The translations under genes were made by a program, and so were the position numbers. A stretch of DNA of 64,000 bases. It comes from Amylostereum areolatum. Its lineage: Eukaryota; Basidiomycota; Agaricomycetes; Russulales; Stereaceae. Below, one piece after another: positions 1 to 64,000 of the stretch (within the stretch, counting starts at the first letter, position 1; every line of letters begins with the position of its first letter). The notes beneath the pieces are model-generated. The model was not told where the DNA came from and did no database searches. It saw nothing but the letters and a program-made list of their open reading frames with translations. Where the stretch lies: positions 1-64,000 of the forward strand of contig SAXG01000048.1 in NCBI GenBank assembly GCA_012932865.1, in the 5' to 3' direction.

Positions 1-16
1 GTATCGGTGGTTTTTT

Positions 17-3000
17 TTGTCGGGATGCCCCACGGTAGCTTGGTCAAATACTCCCCGCCATAAATATCTAGTCCACCTCCACCTCCACCTCACCTCCTCT
101 CCGTCCTCCCGTCGATGCTTTCCTCCACTACTATGCTCGTCGTCAATTACCGTCAGGTCAAGCAGGCCCTCTGTGCGCCCTCGACCTCGTGACAAGCCTC
201 ACAGGCCCGGGGGGCGCTAGCTACAACCTCGCGACCCTCGACGATGCACCACTCATTCGACGAGGCGCCTGGCTAGGAAACCCCCCCCCGTACTGGACGA
301 CTGTGTGGATGGCGGTGGTGGGTCCGTGGCAGGACATGGACTTTGCATGGTCGAGGATGCCTTGGAGGTTGTGCAGCCTTTTGGAGGACAGCTGGTTCGA
401 CGAGGGGATGGTGCGCACTGGTTACTTGATGTGCTGGCCTTTATCTGACCTGTCTTTCTGGCTCGAATGGTGTGGGTGCCGATGTTCAAAGCACCGAACC
501 AGTTCGCGTTCCTCACATCAGTGACATCCTCGTCCCTCACCGGCTGGCTGGGATACGTGCGCATGCGCAATATGTGGTCGCCGGATTACCTCGTGCGCCT
601 GGATTCACAGGTCCTGCGTGAATGGAGGGTCCTCATGGTGACGTGGCCCGTCTGCAGAACAAGTATGACTGGCAGGTACGTCCATGAAATCCGACCTCGT
701 CCCGGGAACGACTTTGAGTTTGAGTTCGGAGACCTAGAGAGAGTGCCTCCAATGTTCAAATCCCAGTGGACTCGTGACGACAACATCGGCGACCAGGCGA
801 CACACGAGGTGTTCGTGCATGGTGGGACTTCCTTGTCGGTGACGCCCGCCCCCCCCTCACTGTTGGAATCGACACGCGGTGAGAGAGGCGGCACCCGTGG
901 GTCACAACTGGAAGAAGGTTGCGCACTGCGGACCGGGGGCATCCTGTGGCTCCTTGCTGCACTTGACCGCTACGCCTCAAGCATCCACAAAGGGACGGTC
1001 TACAACGAGGAGATTTACGTCGGCCCATGGTATGTTGGCGGGGATTTGGCACGACGTGCGTAAACGTTGTCGGTCCTTGAAGGCATCCCAAGGTACGTCG
1101 TTGGCGGGTTGTCGGCGATTGTTTACACTAACTCCTTTTCGAAGTGACATCGTCGTCGGGTGGCACCGTACCAAGGTTGAGGATGATGGAATGGGAGCAT
1201 TTTAGACTACGTACTCTGAGCTACCAGCATGTTTCCCGCCTTCGATGTAATAGACCTCTGCAATCGCATCCCGTGGGTCCCAACGCCGTTCCGGGGGCGA
1301 TAATCGTGAGAGTCTTCCGTGTTGGGCGTGATTCGAGTGTAGCACTGTGCCATGGGTATGACATGTACACGATCGTCCTAGTCTGGCGACTGCGAACGAC
1401 GCTCTGCGGGGTATGAAGGTCAACCTTAGGGCACGAGAGAAAACGGGGGTGCGTGCCCGCGGGATCAAAGGCGTGCATCCATGGTACAGCTCCACAAGCC
1501 AGAGTTAGGGATTCTAATACAACTTTGACATTACAGAGTAGTACATGTTCATACAGGCCAACCTCACAATCGCTGGGAAGCCCATCATCTCCATTGCATC
1601 TCGCGCGCGGTCGCCTCCACTTGCCTCCTCCTTCTGGCCTTCACGACGTTCTCATGCAAGTATGTCTTGTTGGTAATAAGTTGGTCCAGGGCGATGACTT
1701 GCGTGTTGATGAAGTGGTGGTGGTGGAAACGAGGTGCTCAGTGTTGGTGGGTTGAACTCGCCTTGAACGGAGCGGGTCCCTGCAAACAGGATGTTCGGGT
1801 GCTCGGTGTGGGTCCAACCGGCTAGAATATAGTAAGTAGTATCGTGCGTGAGGGAGAATGAAAGACGGACCACTGTAAAAGCCACGAAGTAATGGCATCA
1901 TTGAGGGATCTGCCTTGTCTAGGACAGGGCAATCCCCCTGACGGTCCTCCTTCCACCACTCGTTGACGTCGGCACAATGATAAATGGGGCGGGGAGCTCG
2001 GGGCCGTAGGGTATGATGTCGACGATGTCTTCTATTCTCGGGGGTGGTGACGGCGTTGATGGTGGTGTTGACGGCCTGGAGGAAGTCGAAGAAGGGTGCT
2101 TGAGGCGGCAAGTAGCGGCCTGAAGGACACAACTGCTGCCGGACATACGAAAAGTGGTGCTGGGAGGGTACAAATGTGAGGGGATACAGAGCTCAGGGGG
2201 TATAAGCACGCACCAATTCTGCCTCAAAGCCGGCCTTCCATGGGGTATTCTCTACACCGCATTCCAGCACCTCACGCACGGCCCGTCGGATCCATTGGGT
2301 GCAATGGTATAGCTCGCTTGCATTGCTCCCACTCTTGAAGCGTCGTTCCCCTCGAACGTTTTCATGTTGATGGGTGTGAGTTCGATCCGGACGTGTTCCA
2401 TTTTGGTGGGTGTATGCGGGTGGAGAGGTGTAGAGCAGGAGTGAATGGGGAAAAACGTTGTTGGTATAAAGGATGATCGTTCTAAAAGGACGCTTCGGCT
2501 GTTTGCGAAAATCAATCACGTGCCCGATGTTTGTTGCGTTCAAAAGACATAAGTGTGATTGTCGTCCTACCCTTGACTTCCCCACAATCACACCCGCTAT
2601 CTTCAACGGCGATCTCACCTCTATCACGATGCAAAGCGAGTTCCAGTCGAAAGAATACTTCTTCTCAGATGCGATGGACGCCCTACAGAGTACTTGGATG
2701 GCGACTTGGGAGGGCCGGCAAATACCTCTCGCAAGGCCCGTGGTGGGTGGGGTAGGGCGGAGTGGGAGATCCGGGGGTCAAGGTGTCAGTGCAGAACGAG
2801 CTGGTGAGTCCCATGTGAGTTATCCTTGGACTTTGAGTGTTTACAGGGGTGAAGAACCTGTCTTCCGTATCGTTGGATACTGTAGGACGCAGGGACTTAC
2901 CACCACGTGCCGGACATTATTGTGCAGGCTGCATCGTATCTCTTGGAGGGGACGGGTGGGGATTGGTCGGCGATCCCATCCTTGGCCGAAGATGGGACGG

Positions 3001-3386
3001 ACGGACCCCCCGGCACTCCCGATCTACCTCCCTTGCTGGTGGTGCTTCGACAATGTGGAGACCCCGTACGACGTTGGGCCCGCCTTTGTGACCTTCGTCA
3101 CGATGGCTTTTTTGAAGGTGCGTCGTCGTCCGATCGTTGTACGCATGTAGGCTAATCACGAACTCAGGACGAGGATTCGGAGGTGTCAAACACATGGCTC
3201 CAGCCGCTGTGGACCCTCGCGCGTCATCTAGATCGTGCGGCCAACACTGCGGTGGACAGTAAGGAGGCAGGGACTCTGGTGCAGGAGGAGAGTATCCAGC
3301 GGGCTGATAAGCATGCGGGTGTTTGGGCTGAGTTACATGGGGGTCTGAGTGCGGTGGACAAGTCCTGGGACTCTGGTGAGGAGTAG
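17..3386 (+). other. Unresolved, probably decayed coding region
   Basis: Several overlapping open stretches lie on the plus strand (189-524, 467-1063, 2473-3150, 3183-3386), but I could not chain them into one credible spliced gene and recognise no domain. The best piece is the 3' end. An exon ending at AAG before a GTGCGT donor near 3119 joins in phase to an exon starting after the CAG at about 3169. That exon encodes a 68-72 residue helical, charged tail rich in Ala/Asp/Glu and stops with TAG at 3384-3386. Whether this is a degraded relative of the coiled-coil genes found later in the window cannot be told by eye. Confidence 0.25.
1652..2403 (-). CDS. Possible hypothetical gene, exons unresolved
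   Basis: The minus strand has coding-like stretches. One begins at an ATG near 2403 (residues MEHVRIELTP). A middle part has a Pro/Ser-rich segment followed by RIEDIVDIIPYGPELPAP. The last (about 1885-1652) reads FTVVRLSFSLTHDTTYYILA and ends with TGA at 1652. A plausible intron is GTGCGT...CCCAG at about 2219-2166. I could not find donor and acceptor phases that join all three pieces, so this may be a broken gene. No family is recognised. Confidence 0.25.
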
Positions 3387-3638
3387 CTACGCTGAGACCT
3401 TGTACTGCTGTATTTTGTAACCCTTGGAGTACAGTGTGGAATCAAATGCGACGACAGTATACCCCCGGAGAATATCGACTCGTTCTGTGGCTACAAAATC
3501 CATCCCAATACTGGTGACCATGTTTTTATGATATGCCCATTCAACATTCCTGATCCTGCAATACTCGTAGGGAAAGTCAGAGTCTCTCTTCATGGTGATA
3601 TGCGGGGGTGTAGTAGGGACAACCATCACCTTTGGCAC
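3387..3638 (-). other. Coding-like fragment of unknown family
   Basis: A minus-strand open stretch of 83 codons contains a protein-like segment (residues DSDFPYEYCRIRNVEWAYHK and following, then DFVATERVDILRGYTVVAFD). It has no recognisable domain, no obvious start, and no convincing exons on either side. It overlaps nothing on the plus strand. It is most likely a gene fragment in a region that looks decayed. Confidence 0.25.
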
Positions 3639-3784
3639 TGGACCCCCGGGTTATGGACGGATAGGGTAAAGATACCGGGGTGACATGTTGCGAGACTCTG
3701 ATAAAAGGAGAGCTACGAGGAGGTAGAATGGGAAGGCAAGTGGTAGATATTATCCGTAAGGTATCCAACGGTCAACGGGGTAAA

Positions 3785-4061
3785 GGATCCAGGGGAGATG
3801 CACGGCCGACTGCGGCCTATGGGGGTATGGAATGGGGCGGGATCCAGGGGAGATGCACGGCCGACTGTGGCCCATGGGGATGTGGAATGGGGGAGGATCC
3901 TGGGGGAGGTGCTCGGCCGACTGCGGCCTATGGGGGTATGGAATGGGGCGGGATCCAGGGGAGATGCACGGCCGACTGTGGCCCATGGGGATGTGGAATG
4001 GGGGAGGATCCTGGGGGAGGTGCTCGGCCGACTGTGGTCTATGGGGGTGTGGAATGGGGGT
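3785..4061. repeat. 55-bp minisatellite with 111-bp higher-order unit
   Basis: Five tandem units each begin with GGATCC (3785, 3840, 3895, 3951, 4006), giving spacings of 55, 55, 56 and 55 bp. Alternate units are nearly identical, so the true repeat is a 111-bp dimer (3840-3950 and 3951-4061). Because 111 is a multiple of 3, every frame stays open on both strands; the long open frames here are a by-product of the repeat, not genes. Units differ at GCGGCC versus GTGGCC and at CCAGG versus CCTGG. Confidence 0.9.
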
Positions 4062-5139
4062 GTAGACAGGTGGTGTACAGCAGGAGGGCCTCGGTCGACC
4101 ATTATCCGTGGAGGGTAACATTTGCTGGTGTGGTGGGGAAGGATAAGTCGGCCGGATGATATGAGACATAAGTAGGAGGGTGTCCAGCATATACACCGGC
4201 CGACCATGTATCAAGGGCGAGCGGCTGACGTTGGCCGAGCAGGGAACATGGGGATTAGGCATACTCGGCTGACTGTCTATAATAAGGAATATGACAAGAT
4301 GGGGTCAGACCCTCTCGGGCTCCCCATTCTGCCACCTTATGAGCCTTGGTTCTATCACACTAAGAAAGCGGTTAGAAATGTCGCATGGAAATGTAGTTAC
4401 ATTGCGTACCCTAATCTCCTTGCATGTATTCGGAATGCAGAGCGGCAGGGTTCACCTCAAGAATGCGGCCCATGAACACGTTCCTAACAGAATAACAGTA
4501 TGCATATGCAACAGACGAGAAAGATTGGCTATACGCACTGCTCACTGACCACTGCCGGCCCCTTGTACTCTGAGAGCAACGTCATCTCTGCGCCCCTTTC
4601 CACTCGTTTGTCCTTGGTCATGTTCGCAATTTTGACTAGTCCGCTTTCGACATTCAGGGACGGCGTCGGAGTCGGCGCACTCATAGAGGTTCTCGCGCCA
4701 CGTCGGAGTCGCGCGAAACACGCCGCCGATTCTTCAAGAAGTTGCTTCGTACGTTGAGGCAAGAGATGTGAATGAGAACATTGAAGGGACTGGGTAAGGT
4801 TAGAAGGGAGGGTGTGTCATGATACGGGAAGAGTGGGAGAGACTGAATGGGAACGACTCGAACACGACGACGTCGTCGTCGTAGTCGTAGAGAAGACCAG
4901 ACTTTGGTGTCGTGGCAGGCAAACCACGCACGTGCTTATGTAAGTCAAGTCTGCAATTTTTGCCAAGTCGAGCTTGTCATTTTGATTCTAGTATTTACAC
5001 ACAGCTACGTACTCGACTTGTTGGTGAGTGGGCCTCTGAAAAACATAGCAGGTACGATTTCTAATACTATGCTATATACGGCTACTGGCGTCCCACCCAG
5101 CACCGCGCGATGCACGACTTGCGCACCGGCAACAGCGCT
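4062..5139. other. No supported gene
   Basis: Only short open frames occur. An arginine-rich frame from 4847 arises from a CGT/CGA-rich stretch (about 4859-4890) and does not look like a protein. Nothing here supplies the missing N-terminal part of the downstream NUP84/107-like fragment. Confidence 0.5.
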
Positions 5140-6460
5140 TAGTAAGGCCGTCGATAGCATCGTGAAGGAGATGGCACCCGCCGCGGTCGCACGCGAGGGC
5201 AGGGCACTCGTGGCGGACAATGCGGTCAGTCGTCTGCTTGTGCCCGCTGGGAGGGGCCTGATGGACGCACACCCAATCAGAATCACGAAAAGGCGCTCGC
5301 CCAGACGCTGTACGCGTACGTGCGTGCAGGAAAACTGGATGCCGTGGTCGAGCTCTGCAGGGAGGTCCGCCAGCCCTGGCGCGCGGCCAGCATCCGCGGG
5401 ACCCTGCTCTTCTCGTGGAGAGCGATAGTTACGTCCTCCCGTTGCTCGTCTGGTGCTGTCTGACCAAGGTGCCAGCCACCGAACCGCGCGACAAAGACGA
5501 CGAGCAGGAGGAGAACGCCCTCTGGCAAGTCAACCGCTGGCGGAACCTCTGGAAGACGGCCTGCACGCGTGCCGCCTTGGACGTGCGTCCCCCACTGCCC
5601 ATAGGCGCGCTAGGCGACAATGCCGTGGAGCGGTACACGCTCTTCCTGACCTCCCTCGAGCTCTCCGCCGACGTCGCCGAGCGGCGTCTGGCCCTCGCGC
5701 GCGCGCGCCAGCACAGGCTCGACGTTGAGCGCGTCGTCGTCATGACTGCCGAGCGCACGATCGAGCACGTGTTCGTGCTGCTCCCACCCGTGCTCAAGGG
5801 GCCGCTCTCGCGCATCGCCGCAGGCAAGGACGAGCAGCCGAGCATGGCCGAGGCGCTGCTGCTGCTGTCAATCGAGTGGACTGTGGTGTTCGGGGAGGGC
5901 ACGTATGCGACCGCGCTCGAACAGACAAACGTCATCCTCCTCGGTACTTAAGGCTCCCGACCCCCGCTGCTCGTTCCGCGTGCGCTGATGGCCGTGTGCA
6001 TTCTCCAGCGTCCGGGCACGTCCAAGTGGCGTGTCTGCTTTTGCGTCTGCTCCCGCCCGAACTCGCGGCCATCCAGGAGCCGGAGGAGCACTTAGAGGGG
6101 CCGCAGATGAGCGGGACACGCGCGCGCAGTGGCTGGCGGATTACGGGGTGCGGGCATCGTGTTCCCCTTTACTCATGTGCCCTCCTGACGCGGAGGGCGG
6201 GGCAGGGTTGTGTTGACTACGCGAGGGAGAAGACTGTGAGGCTGCTCACGACAGACTGGATGACCCCGGACTCGGAGGACGCAGCGCCGCGTACGTGTCC
6301 CCCGCTTTTATTCTCCATCTTGTCTCCCCCGCCTGACCCCACGATGGTCCCACAGACGAATGCGAGATGTGGCGCATCCGCCAGCTCTCCATCCCCAAGT
6401 TTCTCTTCCGCCTACACGCACCTCCCCTCGACTCGCGCGCATGCCAGCGCTGTTACTAAC
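5140..6460 (+). pseudogene. NUP84/NUP107-like nucleoporin, truncated and frameshifted
   Basis: Spliced exons encode a stretch typical of the Nup84/Nup107 scaffold protein of the nuclear pore Y complex. Exon 5281-5427 gives a helical hairpin with TLYAYVRAGKLD, ELCREV and QPWRAASIRG. Exon 5469-5943 gives NRWRNLWKTACTRAAL and long helices. The exon from 6009 gives ASGHVQVACLLLRLLPPELA, and later pieces give EKTVRLLTTDWMTPDSE and MWRIRQLSIPKFLFRLH. Introns 5225-5280, 5428-5468 and 5944-6008 keep phase. Two faults suggest decay: a one-base loss near 6110 (frame changes between QMS and RDTRAQWLADY), and a segment apparently missing after PPELAAIQEPEE. The N-terminal half is absent upstream and the C-terminus stops early near 6460. 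The family is recalled from known homologues, not searched. Confidence 0.65.
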
Positions 6461-6635
6461 ACCACCGGGCGAGCATGAACACGGAGGTGAAGAGGCGGTG
6501 GCCCGAGGAGCCATTGGCAGCAGGGAAGCGGGCTTTGAGGCGCTGAAGGAGGTAGAGGGCAGCGAAGGTGATGGAGACATGTAGCCACATTCTGTGCAGG
6601 GCATAGGTGATGATTGTGTCGAGATGCATGAGGAG
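6459..6635 (-). pseudogene. Cyclin N-terminal domain fragment
   Basis: About 58 codons on the minus strand resemble the conserved core of fungal G1/PCL-type cyclins: an alpha-helical start (LLMHLDTIITYALHR), then ITFAALYLLQRLKARFPAA and GSSGHRLFTSVFMLA, which is the familiar RFP-A-GSSGHRLF stretch of basidiomycete cyclins. It breaks off right after the helix (ARWC then stop), where the family normally continues with the SKVxxDDTYSN segment. The break lies at the point where the NUP84/107-like fragment ends on the other strand, so two unrelated gene pieces are joined tail to tail. Not functional as a cyclin. Confidence 0.6.
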
Positions 6636-6995
6636 TGATAACATCCAGCAGTGGGAACGGATGCGGTAGCAGTGGTGCAACTGACATGTATTGTATCTAC
6701 TATACCAGCTACAGGCTAATACTCCTACAGCTACGTATTCTAATTCCTCAAGGGAGGATGAATGTAGGGGGTTGGGATGGTGTGTTACAAGGTCGGACTT
6801 TGGTCGGACGCGTGTCGAACGGTTAAATCGACCGCAATCCTCCACAATCGACCCGGATACACATTCGAAGGGTCTTCGGAGGTGTTCTCAAGGTGTTCTC
6901 AATGTTATATCAAATTGCATCAAGGCCAAGTAAATTAAGCGAGCTGCGGTATGTAAAAATCGTGTGCAATCGCGCTCGCCAGTGAGACTGACCAC
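6636..6995. other. No supported gene
   Basis: AT-richer sequence without a convincing open frame. The minus-strand frame continuing upstream of the cyclin fragment has no homology I recognise. A short direct repeat (AGGTGTTCTC, twice near 6880-6900) is the only structure seen. Confidence 0.5.
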
Positions 6996-7902
6996 ATGAC
7001 TCTCTCTGAACCTAGGTCAAAATCCGGGTTTCTCACCGGGGTTGAGGACTCGCCCTCGCCCTCGCTCCCGTCCTCGCCCTCGCCCTCGCCTCACCATCCT
7101 CTTTTTTACATAGACAACACTCAGGTCGTATTTTGGGTCTGTCATGAACGCTCCATCTAATATGTCTTTTACTCTCTGACTATTCCCACCGTAGATCGGC
7201 GTACGCTTTTACAAGGTCCACCGCTACTTCCTCATCCGCGAATCGGAATTCTTCCGAAACATGTTCGAGCTTCCGAGGCCCCCGGAAGGGCAGGACGTTT
7301 CCCCAGAGGGGACAGATGATGAACATGCCATCGAGTTGGTCGGGGTCACGGCGCTTGAGCTCGAGAGCTTTCTCCAATTCCTCTACCTTGGGTAGGTTCT
7401 TCAACTATGGTCTTCGCGGATCGTCCACTAGTGAAAATTCCTAATACCACCATCCAGGATGCATGACGACTATAATCCGTCGATAGGGGCCTGGCTCGCC
7501 ATTCTCTCCCTTTCAACACGCTTCATATGCGACAAGGTTCGCGCCCGCGCCATTAAGGAGATCACAGCGCGGTTGAACGAACTGGACCCGTTCGACCTCG
7601 TTCGTCTCGCAATCAAGTTCAATGTGCAACAGTGGCTGCATCCCGCATACGTGCGCATCGTCGAACGCACGGCCCTGATCACGCTGCAAGAAGCGGCAGG
7701 TCTGCCATTGGAGATCGCGGTGATGCTCATGCACGCCAGAGAGTGGTGGTGCGAGCAACGTCACGGTCCCAACACCTCTCGCTACGGAAATTATCATATG
7801 ACTACTGTTGAGAACATCGTCCGAGAGGAGGTGCGAATTATGGACTACATCCCAGTCGCCCTTCCGCACCAGGGGATCGAGTTGTTGCCAGTAGCCCGCT
7901 AG
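6996..7902 (+). CDS. BTB/POZ domain protein
   Basis: Three exons (6996-7136, 7195-7391, 7458-7902) with GT..AG introns of 58 and 66 nt join in phase to give 260 residues. After a Ser-Pro repeat (residues about 18-32) comes a BTB/POZ fold: a short strand region (FYIDNTQVVFW), then the hallmark VHRYFLIRESEFFRNMF, then a loop and the helix LELESFLQFLYLG. The third exon gives the usual basidiomycete BTB C-terminal part (WLAILSLSTRFICDKVRARA and DPFDLVRLAIKFNVQQWLHP). Such proteins mediate dimerisation or Cullin-3 contacts in other lineages; the role of the large mushroom families is unknown. The start was chosen as the first in-frame ATG. The Ser-Pro stretch coincides with a simple DNA repeat, so the true start could differ. 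Convergent with the BTB gene at 8148. Confidence 0.8.
7049..7092 (+). repeat. CCCTCG simple repeat
   Basis: Imperfect hexamer array (CTCGCC/CCCTCG, about seven units). It is read as Ser-Pro repeats at the N-terminus of the BTB gene, where a length change of one unit would keep frame. Confidence 0.8.
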
Positions 7903-8147
7903 TGTAGATCTTGTCGAAACCGCGTTCACCCACTTCATCCTTCTACATAATTGACGAACCACATTTATGACATCAAATAGGAATTCGCGTTCAAGTCCTT
8001 GGACTCCTTAGAAGTCTATATCTAGGAGCTGCTCTGTATCATGAATCCGTCAAGCCGTTCATTCACCCACGCACTGACCAGGCAACGGCAAAGCGGGGAC
8101 ATCTAGGCTTATTCGTACACTTTTCGTTCCAATTGAGTGACACTACG

Positions 8148-8925
8148 TCAAGTTACGATTCCATCCAATGTGATTGCCCGCGCGGACGCACCCCCTCCGA
8201 ACATCTTCCGCGTAGCCTGAAGAAATTTCTCTCGAGCATCGGTAACGTACGCGACCATGCCGGACGACATGCGCGAAATTTCAGGAGGTTTGAGGGGCTC
8301 AGCGCGCCCGACAAGCGTTCGCAGCGCCGGGAGCAGAAACTCCCGAGGCACGTTGTGCTCTTTGTAGAGTTCCACGAGGTGGACGGGATCCAAAGGCGGG
8401 TGTGCATCGTAGACTTCTCGAATCGCCCGCGGCTTGATGTTCTGGAAATGCAAGCGGTCCGCGATGACGAGGAGGTCGATCCACTGGTGGGTGGGCATGC
8501 TAAACCCCTCGTCCATCCTGTTGATGGTCCATCTATGAGGGGAAGAACACAGAGAGCAAGCGGACGCACCCTTCGTAGAAATACTTGAGGAGAGTCTCGA
8601 ATTGGGGCTTGGTTGCTTCAGGGACGTAGATCGTCTTCTCTTTAGAGCTACCGTCTTGGCCTTGGCGTTCCGCGCTACGGATCGTCTTGCGCAACACCGA
8701 GGAATTGACAAAGAGGAAGTGGCAGTGGACTCTGAACAAGACATATTCAACCTACCAGGACGGCCACGCCATTTCAGGCTCGAGAGGTGCTCAGGTTGAA
8801 TAAAATGTCATTGGCCAACATACCTGCAGCACAACCATGTCGTCTGTGAGGAAGAACTTGGGATGCTCTTGCGGGGGAAGATACGGGGGCTTCCACGAGG
8901 GAGTACGCGGGTCAGGCTCTCACTG
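8148..8925 (-). CDS. BTB/POZ domain protein, 5' end unresolved
   Basis: Minus-strand exons are 8824 to at least 8920, 8570-8752 and 8148-8532, with introns 8753-8823 (71 nt) and 8533-8569 (37 nt, short). Together they encode KFFLTDDMVVLQ, VEYVLFRVHCHFLFVNSSVL and KPQFETLLKYFYEG, a BTB/POZ core. A C-terminal part follows with QWIDLLVIADRLHFQNIKPR, the paired helices typical of basidiomycete BTB proteins. It stops with TGA at 8148-8150. The first exon runs upstream in frame through a Pro-rich stretch, but I could not place a start ATG; an additional 5' exon beyond about 8925 is likely. The gene is probably functional. It is a diverged relative of the convergent BTB gene that ends at 7902. Confidence 0.7.
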
Positions 8926-9847
8926 TAGCTAGAAAACGCAACAACGAAACGGAACTCACAGGTTGGTTCATATTTCGCGATCCCCGTACTCAGAGTGGCG
9001 TAGAGCGGGGGGAGCAGAAAGAGCACACGGCGCAAGCACCGCTTTAACAGAGGCATCAAGTCTCGGAGGAGACCGAAATAAGTTAAATAAGAAGTGACCA
9101 GAGGAAATCCCAGGACCACCCACCGGTGCGTCGCGAGAGGCTCGCAACAGCTGAGCGCTGAGCAGGCGGATTCGTCGGCGCAATCAGACCTACAGATTGG
9201 AGACTGTTATCTTACTACACCCCCCGCTGCCTGGAAAGGATATATCCCGGTATAGATTGAACAAGCGATACTATTTGGGTAGATTTGGGTCCTTCATTGG
9301 GGAGAAAACACACGGTGGAGGGAGTAAGTACTAGAAGAGCTCTAAGAAAGCGTTGAGTGGGGGAAGGGAAGAAGTCAAACTGGCTAACATTATGGCAGGA
9401 ATGCCGAGCGAACATGGTCTTCACACGCCTCAGACCTCTCGCATGAACTTGCTTTCTCCCTAACTGTTCTCAGGCTAATGGTGCATGCCACACTGCATAG
9501 ATGGAAAGACTTCAGCATCGTGCGCCCGTGCAGCATGAACCCGGCTCCCAGCGTGCCTCCTAGGACGAACGATGGAGCTGCGCAGGAGCTCATGGGGTCA
9601 GCGCTCTCGCCGTCACTACTAGTACAGTGCGTGGGGATCCGGGAAGGGTTCGTCAAAGGTTCGCTGTTTTATCTCTGCTTCCAGACTTCGTTCCCTGTTT
9701 GTAGGATCGAGCGTACTTACTGTAACCGTATGGGAATGACTCCTGGAACCCCTTCTTCTGCCTCTAGATGCTCATCTCATGACGTCGCCGTACTTATCAA
9801 TGCTCCCGATGTGCGACGAAGGCTTCCGTTGGCGTCACCGCGTCCCA
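8926..9847. other. No supported gene
   Basis: Short frames only. A plus-strand frame from 9478 runs to the KDZ insertion point at 9848-9855, so it could be the start of something the element interrupted. The sequence beyond 58069 does not continue it in any convincing way. Confidence 0.4.
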
Positions 9848-9855
9848 GGACCAGC
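9848..9855. repeat. Left copy of putative 8-bp TSD (GGACCAGC) of the KDZ element
   Basis: The octamer GGACCAGC lies immediately outside the left inverted repeat and again at 58062-58069 immediately outside the right one. An 8-nt target-site duplication is what I recall being reported for Zisupton, a KDZ relative. A chance octamer shared within about 25 bp on each side has roughly 1% probability. Confidence 0.6.
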
Positions 9856-9861
9856 ACATAA

Positions 9862-9980
9862 CTTAGTCAAATAGACTTGTTGTCAACACATAATTCACAA
9901 GTCTACTAGCGTGTTAGCAACACATACCCCATGGTGGGCCCATAGGGTGTGATGTTACACATGGGCCCACGAGGGCCAGT
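9862..9980 (+). repeat. KDZ left (sub)terminal inverted repeat
   Basis: Pairs with the reverse complement of 57938-58054. The outer part shares CTTAG(T/C)CAAATA. The best block is 9919-9977 against 57943-57997: ACACATACCCCA, GGTGGGCCCAT and GGGTGTG all match, with isolated substitutions (about 30 of 32 in the core). Both ends also contain a second ACACATA(A/C)TTCACA(A/G)GTC word. Overall identity is about 70%. Confidence 0.85.
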
Positions 9981-10007
9981 AATCATCGGAGAGTATCTTC
10001 TCATACT

Positions 10008-10085
10008 GTCGGATAGTTCAGACACCTCCGACGTGTCCATCATCTCCGACGTTCCTGACGGGTCCGACCACTCCGACGGACATAA
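10008..10085 (+). repeat. TCCGAC-rich block, copy 1
   Basis: Contains four CTCCGAC/GTCCGAC words in 60 bp and the phrase ATAGTTCAGACACCTCCGAC. A similar block recurs at 31455-31528 (ATAGTTCAGATACCTCCGAT), in direct orientation and about 75% identical. It lies just inside the left inverted repeat and upstream of the transposase. Confidence 0.75.
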
Positions 10086-10225
10086 TATCCCTTATTGATA
10101 TTTCATCATCCATGTGATTAAGTGTCATCAAATAAACCATCACACTCTTCCATTTGTCCTCTACATCATTCTACGTCCCTCTCATCTCCCATCTACCTTG
10201 TCTCTCATCCTCTTCTCTTTCAGTT

Positions 10226-13200
10226 ATGGGAAGAACAACTATAATCACCCAATCCCGTATCACACAGAACACAGCAAAAATAAACTGGTATGGAACACGC
10301 GTATTTCGACATCGCCCCGTCATCGATAAGGTCAAGCGACCTGCCCCCAACAAACTCAACCTTGAAAAACGAACGCGCACCATCACCAACAGGCGCACAT
10401 CACTAACCGACTATACTCCCAATATCGATGGGATTGGTCTTGACCTCAATGACCAGTGGCAGACTAACATACAACCTTTGCCCTTGTTTCCTCGTCGAGC
10501 TGGCAAGGTGTGTCATACTTTTTTCTCTTTATTTCTTCTTCTTACGACATCTATAAAGACCCAGAATGACCTTATGAAAGAGTGGAAGGCCCGCGCTCCA
10601 CTGTTCTTATCAGTTCTTCTTAGTCTTGAGGCTCCGATCTCTGACAAGTGCTTCGACTGCGGCATCGGAGACGCGAACTGGCGTTGCAAACAATGCTTCG
10701 GCACTCCCAATGTCTGTGCCCACTGCCTTCGCCAAGAACACATGCACCACCCATTTCACTGTGTGCAACGATGGGATGGAGACAAGTTCACAGATGGTTG
10801 GCTCCGAGATGTAGGAGTGTTCATTTCTTTAGGACATGGTGGTAAACCCTGCCCACAAGATCATGCGAAGTCAACAACCAATGTCACGCCTACCCCCCAG
10901 ACTTTATCCACTCCAACGACACCCTGTGCTTCCCATTTGACCCTACCTGATACCCCTCCGACACCGCGTCCCTATACTCCGACGAACCCAACACTCCTAC
11001 CAACACCTGATCCGACACCTCCTCCAGATTCTAGGGAGCCTGCAGAAAACACGGCTGATTACCAAAGCACCCCCCAGTCACTTCCGACACCTACACCCTC
11101 TCCGTCTCATCCCAGATTTCTAGGTGGTGCACAATGTGCTGAAGACGAGGAGGACTTCGAGGTGGACAACATCCTTCCTGCAGCAGTTCCTGATCCTGGT
11201 GCTCCTGGATTCCATGACGCTCTTGGAAACCGAATGATGGTTCTAGCACACTCTACTGGCATCCATCAAATGGGTGTCCATTTCTGTGATTGTCCAGGTG
11301 CTGCTAGTGCAGACCTACAGTTGTTGAAGCTGGGGTTGTATCCAGCTAGCGTCAAGACCCCTAAAACTGCCTTTACAACATCTCTGCTTGATGATGCCAG
11401 CGATGAAAACCTCAACTCAAACACTACAATCAGCTCTTTCTACAATCGCCTCAAAGTAAAAACTTCTCGTGTTTCCCCTCACAAAATTCCAGTGCGTATT
11501 CCTTACATTCAGTTGCAAATGACAGACTGAGATACTCATTCTAGAACCGAGTAAACGAATTGGGACGTGTGAACCGACAATTCCGACATTTGACGTTGCT
11601 GAAACGTTTCGGAGCTTGGAACACCTCCAAGGCGCTCAAACCGGGGCAGCTTTCAATTTTCTGTCCAGCATGTCCCCAGCCAGGAATCAATTTGAAACCC
11701 ACATGGAAAGACGATCCTGACCAGTGAGACATATCAATGTGCATTCACCTAGAACTATACCTAATCCACTTTTAGATTCAAGTATATAGGTACCAGTGCG
11801 CTCGACGGAAACTATAGTGCACAACATGCCATCACCGCAACACCATCGGAGCAGGAGGTCCGACTGGGACATGGTACCGCCTTTTTTGTACCAGAGGCAC
11901 GATACATGACACATCTGAAACTTGCTCAAGAGACAAAAGTGAGTTTCAATATTCTCCATCTGGAATCGGTTTTTTCATGCAAGGAATGTCGCAGACAAGC
12001 AAGGTCAAATGCGTAAACCATCGTGCTGTGTTGCAAGCAGATTCTGAACACAAAGGCTGTGATGTCTCTGGAGTTATGTCAGTTGCATGTGGTGATCATG
12101 GCGCTTGGTTTCCTCTCGGAACTGTAAACTTGCAAAAAGGCGAAAGGTGAGTACACGATGTTGGGTCCGATCTCCTCCGACGTCCTCCGACCGACCAAAT
12201 TTAGACAAGCAAACGTCGACTATGCATTGTGCAGCACCTTCAAACACAACATAAAGGGCCTATCCAAAGTCCTCGCACTGTACGATATCATGTGCCAGTA
12301 TGGCATTCATCTCCGACAAAGAGTCGACGGGAGCAAGTATCTCGACTTTCCTCCTGACTTAGAGCTCATTCAAGGCATCGGAGTGTGGCATGTCCATGGT
12401 CATGTCGACACGTGCTCCCCCAAATTTGCACCTGTATTCATCCCAGGTGTTGGGTATATTGACGGGGAGATTGTGGAGACGCTATGGTCATTTCTCAATC
12501 CAGCCTCTCGCAACTCCAGAAGTATGACTCCAGCCGCACGCGAGGAGAATCTCAATTGGCATATGCTATACTCAAACTGGAAAAAAACCATCGGAATGCG
12601 TACGTCAATGATGTATACCTTTGCTATACATGTAACATATCCCTCCTTTAGCCGCTATGTTGGACCGCCGACTCCGAGATGCGGAACATAATCTCCCCGA
12701 CCACACGCAGTATTACGAGGACTTATGTCGTCAAACAACACCAGAGCAGAAAAACACATGGCTTGAAGAAATGGAGGATGCCTTGGCATGTAGAGAAACA
12801 CGTCGTGATAAAATGGCCATATTCGATGTCCGTATACAACTCGGTAAGACCTCGACACTTATATGTCAACATCTGAGCGTTCCACTGACCGTTACATAAA
12901 ATAGCGCCAGGACAACGAGCTCAGCAGATGGCTTTGACAGAGAAAGAGAAGGCGTTGGGTGGGGGAGAACGTATCAAATGGCTCGCAACCGGGATCAAGT
13001 TATGAGCAGCACAGTATGCCTTTCCCACTGCACTGTTTGTTCCAGGACTTCAACAACATCTGATACAGGCTGACACTTCAAGCAGAAATCCGAAGGCCCA
13101 GCCAAGATGCTTTGACGATCTCTGGTCGCCAGTCCAAGCTTCTAAAACAGATCCAATCCTTTAACGCCAGTGTACGGGCTCACATTGGTCGCGATGGGCT

Positions 13201-14082
13201 CGGTGCTACCTCCAATTTTATTCCACACCTTGACGAAGTTGGAGAAATTGAACTCCTCCCAGTGTCGGAGCCTTCGGACCCCGAGCAGACGCCAAATGTT
13301 CCCGTGGAGCAACGTTCAGTTATGCTTCCATCCGCAATGCCAGAAGCTTGGCGATTGGACGAAAGAAACCATCACATTGTAGAGGAGGAACGGGAGCTTT
13401 GGATAGGTGTCCTCAATGACTCGCTTGGACATATCCGAGATGCGGTCGGTGTTCTTTCGTATCAATATCGGACAGGCGTACGACCTGCGTCGACACAAAG
13501 AGCTGTCACCCGTGCCTACTCTGTGGTTCACAATTCATTGGGTAACCTCCGACAACATGTTCAAGTCTACATGGATGCCCACAAAGCACTCCAAAGGCTC
13601 AACCCCACCCCAGAGTTACTGAACCGTTTCAAAGTACTCACAAAGGAGGACCTTCAAGCAAGCACCGCAATTGTCGATCCGTCAAATCCTCATTCATCGC
13701 GTAACCAACTGGCCTGGTTTTGGCGCATGGACCGTCCTTCGGAGGATTCATCGGACCCAACGTGGAAGGAAGAGTGTAGGGTATACGCCTAAACATCAAC
13801 ACATTCACACTGATTTCTCTACTAGTCCTCCGTGTCAACTTACTACGTTCCAAGGCCAATCTTGATCGGACCACGGAACAGATTGGTAGAGTTCGCGCGC
13901 AAATGGAGAACACCATACGATTCCATAGATACAAGACGGACCAGTGGTCCCGCATCCAAGACAAAGCCAGTCAAAATGGTAATACAGGACAGGCATGCTA
14001 CGCATCACGCCAAATCGCAGTGTGGAGGGGATTACAAGAAGAAGCGGAAGCTGTATTCTCAGTGCATGGTATAAATGTATAA
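10226..14082 (+). CDS. KDZ transposase (one in-frame TGA)
   Basis: About ten exons (10226-10507, 10559-11491, 11545-11723, 11776-11938, 11995-12146, 12205-12599, 12652-12843, 12905 on, about 13070 on, and a last exon of about 13827-14082) give about 1,120 residues. The order is: AGKTQNDLMKEW; a B-box-like cysteine cluster (CFDCG...CKQC...CAHC...H) matching the CxC2 cluster associated with KDZ transposases; a long Pro/Thr-rich insert; then KDZ core motifs. The core motifs are HFCDCPGA, ALDGNYSAQH, VDYALC...ALYDIMCQY, GVWHVHGH and GYIDGEIVETLWSFLN, followed by NWHMLYSNWKK and a C-terminal coiled region. Introns of 51-61 nt keep phase. The single defect I find is TGA at 13003-13005, where relatives have a Glu-rich helix (consensus like GLxLExxQ). 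This copy is therefore probably inactive unless spliced otherwise. Its 3' end lies 20 bp from the convergent gene at 14102. Confidence 0.85.
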
Positions 14083-14101
14083 TACATGCACCCATTCGAT
14101 T

Positions 14102-14663
14102 TCACGCACTCGAGGTCGCCTCCGACGCTGGCTCCGACTCATCTAAGAAATTGGTGAGTTGTAAGATGAAAGAAAAGGAAGGCGCACAACGCACCAGATC
14201 GTGCACGCTTGGCATCCCGACTCCTCGGACTCGATATCCTTCGTTTTTGATGTCCCTGATTGTGGGGTGATGCGACGGGAGGGGAGCGAGAAGGAGGAGG
14301 GTCGTCCAATGAAGGCAAGGCCTCAACCAACGAGTCTTCAGAGCTATTTGACGACACCGACTCCGTGAGAGGGCTTGGTGTACGCGCGAGTGCTTCATCT
14401 CTGGTCATCGGAAGAGAGAGTGGTCTCTGTCGTATTGAGGGAGGGAATGACCGGGCAAAAGCTTCGAATCGTGCTTCTCGATCGTCAACAACGTCGGGTG
14501 CAGGGTTGTTCACTTGTGCTGAGCTCGGAGGGGACTGTTCTTCACCACCGCTAGTCGACGGCGAACTTGCAAAGGTAGGAAATCGAAGTTGCCGTCGTTG
14601 CGGAGGAATGATGACGTCGTCGGAGCCGTCGGACGAGTCGGAATCGGAGTCGTGGTCGGACAT
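14102..14663 (-). CDS. Small acidic, Ser-rich nuclear-type protein
   Basis: Two exons (14195-14663 and 14102-14142), intron 14143-14194 (GTGCGT...TTCTTAG), giving 169 residues. The N-terminus is a run of Asp/Ser (MSDHDSDSDSSDGSDD). The middle is disordered and rich in Ser, Pro and Glu. Near the C-terminus is a bipartite basic stretch (QKRRISSPRSRDAKRARS) that looks like a nuclear localisation signal, followed by an acidic tail. No domain is recognised. It is convergent with the transposase (20 bp apart) and head to head with the gene at 14934 (270 bp apart), so it is placed like the minus-strand partners of the later gene pairs. Confidence 0.6.
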
Positions 14664-14933
14664 GATGACCTAGATAGATTAACGGAGAAAGGGAGTAAGG
14701 TGTGCACACTCACCTGTGTTAGCAGCCCGTCGTGGATGTATAGCAGGACAGATGGTGAAGGTGAAAAGAAAGAAAGAACACAAGGAAAAACGGACTTGTC
14801 ATGCTGACGCGTCACTCACGTGAACCGTGGGAACTTCGGCTAGGCTGCGGTTGACGTTACACTATTTTCTCTTCTTTCTTTCGACATTCCACTCGCGCCT
14901 CGCCCTCCTCGTCCCCCTACTCGCTCTACGACT
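14664..14933. promoter_or_regulatory. Bidirectional promoter region
   Basis: 270 bp between two divergent starts. It contains GCGTCACTCACGTGAACC (about 14809-14826), which resembles ACGTCAGGTCACGTGACC in the divergent promoter at 49298-49515; both are a CGTCA word followed by TCACGTGA. An AG-rich stretch (about 14755-14790) and a CT-rich stretch (about 14866-14890) flank it. Function is inferred from position. Confidence 0.5.
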
Positions 14934-16138
14934 ATGCCACCTCGCGCGGCCATCGACCTGGACCGGTACAAGTTCTCCGACACCGTTCTTCAACAGGAGA
15001 AGGCTTTGTTTCTGGCGCTGAAGGCGTTCCGCGAGCGCGGGACACGCACACCGTCTTCCAGGTTCTGGAATTCTCTCTGCAAAATGCAGGTGTGTCGTGA
15101 TTTCATCTTGTACGATGATCGGCTCACAGTCGACACACAGGAGGACTGTCTGGACGTGATCGGCGCCGAGCTCTCTGCAATGGGCATGGAGACCTACCCA
15201 GCATTCCTCGACACCTTCTACCACAACATCTCCGACGACTCAGAGGCCGCAGTTATCACGGAGAAGCTCGATAACTTCGACATGTCACTTTACCGACGCG
15301 ACTGGGCAGGAGATGTTGTCCCCATGTGGTGGACCGAGCCCAGTACGTTCTTTTTTGTGACTTTCCATCTGGTTTCTGACTTTAGCAGACATGTGGAAGA
15401 AGAACAAGAAGGGCCATGCCTCCCAGATGTCTACTCCCGCCCCCGACAATCCTTCCTTCCCTCCCCCTCTGTCGACATCTATCCCCGACCCTGCACCTCC
15501 GACCCCGCCCGCTCCGACGGCTCCGACGGCTCCGACGGCCAACGACACCACCTCGAACAATGGGGGATGCCCCGCACGCGGTCAGTCTGGAACCCCGCCG
15601 ACTGTCCAGGCCGCCGTCAAGAAGGGCCCTCCCGCGAAACACGTCAAACCCGAACCTCGTCACAGTGGGGCGGCGGCATCGACCAAGGCCAAGTCGCCCA
15701 CCACGGACCCTTCACCCGCCCAGCCTCCCAACCCACAGGTATCTGCCCCCAAGAAGTCGAAGCCCAAAGGCACCGCCAAACGCTCGTCAACCACGCCGTC
15801 GGCAACCACCCCGGCCCCCACCATGCCAACGCTGTCGAGTTCGACGCCCCCCCCCACCCCCGACTCCGAAGGGCCCGACACCACCGCCTCCTCCAGGGCC
15901 CCCCACCCAAGTCAACGCCGCAAAATGCGACAGACACGATAGGTCCAACGCCGACGGGTCCGACGCCGACGGGTCCGACGCCGACGTCTACGCCTCCTCC
16001 CAAGCATTCTGGTCCGTCCAGCACTCGACTACAGCCCCGGATTGCTCATGCCGATAAGGGGCAGAGTACACAGCCAGCAGTCAGTGCCTCGTTGTCAAAG
16101 GTACTAGTGTGTTCTACTTGAGCACCAATGACTTCAAC

Positions 16139-16558
16139 TGTCACGGATCGCTCCATTTCTCTCTTCGTTTGCAGACCTCGTACACGCGACGCGTCACGGC
16201 ACATGACTTTCCCTTGCATCACATGCTTCAACGACGTCATTGCCCGGACTTCCGAGCGGGGTTCCGCATCCTTATCTATGACATCATCGCTCCGGACCTT
16301 CGTCCTCCACCCCATGACTCCTTTCTTATTGTTCCCCCCGCTCGCACCACTATTGCATCGCATCGCACCATCGTACCCACTTGTATATAAGGACAGTGTT
16401 TCTCTTCCCTTCTCCCTAGACTGTCCATCTCGTCATACGGTACTGTAGCACACGTTGCACTACCCTAGACCCCGGCACTCTCGAATCTACTCTCTTCTCG
16501 CTCCTCCCATCGTCGCGACTTAGGCGGTTCATCGGTCTCATAAACCGCGTTTCTGACA
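16139..16558 (+). repeat. Gypsy-1a first LTR (420 bp)
   Basis: Begins TGTCACGGATCG and ends GTTTCTGACA, with 5-bp inverted ends TGTCA/TGACA. It is preceded by TCAAC and followed by CCAAC, an imperfect 5-bp TSD. The TATA box TGTATATAAGG is at 16382-16392. One base differs from the LTR at 22759 (G versus A near 16235). Followed not by Gypsy-1 leader but by host-gene sequence, so it now looks like a solo LTR. Confidence 0.9.
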
Positions 16559-17984
16559 CCAACTAACACATTCTATCCTCCAGCTTCGTACTTCCTCCCT
16601 GCCCCCACAGATCTCACCCCCCAGCCACCTCAAGCGCAAGGCAGATGAAGTCGGCGGCTCCCTCTCTCCTGACAATGTTGACACTTCGCTGTCTCAAGGT
16701 CCGAAGCGTCAGAAGCTCGCCATTCCTCATCGGGAGGGTGAGTATTTTCTTTTCTCTTTGCTCACATACTAACACAGATCTTTCGGTTAGTGTTAACAGA
16801 GGCTATGCTCGTGTCGGCCCTGAAGGCAGTCGAAGGATGTCAGCAACGACTAGTGCGACAGCACCAAGTTACGACACAGCTGACTAGAAGATGAGGACGA
16901 CAGAGGGGAGCCGATCAGACACGGCGACAGACGAGGGAAAGCAAGCAAAGTCGGTAGAATTGACTAGCTCGAGATAAGGAATATGTACAGCGAGAGCGAG
17001 CCTTATATACACAAGAGGAGAGAGACTTAGGTAAGCAACCAATACACGGCGATCAGTAAGCAGACCAAGTATAAGTAAGCAGTCGTATGTAAAAGAGCAC
17101 AGCATGAGTCAGTATCGTACAGCATGAGTCAAGAGAAAGGAGTCAGACCCGGACCGAGATGAGTCACGTGGGTCCGGGCGGGATATAGATGAGCCGGGTC
17201 CGGGCCAAGGTGGAGCCGGACCGGTGATAAGTCGATAAGTCCTAAAGCGTGTAACCGATGTAAAGTAAAAAGAAAATTATAGACCGTTCATGACATCACC
17301 CCTTCCTTAGATTCGACGTCCTCGTCGTAATCAGATCCAGTTTCTTCCTCCGACAGGAGTTTCCAACGATTAAGGCGTGCAGGTTTCGGGGCACCCGGAT
17401 GTTCACGGTGGAAGTCGTCAATGCGTTTCTTGGCATTCTGGAGATTGGTGAGAGGCTCCCAAGTATTGTCATTGTCTGGGTAGCCTTTCCATTTGACGAG
17501 GTACTTGAAGCCGCGACCAACCTTCTTGGAGTCTATAATCTTTTCGACCTCATAGACTTCCTCTCCTTGGACTAACTCTGGCGGTGGAGGTGTAGGTGCT
17601 TTCTGATTGTCAAAGGCGGGACCGTTGTGTGGAGATAGGAGGGACTCGTTGAAGACCGGATGTTTTCGTGACCAGGATGTAGGGAGGCGAAGCTTGTAAG
17701 CCGATGCTCCGACTTTTTCCAGGATTTCGAAAGGACCAAAGCGCTTGTCATCTAGCTTTTGCATAGGACGTGCCATTTTGATTACGGTTTGGCCATCTCT
17801 GGTCTTGGCTTCCAGCCAGACGAAGTCGCCAATTTTGTAATCTATTGGTTCGTCCTTCTTGCGATCGTAAAAGCGCTTTTGATCGTCCTGTGCTGCCTTT
17901 AGCGCAGAGCGGGCTTCCTCATAGATGTCTCGCATGCGTTGTGCAAACTCGTTCGCCGATGGGTTGTCTGTCTCACGTCGACCC
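16559..17984. repeat. Duplicate of 23179-24604 (gene exon, Gypsy-2 LTR and pol end)
   Basis: Base for base this segment appears identical to 23179-24604. It contains a copy of the 3' exons of the split family gene (to 16837), a Gypsy-2 LTR (16838-17295) and the C-terminal part of Gypsy-2 pol on the minus strand (chromodomain region, 17288-17998 open). At 17979-17982 it switches, at the shared tetranucleotide TCGA, to Gypsy-1 gag sequence equivalent to position about 51716. Confidence 0.9.
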
Positions 17985-18735
17985 CACGCCCCCAACACTC
18001 CACTATAGCTCCTACAAAGAGCTCTTCGAGAGGTTTGGCAAAGACTTCGTGCCCGTCGACCCGAAGATAGAGGCTCAGCGTAAGATCAACGAGCTCGCAA
18101 TGACCACCCGGGACGTCACTGACTTTATCACCGAGTTTGAGATGCTGGCAACCATGTCAGCGTATGACGACGAGGCGCTAATCCACTTTTTCAAAAAGGG
18201 ACTTCAGCGTGACCTCGGCAAGCAGGTGGCCCGGTTGTACCCGTTCCCCACCAAGCTCGCGGAGTGGAAGGAGCGCGCCCGCCGCATCAACCACCAGTGG
18301 CTCGAAGAGAACCCGGAGAGGAAGAGCAGTCAGTCCAAGGGGGCTGTCGCGCTCACCTCAAACGGTTCGACCAACGACTCCGCGTCACGCCGAGTTGGCG
18401 CCTTCACCAACACCTCGACCCGCCCTGCAAAGCTGACGGACGACGAGCGCGCGAAGATGATGCGCGAAGGCAAGTGCTTCATGTGTCGACAAGCCGGTCA
18501 CGTCTCTCGCGACTGCCCCAACCGCGATTCGAGCGCGCGACGAGTGGGCGCAGTAGAGACTGGGTCCAAGGCCCCTCCCCTGCCGACGAACACGGCTCCG
18601 TCCACTGCGAAAGCAGCTCTCGACCCGTCCAAAACCATCGCGGCAATCACCCGCCAGCTGAAGGATCTGGACGTGGAAGGTAAGGGACAGGCAGTGGCAC
18701 TGTTGAAGGATATCCTGGAGTCGCAGGATTTTTGA
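17983..18735 (+). pseudogene. Gypsy-1a gag, N-terminally truncated
   Basis: Continues in frame from the chimeric junction. It encodes the retrotransposon gag helical region (YKELFERFGKDFVPVDPK and following) and a zinc knuckle C-x2-C-x4-H-x4-C (CFMCRQAGHVSRDC). It ends with TGA at 18733-18735 in the context GATTTTTGA, the same gag stop as in Gypsy-1b. Confidence 0.8.
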
Positions 18736-21700
18736 AACGCCCCCCAGTCGCGTCGTCTGGCGGAGGCAAAGGACTTGTATCATCGGCATCTTACAATCGC
18801 TTTTCTGTATTATCATCTATGACCTCATGTGAGCAATCGTATCCATCGTGTGTGCACCTCTCTACTGTCACGAAGAACAGGCAAACACCCTCGATAACGC
18901 TCAGAGTCAAGATGATTGGACGAGCGACAGGCCGACAAATCGACGCAGATGCACTGCTTGACAGCGGTGCAGAAGGAATCATCATCAATCGAAGCTTTGC
19001 TGAACGCAAGAAGCTGACCACGAGAAAACTAGAAAACCCGTTCCCCGTGCGTAACGTGGATGGCACCGAGAACATCATGGGCTGGGTACGTGACACGATG
19101 ACCCAGCGAATCCGGATATACTCGCAAGACTCAAAGGCATACCATGAGGAAGAAGCTGAGTTCTTCATCACCGACATCGGTGATCACGATATGATCCTTG
19201 GAACAGACTGGCTCGATGAGCATAACCCCACCATAGACTGGCAGCAAGATCGTGTTGACATGCTCCGCTGCCCTCCCTCCTGCACCCTCTCCGAACCGAC
19301 CGTGACAAACCTTGCAACAAAGCCGCGAACATCATTGTCGACCCGATCACAGCGAAAGGTTCAAGCTGATGCGCCCCCTAAGGTACCTCTAGTCCTGGAC
19401 GACCCCTTCCCAGAACCAGTGTATGTCTCCTGGGCCCCTATCCCTACGTATGTCATCCCCGCGCGCAGGGTCAAAGGTGTTCGTATCCGCACATCCCATC
19501 TCTCACCTCTACCTGCCCGCCTTTTCACTGAAGACGACGACGAACGACCCAGAGTCTTCCGAGACTGGGAGATCAATGGCCTGCGTCGTGCTGGGATTCT
19601 TCCTGAAGTTGACGGCCCTAACCCGGAGGCAGTACCAATCCACGCGGGCTTCACCAAGGCGCAGGAGCTTGCAGAGCACTCAAAGGAAAATGCACGTCCG
19701 CAAACCTTTGAAGACTTGGTTCCCCCTCCATACCGCGACTTTGCACCCGTATTCGACAAGAAAACCTCTGAACGACTACCCGACCGACGACCATGGGATC
19801 ATGCCATCGACATGAAGGACGGCTTCGAACCCAAGCCGTGCAAGATCTATCCGCTCTCCCCCTCCGAGCAGATCGAGCTCGATACCTTCCTCGACGACCA
19901 CCTGAAGAAGGGCTACATTCGCCCATCGAAGTCGCCGCAGGCAAGTCCGTTCTTTTTCGTCAAAAAGAAGGATGGGAAGCTGCGGCCTGTACAGGACTAT
20001 CGAGAGCTAAACAAGGGTACCATCAAGAACGAGTATCCCTTGCCGCTGATCTCAGAAATTGTCGACCGCCTCAAAGGTGCAAAGATCTTCTCCAAGATGG
20101 ACGTCCGCTGGGGGTACAACAACGTCCGCATCAAGGAAGGCGACGAGTGGAAGGCTGCGTTCAAGACGAATTGTGGCCTCTTTGAACCTACGGTGATGTT
20201 CTTCGGCCTTATGAACTCCCCCGCGACGTTCCAGGCAATGATGAACGAACTTTTCAAGGACCTTATCGACTCGGGCAAAGTCATCATCTACATGGACGAC
20301 ATCCTCGTATTCACTCGAACTATGGAGGAACATCGTACCATAGTGCGACAGGTTCTCCAACGCCTACAAGACAATGACCTGTTCCTTAAGCCAGAGAAAT
20401 GTGTCTTCGAGCAGGACTCCGTTGAATACCTCGGACTCATTATCTCGCACGACAAGATCGCCATGGACCCCGTCAAGGTAGCTGGTATCCAGGACTGGCC
20501 GACACCCCGGACGGTCAAGGATGTACAATCCTTCCTCGGATTTGGTAATTTCTACCGACGCTTCATCAAGGATTTCTCCAAGATCGCACGACCTCTGTTC
20601 GACCTGACAAAGAAGGACTGCACATGGAATTGGTCGACGGAATGCCAGACGGCGTTTAACGCACTTAAAGCTGCGTTCACCTCCTCCCCTGTCTTAGTTA
20701 TGCCTGATCCAAGGAAACCCTACCTCGTCGAAGTTGATGCCTCGGACTTTGCTACTGGAGGTATACTCTCGCAGAAAGGCAACGACGGTCACTGGCATCC
20801 AGTGGCGTATCTGTCCAAGGCCCTGTCCGAACCGGAACGCAACTACGACATCTACGACAAGGAGCTACTCGCGATCATCCGTGCGCTCGAAGCCTGGCGC
20901 CACTACCTTGAAGGCGCCCCCGACACCGTCGAAATCTGGACAGACCACAAGAACCTGGAACACTTCAAGACGGCACAGAAGCTGAGCCGCCGACAGGCAC
21001 GTTGGGCTCTATTCCTCACTCGATTTGACTTCGCGCTCGTTCACAAACCAGGAGTATCCCATCGCCCAGACCCAATGTCCCGACGACCTGATCACAAGCA
21101 GGGCGTTGAGAATGACAACAAGGAGCGTATCTTGCTCGACCCCAAGTACTTCCAGATACGTGCAACAAGGCCAGGAGCAGTAACCTCCCTCGGCGATGTT
21201 GAACTCCGACGACGTATCCGCGACTGCAAGACCAAGGACATCGAGGTCGTTCAAGCTCTGGATGCCATCTTACGAAATGGACCACGTACACTCGTCAAGA
21301 ACCTTCAAGAGTGGAACTACGAAGAAGGCCTGGTCCTGTTTAGAGGAAAGGTATATGTCCCTGCAGATGACGAGTTGCGACGCGACATTGTCAAAATGTA
21401 CCATGAATCGCCCCTGGCTGGACACCCTGGTCGCTTCAAGACTTACGAACTTGTGAGTCGTGAATATTGGTGGCCTGGCATGTCTGTCTTCGTCCGCGAC
21501 TTCGTAGCAGGATGCGCAACCTGCCAGTCGACAAAGACGCAGAGCAGCCGACCCCACGTCGACATGATCCCGAACGAAGTACCCGACCGACCATTTGGCG
21601 TCATCTCTACCGACTTCATTGTCGAGCTCCCTGACTGCGAAGGCTATAATGCCGTCAATGTCGTGGTTGACCGCCTCACCAAGATGGTGGTTACCACCCC

Positions 21701-22826
21701 ATGTACAACGAAGATCACCAGTGATGGCACGGCCGACATTCTCTTCGACAAGGTATACCGACACTACGGCTTAGCAGACAAGATCATCTCGGATCGTGGA
21801 CCCCAATTTGCTGGACAGGTGATGCGTACACTCAACGAGAAGCTCGGGATCAAGTCCGCCCTCAGCACAGCGTATCACCCACAGACAGACGGCCAAACCG
21901 AACGCGAGAACCAGAACCTTGAGCAGTTCCTGCGAGTATTCTGCAACTACCGTCAGGATGACTGGGTGAAGTGGCTGCCCTTCTTCGAGTTTTCTCACAA
22001 CTCCCGCACCCATGCAGCTACTGGAAAGGCCCCCTTTGAAGTCCTCTACGGCTTCCTCCCCAAGATGTACCCATCCGTAAACCCGTCCTCAAAGGTCCCT
22101 GCAGTTGAAGAACGCCTCCGTCAACTTGAAGAAGTCCGACAGGAGATTAAGGCCAGCCTTGCCCTCGCATCCGACTTAATGAAGCACTACAACGGTGACA
22201 CGATCAGCAAATCGACACTGTTTGCCGTCGGAGACAAGGTCTGGCTCGAAGGCAAAAACCTGAAGACGACGAGGCCGAAAGCTAAGCTTGCTGCCAAACG
22301 ATTTGGACCCTTCGAGATCATTGACGTCATTAGCCCAGTAAACTACCGCCTGAAGCTGCCAAAGACGTGGAGAATCCACCCGGTCTTCCATGCTTCGCTG
22401 CTCACCGCGTACAAAGAGACAACGGCACATGGTCCAAACTATGAACAACCGCCGCCTGACCTCGTTGATGACGAGGAAGAATATGACGTTGAAGACATCA
22501 TCGACTCGAAGCCGACCCGCAACAAGAAAGGCATACAATACCTCGTCAAGTGGGCAGGCTATCCTGACTCCGAGAATACCTGGCTCCCTCGCTCCTCGCT
22601 CTCAAAAGTCACCGACATGATCGACGCCTTCCACAAACGCCATCCAAATGCGCCCCGCCCTGTGCGTTCCCTCGGCATCTCCTTTGACGATTTCCTCGCA
22701 TCTACCCTTGCAGATGACATTGCGCTCCAGGCGAAAGCGCGTCTTAAAGGGGGGGTAATGTCACGGATCGCTCCATTTCTCTCTTCGTTTGCAGACCTCG
22801 TACACGCGACGCGTCACGGCACATGA
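18732..22826 (+). CDS. Gypsy-1a Pol polyprotein (PR-RT-RH-IN-chromodomain)
   Basis: About 1,364 residues open in the -1 frame relative to gag. Order: aspartic protease (ALLDSGAEG, about residue 75), reverse transcriptase (YPLPLISEIVDRL to IYMDDILVF), RNase H (VEVDASDFATGG; DKELLAI; DHKNLEHF), integrase zinc finger (HxxxxxGHPG...CATC), and the integrase core (VDRLTKM; SDRGPQF; ENQNLEQFLR). Last come a GPFEI segment and a C-terminal chromodomain (YDVEDIIDSK...YLVKWAGYPDSENTW). The frame continues into the 3' LTR to the stop at 22824-22826. Because the 5' LTR and leader are missing, this copy cannot be a normal source of RNA. Expression is probably by -1 slip at gag TTTTTGA, since there is no ATG at the start of the frame. 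Confidence 0.9.
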   Translation: MKRPPVASSGGGKGLVSSASYNRFSVLSSMTSCEQSYPSCVHLSTVTKNRQTPSITLRVKMIGRATGRQIDADALLDSGAEGIIINRSFAERKKLTTRKLENPFPVRNVDGTENIMGWVRDTMTQRIRIYSQDSKAYHEEEAEFFITDIGDHDMILGTDWLDEHNPTIDWQQDRVDMLRCPPSCTLSEPTVTNLATKPRTSLSTRSQRKVQADAPPKVPLVLDDPFPEPVYVSWAPIPTYVIPARRVKGVRIRTSHLSPLPARLFTEDDDERPRVFRDWEINGLRRAGILPEVDGPNPEAVPIHAGFTKAQELAEHSKENARPQTFEDLVPPPYRDFAPVFDKKTSERLPDRRPWDHAIDMKDGFEPKPCKIYPLSPSEQIELDTFLDDHLKKGYIRPSKSPQASPFFFVKKKDGKLRPVQDYRELNKGTIKNEYPLPLISEIVDRLKGAKIFSKMDVRWGYNNVRIKEGDEWKAAFKTNCGLFEPTVMFFGLMNSPATFQAMMNELFKDLIDSGKVIIYMDDILVFTRTMEEHRTIVRQVLQRLQDNDLFLKPEKCVFEQDSVEYLGLIISHDKIAMDPVKVAGIQDWPTPRTVKDVQSFLGFGNFYRRFIKDFSKIARPLFDLTKKDCTWNWSTECQTAFNALKAAFTSSPVLVMPDPRKPYLVEVDASDFATGGILSQKGNDGHWHPVAYLSKALSEPERNYDIYDKELLAIIRALEAWRHYLEGAPDTVEIWTDHKNLEHFKTAQKLSRRQARWALFLTRFDFALVHKPGVSHRPDPMSRRPDHKQGVENDNKERILLDPKYFQIRATRPGAVTSLGDVELRRRIRDCKTKDIEVVQALDAILRNGPRTLVKNLQEWNYEEGLVLFRGKVYVPADDELRRDIVKMYHESPLAGHPGRFKTYELVSREYWWPGMSVFVRDFVAGCATCQSTKTQSSRPHVDMIPNEVPDRPFGVISTDFIVELPDCEGYNAVNVVVDRLTKMVVTTPCTTKITSDGTADILFDKVYRHYGLADKIISDRGPQFAGQVMRTLNEKLGIKSALSTAYHPQTDGQTERENQNLEQFLRVFCNYRQDDWVKWLPFFEFSHNSRTHAATGKAPFEVLYGFLPKMYPSVNPSSKVPAVEERLRQLEEVRQEIKASLALASDLMKHYNGDTISKSTLFAVGDKVWLEGKNLKTTRPKAKLAAKRFGPFEIIDVISPVNYRLKLPKTWRIHPVFHASLLTAYKETTAHGPNYEQPPPDLVDDEEEYDVEDIIDSKPTRNKKGIQYLVKWAGYPDSENTWLPRSSLSKVTDMIDAFHKRHPNAPRPVRSLGISFDDFLASTLADDIALQAKARLKGGVMSRIAPFLSSFADLVHATRHGT

Positions 22827-23178
22827 CTTTCCCTTGCATCACATGCTTCAACGACATCATTGCCCGGACTTCCGAGCGGGGTTCCGCATCCTTATCTATG
22901 ACATCATCGCTCCGGACCTTCGTCCTCCACCCCATGACTCCTTTCTTATTGTTCCCCCCGCTCGCACCACTATTGCATCGCATCGCACCATCGTACCCAC
23001 TTGTATATAAGGACAGTGTTTCTCTTCCCTTCTCCCTAGACTGTCCATCTCGTCATACGGTACTGTAGCACACGTTGCACTACCCTAGACCCCGGCACTC
23101 TCGAATCTACTCTCTTCTCGCTCCTCCCATCGTCGCGACTTAGGCGGTTCATCGGTCTCATAAACCGCGTTTCTGACA
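22759..23178 (+). repeat. Gypsy-1a 3' LTR (420 bp)
   Basis: Same ends as the first LTR (TGTCA...TGACA). A polypurine tract AAAGGGGGGGTAA precedes it directly. TATA box at 23002-23012. Confidence 0.9.
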
Positions 23179-23452
23179 CCAACTAACACATTCTATCCTC
23201 CAGCTTCGTACTTCCTCCCTGCCCCCACAGATCTCACCCCCCAGCCACCTCAAGCGCAAGGCAGATGAAGTCGGCGGCTCCCTCTCTCCTGACAATGTTG
23301 ACACTTCGCTGTCTCAAGGTCCGAAGCGTCAGAAGCTCGCCATTCCTCATCGGGAGGGTGAGTATTTTCTTTTCTCTTTGCTCACATACTAACACAGATC
23401 TTTCGGTTAGTGTTAACAGAGGCTATGCTCGTGTCGGCCCTGAAGGCAGTCG

Positions 23453-23457
23453 AAGGA
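23453..23457. repeat. Gypsy-2 left TSD (AAGGA)
   Basis: AAGGA abuts the element here and again at 30974-30978. Both lie inside one reading frame of the split family gene. Confidence 0.95.
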
Positions 23458-23915
23458 TGTCAGCAACGACTAGTGCGACAGCACCAAGTTACGACACAGC
23501 TGACTAGAAGATGAGGACGACAGAGGGGAGCCGATCAGACACGGCGACAGACGAGGGAAAGCAAGCAAAGTCGGTAGAATTGACTAGCTCGAGATAAGGA
23601 ATATGTACAGCGAGAGCGAGCCTTATATACACAAGAGGAGAGAGACTTAGGTAAGCAACCAATACACGGCGATCAGTAAGCAGACCAAGTATAAGTAAGC
23701 AGTCGTATGTAAAAGAGCACAGCATGAGTCAGTATCGTACAGCATGAGTCAAGAGAAAGGAGTCAGACCCGGACCGAGATGAGTCACGTGGGTCCGGGCG
23801 GGATATAGATGAGCCGGGTCCGGGCCAAGGTGGAGCCGGACCGGTGATAAGTCGATAAGTCCTAAAGCGTGTAACCGATGTAAAGTAAAAAGAAAATTAT
23901 AGACCGTTCATGACA
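23458..23915 (-). repeat. Gypsy-2 3' LTR (458 bp)
   Basis: TGTCAGCAAC...TTCATGACA as read on the plus strand; ends TGTCA/TGACA. The stop codon of pol lies inside it (TGA at 23908-23910). Confidence 0.95.
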
Positions 23916-26900
23916 TCACCCCTTCCTTAGATTCGACGTCCTCGTCGTAATCAGATCCAGTTTCTTCCTCCGACAGGAGTTTCCAACGATTAAGGCGTGC
24001 AGGTTTCGGGGCACCCGGATGTTCACGGTGGAAGTCGTCAATGCGTTTCTTGGCATTCTGGAGATTGGTGAGAGGCTCCCAAGTATTGTCATTGTCTGGG
24101 TAGCCTTTCCATTTGACGAGGTACTTGAAGCCGCGACCAACCTTCTTGGAGTCTATAATCTTTTCGACCTCATAGACTTCCTCTCCTTGGACTAACTCTG
24201 GCGGTGGAGGTGTAGGTGCTTTCTGATTGTCAAAGGCGGGACCGTTGTGTGGAGATAGGAGGGACTCGTTGAAGACCGGATGTTTTCGTGACCAGGATGT
24301 AGGGAGGCGAAGCTTGTAAGCCGATGCTCCGACTTTTTCCAGGATTTCGAAAGGACCAAAGCGCTTGTCATCTAGCTTTTGCATAGGACGTGCCATTTTG
24401 ATTACGGTTTGGCCATCTCTGGTCTTGGCTTCCAGCCAGACGAAGTCGCCAATTTTGTAATCTATTGGTTCGTCCTTCTTGCGATCGTAAAAGCGCTTTT
24501 GATCGTCCTGTGCTGCCTTTAGCGCAGAGCGGGCTTCCTCATAGATGTCTCGCATGCGTTGTGCAAACTCGTTCGCCGATGGGTTGTCTGTCTCACGTCG
24601 AGGGTTTGTCCCCAGGTAGAGTTCCCGACCATAGTTGGCAAAGTTGGGAGACATCCCAATCGAACTATGGACCATGTTGTTGAGTGCAGTCATGGCAAGT
24701 GGGAGGTAACGTGTCCAATTGTCCTGTCGTTGATTGACGAAGATGCGAAGGTAGTTTTCCATGGTCATGTTGGAGCGTTCGGTCTGTCCATCCGTCTGAG
24801 GGTGATACGCCGTGGACGGGTTCCCTTCAATGCCTAACAGTTGGAACAATGCTGTGGTGAATTTGGAGACAAACACGCTGCCACGGTCGCTGACGATCTT
24901 TCTAGGAATTCCATGATGGGGGACCACCTCGCGTAGGTACTCGAAGGCGAGTTCGTCCTCCGTTAGGTCTTTGGTCGTGGCCCAGAATACAACCTGCTTG
25001 GTACCCATGCAGTTCACATTGCAGATGGCGTCTTTTCCATCCGAGACTGGGAGCGGCATGACAAAGTCGATGGATACATGCTCCCAAGGCGCTTGTGGCG
25101 GGTCATGTGGGTGGAGTGGAGCGGCAATGCGATCATGTCTAATCTTGGTACGTTGGCAGGTCTCACATCCTTCAACATATTTCCGGACATCGTCTCTAAT
25201 GGCAGGCCACCAGTAGTTGCGCGTGATGAGCTCATGGGTCTTGTATCGTCCTGGGTGACCGACAAGCGGGCCGTCATGATGAGCTTGGATGATGTCTGCA
25301 CGGAGTCCTTTGTCTCTTGGGACATAGAGTCTGTGTTGCCAGGTGATCGTTCCATCTGCGTGTTCCAGCCATCCCTTCACTTTGAGTGCTAAGGCGCGTT
25401 CTACTGCATGGTCTCGGAGTAAGGTAGCCTCCTGAATCCGCTCAATGAAGACATTGTCAGGTCCATTGGTTATAATTCCTGCATGGTTGAGGGCGCGAAA
25501 GAGTTCTGGTTTCAGAAGGACAATGTTTTCATTGTCTTTCTCCCCCTTCTCAAGGCCCGCTAGTCGGGAAATAGCATCGGGTTTACCCATTGTTTTGCCA
25601 GGCTTGTGGAGTAGCGTACAATGATACTCTTGTAGCTCCGTTAACCATCGTGCTTGTCTCCGATTTAGCTTCTGCGCCTTGCGGAAGTACGTGAGATTGC
25701 GATGATCCGACCAGATTTCAAACTCCTGTCGTGCCCCCATGAGGTATTGTCTCCATTCCTCTAGCGCCGTCATGATAGCCAGTAATTCCTTGTCATAAAT
25801 CTCATAGTTCCTCTCAGCTTCGCTGAGGGACTTTGAGAGGAAGGCGACCGGGTGCCATTTGCCATTGTCCTGTTGTTGCGAAAGTACCGCGCCCGTGGCA
25901 TAGTCAGAGGAGTCCGCCTCGACACGGAACTGTCCATCGTCTGTAGGGATTGCTAGAACTGGCTGCGATGTTATACGTCGCTTGAGTTCCTCAAAAGCCT
26001 CCTGCTGTGGGGTGTCCCAGACCCATTCCGTCTTCCCAGTGAGTTTAGTCATTGGGTGAGCAATGCCACTGAAGTCCTTGATAAAGCGACGGTAGAAGTT
26101 GCAAAAGCCCAAAAATGATTGAAGTTGTTTCTTCGTTTTGGGGGCTGGCCAATTGGTGATTGCCGCGACCTTTGCTGGATCCATGCGAACCCTTCCTCCG
26201 CCGACAATCATGCCCAGGTATTCGATTTCTGCCTTCTCAAACTCGCACTTTTCTGGCTTCAGATAGAGTTTATTTTCTCGCAGGATCCGAAGGACCTCCT
26301 TGACTATTCGACGATGTTCTTCTAGCGTATGTGTGAAGATGAGGATGTCGTCCAAATAGACGACCACGACTCCTTGGTGGATCAAGTCTTTGAACAGGTC
26401 ATTCATCATGGCTTGGAACGTAGACGGGGAGTTGGTGAGTCCAAAGAACATGACCGTAGGCTCGTAGAGACCTTTGTTCGTGCGGAATGCAGCTTTCCAC
26501 TCGTCCCCTTCTTTAATCCGAACATTGTTGTACCCCCATCGGACATCGAGCTTGGTAAAGTGCCGTGCTCCTTTAAGTTTGTCAACCAACTCTTGGATGA
26601 GCGGGAGCGGGTAACGGTTCTTTATTGTCATCTCATTGAGCTTTCGATAGTCCTGCACAGGACGTAGCGAGCCGTCTTTTTTCTTGATGAAGAAGAATGG
26701 GGAGGCCATGGGTGATTTGGACGGTTGGATCCGGCCAGATCTCAGGTTCTCTTCCAGAAAGGCGTCCAGTTGCTTCTGCTCGTCCAATGTGAGGGGGTAA
26801 ACTTTGCAATCAACCGGTTTGAAGTTAGGAGTGAGCTCAATGGCGTGGTCCCATGGGCGTCGCTCAGGGAGCTTGTCGAAGTCGTCTTTGTCAAAGATGT

Positions 26901-28068
26901 CCTTGAATTCGTGGTACGCCGTTGGGACTCGCTCAGAGAAGGTCTGTTCCTTTTTCTTAGCGTGCTCTTCAATTGCAATGTCCGATGCATGGGTCCGGAT
27001 GTGGTATGTCGCTTTGTAGCCATCCCAGTCGAAAGCAAACAGCTGCTCGTCCTTTTCCATGTGGACTGGCTCTTCCTCCTCCTCTTCATCCTCATCGATA
27101 TTGAGGAGGGGAGGGGGACGAGAGCAGCTGATAGGGCATCGGTCAAATTCAATTGACCCGGATTTCCAGTCGATGTGAGGGTTGTGTTTCTTTAGCCACT
27201 CATGTCCAATGAAAAGGTCCGTATCTCCTAGATTGGAGACCGCCAGGTCAATGTTTTCTTCATGGTCTTGAATATTTAGGCGAAGTGTGACATATTCCGT
27301 AATGGGACCTCCCGTGTTGAGAGTGCCGTCTGCATTTCGTACTGGGATTGGGCGAGCAGTCCGTCGCGTGGGGATGTGATTTTCCTGCACAAACTTCGTG
27401 TTGATACACGAGCCAGTGCAACCACTGTCCAGGAGTGCGAGAGCTTTGACAATGCGTTTGGAATCTACCACCAGTTGTGTGGGAATGACCGTTTGTTCCT
27501 TGGCGCTGGCGGAGCGTATGAACTGCATAGGAGTGGCGAGCTCTAGTAGAGCTTGACATGCTAACTCGTCTCCCATGCCAGTTATTTCCTTGATGGCTTC
27601 ATAAGTAGCCTCGTCACGGCGTCGGTGGTGTGTCCAGATGCGAAGGATTGCAATCGCACTTTCGGGTTTGTCTTCCCTTAAGCGACGAAGCGTCCATTGA
27701 GCCGTTCCAGGTGCCATATAACATGATTTGGGCGCCGTGCCCCTTCCATCGCACGGCGTTGTCCCTGACTTCACAGGGTCCATATCCAAAACCGAGTCCG
27801 TATCCAAAGCCGTATCCAAAACTGAAGCCGAAACCGAAGCCATATCCAAAGCCGAAGGCTCACAAATCGAGGCCTGAGTATCTAAAATAACAACGGGACG
27901 CGTGCCCGTACCGATAGAGTCCGTAAGAGAAGTCATAATGGGGATATCCCCCGTAGTAGTACAGTCCGAATCAACAATGCGCATATGTAAACGAGAACCA
28001 GGCCACCGTGGCGCCACAAAACCAGACGAGCGAGAAACAGAAACTTGGGCTTCAGATGCCGTGTACAT
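23908..28068 (-). CDS. Gypsy-2 Pol polyprotein (PR-RT-RH-IN-chromodomain)
   Basis: About 1,386 residues from the first ATG (28068); the frame is open from 28083 and overlaps the gag stop in the -1 frame. An N-terminal part of about 210 residues has imperfect Ser/Asp-rich repeats and no known fold. Then come protease (ALALLDSGCTG), reverse transcriptase (YPLPLIQELVDKL, VVYLDDILIF), RNase H (VEADSSDYATGA, DKELLAI, DHRNLTYF), the integrase zinc finger (HHDGPLVGHPG...CETC) and core (SDRGSVF, RSNMTMENYLR). GPFEILEK and a chromodomain (YEVEKIIDSK...YLVKWKGYPDNDNTWEPL) end the protein. All catalytic signatures seem intact. Confidence 0.92.
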   Translation of the reverse strand: MYTASEAQVSVSRSSGFVAPRWPGSRLHMRIVDSDCTTTGDIPIMTSLTDSIGTGTRPVVILDTQASICEPSALDMASVSASVLDTALDTDSVLDMDPVKSGTTPCDGRGTAPKSCYMAPGTAQWTLRRLREDKPESAIAILRIWTHHRRRDEATYEAIKEITGMGDELACQALLELATPMQFIRSASAKEQTVIPTQLVVDSKRIVKALALLDSGCTGSCINTKFVQENHIPTRRTARPIPVRNADGTLNTGGPITEYVTLRLNIQDHEENIDLAVSNLGDTDLFIGHEWLKKHNPHIDWKSGSIEFDRCPISCSRPPPLLNIDEDEEEEEEPVHMEKDEQLFAFDWDGYKATYHIRTHASDIAIEEHAKKKEQTFSERVPTAYHEFKDIFDKDDFDKLPERRPWDHAIELTPNFKPVDCKVYPLTLDEQKQLDAFLEENLRSGRIQPSKSPMASPFFFIKKKDGSLRPVQDYRKLNEMTIKNRYPLPLIQELVDKLKGARHFTKLDVRWGYNNVRIKEGDEWKAAFRTNKGLYEPTVMFFGLTNSPSTFQAMMNDLFKDLIHQGVVVVYLDDILIFTHTLEEHRRIVKEVLRILRENKLYLKPEKCEFEKAEIEYLGMIVGGGRVRMDPAKVAAITNWPAPKTKKQLQSFLGFCNFYRRFIKDFSGIAHPMTKLTGKTEWVWDTPQQEAFEELKRRITSQPVLAIPTDDGQFRVEADSSDYATGAVLSQQQDNGKWHPVAFLSKSLSEAERNYEIYDKELLAIMTALEEWRQYLMGARQEFEIWSDHRNLTYFRKAQKLNRRQARWLTELQEYHCTLLHKPGKTMGKPDAISRLAGLEKGEKDNENIVLLKPELFRALNHAGIITNGPDNVFIERIQEATLLRDHAVERALALKVKGWLEHADGTITWQHRLYVPRDKGLRADIIQAHHDGPLVGHPGRYKTHELITRNYWWPAIRDDVRKYVEGCETCQRTKIRHDRIAAPLHPHDPPQAPWEHVSIDFVMPLPVSDGKDAICNVNCMGTKQVVFWATTKDLTEDELAFEYLREVVPHHGIPRKIVSDRGSVFVSKFTTALFQLLGIEGNPSTAYHPQTDGQTERSNMTMENYLRIFVNQRQDNWTRYLPLAMTALNNMVHSSIGMSPNFANYGRELYLGTNPRRETDNPSANEFAQRMRDIYEEARSALKAAQDDQKRFYDRKKDEPIDYKIGDFVWLEAKTRDGQTVIKMARPMQKLDDKRFGPFEILEKVGASAYKLRLPTSWSRKHPVFNESLLSPHNGPAFDNQKAPTPPPPELVQGEEVYEVEKIIDSKKVGRGFKYLVKWKGYPDNDNTWEPLTNLQNAKKRIDDFHREHPGAPKPARLNRWKLLSEEETGSDYDEDVESKEGVMS

Positions 28069-28079
28069 CGTCAGCCCCC

Positions 28080-29336
28080 TCAAAAACCCTCCTTCTTCTC
28101 CTCCACCTTCGGCTGAGCTTGAAGCGCGTCCATCACGCTTTTCCGATCTTCGGCCGACAGGCTCCTAGCCCAGGCGGTGGGTGTCTCGAACGTCTGTGCT
28201 CGAGCCTCCCGCTTTGGTGGTTCCGTGTACCGGTCCCTCCCCCACATGTCTCGGATGTTCTTCACGTCCACCCTGCAGTCCCGCACCTGGTGGCCATTCT
28301 GTCCGCAGCGGAAGCATCGCCCCTTGATGTCGACACGGTTGACGTCCATCGGCTGACCTTTGCCACCGTGCACCGTGCCGGTTCCATCGCGGCGCCATGG
28401 GACCTGTCCCCCTTGTTGCCCATTGGTCGATCCTTGTCCTTTGGGTTTTTGGTTCTGCACGGGTCCACTGCGCTGGGTCTTAAGGTCCTCCCGCTCCTGT
28501 CGTAGACCGTCGATCAGGATGATGCGCTCTTTGAGGTCCTCATATTTCTGAGGAACGTGGCCGCTGTCGTAGATGGAGTCGATGGTCCGATAGTAGACGT
28601 TGTGTTTGAGCAGCTGCATGAGGTGGATAGGGTCCTGCGCCGTGGAGTATCCTGCCTTCCTTGCGAGTTGCTCGAACTTGGCGAAGTATTCATGGGCAGT
28701 GGTACCCTTCGTCTGTTTGAACCCGTCCAGTTCGACTGCGGCACGGTGCTGCTCATTGATGTCGGTGAAGGCCCCTTTGAGTGCTTTGTGGAAGTCCACC
28801 CAGGCGACCATGGCTCCATTGGCCAAGTGTGCATCCTCATACTCGGCCTTCCAGGTGCGTGCTGCCTCCCCCGTCATGTAGGTGAGAATGAAGAGGACTT
28901 TGTCCTTGTCCGTCACGAGGTCATCCTCAGCGGCTCGCATGTATTCCTCGCACGACCGCATCCAGTCATTGAAGTCCTCTCGTTTCCCAGAGAAGCCTTC
29001 AGGAGTTTTCGCGTGGACTTTCTTTCGGGGGGGTCTGGCGGCGGCGGCGGCTGGGGCACTAACAGTGACCGCAGGGGGGTTGACGGTGATGGGGGGGGCC
29101 GTGACGTTGACGGTGGGGGGTGGCAGGTTGAGGGTGGCAACAAGCACGGCAGGGATGGCGACCCATTGGCCATTTACTTCCATGAGCCAGGCATCGTCGG
29201 TGCCGTTATTCATGTGTTGGATGGGAGAGCCAGTTTGGCCGATGACGATGTTCCATGTTCCACCGATTTCGGTGCAGTTGGCAAGTTCGGCAGGGAGAAG
29301 GGGTTGGGGGTCAGTGCGGATCCACTGGGCAGCCAT
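28080..29336 (-). CDS. Gypsy-2 Gag
   Basis: 418 residues from ATG 29336. A Pro/Val-rich N-terminal region precedes the retrotransposon gag helical domain (FNDWMRSCEEYMRA, then GEAARTWKAEY, HEYFAKFEQLARKAGY) and a zinc knuckle (CFRCGQNGHQVRDC). It stops with TGA in GGTTTTTGA, where a run of five T would allow a -1 slip into pol. The same frame is open for about 103 codons upstream of this ATG, with no ATG, back to the TAA at 29643-29645 that ends the upstream ORF. Confidence 0.9.
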   Translation of the reverse strand: MAAQWIRTDPQPLLPAELANCTEIGGTWNIVIGQTGSPIQHMNNGTDDAWLMEVNGQWVAIPAVLVATLNLPPPTVNVTAPPITVNPPAVTVSAPAAAAARPPRKKVHAKTPEGFSGKREDFNDWMRSCEEYMRAAEDDLVTDKDKVLFILTYMTGEAARTWKAEYEDAHLANGAMVAWVDFHKALKGAFTDINEQHRAAVELDGFKQTKGTTAHEYFAKFEQLARKAGYSTAQDPIHLMQLLKHNVYYRTIDSIYDSGHVPQKYEDLKERIILIDGLRQEREDLKTQRSGPVQNQKPKGQGSTNGQQGGQVPWRRDGTGTVHGGKGQPMDVNRVDIKGRCFRCGQNGHQVRDCRVDVKNIRDMWGRDRYTEPPKREARAQTFETPTAWARSLSAEDRKSVMDALQAQPKVEEKKEGF

Positions 29337-29642
29337 GATTGGTTCGTCGAGGTCGGAGAAGTCTTCGTCGGTGACAGGCGGTAGGGCGGAGGCGGCGATG
29401 AGGTTGAAGTCGGCTTCAGTGAGGTCGTCTTGGCTTTCGTTGGCGAAGTACCAACTGATGCCACTTGTTTGGGTTGCTACGAAGGCGACTTCGACAGTGA
29501 TGTCTCCGAGTTGGACAAAGAAGTCGTTTCCTCGTTCAGTGAAGCCTAGAGGGAGGGGATATATGTAGCAGTTTTCGTCCTCAACGTCGGTGTCGGAGTC
29601 AGAACTGGAGTCGGAGCCGTTGAGTCCGAACGAGGGAATTGT

Positions 29643-30044
29643 TTATAAGTGGGTGAGGTCGATGACCTCTGGCTGGGTGAGGTCGATGACCTCTGGCTCT
29701 GGTGTAAGGCTGGGGGTGTTGCCTGGTGTAAGGAGGCGGTGGGTGTGTCGAGTGTCTACTGGTATTTTCTCGTTGGGCGCGTAGAAGGATTTTGGGGGTT
29801 GCTCGAGTTTGTAGCGGTAGGTGACGTATGGGCAGGAGTAGACGTAGAGGTTTCCGTTTCCTTGTTCGCTTATTTTGAGGCGATAGAAGTGGATGTCTAT
29901 GATGGAGTCTTCAAGTTCTTCTACACCGAGGGCGACCTTCCAATTGTGCCAGGCCCAAGGGTCTTTAGATTCGTTGATGAGGGAGATGATAGCGTCGTGG
30001 CTGATGGGGATGAATTCTTGTACTTGCGAGCGCCAATCTTCCAT
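29643..30044 (-). CDS. Gypsy-2 upstream ORF ending in two VIDLT motifs
   Basis: The only ATG in the roughly 1.3-kb leader between the predicted transcription start (about 30650) and gag is at 30042-30044. It opens 133 codons (MEDWRSQVQE...), a folded-looking part with FYRLKISEQ and LYVYSCPYVTYRY. The protein ends EPEVIDLTQPEVIDLTHL, that is, two copies of VIDLT, the classic SUMO-interaction motif, encoded by a 24-nt direct repeat at about 29650-29698. The frame is open further upstream without ATG. After its TAA the same frame continues open into Gag. I recognise no family. It may be an N-terminal Gag domain or a separate accessory protein. Confidence 0.6.
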   Translation of the reverse strand: MEDWRSQVQEFIPISHDAIISLINESKDPWAWHNWKVALGVEELEDSIIDIHFYRLKISEQGNGNLYVYSCPYVTYRYKLEQPPKSFYAPNEKIPVDTRHTHRLLTPGNTPSLTPEPEVIDLTQPEVIDLTHL

Positions 30045-30515
30045 GCACGAGCCCCCAGTCGAAATGGTTACTCTGTGCGGCAAGGGAAGATTTTGTCGAG
30101 GGAAGGTGGTTCTGTTATGAGATCGCAAGACGGTCTGCCTCAGTCTTCTCGACCTGTTGGCTGTCTCTTCGTCTAGGGGACACGAGCCCAAAGACTTCCT
30201 AAACCGCTTTCCTTTCGCCGCTTTTACTCGTTTCCTACACCAAAGGTGCACCTTCTACTGTCACCTCTGAGCTTTCAACTCCTGGTATTGGAGAGTCTCG
30301 AGTAGGTGTAACGTTTCGAGGAAACGTCAAGCCGGCACCGGTATACGTGCGCACGACCACAATGTCAGGGTAACGAGTCGCGTACTCTGGGGGCAACGGT
30401 CTAGGGCGGCACGGGGGAAGAACAAGGTCAGTACCAGACGGGTACTACTACTACTACGCTACAGTACGTAGGGACGGTCGTAGGGTGGTGCAAGAGTAAA
30501 CAGATCTCGAGCTTA

Positions 30516-30973
30516 TGTCAGCAACGACTAGTGCGACAGCACCAAGTTACGACACAGCTGACTAGAAGATGAGGACGACAGAGGGGAGCCGATCAGACAC
30601 GGCGACAGACGAGGGAAAGCAAGCAAAGTCGGTAGAATTGACTAGCTCGAGATAAGGAATATGTACAGCGAGAGCGAGCCTTATATACACAAGAGGAGAG
30701 AGACTTAGGTAAGCAACCAATACACGGCGATCAGTAAGCAGACCAAGTATAAGTAAGCAGTCGTATGTAAAAGAGCACAGCATGAGTCAGTATCATACAG
30801 CATGAGTCAAGAGAAAGGAGTCAGACCCGGACCGAGATGAGTCACGTGGGTCCGGGCGGGATATAGATGAGCCGGGTCCGGGCCAAGGTGGAGCCGGACC
30901 GGTGATAAGTCGATAAGTCCTAAAGCGTGTAACCGATGTAAAGTAAAAAGAAAATTATAGACCGTTCATGACA
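30516..30973 (-). repeat. Gypsy-2 5' LTR (458 bp)
   Basis: Identical to 23458-23915 except for one base. It is the promoter-bearing LTR for this minus-strand element. Confidence 0.95.
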
Positions 30974-30978
30974 AAGGA
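30974..30978. repeat. Gypsy-2 right TSD (AAGGA)
   Basis: Second copy of the 5-bp target-site duplication; see 23453-23457. Confidence 0.95.
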
Positions 30979-31314
30979 TCCATCTTCGACCGCCTCGCCG
31001 GGTTGCTCGAGCCCCAGCTGAAGGCACACACCGAAATGCTTGCCTCGATGGCAACCACTCTCGGCCGCTCCGACCCTGCCGCTATCTCGTCCGATCTGCC
31101 CGCTCCCGCCTCCGACATTGTGTCCGACCCAAGCTTGGTGGCTCCGACAACGGATGCCGACGTCAACATGGTCGACGTCACAGATGCCCGTTTGCAGCAG
31201 CTCCGCGCCGATGTTCTTGCCGCGGTTGATACAATGGTGGAGGCAAATATCAAGGCAGAGCTGGATCCGATTCGGGCTCTGCTGGAGCAGTTGAGTAGCC
31301 ATCTTGGGAATTAG

Positions 31315-31670
31315 GTCCACTGCTTTTGGAAAGGGTGTCTGGTACTTTTTACCTTACTTTCAATGTTTTCCGCTGTCGCGCTTGCTTTCCTGATGTGTAC
31401 AGTATCTCTTGTTTAGTAATGCAATGCTGTCCGCCTACCAAACATGAATTGAGAGGTCGAAGCCATAGTTCAGATACCTCCGATGTATCTGTCATCTCCG
31501 ATGGGTCCGACCACTCCGATGCACATAGGTAGACATGACATCTGTCATTCTCAAGGATTTCACCGACTGTTCCTAAATACAAGCATTCGTGGATAGTCAT
31601 ACAAAAGGAGAACACTACCGATTCCACCTAAATTCCCAGGGATGTGCAACATACAAACATAACTGACTTA
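31315..31670. other. KDZ internal non-coding sequence with TCCGAC block, copy 2
   Basis: No gene. Positions 31455-31528 repeat the TCCGAC-rich block of 10008-10085 in the same orientation. Confidence 0.6.
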
Positions 31671-31678
31671 TAGCCCGA
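31671..31678. repeat. hAT copy 1 left TSD (TAGCCCGA)
   Basis: The octamer TAGCCCGA abuts the left end here and the right end at 38682-38689; 8 bp is the hAT standard. Confidence 0.95.
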
Positions 31679-31890
31679 TAGAGCTCTTCACGAGTGCACT
31701 CTTACGGGTACCTGCAACCTTGAGACAGGTACCCGTGACCTCTAAGCCCATACTCGCATCTGCGCGAGTACCAGGCACAAAGGTACCCGCCCGGCGGGTA
31801 TCCATATCCGTGAGTGTGCGGGTATTGCAAGTACCTGTCGTACCTGGTAATGATGTCATACTTACTGCGAGTACTCACAGATCTGGCATC
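31679..31890 (+). repeat. hAT left TIR and subterminal repeats
   Basis: 18-bp TIR followed by repeated GGGTACCTG, AGGTACCCG, AGTACCTG and GAGTAC words on both strands; the right end (38505-38681) has the same set. Such subterminal arrays bind transposase in other hAT elements such as Ac. Confidence 0.8.
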
Positions 31891-31966
31891 CGCATGGACC
31901 GCCTACTTCACACCCCTGCTGTCACTGAGGGAGATAAGCCATGACATTCTGGTACACATAATACAG

Positions 31967-34112
31967 CTAGTGAGTCTTCGTACGGCAGGCCAAACAGTTC
32001 CAAGTATACATCAAAGGGGAGGGCAGGAAAGGCATAGGAAAGGAACCACGACAAAAACAGGAATATACGTAAAATTGCAACAGAGCGTGCTCGTACCAAT
32101 CCAAGACCTTCATGTCCGTAATTGCGTTGAAATCCACTTGATCGAACTTGGTTTTGTTGAGGCCCATCTGCTCGAGAATGTAAAATGTATCGAAACCTGG
32201 AACATACCCAGAGAAAAAATCGCGGAGGGCCTTCACCCACCCTCGCCGCTCACCAACCTCTTCCAACTCCCACCCACGTGGACCCTGCCTTCCCTTGTAA
32301 AAGACGATGCGCTCAACGGCCTCCATCACCGCACGACGCGACGGATCACTTCGATCAAGCTCCGGGTCATGAAAGTTGAGGTAGCACGCGGTGTCGTGAG
32401 GGTGAGGAAGGTAGCCTTCGGCGGTCAACGACGAGAGATCGATGAGGAGGGACTCGTCGACGACTCGGAACGCGACGGCGTAGAGAAGGCTGGGATCACC
32501 TTCCAAATTGTCTTCATCGGCATCGCACCCGCACTCCAGCGTGCCGGTCGGGTCATCCTCGCGATCGAGCGCCAGTGCGGTAGACATTTCGGTGCCAAAG
32601 ATTTTGGGGCCACCGTGGATGAAGAAGAGGTCGGCGTCGTAGTGTGAGCTGTGTTGCTTGACTGGATGGCACTCGTACTGGAAATATTGATCGCCGAGGA
32701 TCGCACGCCACTCAGTCGTTGTGAGCGCAGCGACAGCAGGGTCGGTTCGTGCGAGCGTGATTCGCCGCAGGAGGTGGGGCCAGAGGGTGATGAGGCGGTA
32801 GACAAAATGTAGTTGTTTGCCCAGATAAGTAGGCCCCCACAGAGTCTGGACAAGAGGGAAGTATGTTGCAAGGGCGCCCTCTACCTTTTGAAAATGATTG
32901 AGGTCGACATCCGCAAAGGCACGCGTGTAGCATTCGACGGGGGGCGGCCATGTACGCGGGGCGGGGGGACATGTCGGCGAGACGACGCAACTCCTCGCTC
33001 CAGTACGGCAGGTCTCCAGCCTTGAACCCGTTGAACATCGGGTATTTTTTTCGTAAACGATCCCGCTCTAAGGACATGTAAGTACATGGCATGTGAATCC
33101 AAAGGTAGGTAAGACCTACCCTCCCGTTCGCGTCGGAGCGCATCTTGCTTCTGGACAGTTCGCGTGGACGGCACCCAGGGATCCGTGCGCTCGAGCGCTC
33201 CACGAGCCTGCCGTTCCAGCTCCACATACCGTGCACTTGTTGGCAAGTAGAACCACTGTGCGAGATTGCGTGGCGTGCCAGGTTCTAGGAAGTTATGTCA
33301 GAGTTGTGCAAAGAACAGTGTATCACTGACTTACTTTCAAGGGCACGCGCTGGGGAGAGTCCTCGAGTCTCGCCAATATTCTTGCTGCGATCCAAGGCCC
33401 AGGCAGACGTCGTGACTTCCGCGTAGACAGCAACGCCGCGACGGCCAAACGACGCGTACAACCGGAGGTCGCGCTCGGAAAAGATCGCACCGCGAACTGC
33501 GTACTTGGAAAACGAGCTGAGGTCTTGACCACAGTAATAGACAGACCACCAGTCAAAGAACGCGTGGACCTCGAGAAGCCCACGCTGGAAGGCACGGTAT
33601 GCCTGAACGAACTCGGCCCAAGACGTGACGCCGGTGACGAGGATACCGTACGCGTCGGTGGCCCGTTCGATAGCGCGATCCGGGACGAGAACCTGAGCTA
33701 GGGCGGCGTCAGTTGATGCCCTGTGGGAGACGGTCGGGCGAAGCTGGTCCAGACGGCGACGTGTGTTGTCAAGAAGGGTGCGGATTGGAGGCCGGGCGTC
33801 GTCGCGCAAAACATGCTCGCCGCGATTTGTCGAGTTGGGATGCCACATACTCTTGATGGGACCATCTAGGAGGGGTGTGTCTTCCTGGCCGAACGTTTTC
33901 GCCCGCAGGAAGACAAGGTACGGGGCTTGATGGTCGAAGGGCTGGGGTACGACAGTCCATTCGCGTGGGCCCCATAAGCCGTCAGAACCAACACAGGGGG
34001 GCGGGTAGAGAGTTGGAGACGGCGGGACGACGTTCGTGTTGCCGACGATCAGCGTCGTTGTCGGCGTCCAAGGGTGCATGTAGACGTAGGGATATGGGAA
34101 GGGCTCAGGCAT
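31967..34112 (-). pseudogene. hAT accessory gene, copy 1 (frameshifted)
   Basis: Three exons (33335-34112, 33120-33284, 31967-33067) with introns of 50 and 52 nt, as in copy 2. A run of six G at about 32939-32944 (five in copy 2) adds one base in exon 3. This breaks the protein about 45 codons into that exon, after the DMSPRPAYMAAP region. The product would be truncated to about 360 residues plus a short foreign tail. Copy 1 also differs by Met for Thr in PYVYMHPW near the N-terminus. Confidence 0.8.
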
Positions 34113-35447
34113 CTAGAAACATCGCATTAGCTACACCGTAACACGAGCTACGAGTCAACATACGCACCTGTAACACAAGCGCGAGAATCTAAACGAAGTT
34201 CTACCACAGGTTTCTCCTCAAAGCTGTGGCCGTCAAAGGCGGAGGTTGTCGAAGAGAGCGGGGCCGTCGAGAGCGGGCAAACGAGGGGGGAGACGAACTG
34301 GGTGGAGCGGGCACACAATTGTGGAACCCGTCCTGCCACAGAACTTCTCGGGACGGTGGGACCTGGAAGAGAGAGAAGAAAAGAAAAGAAAAGGATATGA
34401 ACGGCGAGACAGGGAGGGCGAGGACTGGGCAAGGATGCCGGGAGAGGTGAAGTCGCGACTTGAGACTGCCACGCGCAAGTCCGAGTCGCGAGTCGCAAGT
34501 TGTGGGCCAATCAGCAGCTCAAGTTTCACACTCCGCGCGAAGTGCAGGCCTGTGCGCGCGCACGGATATCCGTGCCAGCTCACAACCTTTCCCCCCCGTC
34601 CCTCCCTCCCCTTCCCTCTTCCACGTTCTGTGTTGCTTGCCCGACTAACGACCTTCTTCATTCACACAGCGTCCACTGTCCCGAGACGCACGGCTGCAGG
34701 TCGGGTTCCACAATAGTGTGCCCGCGCCGCGCCGTGCGTCTCCCCCCTCGTTTACCCCCTCTCGACGGCCACGCCCCACGACAAAGACGACCCCATCTGG
34801 CGTAGTGCCGTGGATCCCTCGCAGATGGTATGTCAAATTTTACGTGTCTCTCCGTCCTCGAGGCTGAGACTCCACAACCGAGGCCCGCTGACCGGGATCT
34901 TTTCACGCCCGCCGGAGCTCACGCACACCGTCGCACCCTTGCGCACCCGCCAATTGGATACGTATGCTATATAATAATACTATATACTACTTTCTGACGC
35001 ATCTGATCTCCAGCACCGACGAAGACAGCACGGAGTCGTGCATAATACTGATTTCTCGTACATCTAACATGTATTCTGTTCTTCAGTATTCCTCAGTACT
35101 AGCCAGCCCCATTCCTTATAAAAAGCCGCGCGTTTCTACCAGGACATCCATCCCTCCTCCGTTCTCTTTCCCCGTTTTCTTTCTCCCCTACGCTAATCTT
35201 TCCACTTGTGTCGCACGTTTCATGCAGACGAGATCACCTTCGTTTTCCTCCACCTCCACCTCTACGTCTTCGTCGGTGTCTTCATCAGCTTATTCTACAC
35301 CGTGCTCGTCCCCGTCCCTGTCTACAAACTCCCTTCCTAGTCTGCATACTCCGTCTCCGTCTCCCTCGCCTCCACCGTCTTCTCCGTCTTCGTCCTGGTC
35401 CCTTCCCAGCACCGTCATCTCCGAGCTCAACTCCTTGATCGACGATC
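34113..35447. promoter_or_regulatory. hAT copy 1 intergenic region between divergent genes
   Basis: About 1.3 kb without a supported gene. TTATAAAAAG at 35117-35126 is a likely TATA box for the transposase. The first ATG downstream (35224) opens a 124-codon Ser/Pro-rich frame that ends at 35596 and overlaps the transposase start out of frame. Confidence 0.55.
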
Positions 35448-38206
35448 ATGTCCAAGCGGAAGCAGCTCGCAGTAGGTCTGTCGAGGGCCTCGTCGTCATC
35501 CGCTGTCTCGCGCACGTCGTCCATCTCGACGCCGCAAAGCTCGCCGCCGCCGGAAGACGAGTTGCCGCCAGCCAAGAAGTTGAAGCAGACGTTTGATGAA
35601 AAGTTCGGCGTCGATGTGAACACGCCCCAGGAGGTTCTCGGTACGTTTTTCAATATCTGTTCCTATGTACATGTGCTCACCGTCTATGCAGAGATGCAGA
35701 TAAAGACCTGGTCATCGTTGTGTTACCAGCACTACACTCTGCCGCCGACCATCGACAACAAGAACGGCAAAGTCAAGTATAAGTTCCACTGCAAAATGTA
35801 GGCTGTGCTGTATTTTGAGCCAGTCCTCCCGCTGACCGATCTTTAGCCGTCCCTCCGTTGTTGTTATCCGCACTCGGACCGACACCTCGACAAGCAACCT
35901 ACTTGCGCATGTCCGTGCCTGCGAAGGTATCACAAAGCCTGATCAGTCCACGATCGCCGTCTTCGCTCACGGGAGCACGTACAGCCCCGAGAGGCTTCGG
36001 TTGTACATCGACCTTTGGGTCGCTTGCTCGCACCGCCCCTTTGTTATCATTGACGATGAATACTTGGTCAAGATCTTGCGCATGTTCAACTCGAACGCGG
36101 TGATCCCGTCGGATAGCACCATTTTGCGCGACGTGAAGGAGATCTTCACCATCTCCCAGGCCAATGTCAAGGAATTTCTTTTGGTATGTCATATCTTCTG
36201 TCGTTCTGCATCTTACTGACTGTATTGCCTACAGAGCCTGCCCGGGATGCACCATATTGGTCTCGATGGCTGGTCGAGCCCGAACGCAATCTCGTTCCTC
36301 GGTGTCGTCGTGTACTTCTTCCACAACGGCGAGATGAAGTCAATCATCCTGGACTTCATCCGCCTCACTCAGGCGCACACTGGCGAGTATCTCGCCGAGC
36401 AGCTGCACATATGCTTGAAGAGGTACGGCCTTGAGGAGAAGGTATGCTGATCTTCCGCTTCCGTTGTCGATTTTGTACTGATCCTCGTCTAGTTCATTGC
36501 TCTCGCGCTCGACAACGCGTCGAACAACGACACCATGCTTCAAGAGCTCGATGTTGTTCTTCCCGACGGCGCTGTTGGTGGCTCCACGACCCGTGTCCGG
36601 TGCATCTGCCATGTTTTCAACTTGGTTGTCAAGGTACATTTACTTACCCTCCTCACCTTCCGTCTCATGACTAACCTGTGTCAGGCTATCCTTGGAAACT
36701 TCACCCGCAAGGCGAAGCCGAAGCCCAAGTTGATCAAGGCAGCTGGCTCGACCGACAACGACACGGAGGACGAGGACGAGGACGAGGACGACGTGATGCC
36801 CGAGCTTGAGCTGTATGAGGAGGAGGAGGACTTCACTCCGGAGGACGAGGAGGAGGAGGATGATGCCCGTCGTGCCTACGACGAGGTGGAGATCAGTGCG
36901 ATCGAGAAGGAGGTTGCTGGCCTGCTGAAGGTCTCCTCGGCTGACACTCGGGCTGGGCGGCAGGCGCTGAAGAAGATCACCAAGCTCTCCACCCGCATCC
37001 ACTTCTCACCTCAGCTCCGCATCGCCCTCCTTGCTCTCTGCGCTAAGCATCGCACCCCTCAAAGGATCCTCCTCCGCCCCGTTGCGACGCGCTGGAACTC
37101 GACTGCGGACATGATTGGAAGTGCACTGGAGATCAAAGCCCCAATCAACGCGCTCGTCGCCCAGGACAAGTACAAGCTCCACCAATGTGTCCTTCAACCT
37201 GCCGAGTGGTTGATGCTAGAACAGCTCTATCCAATCTTAAAGGTGTGTATCTTTCCGCTTGACATAGGCTTATCATCCTGACTTCCTCCTAGCACTTCCT
37301 CTTGGCGACAAAGCACATGGAGCAAATGGGCAAGCCCCTCCTCTATCAAGTCATTCCCGCCATCGACATCCTCACCGCCCGTCTCGAGGACACCGGCTCC
37401 AACAAATCTCTCAACATTGTCGTGCGCGCGGCCGCGTTAAGTGGCGCTAAGATCCTCCACAAGTACTATGCGAAGACCGATGAATCCATTATGCCGCGCA
37501 TGGCTATGAGTACGTCGCCGTTCCTCTTACGTCTTCATTCTACTCATGTTTGTTGTAGTGTTTCACCCCAAGTACAAACTCAGCTACTTCGTACAGCAAG
37601 ACTGGCCACAGGACTGGATCGACGAAGCCAAGAAGATTGCACGTGGTCAGTGGGCACGATACAAGCCAGATGTTTCCGACGTCGCGCCACCTATAGTAAG
37701 TATCTCTCGCTTTCATGTGTTGCTTGCAGGTACTCACGTTGTATCTTCCAGGATGAGCTTGTCAACGACATGTTCGACATGGTTGTCGACGATGCCCCTG
37801 GCGACGAGCTTGAAGAATACTTCAACTCGTCGCGCATCGGGCATGTCTCCGACCCCATCAAGTACTGGCGGCAGCTGCTTCCCAGCCCGCTTGCCCGGAT
37901 GGCTCTTGACTTCCTGACTGCACCTGGTACGTCCCGACTTTTCTGTCATTGTGTCAAGACTGACGGAACTCGTATCTAGCCGCCTCCACAGACGTTGAAC
38001 GGGGCTTCTCGCGTGGTGGCCTGACTGTCACGAAGCGGCGCCATGCCCTTTCTGATGAGTCCGTCCGCGCTGCCACTGTCGTCAGTTCATGGGCCTCATC
38101 GGGCATTGAGGAGCTCGTCAACGAGGATGAGTTGCTCACCGTCTTCCGCAACAAGTCGAAGAGGTCCAAAGGTACTGTAGTTGAGGTTGAGGAGCTGTCG
38201 GACTAA
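35448..38206 (+). CDS. hAT transposase, copy 1
   Basis: Multi-exon gene of about 740 residues. The N-terminus is basic (MSKRKQLAVG, LPPAKKLKQTF). A BED-like zinc-binding region is spread over exons 2-3 (SLCYQHYT, KFHC, LLAHVRACEG: C..C..H..C). The RNase H-like catalytic domain has GMHHIGLDGWSSPN (first Asp), FIALALDNASNN (second Asp) and the C-x2-H motif RCICHVFN. An acidic insert (EDEDEDEDD) sits in the large helical insertion. The C-terminal hAT dimerisation domain is DVERGFSRGGLTVTKRRHAL. It ends with TAA at 38204-38206. Introns of about 50 nt are regular, for example 35641-35691. It looks intact and probably recently active, given the near-identical second copy. Confidence 0.93.
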
Positions 38207-38663
38207 TTCATACTACACCACTGCCCCCCCCCCACTATCCCCCTCCATTTGATCTCCCCCGTGTTCTCTCCTGGCATTGCCTCTCCCCCATTTGTCTGCG
38301 GCTGCCACTACTCCTCCCCCCTCCCCACCTGCTTTATATCTACTCACTCCTCCCCCCTGCCACCGTAATCCCACTGTTCGCATGTCCATAGCTTACCTAA
38401 CTGTCCACCACTATCTTTACATACATAAACCCTGCTCCCTTGAATAAACCTGGACTTTGTGTTGCTTACATTCTGACTTGACTAAGCCCTGAAATGCTAA
38501 GTGCCTGACAGGTATCTGACAGGTACCCGCACAGGTAACCTGTGGTACGAGAACTGATACTCGCATCCCTGCGAGTTTGTACCTGACGAGTACTCGTACT
38601 CGGGGATAGCAATACCCACGGATGTGCCTTACAGGTACTCATACAGGTACTCACGGGTATAGC
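38207..38663. other. hAT 3' non-coding and right subterminal repeats
   Basis: CT-rich 3' region (38220-38370), then from 38505 a dense array of CAGGTACCCG, AGGTACTC and related words up to the right TIR. Confidence 0.7.
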
Positions 38664-38681
38664 CACTCGTGAAGAGCTCTA

Positions 38682-38689
38682 TAGCCCGA
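38682..38689. repeat. hAT copy 1 right TSD (TAGCCCGA)
   Basis: Second TSD copy. It lies 11 bp before the stop codon of the minus-strand gene at 38701. Confidence 0.95.
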
Positions 38690-38700
38690 CCCCTGCCCCC

Positions 38701-39436
38701 CTAGGCCTCCGAAGCTCCATCATCGTCCTCTGGGTCGGGAAAAAACAGACCCCCGAGCGGCCCCGGAGCACGAGGAGGCTCTGGCAGGGTTGCGAGTGTA
38801 ACACGACCGTGGTTGTCAGCCGCCCCATTATCCTCTCGCTGACCCCTCGGGCTCAGCTTCAGACGCCTTAGATTGTTCGGAAACTGGACATCTGCAAGTT
38901 CCGAAAGTCAGTTGCCTACCGAAGAGAATATGCGGGACTCACTAGGGTCCGTCCACCACTTGAAGCCAAGAGGTTGATTGATCCAGAACTTACGGTCCTC
39001 TTTGTTTTCCCCCCAGATGTCCCCATACATGTCCAGCCTCCGAAAACGCCCAGAATCCTGACACATGATTGGTGGGCAGAAAAGCCTTGCGATCTCGAGC
39101 CAGGTAGGCTCCCCCGGAGGCAGGAGGTTCTGGGTATCCTCCAACTTCGCCTTCTTCCAGGCTGTGCTCACGTCCTCCTGCCCCCACAGATCAGAACATC
39201 TGTTCTCACGCCCCAGAACTGTGTTAACTCACCGATTCCTCGCCAAACAACCTCCACCAGTCATCACCAGGGTTGCTCTGCTTCTCTCCCTCGCACCACC
39301 ACCACTGCGTGCCCGCAATGAATCTTGCCTCTCGTAACATGTACGAAGGGGGGAGTGCACAGTTGTTGATGGTTTTCTCCCTTGAGTTTGACCCGAAACC
39401 GATACGAGGACCTGTCGGAGCTGTGTGGGAGAACAT
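38701..39436 (-). CDS. W-module protein of the KDZ cargo, short
   Basis: Exons 39233-39436, 38943-39177 and 38701-38882 (introns 55 and 60 nt) keep phase and give 206 residues. Exon 1 ends with the Trp-rich stretch TQWWWCEG...DDWWRLFGEES at the intron boundary, which resembles the WW-x-x-F intron position of the paralogous family. Exon 2 has TWLEIARLFCPP and GFKWWTDP. Exon 3 is basic then acidic (DPEDDDGASEA). The 3' acceptor was chosen at 38883 because the nearer AG gives an early stop. A TATATATAAT sequence lies about 75 bp upstream of the ATG. It may be a truncated family member without cysteine cluster and coiled coil. Function unknown. Confidence 0.55.
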
Positions 39437-39898
39437 CGGAAGACGAAGGAGGGATGTGGCTGTCACACCTGTGTGACTTCGCGTCCCGTCGGACTGACAA
39501 CATTATATATAGCCATTGTCGGCCGTTACCGAGACATGTATTTAAAACATTTCATTGTTGCGCAGTTTTCATTGCCCAAGATGATCAGTCCCACATCTGC
39601 GACACCGTACCCCAGTACCACTCAAACTGCTCCAAGTGTCCATTTTGATACAAGACTTTGTCGGACTCAGTGGATGTGCTGGTCCAAATCTTCGTATGCC
39701 CTCTCGGAGTCTGATTGCCTACGCCATTATTGACTTGATGTGCATAAGATCTAACTCTCAAATCAAAGATGGCGAGGTAGTGGAGACAGCCTGGAGGCGA
39801 CATGCACAGGTACATACATGGTCTCTACGCCTTTGGCTCGCTCATTGTAGTGATGGCTCTCTTAGCATCTCACCCCCTCTCCGAAGCTGTGAACCCCA
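39437..39898. other. Intergenic, no supported gene
   Basis: Separates two minus-strand genes. Plus-strand frames here (for example from 39802) overlap the 3' end of the gene at 39899 and look like shadows. Confidence 0.5.
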
Positions 39899-42800
39899 TC
39901 ACCGACCAGCTCCGACACCTCTCTTCCGCTTTGAAGTCTCCTTCCGTGGTGTATTCACACCACTGCTCAGACGCTTTCCCCCAGGGTTGGCAATAGGAGT
40001 TGGATTGGAGTTGCTCGGTCCAACATCTGGCCCTGCTACACAGAAGTTAACTCAACAAAATGTATTCTAGATATGACATACCTTCACCCTTGTTTCTGTC
40101 ACCACCCTTGTTTGTCTTCGAGGTTGGTTTCCGGTGATTTCGTGGCTTTGTAAGCATAGGTGGAGTGTAAATTGTGTCCGGTGCCCACGGTGGTCTTACT
40201 TTGCGTCTTGATGACCTCGGAGTTTGTACAACCTGGGCAGGCGCAGGGGCTTCACCCGATGTCGGAGGTAACGTCGGAGGCGGTTGTGATGGTGGTGGGG
40301 GCTGTTCACAAAACAATTGAGAATGGAAACATTACTCCAACTCGATACTCACCGTAAAATGGACACGAGACCGGGGAGGCTCTGCCTGAGTGGAATCACG
40401 GAGTGCCAGTGGGAAAAGGAGACGTGGTCGAGGTATATGCAGGGGGCTGTCAGAGTCGGAGCCGTCGGAGGTGCCGTCATCATCATCAGATGATGAACAA
40501 ATAATATGAAGTGCAGGACGTTTTAATTGTGACTTGTCCATCTGCCTCACCAGATCGGTGGGTGTTCTCCCCATCGGACCATTGCTAGTATTCCCAACAC
40601 GACGTGGCTTGGGTCGTGCCCCTGTAGTCAAAGTATGCTCATGTGGTTGCTCTGCCTGTCCAATGGTCAGAGACTCGATCTCCACCTCTGCTGAGTGCCC
40701 TGCAAATATGTATTGAAGTTGGAGTCTGTAAGTGCGGTAGACAGTGACGGACCTTGCCTATTCCCCAGGTCATCCTCGTATCGTGGGGTATAATGATGGA
40801 ACCCCGCACTGGTCTTGCAGTCCGTGTGGGGTTGGTTCGTCGGTGTGAAATTTCGGAGGGCTCATGTAAAGGATGAGTAGTGAGGAGGGCTACAGAACCT
40901 TGGGCAGATTTAACCATAGCATCCACGGCACTGTCCCACCACCAATCACTGAACTTTCCTGGATATTCAGGTAGTCGACCGATATTCGACTCTTGAATAG
41001 TCTGCCGAGTATATGGTCCATCCGGGGCTTCGGAGCTTGACCATAACACAGATTTTGCTTGGGATGCCATCCAGAAAGTGTAATCATGGTCGTACAATCC
41101 AAGGAGGAGAAGGGCAGTTCTTGCACATTCCCAGCCCGCCCAGGATCCATCTTCTTTTTCCCAAAGGAGGTGGGGACTTAACCCGTTGAAGTCCGCAACC
41201 AATGCCCGCAGTGCGATCATGCGATTTTCGTATGTGTGAACTTCGGCGCTGAGCCACCGCTTTGACCAGGACCACAAACCACAGTCTGGTGTATCTCTTG
41301 GGAGAGGATAGTCGCTTCGTGATGCCTAATACATGAAACTGTCAGAATTTGGTGCAACTTTGTCCGTCGACAAGATGTTCACCGGAATGGAGTATGTCAG
41401 GTCTATTGCTTTCTGATACGCAGGCTCGGGGCATAGCGTTCGGAGATACTTAAGCTCTGCAGGGGTGCTACGAGCAACGGTATCGGGTGCATATCCTGGC
41501 CATGCAGGATGAGGCCATATCGGATCTGGACGGAATGGGTCATCCTCATCACCTGAATCTTCCATCACCACGTCCATGACTCGCTTCTCTGCACGATAGA
41601 GGGGATCATCGGAGTCGTCGGCGAATCCCCGATCGGGACTTGACAGGGCCTCTTCGGAGCTGTTACCTGCTGAACACTGCTTCCCCTTGGACTTCTTCGT
41701 TGACTTGGTTCTTGATTTCCGCTTGCCCGTTGATTTTTTCGACCGGCGAGGTGTCTTCTTTGGTGGTAATTCATCACCTGGCATCTGGGTGGGCGCCTCG
41801 GAAACATTGGGTGTACTGTGTGAAGGGTGAGACTTTGAACGAGCGTTGGAACATTTTTTACGACGAGGTGCAGGAGGTGGCGGAGGAAGTGATTCTCTGT
41901 CATCGGCGTCAGCATTTGCTGTCTCGATATCTTCTTCCTCTTCTGGCTTCCAAGTACGTTCGGAGGGGTGGACTGCACAGAGGATGTCATCATTCCGAAG
42001 GACATGATGGAACTCAAATCCCCGTCCAGTGGTCGCGATATTGTTCTCGATTGCCTCGCGGAATTCATTACACTCCTCGTGGCTCCACTTGCCAGGATCA
42101 TAGAGGCCAGACCAACCAGGAGGAAGAATGGAGTTGGAGAAAAAGGTGTCCGATGGTTCATCTCGGAATGCAGTCCATGGCACACGCGCTTTCGGACCAT
42201 CCGTATCAACCCCTGTGCTGATGGTTAGAGAATCCGTACGGTGGGAAATGAAAGTGTAATGTACGGTATTCCGTCGTTATATACGCCCGACACCACGACC
42301 TCTTATCAGGAAGAGGGGGCTTCTTGGCCAACCAATCATTGTCAGGGGGCTGTGGATATCCATCTTTGAAAACCATCTTCGGCCATGGTTTGCGAACGTT
42401 TCCCGACTTTGTCACCCGATTCTTGAGCGAGTTTAGGTCACATTTATAACCTGTGTGTACCACTGAACAAGCCGTCAGAAAGGCAGGACAAATGAAATGT
42501 TCATACTTTGACAGATTCCACCCCACTCCGCGAGCATCATATCCAATGGATCTATTTTCCAGTCAGGGAATGTTTGCATAAACGTCTTGTCGGACATTCC
42601 GCATGCCGGAGCGTAGTCGAAACTGTTGGGTATGGTAAACAATGGATCTCTTTATGAGAGCCGCACTCACCATTCGACACTGACGGATGATTTTGTGGAA
42701 ATGGCACTGAAGGACACCAGCGGAACTCCACACAAGCGCCAAGACTTCCTCTGGGCTTCAAACATTATCTTTGGAAGGATCTTTTGGGCATTTCTGAATG

Positions 42801-43503
42801 TATATGAGCACCGTGGAAACCTGGGAGAAAAGCACCACACATACTCTCGTTTGACGTCATCAGGAAGACCACCAGAGTTGTACTCTGCTTGCACTTTCTC
42901 GACTCGAGCGCGTTCTTCGGAGGACAGATTTCGGAGAACCTCCGATGCCGCGGTTTGATAGAACTGAATCCGCTGGTTCTTCTCCCGCTCCGAGGCAGGC
43001 AACGCTTCGACCAGTTCATCGCGGCGAGCGAGGATCTCGTTCTCGAATACCATGCGAAATATGTCTTGGAACGAGAACCCATTGTCATGGGATTGCCAGT
43101 CACGAGGGTGTCGGACCCGCGCACGTGCGTATAAATGCAACCGGACCGCCTACATTAGATAAATGACTGTCAAAGGTAAAAGGATGCTCCGATGACGCAC
43201 TGTGCACCGTTCATAGAAATGGGGAGCCTTCTTCTTCGTCGGCAGGCGATCCGGTTGATAATACCTTCCATTGTGCACTTCAACGTAGAAGGTACCCATA
43301 CGTTCAGAGAGCCATGCCGGACGGTTGGCCCACTTGACTGCTCGGAATCCACGAACATGCCTGGTGACCCATGCTTCCTCTGCTTTCGTCAGAGGGGGTA
43401 TATCTTCCACCACACCCTCGGGAAGTTCCTCGTCTATGGCGTCGCCATCAGCATCACCTTCTGCCCAGGAACCGAGATCGGTCTCTTCGGAGTCACTGGC
43501 CAT
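39899..43503 (-). CDS. Large hypothetical nuclear-type protein in the KDZ cargo
   Basis: About nine exons chain in phase from ATG 43503 (MASDSEETDLGSW) to TGA 39899-39901, roughly 900 residues. Recognisable pieces in order: an acidic N-terminus; WLSERMGTFYVEVHNGRYYQ; a helical part (FSFQDIFRMVFENEILARRD); MQTFPDWKIDPLDMMLAEWG; VDTDGPKARVPWTAFRDEP; a long basic stretch (PRRSKKSTGKRKSRTKSTKK) flanked by acidic runs. These are followed by a Trp-rich domain (DCGLWSWSKRWLSAEVHTYE; GSWAGWECARTALLLLGLYD) and a Pro/basic tail ending KRKRGVGAGR. One junction (about 40730-40690) needs a weak donor or a one-base change. No known domain. The basic and acidic blocks suggest a chromatin or DNA-contacting protein. 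Being wholly inside the KDZ element, it is candidate cargo. Confidence 0.55.
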
Positions 43504-43758
43504 GGGATATTGGTAAGATGAGAAGGACAATATGAATGTGAGGTAGGTGGAGGAAAGGGAGAAGAGCATGTGCCAGCTCATCACCTGCAATCACGTGTAT
43601 AGCCAAACATTCCATCACATCACCCGGCCCGCAGCTGAGTTCCTTTTCCGGGCCGAAAATCGGACTACGGAAATGACTTGAAAAACAGTATTTTCCAAGT
43701 GTTCAGAATTGGGGCCTTCCCATTGCATGTCGGAGCAGAATGAATATTGTATCAATGA

Positions 43759-45663
43759 CTATGTCTCGCTCGTACTGTCCATGTCCTCGACGCTATCTGC
43801 ATTGTCCGACACCTCCCGATCCGACGCCTCCACCATGCAATCCTCCACCTCCGACTCGTCCAACTCATCCTCCCATGCAACCTTGTCGTTCTCATCCACC
43901 TGGGGAATGTTGCAGTCATCCTTGTCATCACCATGGATAGTGTCCGACGCGACCTCCCCATGCGTTACCACCAAAGGTGGCGATGATGTGGCATCGAGAA
44001 TGGGACCAGACTCTATCGACAGATTCAACTGTTCAAGACGCGCAGAAAGCTGGTCGTAGCGTGTCCGCGCCTCGGCAAGGCGAGTCTGCGCCCGGATCGC
44101 TTCTTTCCTCATTGCCCTCATAGCGTCGGTGATCTCGAACGATAACTTTACCTCTGCCTCCAACTCCGCACTGAGTACCGCCAAATTCCTTTGGAGCATG
44201 TCGGAGAGGGCGTCCGACACCGCCACCATCTTCTGTTCTATGAAGTTGGCCATATATTCGGTGGCCTCAATCGCATCATCATCAAGGGAGTCGTGGGAGG
44301 TCTCTTTAGTGCCTGTAGAATGCAGTGTGAGGGACGAACACACGAAGAGCAGAATATGGTCAATGAACCGTTGGAAACACTTCTTCTCGTGGGGCCACAG
44401 CTACCCTTTGTCTGATCGGCCGGGTCCGATGGCGTGGGAAGGGCAGTCTTGCAAGTTGAGCCATGCACCCAACAATCAACGGTTGACAGAGGCCCAACTC
44501 CGACATCAGTAGGAGTTGGAGGTCTCGTGCTTGCAGGGGGCGTCGTCGGAGCTGAGAGATCGCGAGCTTGGGCTCGTAGTCGGGGCTGCTTCGGACCTTC
44601 GCCACTCTTCCGAAGGCCCTGATATCTTGCTTTCGTCGTGCGAGCCGTCACTTTCGTCTTGTGGGAGCACGGATAGTTGTTCTTCAGGCAATTGATGCAT
44701 GATCGAACTTGGCCTTGATTCCAGCAACCAACTGCAAGGCGTCTGCAGGTGGTGCATGTCTCCTAATGTTCAATTGATGGTGAGAAAGGACAGAATTTCA
44801 TGTTATAACAAACCCACCTCATTTGTCCACCAGGTCGGGTTCTCATCGTCAAATGAGACGGCATCCGACACTGCACCACCATCTTGAGACACTTCCTCAT
44901 CAGTGATCTGGTTGTCACGGACGTCGGGGCTGTCGGAGTCGGAGTCGGAGTCGGAGTCAGGACGGGCATCAGAATGTGGTGAATGTTGGTGGTCACGATG
45001 GATGTTCAAGAATGTGTTGCCCCTGTTCCAGTCACCGCCTGAAGTTTCCAGCAGGCGGGGATCAATTGTGGTGGGAGCAGGGGGCGGATCAGTGGAGGTG
45101 GTGGTGGTTGAAACATTCAGATCAGGAACATGCAACATTGGTGTGGTCATCGCGAGCGTCGGAGGGGTCGGAGTCTTTGGGGGAACAATGTTTACAGTCC
45201 AAAATGCTGCCGGGTCACGTTAGATGTATTCGTCGGAGTCGATAATAACGGCGTACCTCTGTGGCCATACTTCATCCCGCCTATTGCCCACCGTCGCCCT
45301 GATATGGCTGCAAGATCAACATTGCGCGCACGTTCCACACGGCCATCTCTTGAACGTTGAATGTGGAAGGCCGCAGTGATGACAGTCGGATACTCCGTGG
45401 TGCCGAGATCTCGCGCTTCCTGTACATAGCACTCGAGAAGCTTTTTCTGGACAATGGAGGTGTTAGCAATACTGGGAATAGACGATGGTGCCACTACGCA
45501 CGAAGGTACGTTCAAAAAGGTTCCACCACTTCGTGTTGGGCTCTCCGGGACTGGCATGTAGGGAATGGAGGGCGGTGAGCAGTTGTGCCTCTAGTCGGGA
45601 AAACTTCAGGGAGAAAAGGTATGTGTTGAGGTTGTCCGGTGTTTCCGGCGAGCTACGTTCCAT
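43759..45663 (-). CDS. Zn2Cys6-like coiled-coil protein, minus-type (pair 1)
   Basis: Exons encode: an N-terminal helical module (FSRLEAQLLTALHSLHASPG...KWWNLFERTF); after an intron, LLECYVQEARDLG and HIQRSRDGRVERARNVDLAA; then FWTVNIVPP; an acidic Ser-Asp repeat region; and WWTNE at an exon end. The next exon starts with the cluster C-x2-C-x6-C-W-x7-C-x2-C-x6-C-S (CTTCRRLAVGC, CINCLKNNYPCS) and a basic tail. The last exon is a long coiled coil (SDALSDMLQRNLAVLSAELE and following) with an acidic end. Stop at 43759. All joins are in phase. The spacing equals the fungal Zn(II)2Cys6 binuclear cluster, but the domain is internal and has a fixed Trp after Cys3. Head to head with 45863 over 199 bp. 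Confidence 0.75.
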
Positions 45664-45862
45664 GTCCGAGTGTGGAATGAGTGGCAGATGAATGTGAATG
45701 TGAGTGGTGTGTATGCCACGTCACGCAATGTTGACCGTCGGAATAAGCCGAGATTTTGATCGGGAAGTGCCGAGGGACGCGATTTGCGACAAGTCGTTCA
45801 ACAAGTGCTCTCTTCTCGATCAATCATTGCCCTCCCCTTGGTTGCACTCCATCCACTCCATT
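45664..45862. promoter_or_regulatory. Bidirectional promoter of pair 1
   Basis: 199 bp between divergent ATGs. Contains TGCCACGTCA at 45714-45723, 51 bp from the minus-strand start. The same decamer occurs at 49355-49364, 58 bp from the minus-strand start of pair 2. Confidence 0.55.
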
Positions 45863-47418
45863 ATGGACACTGTTCGGCGGCTACAGTTTGCTCTCGCTCA
45901 CGTGCAGGAACTACATCAAGTTGGTCATTCCACGGGTGAGGTGTTAGCACCGAATGTTGATTGGTTGGAAGCATACAAGCGGGAATTCGTTTGTACCTTT
46001 ACTACTGTCCCGCTCAACAAAACTGAACACCGTGTAGGGAGATGGAAAAAAGGTCCAAGCGGAACTCTCGGCAGCAGGGCTGTCGGAGGATATCCCGTGG
46101 ATCCGAAGCATGTTCAACGTAGCAAGCTCCGATCTCGCAATGTCCGTTCACGGGTTTTTCGACGAGACAGTTCCCTTTCCAGACTTCGAGCCCATAGGCA
46201 ATCGTTGGTGGAACATAGGAGGTGGGGTCTGCTATGAACTCACTTCCTGTTGTGTATCATGGCACATGTTGATTCGTGCTTACCAGGCTATTATCGGAGG
46301 GTATCTCTTCCTGCCGATGACAAGATATTTCTGCCCGATTCGGATTCGGATGAGGACGTTCCGCTCAAGCCGACGCTTGAAGCACCATCGGATGAGGATA
46401 GCATCGACACTAATATTCTCCGCGTGCCCACTGTCACAAGGCCGCGGTTGAAGTGTCGAACGCCAATGCGCATCCAGGGTGACATAAACATGGTCGACCT
46501 CAGCAGTAACGGGAATCATCTCCTGATGTCGGACCCATCGGACCCATTAGCACCATCGGAGCAGCTTGGAACCCTGGACAGCAGTATTACCTCCAATACC
46601 GAAAGTTTGCACTCAATTGATGGGACATGTTGGCCAAATCAGGTATCTATTTGATGTTGTATGATTTACCATGTGATCTGCTGACCTATATCAGGAGGAC
46701 TGTGACAGGTGCTTTGCAAACCGAGCTCCTTGCTGGGCGAAACCAAACGGCAATGCGTGTGTCCGATGTCATGGTTCGAAACAGCCTTGTACACATGTCA
46801 CTCGTTCCACAAGCACAGATCGGATGATCTGGATCAGGCTTCGGGCTCGAGGAGAATGTCGTCGGCTTCCTGTGTACCGACCTCCGACTGCCGATGATAT
46901 CCCAAGACCTCCAATGGGTTCGTTAGATGACAGCAATTTTGACATTGGGGAAGACAAGGCGGACAGCGGAAAAGGGGTCAGGAAGGAACGGAAGAAAAAG
47001 GTGAGATTCAGCCCGGGCATAGAAGGTAGAGCGTCTCCGAACTTCTTACTCAACCTCCCTACATGATATTTGGTTTGACGGTACTGCAGGTTCATCCACC
47101 GATTTGCATCACGCCGTAATCGGGCAGATTGATCAGATGCAAATATCTCTCATGGCTCGTATCAAAACATCCGCGGACGAGAGGTATCACATGATTCGGG
47201 AAGCAATGACTTCGGCGATGTCGGACCTTGCAACATTGAAGGAGAGAAACCATAGGATGAGGCAGGAGATGCATGCTTTTCGGAAGCATCTTCGTGCACT
47301 GGACAATGAGCTTACGGAAGTGCGGGGTGATGTTGAAAAGATTCAAAGACATCTTACTTTCATAGAGGAAACAACACCGATGTCGGAGGAGATCGAGGTC
47401 GGAGTTGTATCGGACTGA
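45863..47418 (+). CDS. Zn2Cys6-like coiled-coil protein, plus-type (pair 1)
   Basis: Five exons (45863-45988, 46038-46221, 46287-46642, 46695-47025, 47090-47418) are all in phase: 441 residues, no defect. Exon 1 is a helical module (RRLQFALAHVQELHQVG) ending DWLEAYKREF. Exon 2 has AELSAAGLSEDIPWI and NRWWNIG. Exon 3 is acidic and ends LHSIDGTCWPNQ. Exon 4 has CDRCFANRAPCW and CVRCHGSKQPCT (C-x2-C-x6-C-W-x7-C-x2-C-x6-C-T), then a basic stretch (KERKKKVRF). Exon 5 is a coiled coil (MTSAMSDLATLKERNHRMRQ, then VRGDVEKIQRHL). The layout suggests a zinc-cluster DNA- or RNA-binding protein that dimerises through the coil; that is inference. It is the best intact member of the family. Confidence 0.8.
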
Positions 47419-47553
47419 CGTGTACAGACTTGGACACTGTATTCAAAACATACGGTATTAAAAACATACAGACGTTTGGTGACATTGTACAGTGAAAAGG
47501 ACCCGGTATTGTAACCCATATGCCATCATGGCCCCCAACGCTACTCCACCCAA

Positions 47554-49297
47554 TTACTCATTCTCCGACACCTCCGACTCGTCGTCGACTTGAATTGTAC
47601 CCTGCAACTTGATTGGAGGGAGCCCATGGCTGGAGGAAACGCCCAGCGAGGGAACATTCCCAGAGGTGGTCAAAGTCGGCATCTTCTCGAGGCGTTTTGG
47701 TGATATGTTGATATCTATAGTAGTCAGCCCAGAACATGTCGTCTATTACCTTTGCACGTTGCCTCATCTTGACCACGGACTCCAGGAGGCGAGAAGTCTC
47801 TGCCTCCTGCTCCTTTAGGTCAGAGACAATCGCCTTGACCGACTCTTCGAATGCATCCAGGGCCGTATCGGCCTGGTTGAGAACCTGCTCTTGCAGCAGC
47901 AGTCCCCCGCGTCGAGCAAGGCCTTGAACAAACCTGCCGAAGGCGGCAGATTCCTCCTGCAGGTCCGCTTCGGCTACCGATGCATGAGTTCCGTTGGAAT
48001 AAGAGAGAAGACATTACATACCTTGTTCACCATGGACGGCGTCAGAGTAGGGGTCGTCGTCATTACTCTCCTCCTCGTCGGAGGAGTACCGGAAGACCAC
48101 CTTTTGGGCTGCACGACGCTGCGGGCGAGGACGGTGAGCGTTCGCGGTGTTTGTCGGACTCGGAGGATGTGTGCTGGCGGGAGGAGTCGTCGGAGTGGAT
48201 GGGGGAAGGGCAGGGCGCCAGAGAACTTGCTTCGGAGCGTGTGGAGTTTTGCAGAGGGCGAGGTATGCTTGTTTTGTTGTTCGGGTGGTCTCCTTGGTCT
48301 TGTGCGAGCAGTCAAGGCCATTCTCGATGCAATGGATGCACGACCACGCACGGCCGCTGTTCCAGCACCCCACACCGGCTTCTTTGCATGAGTAGCATGA
48401 TTGCTATTCGAAGCAGGTGAGTTCGTGAAGAAGAACAAACAAAACGGACGGAACGTACCTCGTTCGTCCACCAGGACGGATGCAGGGGGTCGGTATAGAC
48501 TCTGTCGGCGACGTCGGACACAATGGCGCCAGAGGCTGGCACAGGGGGTGGCAGCCTAGGTCGAGACTTTGACCTCGACAAAACTTCGGCGCCTTGGTAA
48601 TCGGAGTCGGAGTCGTCGGAGGCAGACGGATCGGAGTCGTAAGGGACTCGAATGTGTGGGCGTGTGATTTGGAGGGGTGGCGTAAGATAAACAGTGGGGG
48701 GGAGATCCGTGCTGACGGTGGAAGGGGCGGACAGTGGGCTGTTCAATACGTTCAGCTGAGGGGGGGGGGAGGGTGATGTCGAGTGAAGTGTCGGCGTCGG
48801 CGATCGGAGCCATCGGCGGGTTCCGCGACGTGGGGGAGATGATGTTCTTCACCCAGAATGCTGCATACAAATGGTAAGAATGGCATGCGAGCAGCACGGA
48901 GCGCCAACACACCTCTATGCCCGTGATCCGCGGCCACCTCCCACCACCTCCGTTTGGTGACCAGCACCAGGTTGATGGTGCATGCACGCTCGACCCGACC
49001 ATCCCGAGAGCGTTGGACGTTGAAGAGGGCTGTGATAAGCTGGGGATACTCATTGATGTTCAGGGCGCGGGCCTCGTCAATGTAGCAGGCCAGAATTTGT
49101 TTCTAGACTTGTGTTAGAGTGAGTCAGAAAAGAAAAAAGAAACGCACAAAGTAGCGGCTAAATGCCTTCCACCACTTGACGTTCGGCTCTCCTTGTGTGT
49201 TGGTGAGCGCGTGTACTGCGGTGAGGAGCTTGGCCTCGAGCCACACGAATGTCGGTGAAAATGGGTGACTGTCGACGTCGAGAGGCGGGGAGGACAT
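47554..49297 (-). CDS. Zn2Cys6-like coiled-coil protein, minus-type (pair 2), frameshift in a G10 run
   Basis: Parallels the gene at 43759 exon for exon. Order: module with FVWLEAKLLTAVHALTNTQG and KWWKAFSRYF; then LACYIDEARALN and NVQRSRDGRVERACTINLVL; FWVKNIISP; an acidic middle ending HPSWWTNE. The cluster exon is CYSCKEAGVGCW, CIHCIENGLDCS. A coiled coil follows (LLLQEQVLNQADTALDAFEE and following), then a tail ending DDESEVSENE and stop TAA at 47554-47556. Between FWVKNII and the acidic part the frame shifts at a run of ten G (about 48750-48759); nine would keep it open. Whether this is a real mutation or a sequencing slip cannot be told. Head to head with 49516 over 218 bp. Confidence 0.7.
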
Positions 49298-49515
49298 GGC
49301 GATGAAAGGAGAAGAGGAGCAGCCCACAGAGCGAACTGACTTAATGTGCGGTGTTGCCACGTCAGGTCACGTGACCATCTCGGCAACGGCCGACCTAAGC
49401 AAACGCGTCTGCCGACGAGTCGCGTCACACCCTCTTCCTCACCGCCCCTTCCCTTCCCTCTCCCCTGTTAACGTCTTTTTTCGCGTCTCCCATTGTTCCA
49501 CTGTCCCCTGACACC
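49298..49515. promoter_or_regulatory. Bidirectional promoter of pair 2
   Basis: 218 bp between divergent ATGs. Contains TGCCACGTCA (49355-49364) running into GGTCACGTGACC, a palindromic CACGTG box. Related words occur in the promoters at 45664 and 14664. Confidence 0.55.
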
Positions 49516-50381
49516 ATGTCAGTCGTTTCGGATGGCCCTCCAACCGTCATGCGCCTGCAGTACGCGCTCGCCTATGCGCTGGCGGTGTCTAGGAGGCCGA
49601 GAAAGGATGGACGTGTTTTTTTGCCTGTGTCAACGTGGTGGGACCGTTACATGGAAGAGATGGTGCGTCCTGTTTTTTTCCTGCTTACTCTGGGGCTTAT
49701 TTTCGCGAAAGGTTGACGAGGCCCACATCCGATCGGAGCTGTCGGCGCACGGCGTGTTCAGCGGGTCGGAGCCCGACATCCACCCCATATTCGACATTGC
49801 GACCCCCAACATTGCTCAGCGGATTCTCGCCTTCAAGACCATTGACCTGCGTATTCCCACCCTCAAGCCCGGGGGAGAGCAGTGGTGGTCGCGCGGAGGT
49901 GTGTGGCATGTGAATATTGCCTCCGATGTCCCACTGACCTTTCGTCCCAGAGTTCTATCGCAGTGTGGACAACTCACTGAATGCGCGTGACCATTCATTC
50001 TCCCCCCCAGCCCCCAAGACGAATGCCATCATCACCGCCCCTGCCCCTGCCCCTGCTGCTGTTGTTTCGACCTCTAGACCTGCTCCGAATACCGACGGCT
50101 CCGACTCCGACAACTCCGAAGAGGGTGGCGCATTCATTGCGCCCCCCATCAAGCGACGTACCTTGAAGGTGGATGCCTCCGCACCCACGCCCATGGACGT
50201 CGATGAGGAAGGAGCCGAGCCGATGGCTGTGGACGACGTGGAGGTCATCCAGTCGGATGAGGACAGTGTCCATTCGATTGACGGCAAGGACTGGCCCAAT
50301 CAGGTGCGTACTCGTCTCCTATGCATTGTATAATATCTCATAGCTCGCTAGACTCCCTGTGATCGGTGCAGGAAAACCGAC

Positions 50382-50386
50382 GAACC
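50382..50386. repeat. Gypsy-1b left TSD (GAACC)
   Basis: Same five bases at 56922-56926. Confidence 0.95.
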
Positions 50387-50807
50387 TGTCACGGATCGCT
50401 CCATTTCTCTCTTCGTTTGCAGACCTCGTACACGCGACGTGTCACGGCACATGACTTTCCCTTGCATCACATGCTTCAACGACGTCATTGCCCGGACTTC
50501 CGAGTGGGGTTCCGCATCCTTATCTATGACATCACTGCTCCGGACCTTCGTCCTCCGCCCCATGACTCCTTTCCTATTGTTCCCCCCCGCTCGCGCCACT
50601 ATCGCATCGCATCGCACCATCGTTCCCACTTGTATATAAGGACAGTATCCCTTTTCCCTTTTCCTCAGACTGTCCATCTCGTCATACGGTACTGTAGCGC
50701 ACGTTGCACTACCCTAGACCCCGGCACTCTCGAATCTATTTTCTTCTCGCTCCTCCCATCGTCGCGACTTAGGCGGTTCATCGGTCTCATAAACTGTGTT
50801 TCTGACA
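50387..50807 (+). repeat. Gypsy-1b 5' LTR (421 bp)
   Basis: TATA box TGTATATAAGG at 50631-50641; predicted transcription start about 50665. Confidence 0.95.
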
Positions 50808-51442
50808 CCTGGACAGTCTACCCCTACGCCTACCTCGCACCCCTCTCTCCATCTACCTCTGCCGTCTCTACGACGTTAAAAACCCCCACCCCGAACCTTC
50901 CCCCAGGCGTCTTTCGAGACTACTGTCCTGAAGAGTACTATATCCTCACCTCGCAGCAGACTAAGGAATCCGTACGTTGGCTGCACGACGAACCAAACCG
51001 GCAACGTCGAGACTGGTACTTCGACGACCGCGACGAACAACCCTACGTCGAAGAATCGGATTTTGCCACCGCTGCGGACGTTCTACAGCGCTTCCTGAAC
51101 CCCCCTCCGACCAACTCGCCCCCACCCCGTCGACGTACTGTAATCGAAGTCCCAGAAGGGATCAACCACAACGACACAACTGGGAAGTGGTACGCCTATA
51201 GACGGAACAAGAACGGAACCCCAGGACGATCAGTAGTTGAGTGGCAGCTCACTTCGTTCAGTCCCGTCCAAGATCACTGGTCGTGGCATCATAACCAGCA
51301 ATTCCTCACCCCCGCCGACTTCCTTATCGCAAAACAAGTTGAGGACGAAGTTGAAGAAGCAGAAGAACGCCGACGAGAAACCCTACGCCGCCTTGATCAA
51401 GAACTCGCCCAATCCCTCACCGTCCCCCTCCCCTTCGACAAG
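50808..51442 (+). other. Gypsy-1b ATG-free leader, open in the gag frame
   Basis: From the predicted transcription start (about 50665) to the Gag ATG at 51443 there is no ATG in any frame, against about twelve expected by chance. The gag frame has no stop over these 211 codons. It reads as protein-like sequence, for example FRDYCPEEYYILTSQQTKES and EWQLTSFSPVQDH, ending in a charged helix. Confidence 0.75.
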
Positions 51443-52468
51443 ATGTCCGACGCCGAATCCAAACCTGCCGTCTCCAAGCGGGAGATCGGCCCCAAGCCAA
51501 AGCCATTCAAAGGCGATAGACGCGACACCCTCCGGTTCTCCCTCGAGCTCCGCATGTTCCTGCGCGTTAACAAGGATGTTTATGCCACAGATGACGCCAA
51601 GATGATGCTCCTCCTCAGCCTGATGGAGGACGACACGGCGAAAGCCTGGGCCACGCATCGCCGCATGGAACTCTTCGCCGACGAAGACGAGAAGGAAGAC
51701 GCCGACACCCTCGACCCCACGCCCCCAACACTCCACTATAGCTCCTACAAAGAGCTCTTCGAGAGGTTTGGCAAAGACTTCGTGCCCGTCGACCCGAAGA
51801 TAGAGGCTCAGCGTAAGATCAACGAGCTCGCAATGACCACCCGGGACGTCACTGACTTTATCACCGAGTTTGAGATGCTGGCAACCATGTCAGCGTACGA
51901 CGACGAGGCGCTAATCCACTTTTTCAAGAAGGGACTTCAGCGTGACCTCGGCAAGCAGGTGGCCCGGTCGTACCCGTTCCCCACCAAGCTCGCGGAGTGG
52001 AAGGAGCGCGCCCGCCGCATCAACCACCAGTGGCTCGAAGAGAACCCGGAGAGGAAGAGCAGTCAGTCCAAGGGGGCTGTCGCGCTCACCTCGAACGGTT
52101 CGACCAACGACTCCTCGTCACGCCGAGTCGGCGCCTTCACCAACACCTCGACCCGCCCTGCAAAGCTGACGGACGACGAGCGCGCAAAGATGATGCGCGA
52201 AGGCAAGTGCTTCATGTGTCGACAAGCCGGTCACGTCTCTCGCGACTGCCCCAACCGCGACTCGAGCGCGCGACGGGTGGGCGCAGTAGAGACTGGGTCC
52301 AAGGCCCCTCCCCTGCCAACGAACACGGCTCCGTCCACTGCGAAAGCAGCTCCCGACCCATCCAAAACCATCGCGGCGATCACTCGCCAGCTGAAGGATC
52401 TGGACGCGGAAGGCAAGGAGCAGGCAGTAGCGCTGTTGAAGGACATCCTGGAATCGCAGGATTTTTGA
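51443..52468 (+). CDS. Gypsy-1b Gag
   Basis: 341 residues from the first ATG of the transcript (context ACAAGATGT, A at -3). MSDAESKP is followed by a basic stretch (KPKPFKGDRR), the gag helical domain (FSLELRMFLRVNKDVY; KAWATHRRMELF; YKELFERFGKDFVPVD), and a zinc knuckle (CFMCRQAGHVSRDC). It stops with TGA in GATTTTTGA. A T5 run lets tRNA re-pair in the -1 frame, giving entry to pol. The frame is also open upstream through the leader and LTR, so an N-terminally extended form from a near-cognate start is possible. Confidence 0.88.
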   Translation: MSDAESKPAVSKREIGPKPKPFKGDRRDTLRFSLELRMFLRVNKDVYATDDAKMMLLLSLMEDDTAKAWATHRRMELFADEDEKEDADTLDPTPPTLHYSSYKELFERFGKDFVPVDPKIEAQRKINELAMTTRDVTDFITEFEMLATMSAYDDEALIHFFKKGLQRDLGKQVARSYPFPTKLAEWKERARRINHQWLEENPERKSSQSKGAVALTSNGSTNDSSSRRVGAFTNTSTRPAKLTDDERAKMMREGKCFMCRQAGHVSRDCPNRDSSARRVGAVETGSKAPPLPTNTAPSTAKAAPDPSKTIAAITRQLKDLDAEGKEQAVALLKDILESQDF

Positions 52469-55400
52469 AACGCCCCCCAGTCGCGTCGTCTGGTGGAGGC
52501 AAAGGACTTTTGGTATCATCGTCGAATCGTTTCGCTGTATTATCATCCATGCATACCTGTGAGCAATCGTATCCCCCGTGTCTGTATCTGTCTACTGTCA
52601 CCAAGAACAGGCAAACACCATCGATCACGCTCAAAGTCAAGCTGATCGGACGAGTTACCAAAAGAGAAATCGACGCAGACGCGCTGCTTGATAGCGGCGC
52701 AGAAGGAATTATCCTGAACCGAAGCTTCGTTGAACGCAAGAAGCTCACCACAAGAAAACTAGAAAACCCGTTCCCCGTGCGTAATGTGGACGGCACCGAG
52801 AACATCATGGGCTGGGTACGCGACACAACGACCCAGCGGATCCGGATATACTCGCAAGATTCAAAGGCATACCATGAGGAAGAAGCTGAGTTCTTCATCA
52901 CCGACATCGGCGATCATGACATGATCCTTGGAACAGACTGGCTCGATGAGCACAATCCAACCATAGACTGGCAACGAGACCGTGTTGACATGCTCCGCTG
53001 CCCTCCCTCATGCACTCTGTCCAAACCTCCTGTGACGAACCTCGCGACCAAGCCACGGAAACCATCATCGGTCCAATCACAGCGTAAGGTTGAAGCGGGT
53101 AAAACCCCGAGGACACCTCTCGTCGTGGACGATCCCTTCCCAGAGCCGACATATGTGTCCTGGACCCCAGTCCCCACTTATGTTATTCCTGCACGCAGAG
53201 TCAAAGGTGTTCGCGTCCGCACGGTCCATCGCTCCCCTCTACCCGCACGACTCTTCACTGAAGACGACGATGAGCGGCCCATGGTATTCCGAGACTGGGA
53301 GATCAATGGACTACGCCACGCCGGAATCCTCCCTGAAACCGATGGTCCTAATCCAGATGCAATACCCATCCGCGCGGGCTTTACAAAGGCGCAGGAGCTT
53401 GCAGAGCATTCAAAAGAGAACGCACGCCCGCAAACCTTTGAAGACTTAGTCCCCCCGCCGTACCGCGACTTCGTGCCTGTATTCGACAAAAAAACCTCCG
53501 AGCGACTTCCTGACCGACGACCATGGGACCATGCTATCGACATGAAAGATGGCTTTGAACCCAAACCGTGCAAAATCTACCCCCTCTCACCTTCCGAGCA
53601 GATCGAACTCGACACCTTCCTCGACGACCACCTGAAGAAGGGCTATATCCGCCCTTCGAAGTCACCTCAGGCGAGTCCGTTCTTCTTTGTGAAGAAAAAG
53701 GATGGAAAGCTGCGTCCCGTACAGGACTATCGAGAATTAAACAAGGGCACTGTCAAGAATGAATACCCCTTGCCACTGATCTCTGAAATTGTCGACCGCC
53801 TCAAAGGTGCAAAGATCTTCTCCAAGATGGATGTTCGCTGGGGCTACAACAATGTCCGCATCAAGGAAGGCGACGAGTGGAAGGCTGCGTTCAAGACGAA
53901 TCGCGGTCTCTTCGAACCTACGGTGATGTTTTTCGGGCTTATGAACTCCCCTGCGACATTTCAGGCAATGATGAATGAACTGTTCAAGGATCTCATCGAC
54001 TCGGGCAAAGTCATCATCTACATGGACGACATCTTGGTGTTCACTCGCACCATGGACGAACACCGTGCCATAGTGCGGCAGGTTCTGCAGCGTTTGCAAG
54101 ACAACGACCTCTTCCTCAAACCGGAGAAATGCGTCTTTGAACAAGACTCTGTCGAATACCTCGGACTCATCATCTCGCACGACAAGATCGCTATGGACCC
54201 CGTCAAGGTAGCAGGTATTCAGGACTGGCCGACACCACGAACGGTCAAAGATGTGCAATCCTTCCTCGGCTTTGGCAACTTCTACCGACGTTTCATCAAG
54301 GACTTCTCCAAGGTGGCACGGCCCCTATTTGATCTGACAAAGAAGGACTGCACATGGGACTGGTCGACGGACTGCCAAACTGCGTTTGACGCACTGAAAG
54401 CTGCGTTTACTTCCTCCCCCGTCTTGGTCATGCCTGACCCAAAGAAGCCTTACCTCGTTGAAGTCGATGCCTCGGACTTTGCTACTGGAGGTATACTCTC
54501 GCAGAAAGGCGACGACGGTCACTGGCATCCAGTGGCGTATCTGTCCAAGGCCCTATCGGAACCGGAACGGAACTACGACATCTACGACAAGGAGCTGCTT
54601 GCAATCATCCGTGCGCTTGAAGCCTGGCGCCACTACCTCGAAGGCGCCCCCGACACCGTCGAAATCTGGACAGATCACAAGAACCTGGAGCACTTCAAGA
54701 CGGCACAGAAGCTGAGCCGCCGACAGGCACGTTGGGCTCTATTCCTCACTCGATTTGACTTCTCGCTCGTTCATAAACCAGGAATTTCCCACCGCCCGGA
54801 TCCAATGTCTCGACGACCCGATCACAAGGATGGTGTTGAAAACGACAACAAGGAGCGCGTCTTGCTTGACCCCAAGTACTTCCAAGTATGCGCAACAAGG
54901 CCAGGAGCAGTAACCTCCCTCGGTGATGTCGAACTCCGACGACGTATCCGCGACTGCAAAACCAAGGACATCGAGGTCGTTCAAGCCCTGGACGCCATCT
55001 TACGAAACGGACCACGTACACTTGTCAAGAACCTTCAAGAGTGGAACTACGAAGAAGGCCTGGTCCTGTTTAGAGGAAAGGTATATGTCCCTGCAGACGA
55101 CGAGTTGCGACGCGACATTGTCAAAATGTACCATGAATCGCCCCTGGCTGGACACCCTGGTCGCTTCAAGACTTACGAGCTTGTGAGTCGTGAATATTGG
55201 TGGCCTGGCATGTCTGTCTTTGTCCGCGACTTTGTAACAGGATGCGCAACCTGCCAGTCGACGAAGACACAGAGCAGCCGACCCCACGTCGACATGATCC
55301 CAAACGAAGTACCCGATCGACCATTTGGCGTCATCTCCACTGACTTCATCGTCGAACTCCCTGACTGCGAAGGCTATAACGCCGTCAATGTCGTGGTCGA

Positions 55401-56556
55401 TCGCCTCACCAAGATGGTGGTTACCACCCCATGTACAACGAAGATCACCAGCGATGGCACGGCCGACATTCTCTTCAATAAGGTATATCGACACTACGGC
55501 TTAGCAGACAAGATCATCTCGGATCGTGGACCCCAGTTTGCTGGACAGGTGATGCGTACACTCAACGAGAAGCTCGGGATCAAGTCCGCCCTCAGCACAG
55601 CGTATCACCCACAGACAGACGGCCAAACCGAACGCGAGAACCAGAACCTCGAGCAGTTTCTGCGAGTATTCTGCAACTACCGTCAAGACGACTGGGTGAA
55701 GTGGTTGCCCTTCTTCGAGTTTTCTCACAACTCTCGCACCCATGCAGCTACTGGAAAGGCTCCCTTTGAAGTCCTCTACGGCTTCCTCCCCAAGATGTAC
55801 CCGTCCGTAAACCCATCCTCAAAGGTCCCTGCAGTTGAAGAACGCCTCCGTCAACTTGAAGAAGTCCGACAAGAGATCAAAGCCAGCCTTGCCCTCGCAT
55901 CTGACTTAATGAAGCACTACAATGGTGACACGATCAGCAAATCGACACTGTTCGCCGTTGGAGACAAGGTCTGGCTCAAAGGCAAAAACCTGAAGACGAC
56001 GAGGCCGAAAGCTAAGCTTGCTGCCAAACGATTTGGACCCTTCGAGATCGTTGACGTCATTAGCCCAGTGAACTACCGCCTGAAGCTGCCGAAGACGTGG
56101 AGAATCCACCCAGTCTTCCATGCTTCGCTGCTCACCGCATACAAGGAGACGACGGCACATGGTCCAAACTATGAACAACCGCCGCCTGACCTCGTTGATG
56201 ACGAAGAAGAATATGATGTTGAAGACATCATCGACTCGAAGCCGACCCGCAACAAGAAAGGCATACAATACCTCGTCAAGTGGGCAGGCTATCCTGACTC
56301 CGAGAATACCTGGCTCCCTCGCTCCTCGCTCTCAAAAGTCACCGACATGATCGACGCCTTCCACAAACGCCATCCAAATGCGCCCCGCCCTGTGCGTTCC
56401 CTCGGCATCTCCTTTGACGATTTCCTCGCATCTACCCTTGCAGATGACATTGCGCTCCAGGCGAAAGCGCGTCTTAAAGGGCGGGTAATGTCACGGATCA
56501 CTCCATTTCTCTCTTCGTTTGCAGACCTCGTACACGCGACGTGTCACGGCACATGA
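52465..56556 (+). CDS. Gypsy-1b Pol polyprotein (PR-RT-RH-IN-chromodomain)
   Basis: Read in the -1 frame from the gag end (KRPPVASSGGGKG), about 1,363 residues. Protease ALLDSGAEG; reverse transcriptase YPLPLISEIV...IYMDDILVF; RNase H VEVDASDFATGG; integrase zinc finger GHPGRFKTYE...CATCQSTK and core SDRGPQF; GPFEIVDV; chromodomain YDVEDIIDSK...YLVKWAGYPDSENTW. No stop or frameshift. The frame ends inside the 3' LTR at 56554-56556. It is about 95% similar to Gypsy-1a in protein. Confidence 0.92.
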   Translation: MKRPPVASSGGGKGLLVSSSNRFAVLSSMHTCEQSYPPCLYLSTVTKNRQTPSITLKVKLIGRVTKREIDADALLDSGAEGIILNRSFVERKKLTTRKLENPFPVRNVDGTENIMGWVRDTTTQRIRIYSQDSKAYHEEEAEFFITDIGDHDMILGTDWLDEHNPTIDWQRDRVDMLRCPPSCTLSKPPVTNLATKPRKPSSVQSQRKVEAGKTPRTPLVVDDPFPEPTYVSWTPVPTYVIPARRVKGVRVRTVHRSPLPARLFTEDDDERPMVFRDWEINGLRHAGILPETDGPNPDAIPIRAGFTKAQELAEHSKENARPQTFEDLVPPPYRDFVPVFDKKTSERLPDRRPWDHAIDMKDGFEPKPCKIYPLSPSEQIELDTFLDDHLKKGYIRPSKSPQASPFFFVKKKDGKLRPVQDYRELNKGTVKNEYPLPLISEIVDRLKGAKIFSKMDVRWGYNNVRIKEGDEWKAAFKTNRGLFEPTVMFFGLMNSPATFQAMMNELFKDLIDSGKVIIYMDDILVFTRTMDEHRAIVRQVLQRLQDNDLFLKPEKCVFEQDSVEYLGLIISHDKIAMDPVKVAGIQDWPTPRTVKDVQSFLGFGNFYRRFIKDFSKVARPLFDLTKKDCTWDWSTDCQTAFDALKAAFTSSPVLVMPDPKKPYLVEVDASDFATGGILSQKGDDGHWHPVAYLSKALSEPERNYDIYDKELLAIIRALEAWRHYLEGAPDTVEIWTDHKNLEHFKTAQKLSRRQARWALFLTRFDFSLVHKPGISHRPDPMSRRPDHKDGVENDNKERVLLDPKYFQVCATRPGAVTSLGDVELRRRIRDCKTKDIEVVQALDAILRNGPRTLVKNLQEWNYEEGLVLFRGKVYVPADDELRRDIVKMYHESPLAGHPGRFKTYELVSREYWWPGMSVFVRDFVTGCATCQSTKTQSSRPHVDMIPNEVPDRPFGVISTDFIVELPDCEGYNAVNVVVDRLTKMVVTTPCTTKITSDGTADILFNKVYRHYGLADKIISDRGPQFAGQVMRTLNEKLGIKSALSTAYHPQTDGQTERENQNLEQFLRVFCNYRQDDWVKWLPFFEFSHNSRTHAATGKAPFEVLYGFLPKMYPSVNPSSKVPAVEERLRQLEEVRQEIKASLALASDLMKHYNGDTISKSTLFAVGDKVWLKGKNLKTTRPKAKLAAKRFGPFEIVDVISPVNYRLKLPKTWRIHPVFHASLLTAYKETTAHGPNYEQPPPDLVDDEEEYDVEDIIDSKPTRNKKGIQYLVKWAGYPDSENTWLPRSSLSKVTDMIDAFHKRHPNAPRPVRSLGISFDDFLASTLADDIALQAKARLKGRVMSRITPFLSSFADLVHATCHGT

Positions 56557-56921
56557 CTTTCCCTTGCATCACATGCTTCAACGACGTCATTGCCCGGACT
56601 TCCGAGCGGGGTTCCGAGCGGGGTTCCGCATCCTTATCTATGACATCACTGCTCCGGACCTTCGTCCTCCGCCCCATGACTCCTTTCCTATTGTTCCCCC
56701 CCGCTCGCGCCACTATCGCATCGCATCGCACCATCATTCCCACTTGTATATAAGGACAGTGTTTCTCTTCCCTTTTCCCTAGACTGTCCATCTCGTCATA
56801 CGGTACTGTAGCGTACGTTGCACTACCCTAGACCCCGGCACTCTCGAATCTATTTTCTTCTCGCTCCTCCCATCGTCGCGACTTAGGCGGTTCATCGGTC
56901 TCATAAACTGCGTTTCTGACA
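56489..56921 (+). repeat. Gypsy-1b 3' LTR (433 bp)
   Basis: Carries the extra 12-bp duplication near 56605. TATA box at 56745-56755. Confidence 0.95.
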
Positions 56922-56926
56922 GAACC
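56922..56926. repeat. Gypsy-1b right TSD (GAACC)
   Basis: Second TSD copy; coding sequence of the cluster exon resumes here. Confidence 0.95.
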
Positions 56927-57667
56927 GTGCTGGTTGACACCAGGGAACAGCACATTGTGCTCTCAGTGCCAGTTCCGAAAGCAGGCATGCAGCCACTCGC
57001 AAAAGAACACTTTTACTTCCTACAAGAAATGGCTTGAGCTTCGGGCCGTGAAAAAGGTAAACCGGATTCCACTTTATCGGCGACCTGAGAAAGGCCCCGA
57101 TGAACGTGCTCCGACCCCGACGGCTCCGACGGCGGGTCCTTCTCGGCGGACCAAGGCGAAAGTCATAGTCGAGGTTGACGCTCCGATGAAGACCCGGGCG
57201 GCGAAGAAGGACAAGGGTAAGGGTGTTTCCCGTGCCACGAAAGGTATATTTCCGCTTTTTTTCTCTTTTGTTCTTTACTTTCTAATTTGTTTTTCACTTT
57301 TGCAGGTTCGATGAGTGACCTTGATGCTAGAATCGGGCACCATCTCGAAGCTTTCACGGCAACTCTGCTTGAGGCCATGAAGTCGGAGCAGGAGCAAACG
57401 GAGAAGGCCATCCAGGACGCCCTCAAGCCTGTCGTCGATGGCATCGCAAAACTCAAGGCGAAGAACAAGATGGTCTTGTATGAGCTCAACGAGCTCCACA
57501 AGTTCATGGGAAGTGTTGCCGATGATGCTGGCGAGGTTCGGGACCAGGCCGAGGCGGTGCAAGAGCAGTTAAAACGTGTGTTCGGCGATCAGGGTGGGGA
57601 GGAGGGGGAAGAGAAAGGGGGCGAAGAAGGGGGCGAGGATGAGGATGAGGATGAGGATGAGGAGTGA

Positions 57668-57937
57668 ATCTTGTACTGTAGACAGGTTATCGAATGTTCA
57701 AATCGTGTTCATGCTCATGGCTTGAGATCTGAGAGGTTCGGCACGCCGACGAACACACGCCGACAGGGTCCAACGAGACCAAGGAGTCCGACGAGACCAA
57801 GGAGACGGGGTCCGATGGGGTCCGATGTGTCCGACCGGCGACAGACTCCGACATTCGCCAGACCACGAACTAATAGTATTTAATTGCTACATTTCTACTA
57901 TAGGTTCACTTAACTATGACTTCAACTAGTGTATACA
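57668..57937. repeat. KDZ right internal non-coding region rich in TCCGA words
   Basis: 3' flank of the last family gene. 57740-57870 holds repeated GTCCGAYG, CGCCGAC and AGACCAAGGAG units. No gene. Confidence 0.7.
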
Positions 57938-58054
57938 TGAAGCCCTCCATGGGCCCACGTGTGACCACACCCCATGGGCCCACCGTGGGGTATGTGTCGG
58001 CAACACCTTATTTGACCTGTGAAGTATGTGTCTCAATGTCCTTATTTGGCTAAG
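57938..58054 (-). repeat. KDZ right (sub)terminal inverted repeat
   Basis: Reverse complement of the left repeat at 9862-9980; see there. Ends TATTTGGCTAAG, matching CTTAGTCAAATA of the left end with one change. Confidence 0.85.
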
Positions 58055-58061
58055 GGAGGTC

Positions 58062-58069
58062 GGACCAGC
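58062..58069. repeat. Right copy of putative KDZ TSD (GGACCAGC)
   Basis: See 9848-9855. Confidence 0.6.
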
Positions 58070-58190
58070 CCCCATGTTGTGGCCCCTTCTTTGACATTTG
58101 ACGCCTTTAGGTTATATAAAGCCCCTCAAGACCTCAAGCTTCAATCCCAGAGATTCCCAGTCGTTCGCGGTAAGCCATCCTTCCTCCCAT
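58070..58190 (+). promoter_or_regulatory. Flanking DNA with TATA-like element
   Basis: 121 bp between the KDZ element and hAT copy 2. GGTTATATAAAG near 58111 looks like a core promoter, and GTAAGC near 58170 could be a splice donor. It may be the 5' end of a host gene hit by both elements. Confidence 0.35.
58183..58190. repeat. Presumed left TSD of hAT copy 2 (CCTCCCAT)
   Basis: The eight bases before the TIR; the right end of the element is outside the window, so the duplicate cannot be checked here. Confidence 0.5.
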
Positions 58191-58478
58191 TAGAGCTCTT
58201 CACGAGTGCACTCTTACGGGTACCTGCAACCTTGAGACAGGTACCCGTGACCTCTAAGCCCATACTCGCATCCGCGCGAGTACCAGGCACAAAGGTACCC
58301 GCCCGGCGGGTATCCATATCCGTGAGTGTGCGGGTATTGCAAGTACCTGTCGTACCTGGTAATGATGTCATACTTACTGCGAGTACTCACAGATCTGGCA
58401 TCCGCATGGACCGCCTACTTCACACCCCTGCTGTCACTGAGGGAGATAAGCCATGACATTCTGGTACACATAATACAG

Positions 58479-60623
58479 CTAGTGAGTCTTCGTACGGCAG
58501 GCCAAACAGTTCCAAGTATACATCAAAGGGGAGGGCAGGAAAGGCATAGGAAAGGAACCACGACAAAAACAGGAATATACGTAAAATTGCAACAGAGCGT
58601 GCTCGTACCAATCCAAGACCTTCATGTCCGTAATTGCGTTGAAATCCACTTGATCGAACTTGGTTTTGTTGAGGCCCATCTGCTCGAGAATGTAAAATGT
58701 ATCGAAACCTGGAACATACCCAGAGAAAAAATCGCGGAGGGCCTTCACCCACCCTCGCCGCTCACCAACCTCTTCCAACTCCCACCCACGTGGACCCTGC
58801 CTTCCCTTGTAAAAGACGATGCGCTCAACGGCCTCCATCACCGCACGACGCGACGGATCACTTCGATCAAGCTCCGGGTCATGAAAGTTGAGGTAGCACG
58901 CGGTGTCGTGAGGGTGAGGAAGGTAGCCTTCGGCGGTCAACGACGAGAGATCGATGAGGAGGGACTCGTCGACGACTCGGAACGCGACGGCGTAGAGAAG
59001 GCTGGGATCACCTTCCAAATTGTCTTCATCGGCATCGCACCCGCACTCCAGCGTGCCGGTCGGGTCATCCTCGCGATCGAGCGCCAGTGCGGTAGACATT
59101 TCGGTGCCAAAGATTTTGGGGCCACCGTGGATGAAGAAGAGGTCGGCGTCGTAGTGTGAGCTGTGTTGCTTGACTGGATGGCACTCGTACTGGAAATATT
59201 GATCGCCGAGGATCGCACGCCACTCAGTCGTTGTGAGCGCAGCGACAGCAGGGTCGGTTCGTGCGAGCGTGATTCGCCGCAGGAGGTGGGGCCAGAGGGT
59301 GATGAGGCGGTAGACAAAATGTAGTTGTTTGCCCAGATAAGTAGGCCCCCACAGAGTCTGGACAAGAGGGAAGTATGTTGCAAGGGCGCCCTCTACCTTT
59401 TGAAAATGATTGAGGTCGACATCCGCAAAGGCACGCGTGTAGCATTCGACGGGGGCGGCCATGTACGCGGGGCGGGGGGACATGTCGGCGAGACGACGCA
59501 ACTCCTCGCTCCAGTACGGCAGGTCTCCAGCCTTGAACCCGTTGAACATCGGGTATTTTTTTCGTAAACGATCCCGCTCTAAGGACATGTAAGTACATGG
59601 CATGTGAATCCAAAGGTAGGTAAGACCTACCCTCCCGTTCGCGTCGGAGCGCATCTTGCTTCTGGACAGTTCGCGTGGACGGCACCCAGGGATCCGTGCG
59701 CTCGAGCGCTCCACGAGCCTGCCGTTCCAGCTCCACATACCGTGCACTTGTTGGCAAGTAGAACCACTGTGCGAGATTGCGTGGCGTGCCAGGTTCTAGG
59801 AAGTTATGTCAGAGTTGTGCAAAGAACAGTGTATCACTGACTTACTTTCAAGGGCACGCGCTGGGGAGAGTCCTCGAGTCTCGCCAATATTCTTGCTGCG
59901 ATCCAAGGCCCAGGCAGACGTCGTGACTTCCGCGTAGACAGCAACGCCGCGACGGCCAAACGACGCGTACAACCGGAGGTCGCGCTCGGAAAAGATCGCA
60001 CCGCGAACTGCGTACTTGGAAAACGAGCTGAGGTCTTGACCACAGTAATAGACAGACCACCAGTCAAAGAACGCGTGGACCTCGAGAAGCCCACGCTGGA
60101 AGGCACGGTATGCCTGAACGAACTCGGCCCAAGACGTGACGCCGGTGACGAGGATACCGTACGCGTCGGTGGCCCGTTCGATAGCGCGATCCGGGACGAG
60201 AACCTGAGCTAGGGCGGCGTCAGTTGATGCCCTGTGGGAGACGGTCGGGCGAAGCTGGTCCAGACGGCGACGTGTGTTGTCAAGAAGGGTGCGGATTGGA
60301 GGCCGGGCGTCGTCGCGCAAAACATGCTCGCCGCGATTTGTCGAGTTGGGATGCCACATACTCTTGATGGGACCATCTAGGAGGGGTGTGTCTTCCTGGC
60401 CGAACGTTTTCGCCCGCAGGAAGACAAGGTACGGGGCTTGATGGTCGAAGGGCTGGGGTACGACAGTCCATTCGCGTGGGCCCCATAAGCCGTCAGAACC
60501 AACACAGGGGGGCGGGTAGAGAGTTGGAGACGGCGGGACGACGTTCGTGTTGCCGACGATCAGCGTCGTTGTCGGCGTCCAAGGGTGCGTGTAGACGTAG
60601 GGATATGGGAAGGGCTCAGGCAT
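58479..60623 (-). CDS. hAT accessory protein, intact (copy 2), family unknown
   Basis: Exons 59846-60623, 59631-59795 and 58479-59578 (introns 50 and 52 nt) give exactly 681 codons including stop, 680 residues. The N-terminus is MPEPFPYPYVYTHPWTPTTT, with a beta-rich look. The middle has IERATDAYGILVTGVTSWAE and HAFFDWWSVYYCGQDLSSF. Exon 2 is helical and charged. Exon 3 has RKKYPMFNGFKAGDLPYWSE, DLNHFQKVEGALATYFPLVQ, an acidic loop (CDADEDNLEGD) and PGFDTFYILEQMG near the C-terminus. I see no nuclease, helicase, zinc-finger or transmembrane signature. It lies inside the TIRs in both copies and is transcribed away from the transposase, so it is a real part of the element. It could be an assembly, regulatory or captured host protein; its role is unknown. 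Confidence 0.8.
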
Positions 60624-61959
60624 CTAGAAACATCGCATTAGCTACACCGTAACACGAGCTACGAGTCAACATACGCACCTGTAACACAAGCGCGAGAATC
60701 TAAACGAAGTTCTACCACAGGTTTCTCCTCAAAGCTGTGGCCGTCAAAGGCGGAGGTTGTCGAAGAGAGCGGGGCCGTCGAGAGCGGGCAAACGAGGGGG
60801 GAGACGAACTGGGTGGAGCGGGCACACAATTGTGGAACCCGTCCTGCCACAGAACTTCTCGGGACGGTGGGACCTGGAAGAGAGAGAAGAAAAGAAAAGA
60901 AAAGGATATGAACGGCGAGACAGGGAGGGCGAGGACTGGGCAAGGATGCCGGGAGAGGTGAAGTCGCGACTTGAGACTGCCACGCGCAAGTCCGAGTCGC
61001 GAGTCGCAAGTTGTGGGCCAATCAGCAGCTCAAGTTTCACACTCCGCGCGAAGTGCAGGCCTGTGCGCGCGCACGGATATCCGTGCCAGCTCACAACCTT
61101 TCCCCCCCCGTCCCTCCCTCCCCTTCCCTCTTCCACGTTCTGTGTTGCTTGCCCGACTAACGACCTTCTTCATTCACACAGCGTCCACTGTCCCGAGACG
61201 CACGGCTGCAGGTCGGGTTCCACAATAGTGTGCCCGCGCCGCGCCGTGCGTCTCCCCCCTCGTTTACCCCCTCTCGACGGCCACGCCCCACGACAAAGAC
61301 GACCCCATCTGGCGTAGTGCCGTGGATCCCTCGCAGATGGTATGTCAAATTTTACGTGTCTCTCCGTCCTCGAGGCTGAGACTCCACAACCGAGGCCCGC
61401 TGACCGGGATCTTTTCACGCCCGCCGGAGCTCACGCACACCGTCGCACCCTTGCGCACCCGCCAATTGGATACGTATGCTATATAATAATACTATATACT
61501 ACTTTCTGACGCATCTGATCTCCAGCACCGACGAAGACAGCACGGAGTCGTGCATAATACTGATTTCTCGTACATCTAACATGTATTCTGTTCTTCAGTA
61601 TTCCTCAGTACTAGCCAGCCCCATTCCTTATAAAAAGCCGCGCGTTTCTACCAGGACATCCATCCCTCCTCCGTTCTCTTTCCCCGTTTTCTTTCTCCCC
61701 TACGCTAATCTTTCCACTTGTGTCGCACGTTTCATGCAGACGAGATCACCTTCGTTTTCCTCCACCTCCACCTCTACGTCTTCGTCGGTGTCTTCATCAG
61801 CTTATTCTACACCGTGCTCGTCCCCGTCCCTGTCTACAAACTCCCTTCCTAGTCTGCATACTCCGTCTCCGTCTCCCTCGCCTCCACCGTCTTCTCCGTC
61901 TTCGTCCTGGTCCCTTCCCAGCACCGTCATCTCCGAGCTCAACTCCTTGATCGACGATC
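60624..61959. promoter_or_regulatory. hAT copy 2 intergenic region
   Basis: Same as 34113-35447, with eight instead of seven C in the run near 61101-61108. TATA box equivalent at about 61629. Confidence 0.55.
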
Positions 61960-64000
61960 ATGTCCAAGCGGAAGCAGCTCGCAGTAGGTCTGTCGAGGGC
62001 CTCGTCGTCATCCGCTGTCTCGCGCACGTCGTCCATCTCGACGCCGCAAAGCTCGCCGCCGCCGGAAGACGAGTTGCCGCCAGCCAAGAAGTTGAAGCAG
62101 ACGTTTGATGAAAAGTTCGGCGTCGATGTGAACACGCCCCAGGAGGTTCTCGGTACGTTTTTCAATATCTGTTCCTATGTACATGTGCTCACCGTCTATG
62201 CAGAGATGCAGATAAAGACCTGGTCATCGTTGTGTTACCAGCACTACACTCTGCCGCCGACCATCGACAACAAGAACGGCAAAGTCAAGTATAAGTTCCA
62301 CTGCAAAATGTAGGCTGTGCTGTATTTTGAGCCAGTCCTCCCGCTGACCGATCTTTAGCCGTCCCTCCGTTGTTGTTATCCGCACTCGGACCGACACCTC
62401 GACAAGCAACCTACTTGCGCATGTCCGTGCCTGCGAAGGTATCACAAAGCCTGATCAGTCCACGATCGCCGTCTTCGCTCACGGGAGCACGTACAGCCCC
62501 GAGAGGCTTCGGTTGTACATCGACCTTTGGGTCGCTTGCTCGCACCGCCCCTTTGTTATCATTGACGATGAATACTTGGTCAAGATCTTGCGCATGTTCA
62601 ACTCGAACGCGGTGATCCCGTCGGATAGCACCATTTTGCGCGACGTGAAGGAGATCTTCACCATCTCCCAGGCCAATGTCAAGGAATTTCTTTTGGTATG
62701 TCATATCTTCTGTCGTTCTGCATCTTACTGACTGTATTGCCTACAGAGCCTGCCCGGGATGCACCATATTGGTCTCGATGGCTGGTCGAGCCCGAACGCA
62801 ATCTCGTTCCTCGGTGTCGTCGTGTACTTCTTCCACAACGGCGAGATGAAGTCAATCATCCTGGACTTCATCCGCCTCACTCAGGCGCACACTGGCGAGT
62901 ATCTCGCCGAGCAGCTGCACATATGCTTGAAGAGGTACGGCCTTGAGGAGAAGGTATGCTGATCTTCCGCTTCCGTTGTCGATTTTGTACTGATCCTCGT
63001 CTAGTTCATTGCTCTCGCGCTCGACAACGCGTCGAACAACGACACCATGCTTCAAGAGCTCGATGTTGTTCTTCCCGACGGCGCTGTTGGTGGCTCCACG
63101 ACCCGTGTCCGGTGCATCTGCCATGTTTTCAACTTGGTTGTCAAGGTACATTTACTTACCCTCCTCACCTTCCGTCTCATGACTAACCTGTGTCAGGCTA
63201 TCCTTGGAAACTTCACCCGCAAGGCGAAGCCGAAGCCCAAGTTGATCAAGGCAGCTGGCTCGACCGACAACGACACGGAGGACGAGGACGAGGACGAGGA
63301 CGACGTGATGCCCGAGCTTGAGCTGTATGAGGAGGAGGAGGACTTCACTCCGGAGGACGAGGAGGAGGAGGATGATGCCCGTCGTGCCTACGACGAGGTG
63401 GAGATCAGTGCGATCGAGAAGGAGGTTGCTGGCCTGCTGAAGGTCTCCTCGGCTGACACTCGGGCTGGGCGGCAGGCGCTGAAGAAGATCACCAAGCTCT
63501 CCACCCGCATCCACTTCTCACCTCAGCTCCGCATCGCCCTCCTTGCTCTCTGCGCTAAGCATCGCACCCCTCAAAGGATCCTCCTCCGCCCCGTTGCGAC
63601 GCGCTGGAACTCGACTGCGGACATGATTGGAAGTGCACTGGAGATCAAAGCCCCAATCAACGCGCTCGTCGCCCAGGACAAGTACAAGCTCCACCAATGT
63701 GTCCTTCAACCTGCCGAGTGGTTGATGCTAGAACAGCTCTATCCAATCTTAAAGGTGTGTATCTTTCCGCTTGACATAGGCTTATCATCCTGACTTCCTC
63801 CTAGCACTTCCTCTTGGCGACAAAGCACATGGAGCAAATGGGCAAGCCCCTCCTCTATCAAGTCATTCCCGCCATCGACATCCTCACCGCCCGTCTCGAG
63901 GACACCGGCTCCAACAAATCTCTCAACATTGTCGTGCGCGCGGCCGCGTTAAGTGGCGCTAAGATCCTCCACAAGTACTATGCGAAGACCGATGAATCCA
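61960..64000 (+). CDS. hAT transposase, copy 2 (3' end beyond the window)
   Basis: Same sequence and exons as 35448 onward, open through the catalytic region and insertion domain. It is cut at the window end within the exon that reads KILHKYYAKTDES, before the dimerisation domain. No defect seen in the part present. Confidence 0.93.

Follow-up and report, generated by a model that had tools for sequence, protein, structure and literature searches.

The window, a 64,000-nucleotide stretch of DNA from Amylostereum areolatum, carries a KDZ transposase gene and a series of accessory genes (X, M, and A to D), which are enclosed by inverted repeats and short direct repeats and broken up by nested insertions (Table 1). 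The part of gene X that follows its mapped 5' end probably lies beyond the nested insertion at position 16139.

Table 1. Features of the KDZ element and its nested insertions (window coordinates)
Feature	Position	Strand	Remarks
Left target-site duplication GGACCAG	9848..9854	.	7 bp
KDZ transposon	9855..58061	+	48,207 bp including nested insertions; delimited by ends common to other copies
Left (sub)terminal inverted repeat	9862..9976	+	From alignment to right repeat
CxC2-KDZ transposase	10151..14079	+	Approximately 9-10 exons, with 10 mapped coding segments; one stop and one gap relative to C140 copy
Gene X, 5' part	14844..16138	+	Homologous to gene A in its N-terminal domain; 14952-15347 conserved
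Chromodomain (Ty3/Gypsy-type) LTR elements	16140..30973	.	Includes a duplicated, chimeric stretch; missing from C140 and C114
Uninterrupted target site ATTGAGG	27100..27106	.	Insertion of another copy: C56b left flank plus C140 right flank
7-kb element with short inverted ends (TAGAGCTCTTCACG)	31679..38679	.	99.9% identical over 5.8 kb to 58191-64000
Gene M	40712..43424	-	Multi-exon; two gaps relative to C140 copy
Gene A	43762..45633	-	Five exons; Zn2Cys6-like, coiled-coil protein
Gene B	45872..47415	+	Paralogue of D; Zn2Cys6-like
Gene C	47557..49270	-	Paralogue of A
Gene D	49546..57667	+	Paralogue of B; fourth (zinc-cluster) exon split at 50386/56918 by nested retroelement
Chromodomain LTR element	50387..56917	+	C114 insertion site present in uninterrupted form
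Right (sub)terminal inverted repeat	57942..58054	-	From alignment to left repeat
Right target-site duplication GGACCAG	58062..58068	.	7 bp

The transposase gene lies just inside the left end, as a sequence-only reading of the locus had proposed. Its KDZ domain is encoded at 12203-12574, and the matching exons of another copy of the element, C140, give matches to both CxC2 (PF18803; E = 2.1e-22) and KDZ (PF18758; E = 8.1e-25). The KDZ superfamily is recognized by a KDZ domain with a CxC cysteine cluster and by a target-site duplication of 7-8 bp, and both features are present here, the duplication at 7 bp. Starship elements are large fungal cargo-carrying mobile units whose movement depends on a tyrosine recombinase encoded at the 5' end. 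The window element is likewise a large fungal mobile unit with cargo, but its first gene encodes a KDZ transposase. No recombinase family was detected among 18 ORF segments scanned, and the left-end gene is KDZ, so the element is not a Starship.

The inverted repeats described at both ends were confirmed. Alignment of 9862-9976 with the reverse complement of 57942-58054 gives a local score of 100, compared with a maximum of 27 among 1000 shuffles, and 30 of 32 bases are identical in the core that begins at position 9920. An octamer had also been noted outside both ends. Indeed, GGACCAGC occurs on the plus strand of the window only at positions 9848 and 58062; as a duplication, however, its true length is 7 bp (GGACCAG) rather than 8. 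The eighth base matches because the element starts with C and the right flank happens to have one too. A duplication of 8 bp was rejected on comparison with C172, C114, the C140/C56b pair, C56a/C4, and C53, which agree over 7 positions only. The boundary was thus moved by one base through comparison with other copies, which places the termini CACATAACTTAG...AAGGGAGGTC at 9855 and 58061.

Counts of copies, loci and linkage given here cover one genome, the Amylostereum areolatum assembly. With the window included, the left end is found in 7 copies and the right end in 10 copies at 99-100% identity, and a 6.3-kb block at the transposase end is found in 7 copies at 98-100% identity. Four copies (C126, which is the window copy, and C128, C172, and C114) have both ends and matching 7-bp duplications on one contig; the duplications match at 7/7 bases in the first three and at 6/7 in C114. 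The ends of C128 are 82 kb apart. The same ends are therefore paired repeatedly, and the claim that the two repeats are the ends of one unit holds. In C140 and C56b, both ends are present as well, with duplications exchanged between the two loci. The left-end duplication of C56a corresponds to that of the right end on C4, and the two lie close to contig ends. For the right ends on C84, C7, and C34, no left partner was found in the assembly. A second KDZ family, represented by C53, has an exact 7-bp duplication and an element length of 18,113 bp. In a third, C118, a search for the left end was negative, and the right end was recognized by sequence similarity only.

Uninterrupted target sites of other copies are located in retroelements nested inside the window element, where both boundaries are visible. 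Window positions 25606-27106 correspond to the left flank of C56b (99.8% identity) and 27100-28567 to the right flank of C140 (99.2%), and the two matches overlap by exactly ATTGAGG. Similarly, 53403-54268 and 51907-53407 match the flanks of C114 (98.2% and 98.3%), which places its uninterrupted site near 53401-53407. No empty allele of the window's own site was found in the assembly, where only the two occupied C126 flanks match. A different boundary at empty sites, or separate partner ends for the two repeats, would have contradicted the sequence-only reading; both outcomes were looked for, and neither was found.

Copies C140 and C114 do not contain the window's nested insertions. The element's own blocks in the window sum to ~20.1 kb, with ~28 kb contributed by nested elements, and the independent copy C114 measures 20,723 bp, in agreement with an earlier estimate of about 20 kb before nested insertion.

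The proposal that the unit carries a gene array proved stronger than originally claimed, as the gene order is repeated in other KDZ families. Three families share the order KDZ(+), X(+), M(-), A(-), B(+), and the window family has an extra second pair, C-D. The X/A-D family has five members here versus three in C53 and C118. Transposase identity to these two families is 58-72%. In the substitution analysis between families, amino-acid identity is 60-72% for KDZ and lower for M (49-51%), A (46-47%), B (42-43%), and X (28-37%). Outside the window family, a listed KDZ gene is found at a distance of 20 kb or less from 16 of 22 M loci, a zone that covers at most 7.4% of the genome, although these loci cannot be counted as independent insertions from independent families.

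Between families, pS is 0.61-0.99, which is near saturation, and pN/pS is 0.22-0.85. The values for X (0.85) and D (0.73) relative to C53 indicate weak constraint even at this distance. Within the family, C140 differs from C114 by 20 synonymous and 45 nonsynonymous changes (pN/pS 0.68) and from the window by 21 and 48 (pN/pS 0.69); for gene A, the corresponding ratios are 3.1 and 1.24. Because within-family differences look nearly unconstrained, selection on the accessory genes is visible only between families.

The domain features of the accessory proteins suggest that these may bind DNA. The products of genes A-D have a Zn2Cys6-like cluster together with a coiled coil. The Zn2Cys6 spacing CX2CX6CX5-12CX2CX6-8C fits all seven aligned sequences, and Zn_clus is the most frequent family matched (5/7 members), with a best E-value of 0.0028 at 18.1 bits, which is below the Pfam cut-off of 21; PDB matches are weak. 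Judged by profile comparison, X and A are homologous (hhalign probability 94, E = 1.5e-7, compared with 1.9 for the best of 60 column-shuffled controls). Membership of B in the same family is less secure, with hhalign probabilities of 60.6% for B versus A and 6.7% for X versus B. Gene M has no match in Pfam. A weak resemblance to an HMG box is seen in its N-terminal core and is a lead only. The model of M is poor (mean pLDDT 56.8), and the predicted fold of its C-terminal exon (pLDDT 37.8) was discarded. Subterminal TCCGAC/TCGGAC arrays were considered as zinc-cluster binding sites but gained no support, since interior windows reach equal counts.

Taken together, positions 9855-58061 almost certainly represent one copy of a giant KDZ-superfamily transposon that has its own accessory genes and decayed after insertion. 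It is very improbable that the repeated ends instead reflect segmental duplication or an assembly artefact, and that the 48-kb unit was never mobile in one piece. The exchanged duplications of C140 and C56b would fit ectopic exchange, or an assembler that switched between near-identical repeats, and the three unpartnered right ends fit as well. However, C126, C128, and C172 have distinct 7-bp duplications, single-copy target sites are present at two places, and the independent C53 family has an exact duplication of its own. Also unlikely, if less so, is that the genes inside the unit were acquired from the host as passengers, comparable to the cargo of Starships, and serve the host or nobody. 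Near-neutral substitution within the family is consistent with this possibility, as is the fact that no recognized transposition domain was found in the accessory proteins. Nevertheless, identical genes occur in the same order and on the same strands in three families whose transposases have diverged, and most M loci elsewhere are close to a KDZ gene. On sequence comparison, the accessory genes are not a random host load, because gene order is the same in the three families and the proteins are conserved where synonymous sites are saturated.

If the element behaves as others of its superfamily, a DDE-type KDZ transposase would bind the element ends, excise the whole unit, and insert it with a 7-bp stagger. 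M and X/A-D may be DNA-binding accessory proteins that serve the element rather than the host, and candidate roles suggested by their domain features are end recognition, control of the element's own expression, and escape from silencing. After insertion, LTR elements and another transposon landed inside, interrupting D and probably X. We tentatively propose, as a possibility short of the probable, that HMG-like M and the self-duplicating, Zn2Cys6-like X/A-D proteins form a second self-serving KDZ toolkit beside TET/JBP: they might bind the element's DNA and sustain its expression or assemble a transposition complex, with the A-B pair multiplying inside the element and the two cargo types, mutually exclusive in this genome, being like two answers to host silencing. 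A rather doubtful alternative accepts the unit as real and takes X and A-D for an arms-race, self-expanding family of regulators that repress the element or its rivals, instead of aiding transposition. The expansion from three to five members in this lineage and evolution faster than that of KDZ are both in keeping with such repressors.

The proposed toolkit can be compared with known KDZ elements. According to Kojima 2025 (PMC12730594), Kyakuja (KDZ) transposons carrying TET/JBP occur in Agaricomycetes, and Kyakuja is defined by a 7-bp duplication, 5'-CA..TG-3' termini, and no inverted repeats, and Zisupton and Dileera by an 8-bp duplication. By these published definitions of duplication and termini, the window element resembles Kyakuja in its KDZ transposase, 7-bp duplications, 5' CA terminus, and internal accessory genes. 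It differs in its CA..TC termini, which are also those of C53, in its inverted repeat, and in that its family has M and X/A-D instead of TET/JBP. Unlike Zisupton and Dileera, its uninterrupted sites give 7 bp. The genome has 27 TET/JBP matches; C126 contains none of them, and none is within 20 kb of any of 28 M loci; TET/JBP adjoins other KDZ genes. Transposase identity of the window element is 37-39% to two KDZ genes that have a TET/JBP match at a distance of 3-10 kb, compared with 58-72% to the two families with which it has the module in common.

The Cryptococcus neoformans elements KDZ1-KDZ3, as presented in PMC12810828, are 9-11 kb long with CxC1 and inverted repeats of 139-241 bp; their movement has been shown, and their duplications are 8 bp (KDZ1) or 4-8 bp (KDZ2 and KDZ3). 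The window element is also a fungal KDZ element with long inverted repeats, but it is larger and has CxC2 and a 7-bp duplication. Giant KDZ elements reach 30.3 kb in Ectocarpus, and one of 31.7 kb was observed moving in Chlamydomonas (both as described in PMC12477816). These algal elements share large size, extra genes of mostly unknown function, and nested insertions with the window element; however, copies in the algae often have fixed nested insertions in common, whereas those of the window are missing from C140 and C114. In Pleurotus ostreatus, every intact KDZ gene is preceded by a CxC2 region, as in the window transposase; element ends, duplications, and an accessory set do not appear in the portion of that account consulted (PMC7641404).

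Accessory genes in giant KDZ elements are thus already known, and the M and X/A-D set is a variant that is new in the literature searched, although the founding KDZ paper (Iyer et al. 2014) may describe such genes. The element is now bounded and multi-copy, and its termini, duplication length, and empty sites have been measured, such that its ends and genes are testable. The accessory genes of a giant KDZ element need not be chance cargo but can belong to it over the long term and in a set order, and a non-TET set is available for comparison with the TET/JBP set of this genome. Should M and A-D be confirmed as element-specific DNA-binding proteins, they would provide a fungal case of transposon-encoded regulators that evolve by duplication within the transposon.

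Target-site duplications were also seen at related short elements, matching at 7/7 bases in C27 and C102 and at 6/7 in C104. The duplication at C168 fits only after a one-base shift.

The element in the window is almost certainly a single KDZ transposon, the transposase of which carries a CxC2 domain. The inverted repeats proposed in the sequence-only reading are upheld: 9862-9976 aligns with 57942-58054 at a score of 100 (1000 shuffles give a maximum of 27), and the core is identical at 30 of 32 positions. The octamer GGACCAGC described outside both ends is likewise present, at 9848-9855 and 58062-58069, and has no other + strand occurrence in the window. Its interpretation as an 8-nt target duplication fails, in that empty sites of other copies measure 7 bp. 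No empty allele of the window element's own insertion site was found in the assembly. Retroelements nested in the window match the flanks of other copies, which are named here by contig. The left flank of the C56b copy corresponds to window 25606-27106 (99.8%) and the right flank of the C140 copy to 27100-28567 (99.2%), overlapping by ATTGAGG, which occurs there once; the C114 flanks match 54268-53403 (98.2%) and 53407-51907 (98.3%). These sites put the length of the duplication at 7 bp.

A search of 57.1 Mb of genome, window counted, yielded seven matches at 99-100% to the left end (query 9840-10110) and 10 to the right end. Seven copies contain the element's initial 6.3 kb (C126, which is the window copy, C140, C114, C56b, C56a, C172 and C128), those of C172 and C128 each being split into two pieces. 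Every left end starts with CACATAACTTAG, and nine of the 10 right ends terminate in AAGGGAGGTC, C34 being different. In four copies the two ends share a contig and are flanked by matching 7-mers (see table). C140 and C56b each have both ends as well, with the 7-mers TAGCCAG and ATTGAGG swapped between them, which can reflect either reciprocal ectopic exchange between dispersed near-identical copies or an assembly switch. The 7-mer ATCGAGC of the C56a left end recurs at the right end in C4, both near contig ends. Right ends occur alone in C84, C7 and C34, the first two reaching contig ends or nearly so. The part of C4 to the left of the family's right end (29174) contains another KDZ element that has M and zinc-cluster genes, so this may be a case of one giant KDZ element inserted into another.

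Coordinates and flanking duplications of the elements and associated features
Feature	Location	Duplication	Remark
C126 (window) copy		GGACCAG	7/7
C128 copy		ACATCAT	7/7
C172 copy		GGTGTAC	7/7
C114 copy		GCTCTTC/GCTCTGC	6/7
C140 copy	G000:C140:196584-215340		partner in 7-mer swap
C56b copy	G000:C56:899997-918744		partner in 7-mer swap
Blocks collinear with C140, C114	window 9855-16139; 16554-16838; 30974-31678; 38680-50386; 56918-58061
C53 element	C53:15319-33431	CGTGACA, exact	complete, 18,113 bp; separate family; termini CACATA..GGGGTC
Second KDZ element in C4	C4:5206-18429
Repeated 1.84-kb stretch	window 16139-17981; 22759-24601		99.9% identical, 6620 bp apart
7-kb element	window 31679-38679; 58191-64000		99.9% over 5.8 kb
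Partial nucleoporin gene	window 5262-5948		Nup84/107, PF04121, E 3.8e-14
Tandem repeat	window 3784-4060		imperfect, unit about 55 bp

The earlier estimate of about 20 kb before nested insertions agrees with five blocks, collinear with C140 (18.75 kb) and C114 (20,723 bp) at 98-100%, that sum to about 20.1 kb. The remainder consists of nested chromodomain LTR elements plus an element of 7 kb whose ends are inverted, and C140 and C114 have none of these insertions at the corresponding places. A 1.84-kb stretch found twice (an LTR, then 285 bp from the KDZ element, another LTR and a partial retroelement) is either a chimeric duplication inside nested retroelements or an assembly fault. The 7-kb element has the inverted termini TAGAGCTCTTCACG and gave no Pfam match in three frames; its inner copy is apparently flanked by the 8-bp duplication TAGCCCGA, and its second copy lies ~130 bp right of the KDZ element.

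Besides KDZ, the element carries genes X, M, A, B, C and D, whose functions we infer. Within the one genome examined, there is good support for regarding them as resident accessory genes. The genes of the C53 element run KDZ(+), X(+), M(-), A(-), B(+), an arrangement identical in C118, where the right end was recognised and a search for the left end found none. The window KDZ is 58% identical to that of C53, 72% to that of C118 and 37-43% to three further loci (L004, L006, L008); five more, each represented by a short locus only, gave no match at E 1e-3.

The 46 M matches collapse to 28 loci, six of them in the window element's family, and the KDZ matches listed collapse to 105 loci (genome total at least 105). 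Of the 22 M loci outside the family, 16 have a listed KDZ no more than 20 kb away, a zone covering at most 7.4% of the genome (binomial 3.5e-14, which overstates the linkage because M loci are not independent). KDZ is on the expected side and strand in 15 of the 16, the misfit being C179:116298. At C104, the 6.3-kb element-start search found a KDZ about 10 kb away, outside the 105. At 18 of the 22 loci, M and the zinc-cluster gene are 1.3-1.7 kb apart, the exceptions being C139:1129864, C138, C96 and C146.

In the models, A, B, C and D all consist of five exons, with divergent orientation within the pairs A-B and C-D; similarity in matching exon segments is 51-56% between A and C and 27-40% between B and D. 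The motif CX2CX6CW..CX2CX6CXH is common to seven zinc-cluster sequences, and Zn_clus matched five of them with scores under the cut-off. X and A are homologous over 90 N-terminal columns (probability 94, as against 1.9 for the best of 60 controls), homology of A and B is less secure (60.6; best control 1.15), and X and B are hardly alike (6.7; 1.74). A partial model of M (about 750 residues) had no Pfam match. Compared with C140, the window copy shows one stop and one gap in KDZ and two gaps in each of M, C and D; D is also split within its zinc-cluster exon. Between families, pS is 0.61-0.99 and pN/pS ranges from 0.22 (KDZ, C118) to 0.85 (X, C53), with values for B and D based on 59-65 codons only. 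Within the family, pN/pS is 0.68-0.69 over all genes combined and exceeds 1 for A; read from these values, inserted copies decay.

Giant algal KDZ elements with accessory genes of unknown function are already described (PMC12477816), as is TET/JBP cargo of fungal KDZ elements (PMC12730594). Here, TET/JBP gave 27 matches (13 above cut-off); 20 of them have a listed KDZ at a distance of 5 kb or less, and none lay within 20 kb of any of the 28 M loci.

Elements of 5.3-6.5 kb with similar ends occur in C27, C102, C168 and C104. The two inspected, in C168 (L018, L062, L053; 5.9 kb) and C27 (L016, L063, L049; 6.5 kb), appear non-autonomous because they retain mere KDZ fragments. Left of the window insertion, the nucleoporin segment is ordinary host sequence.
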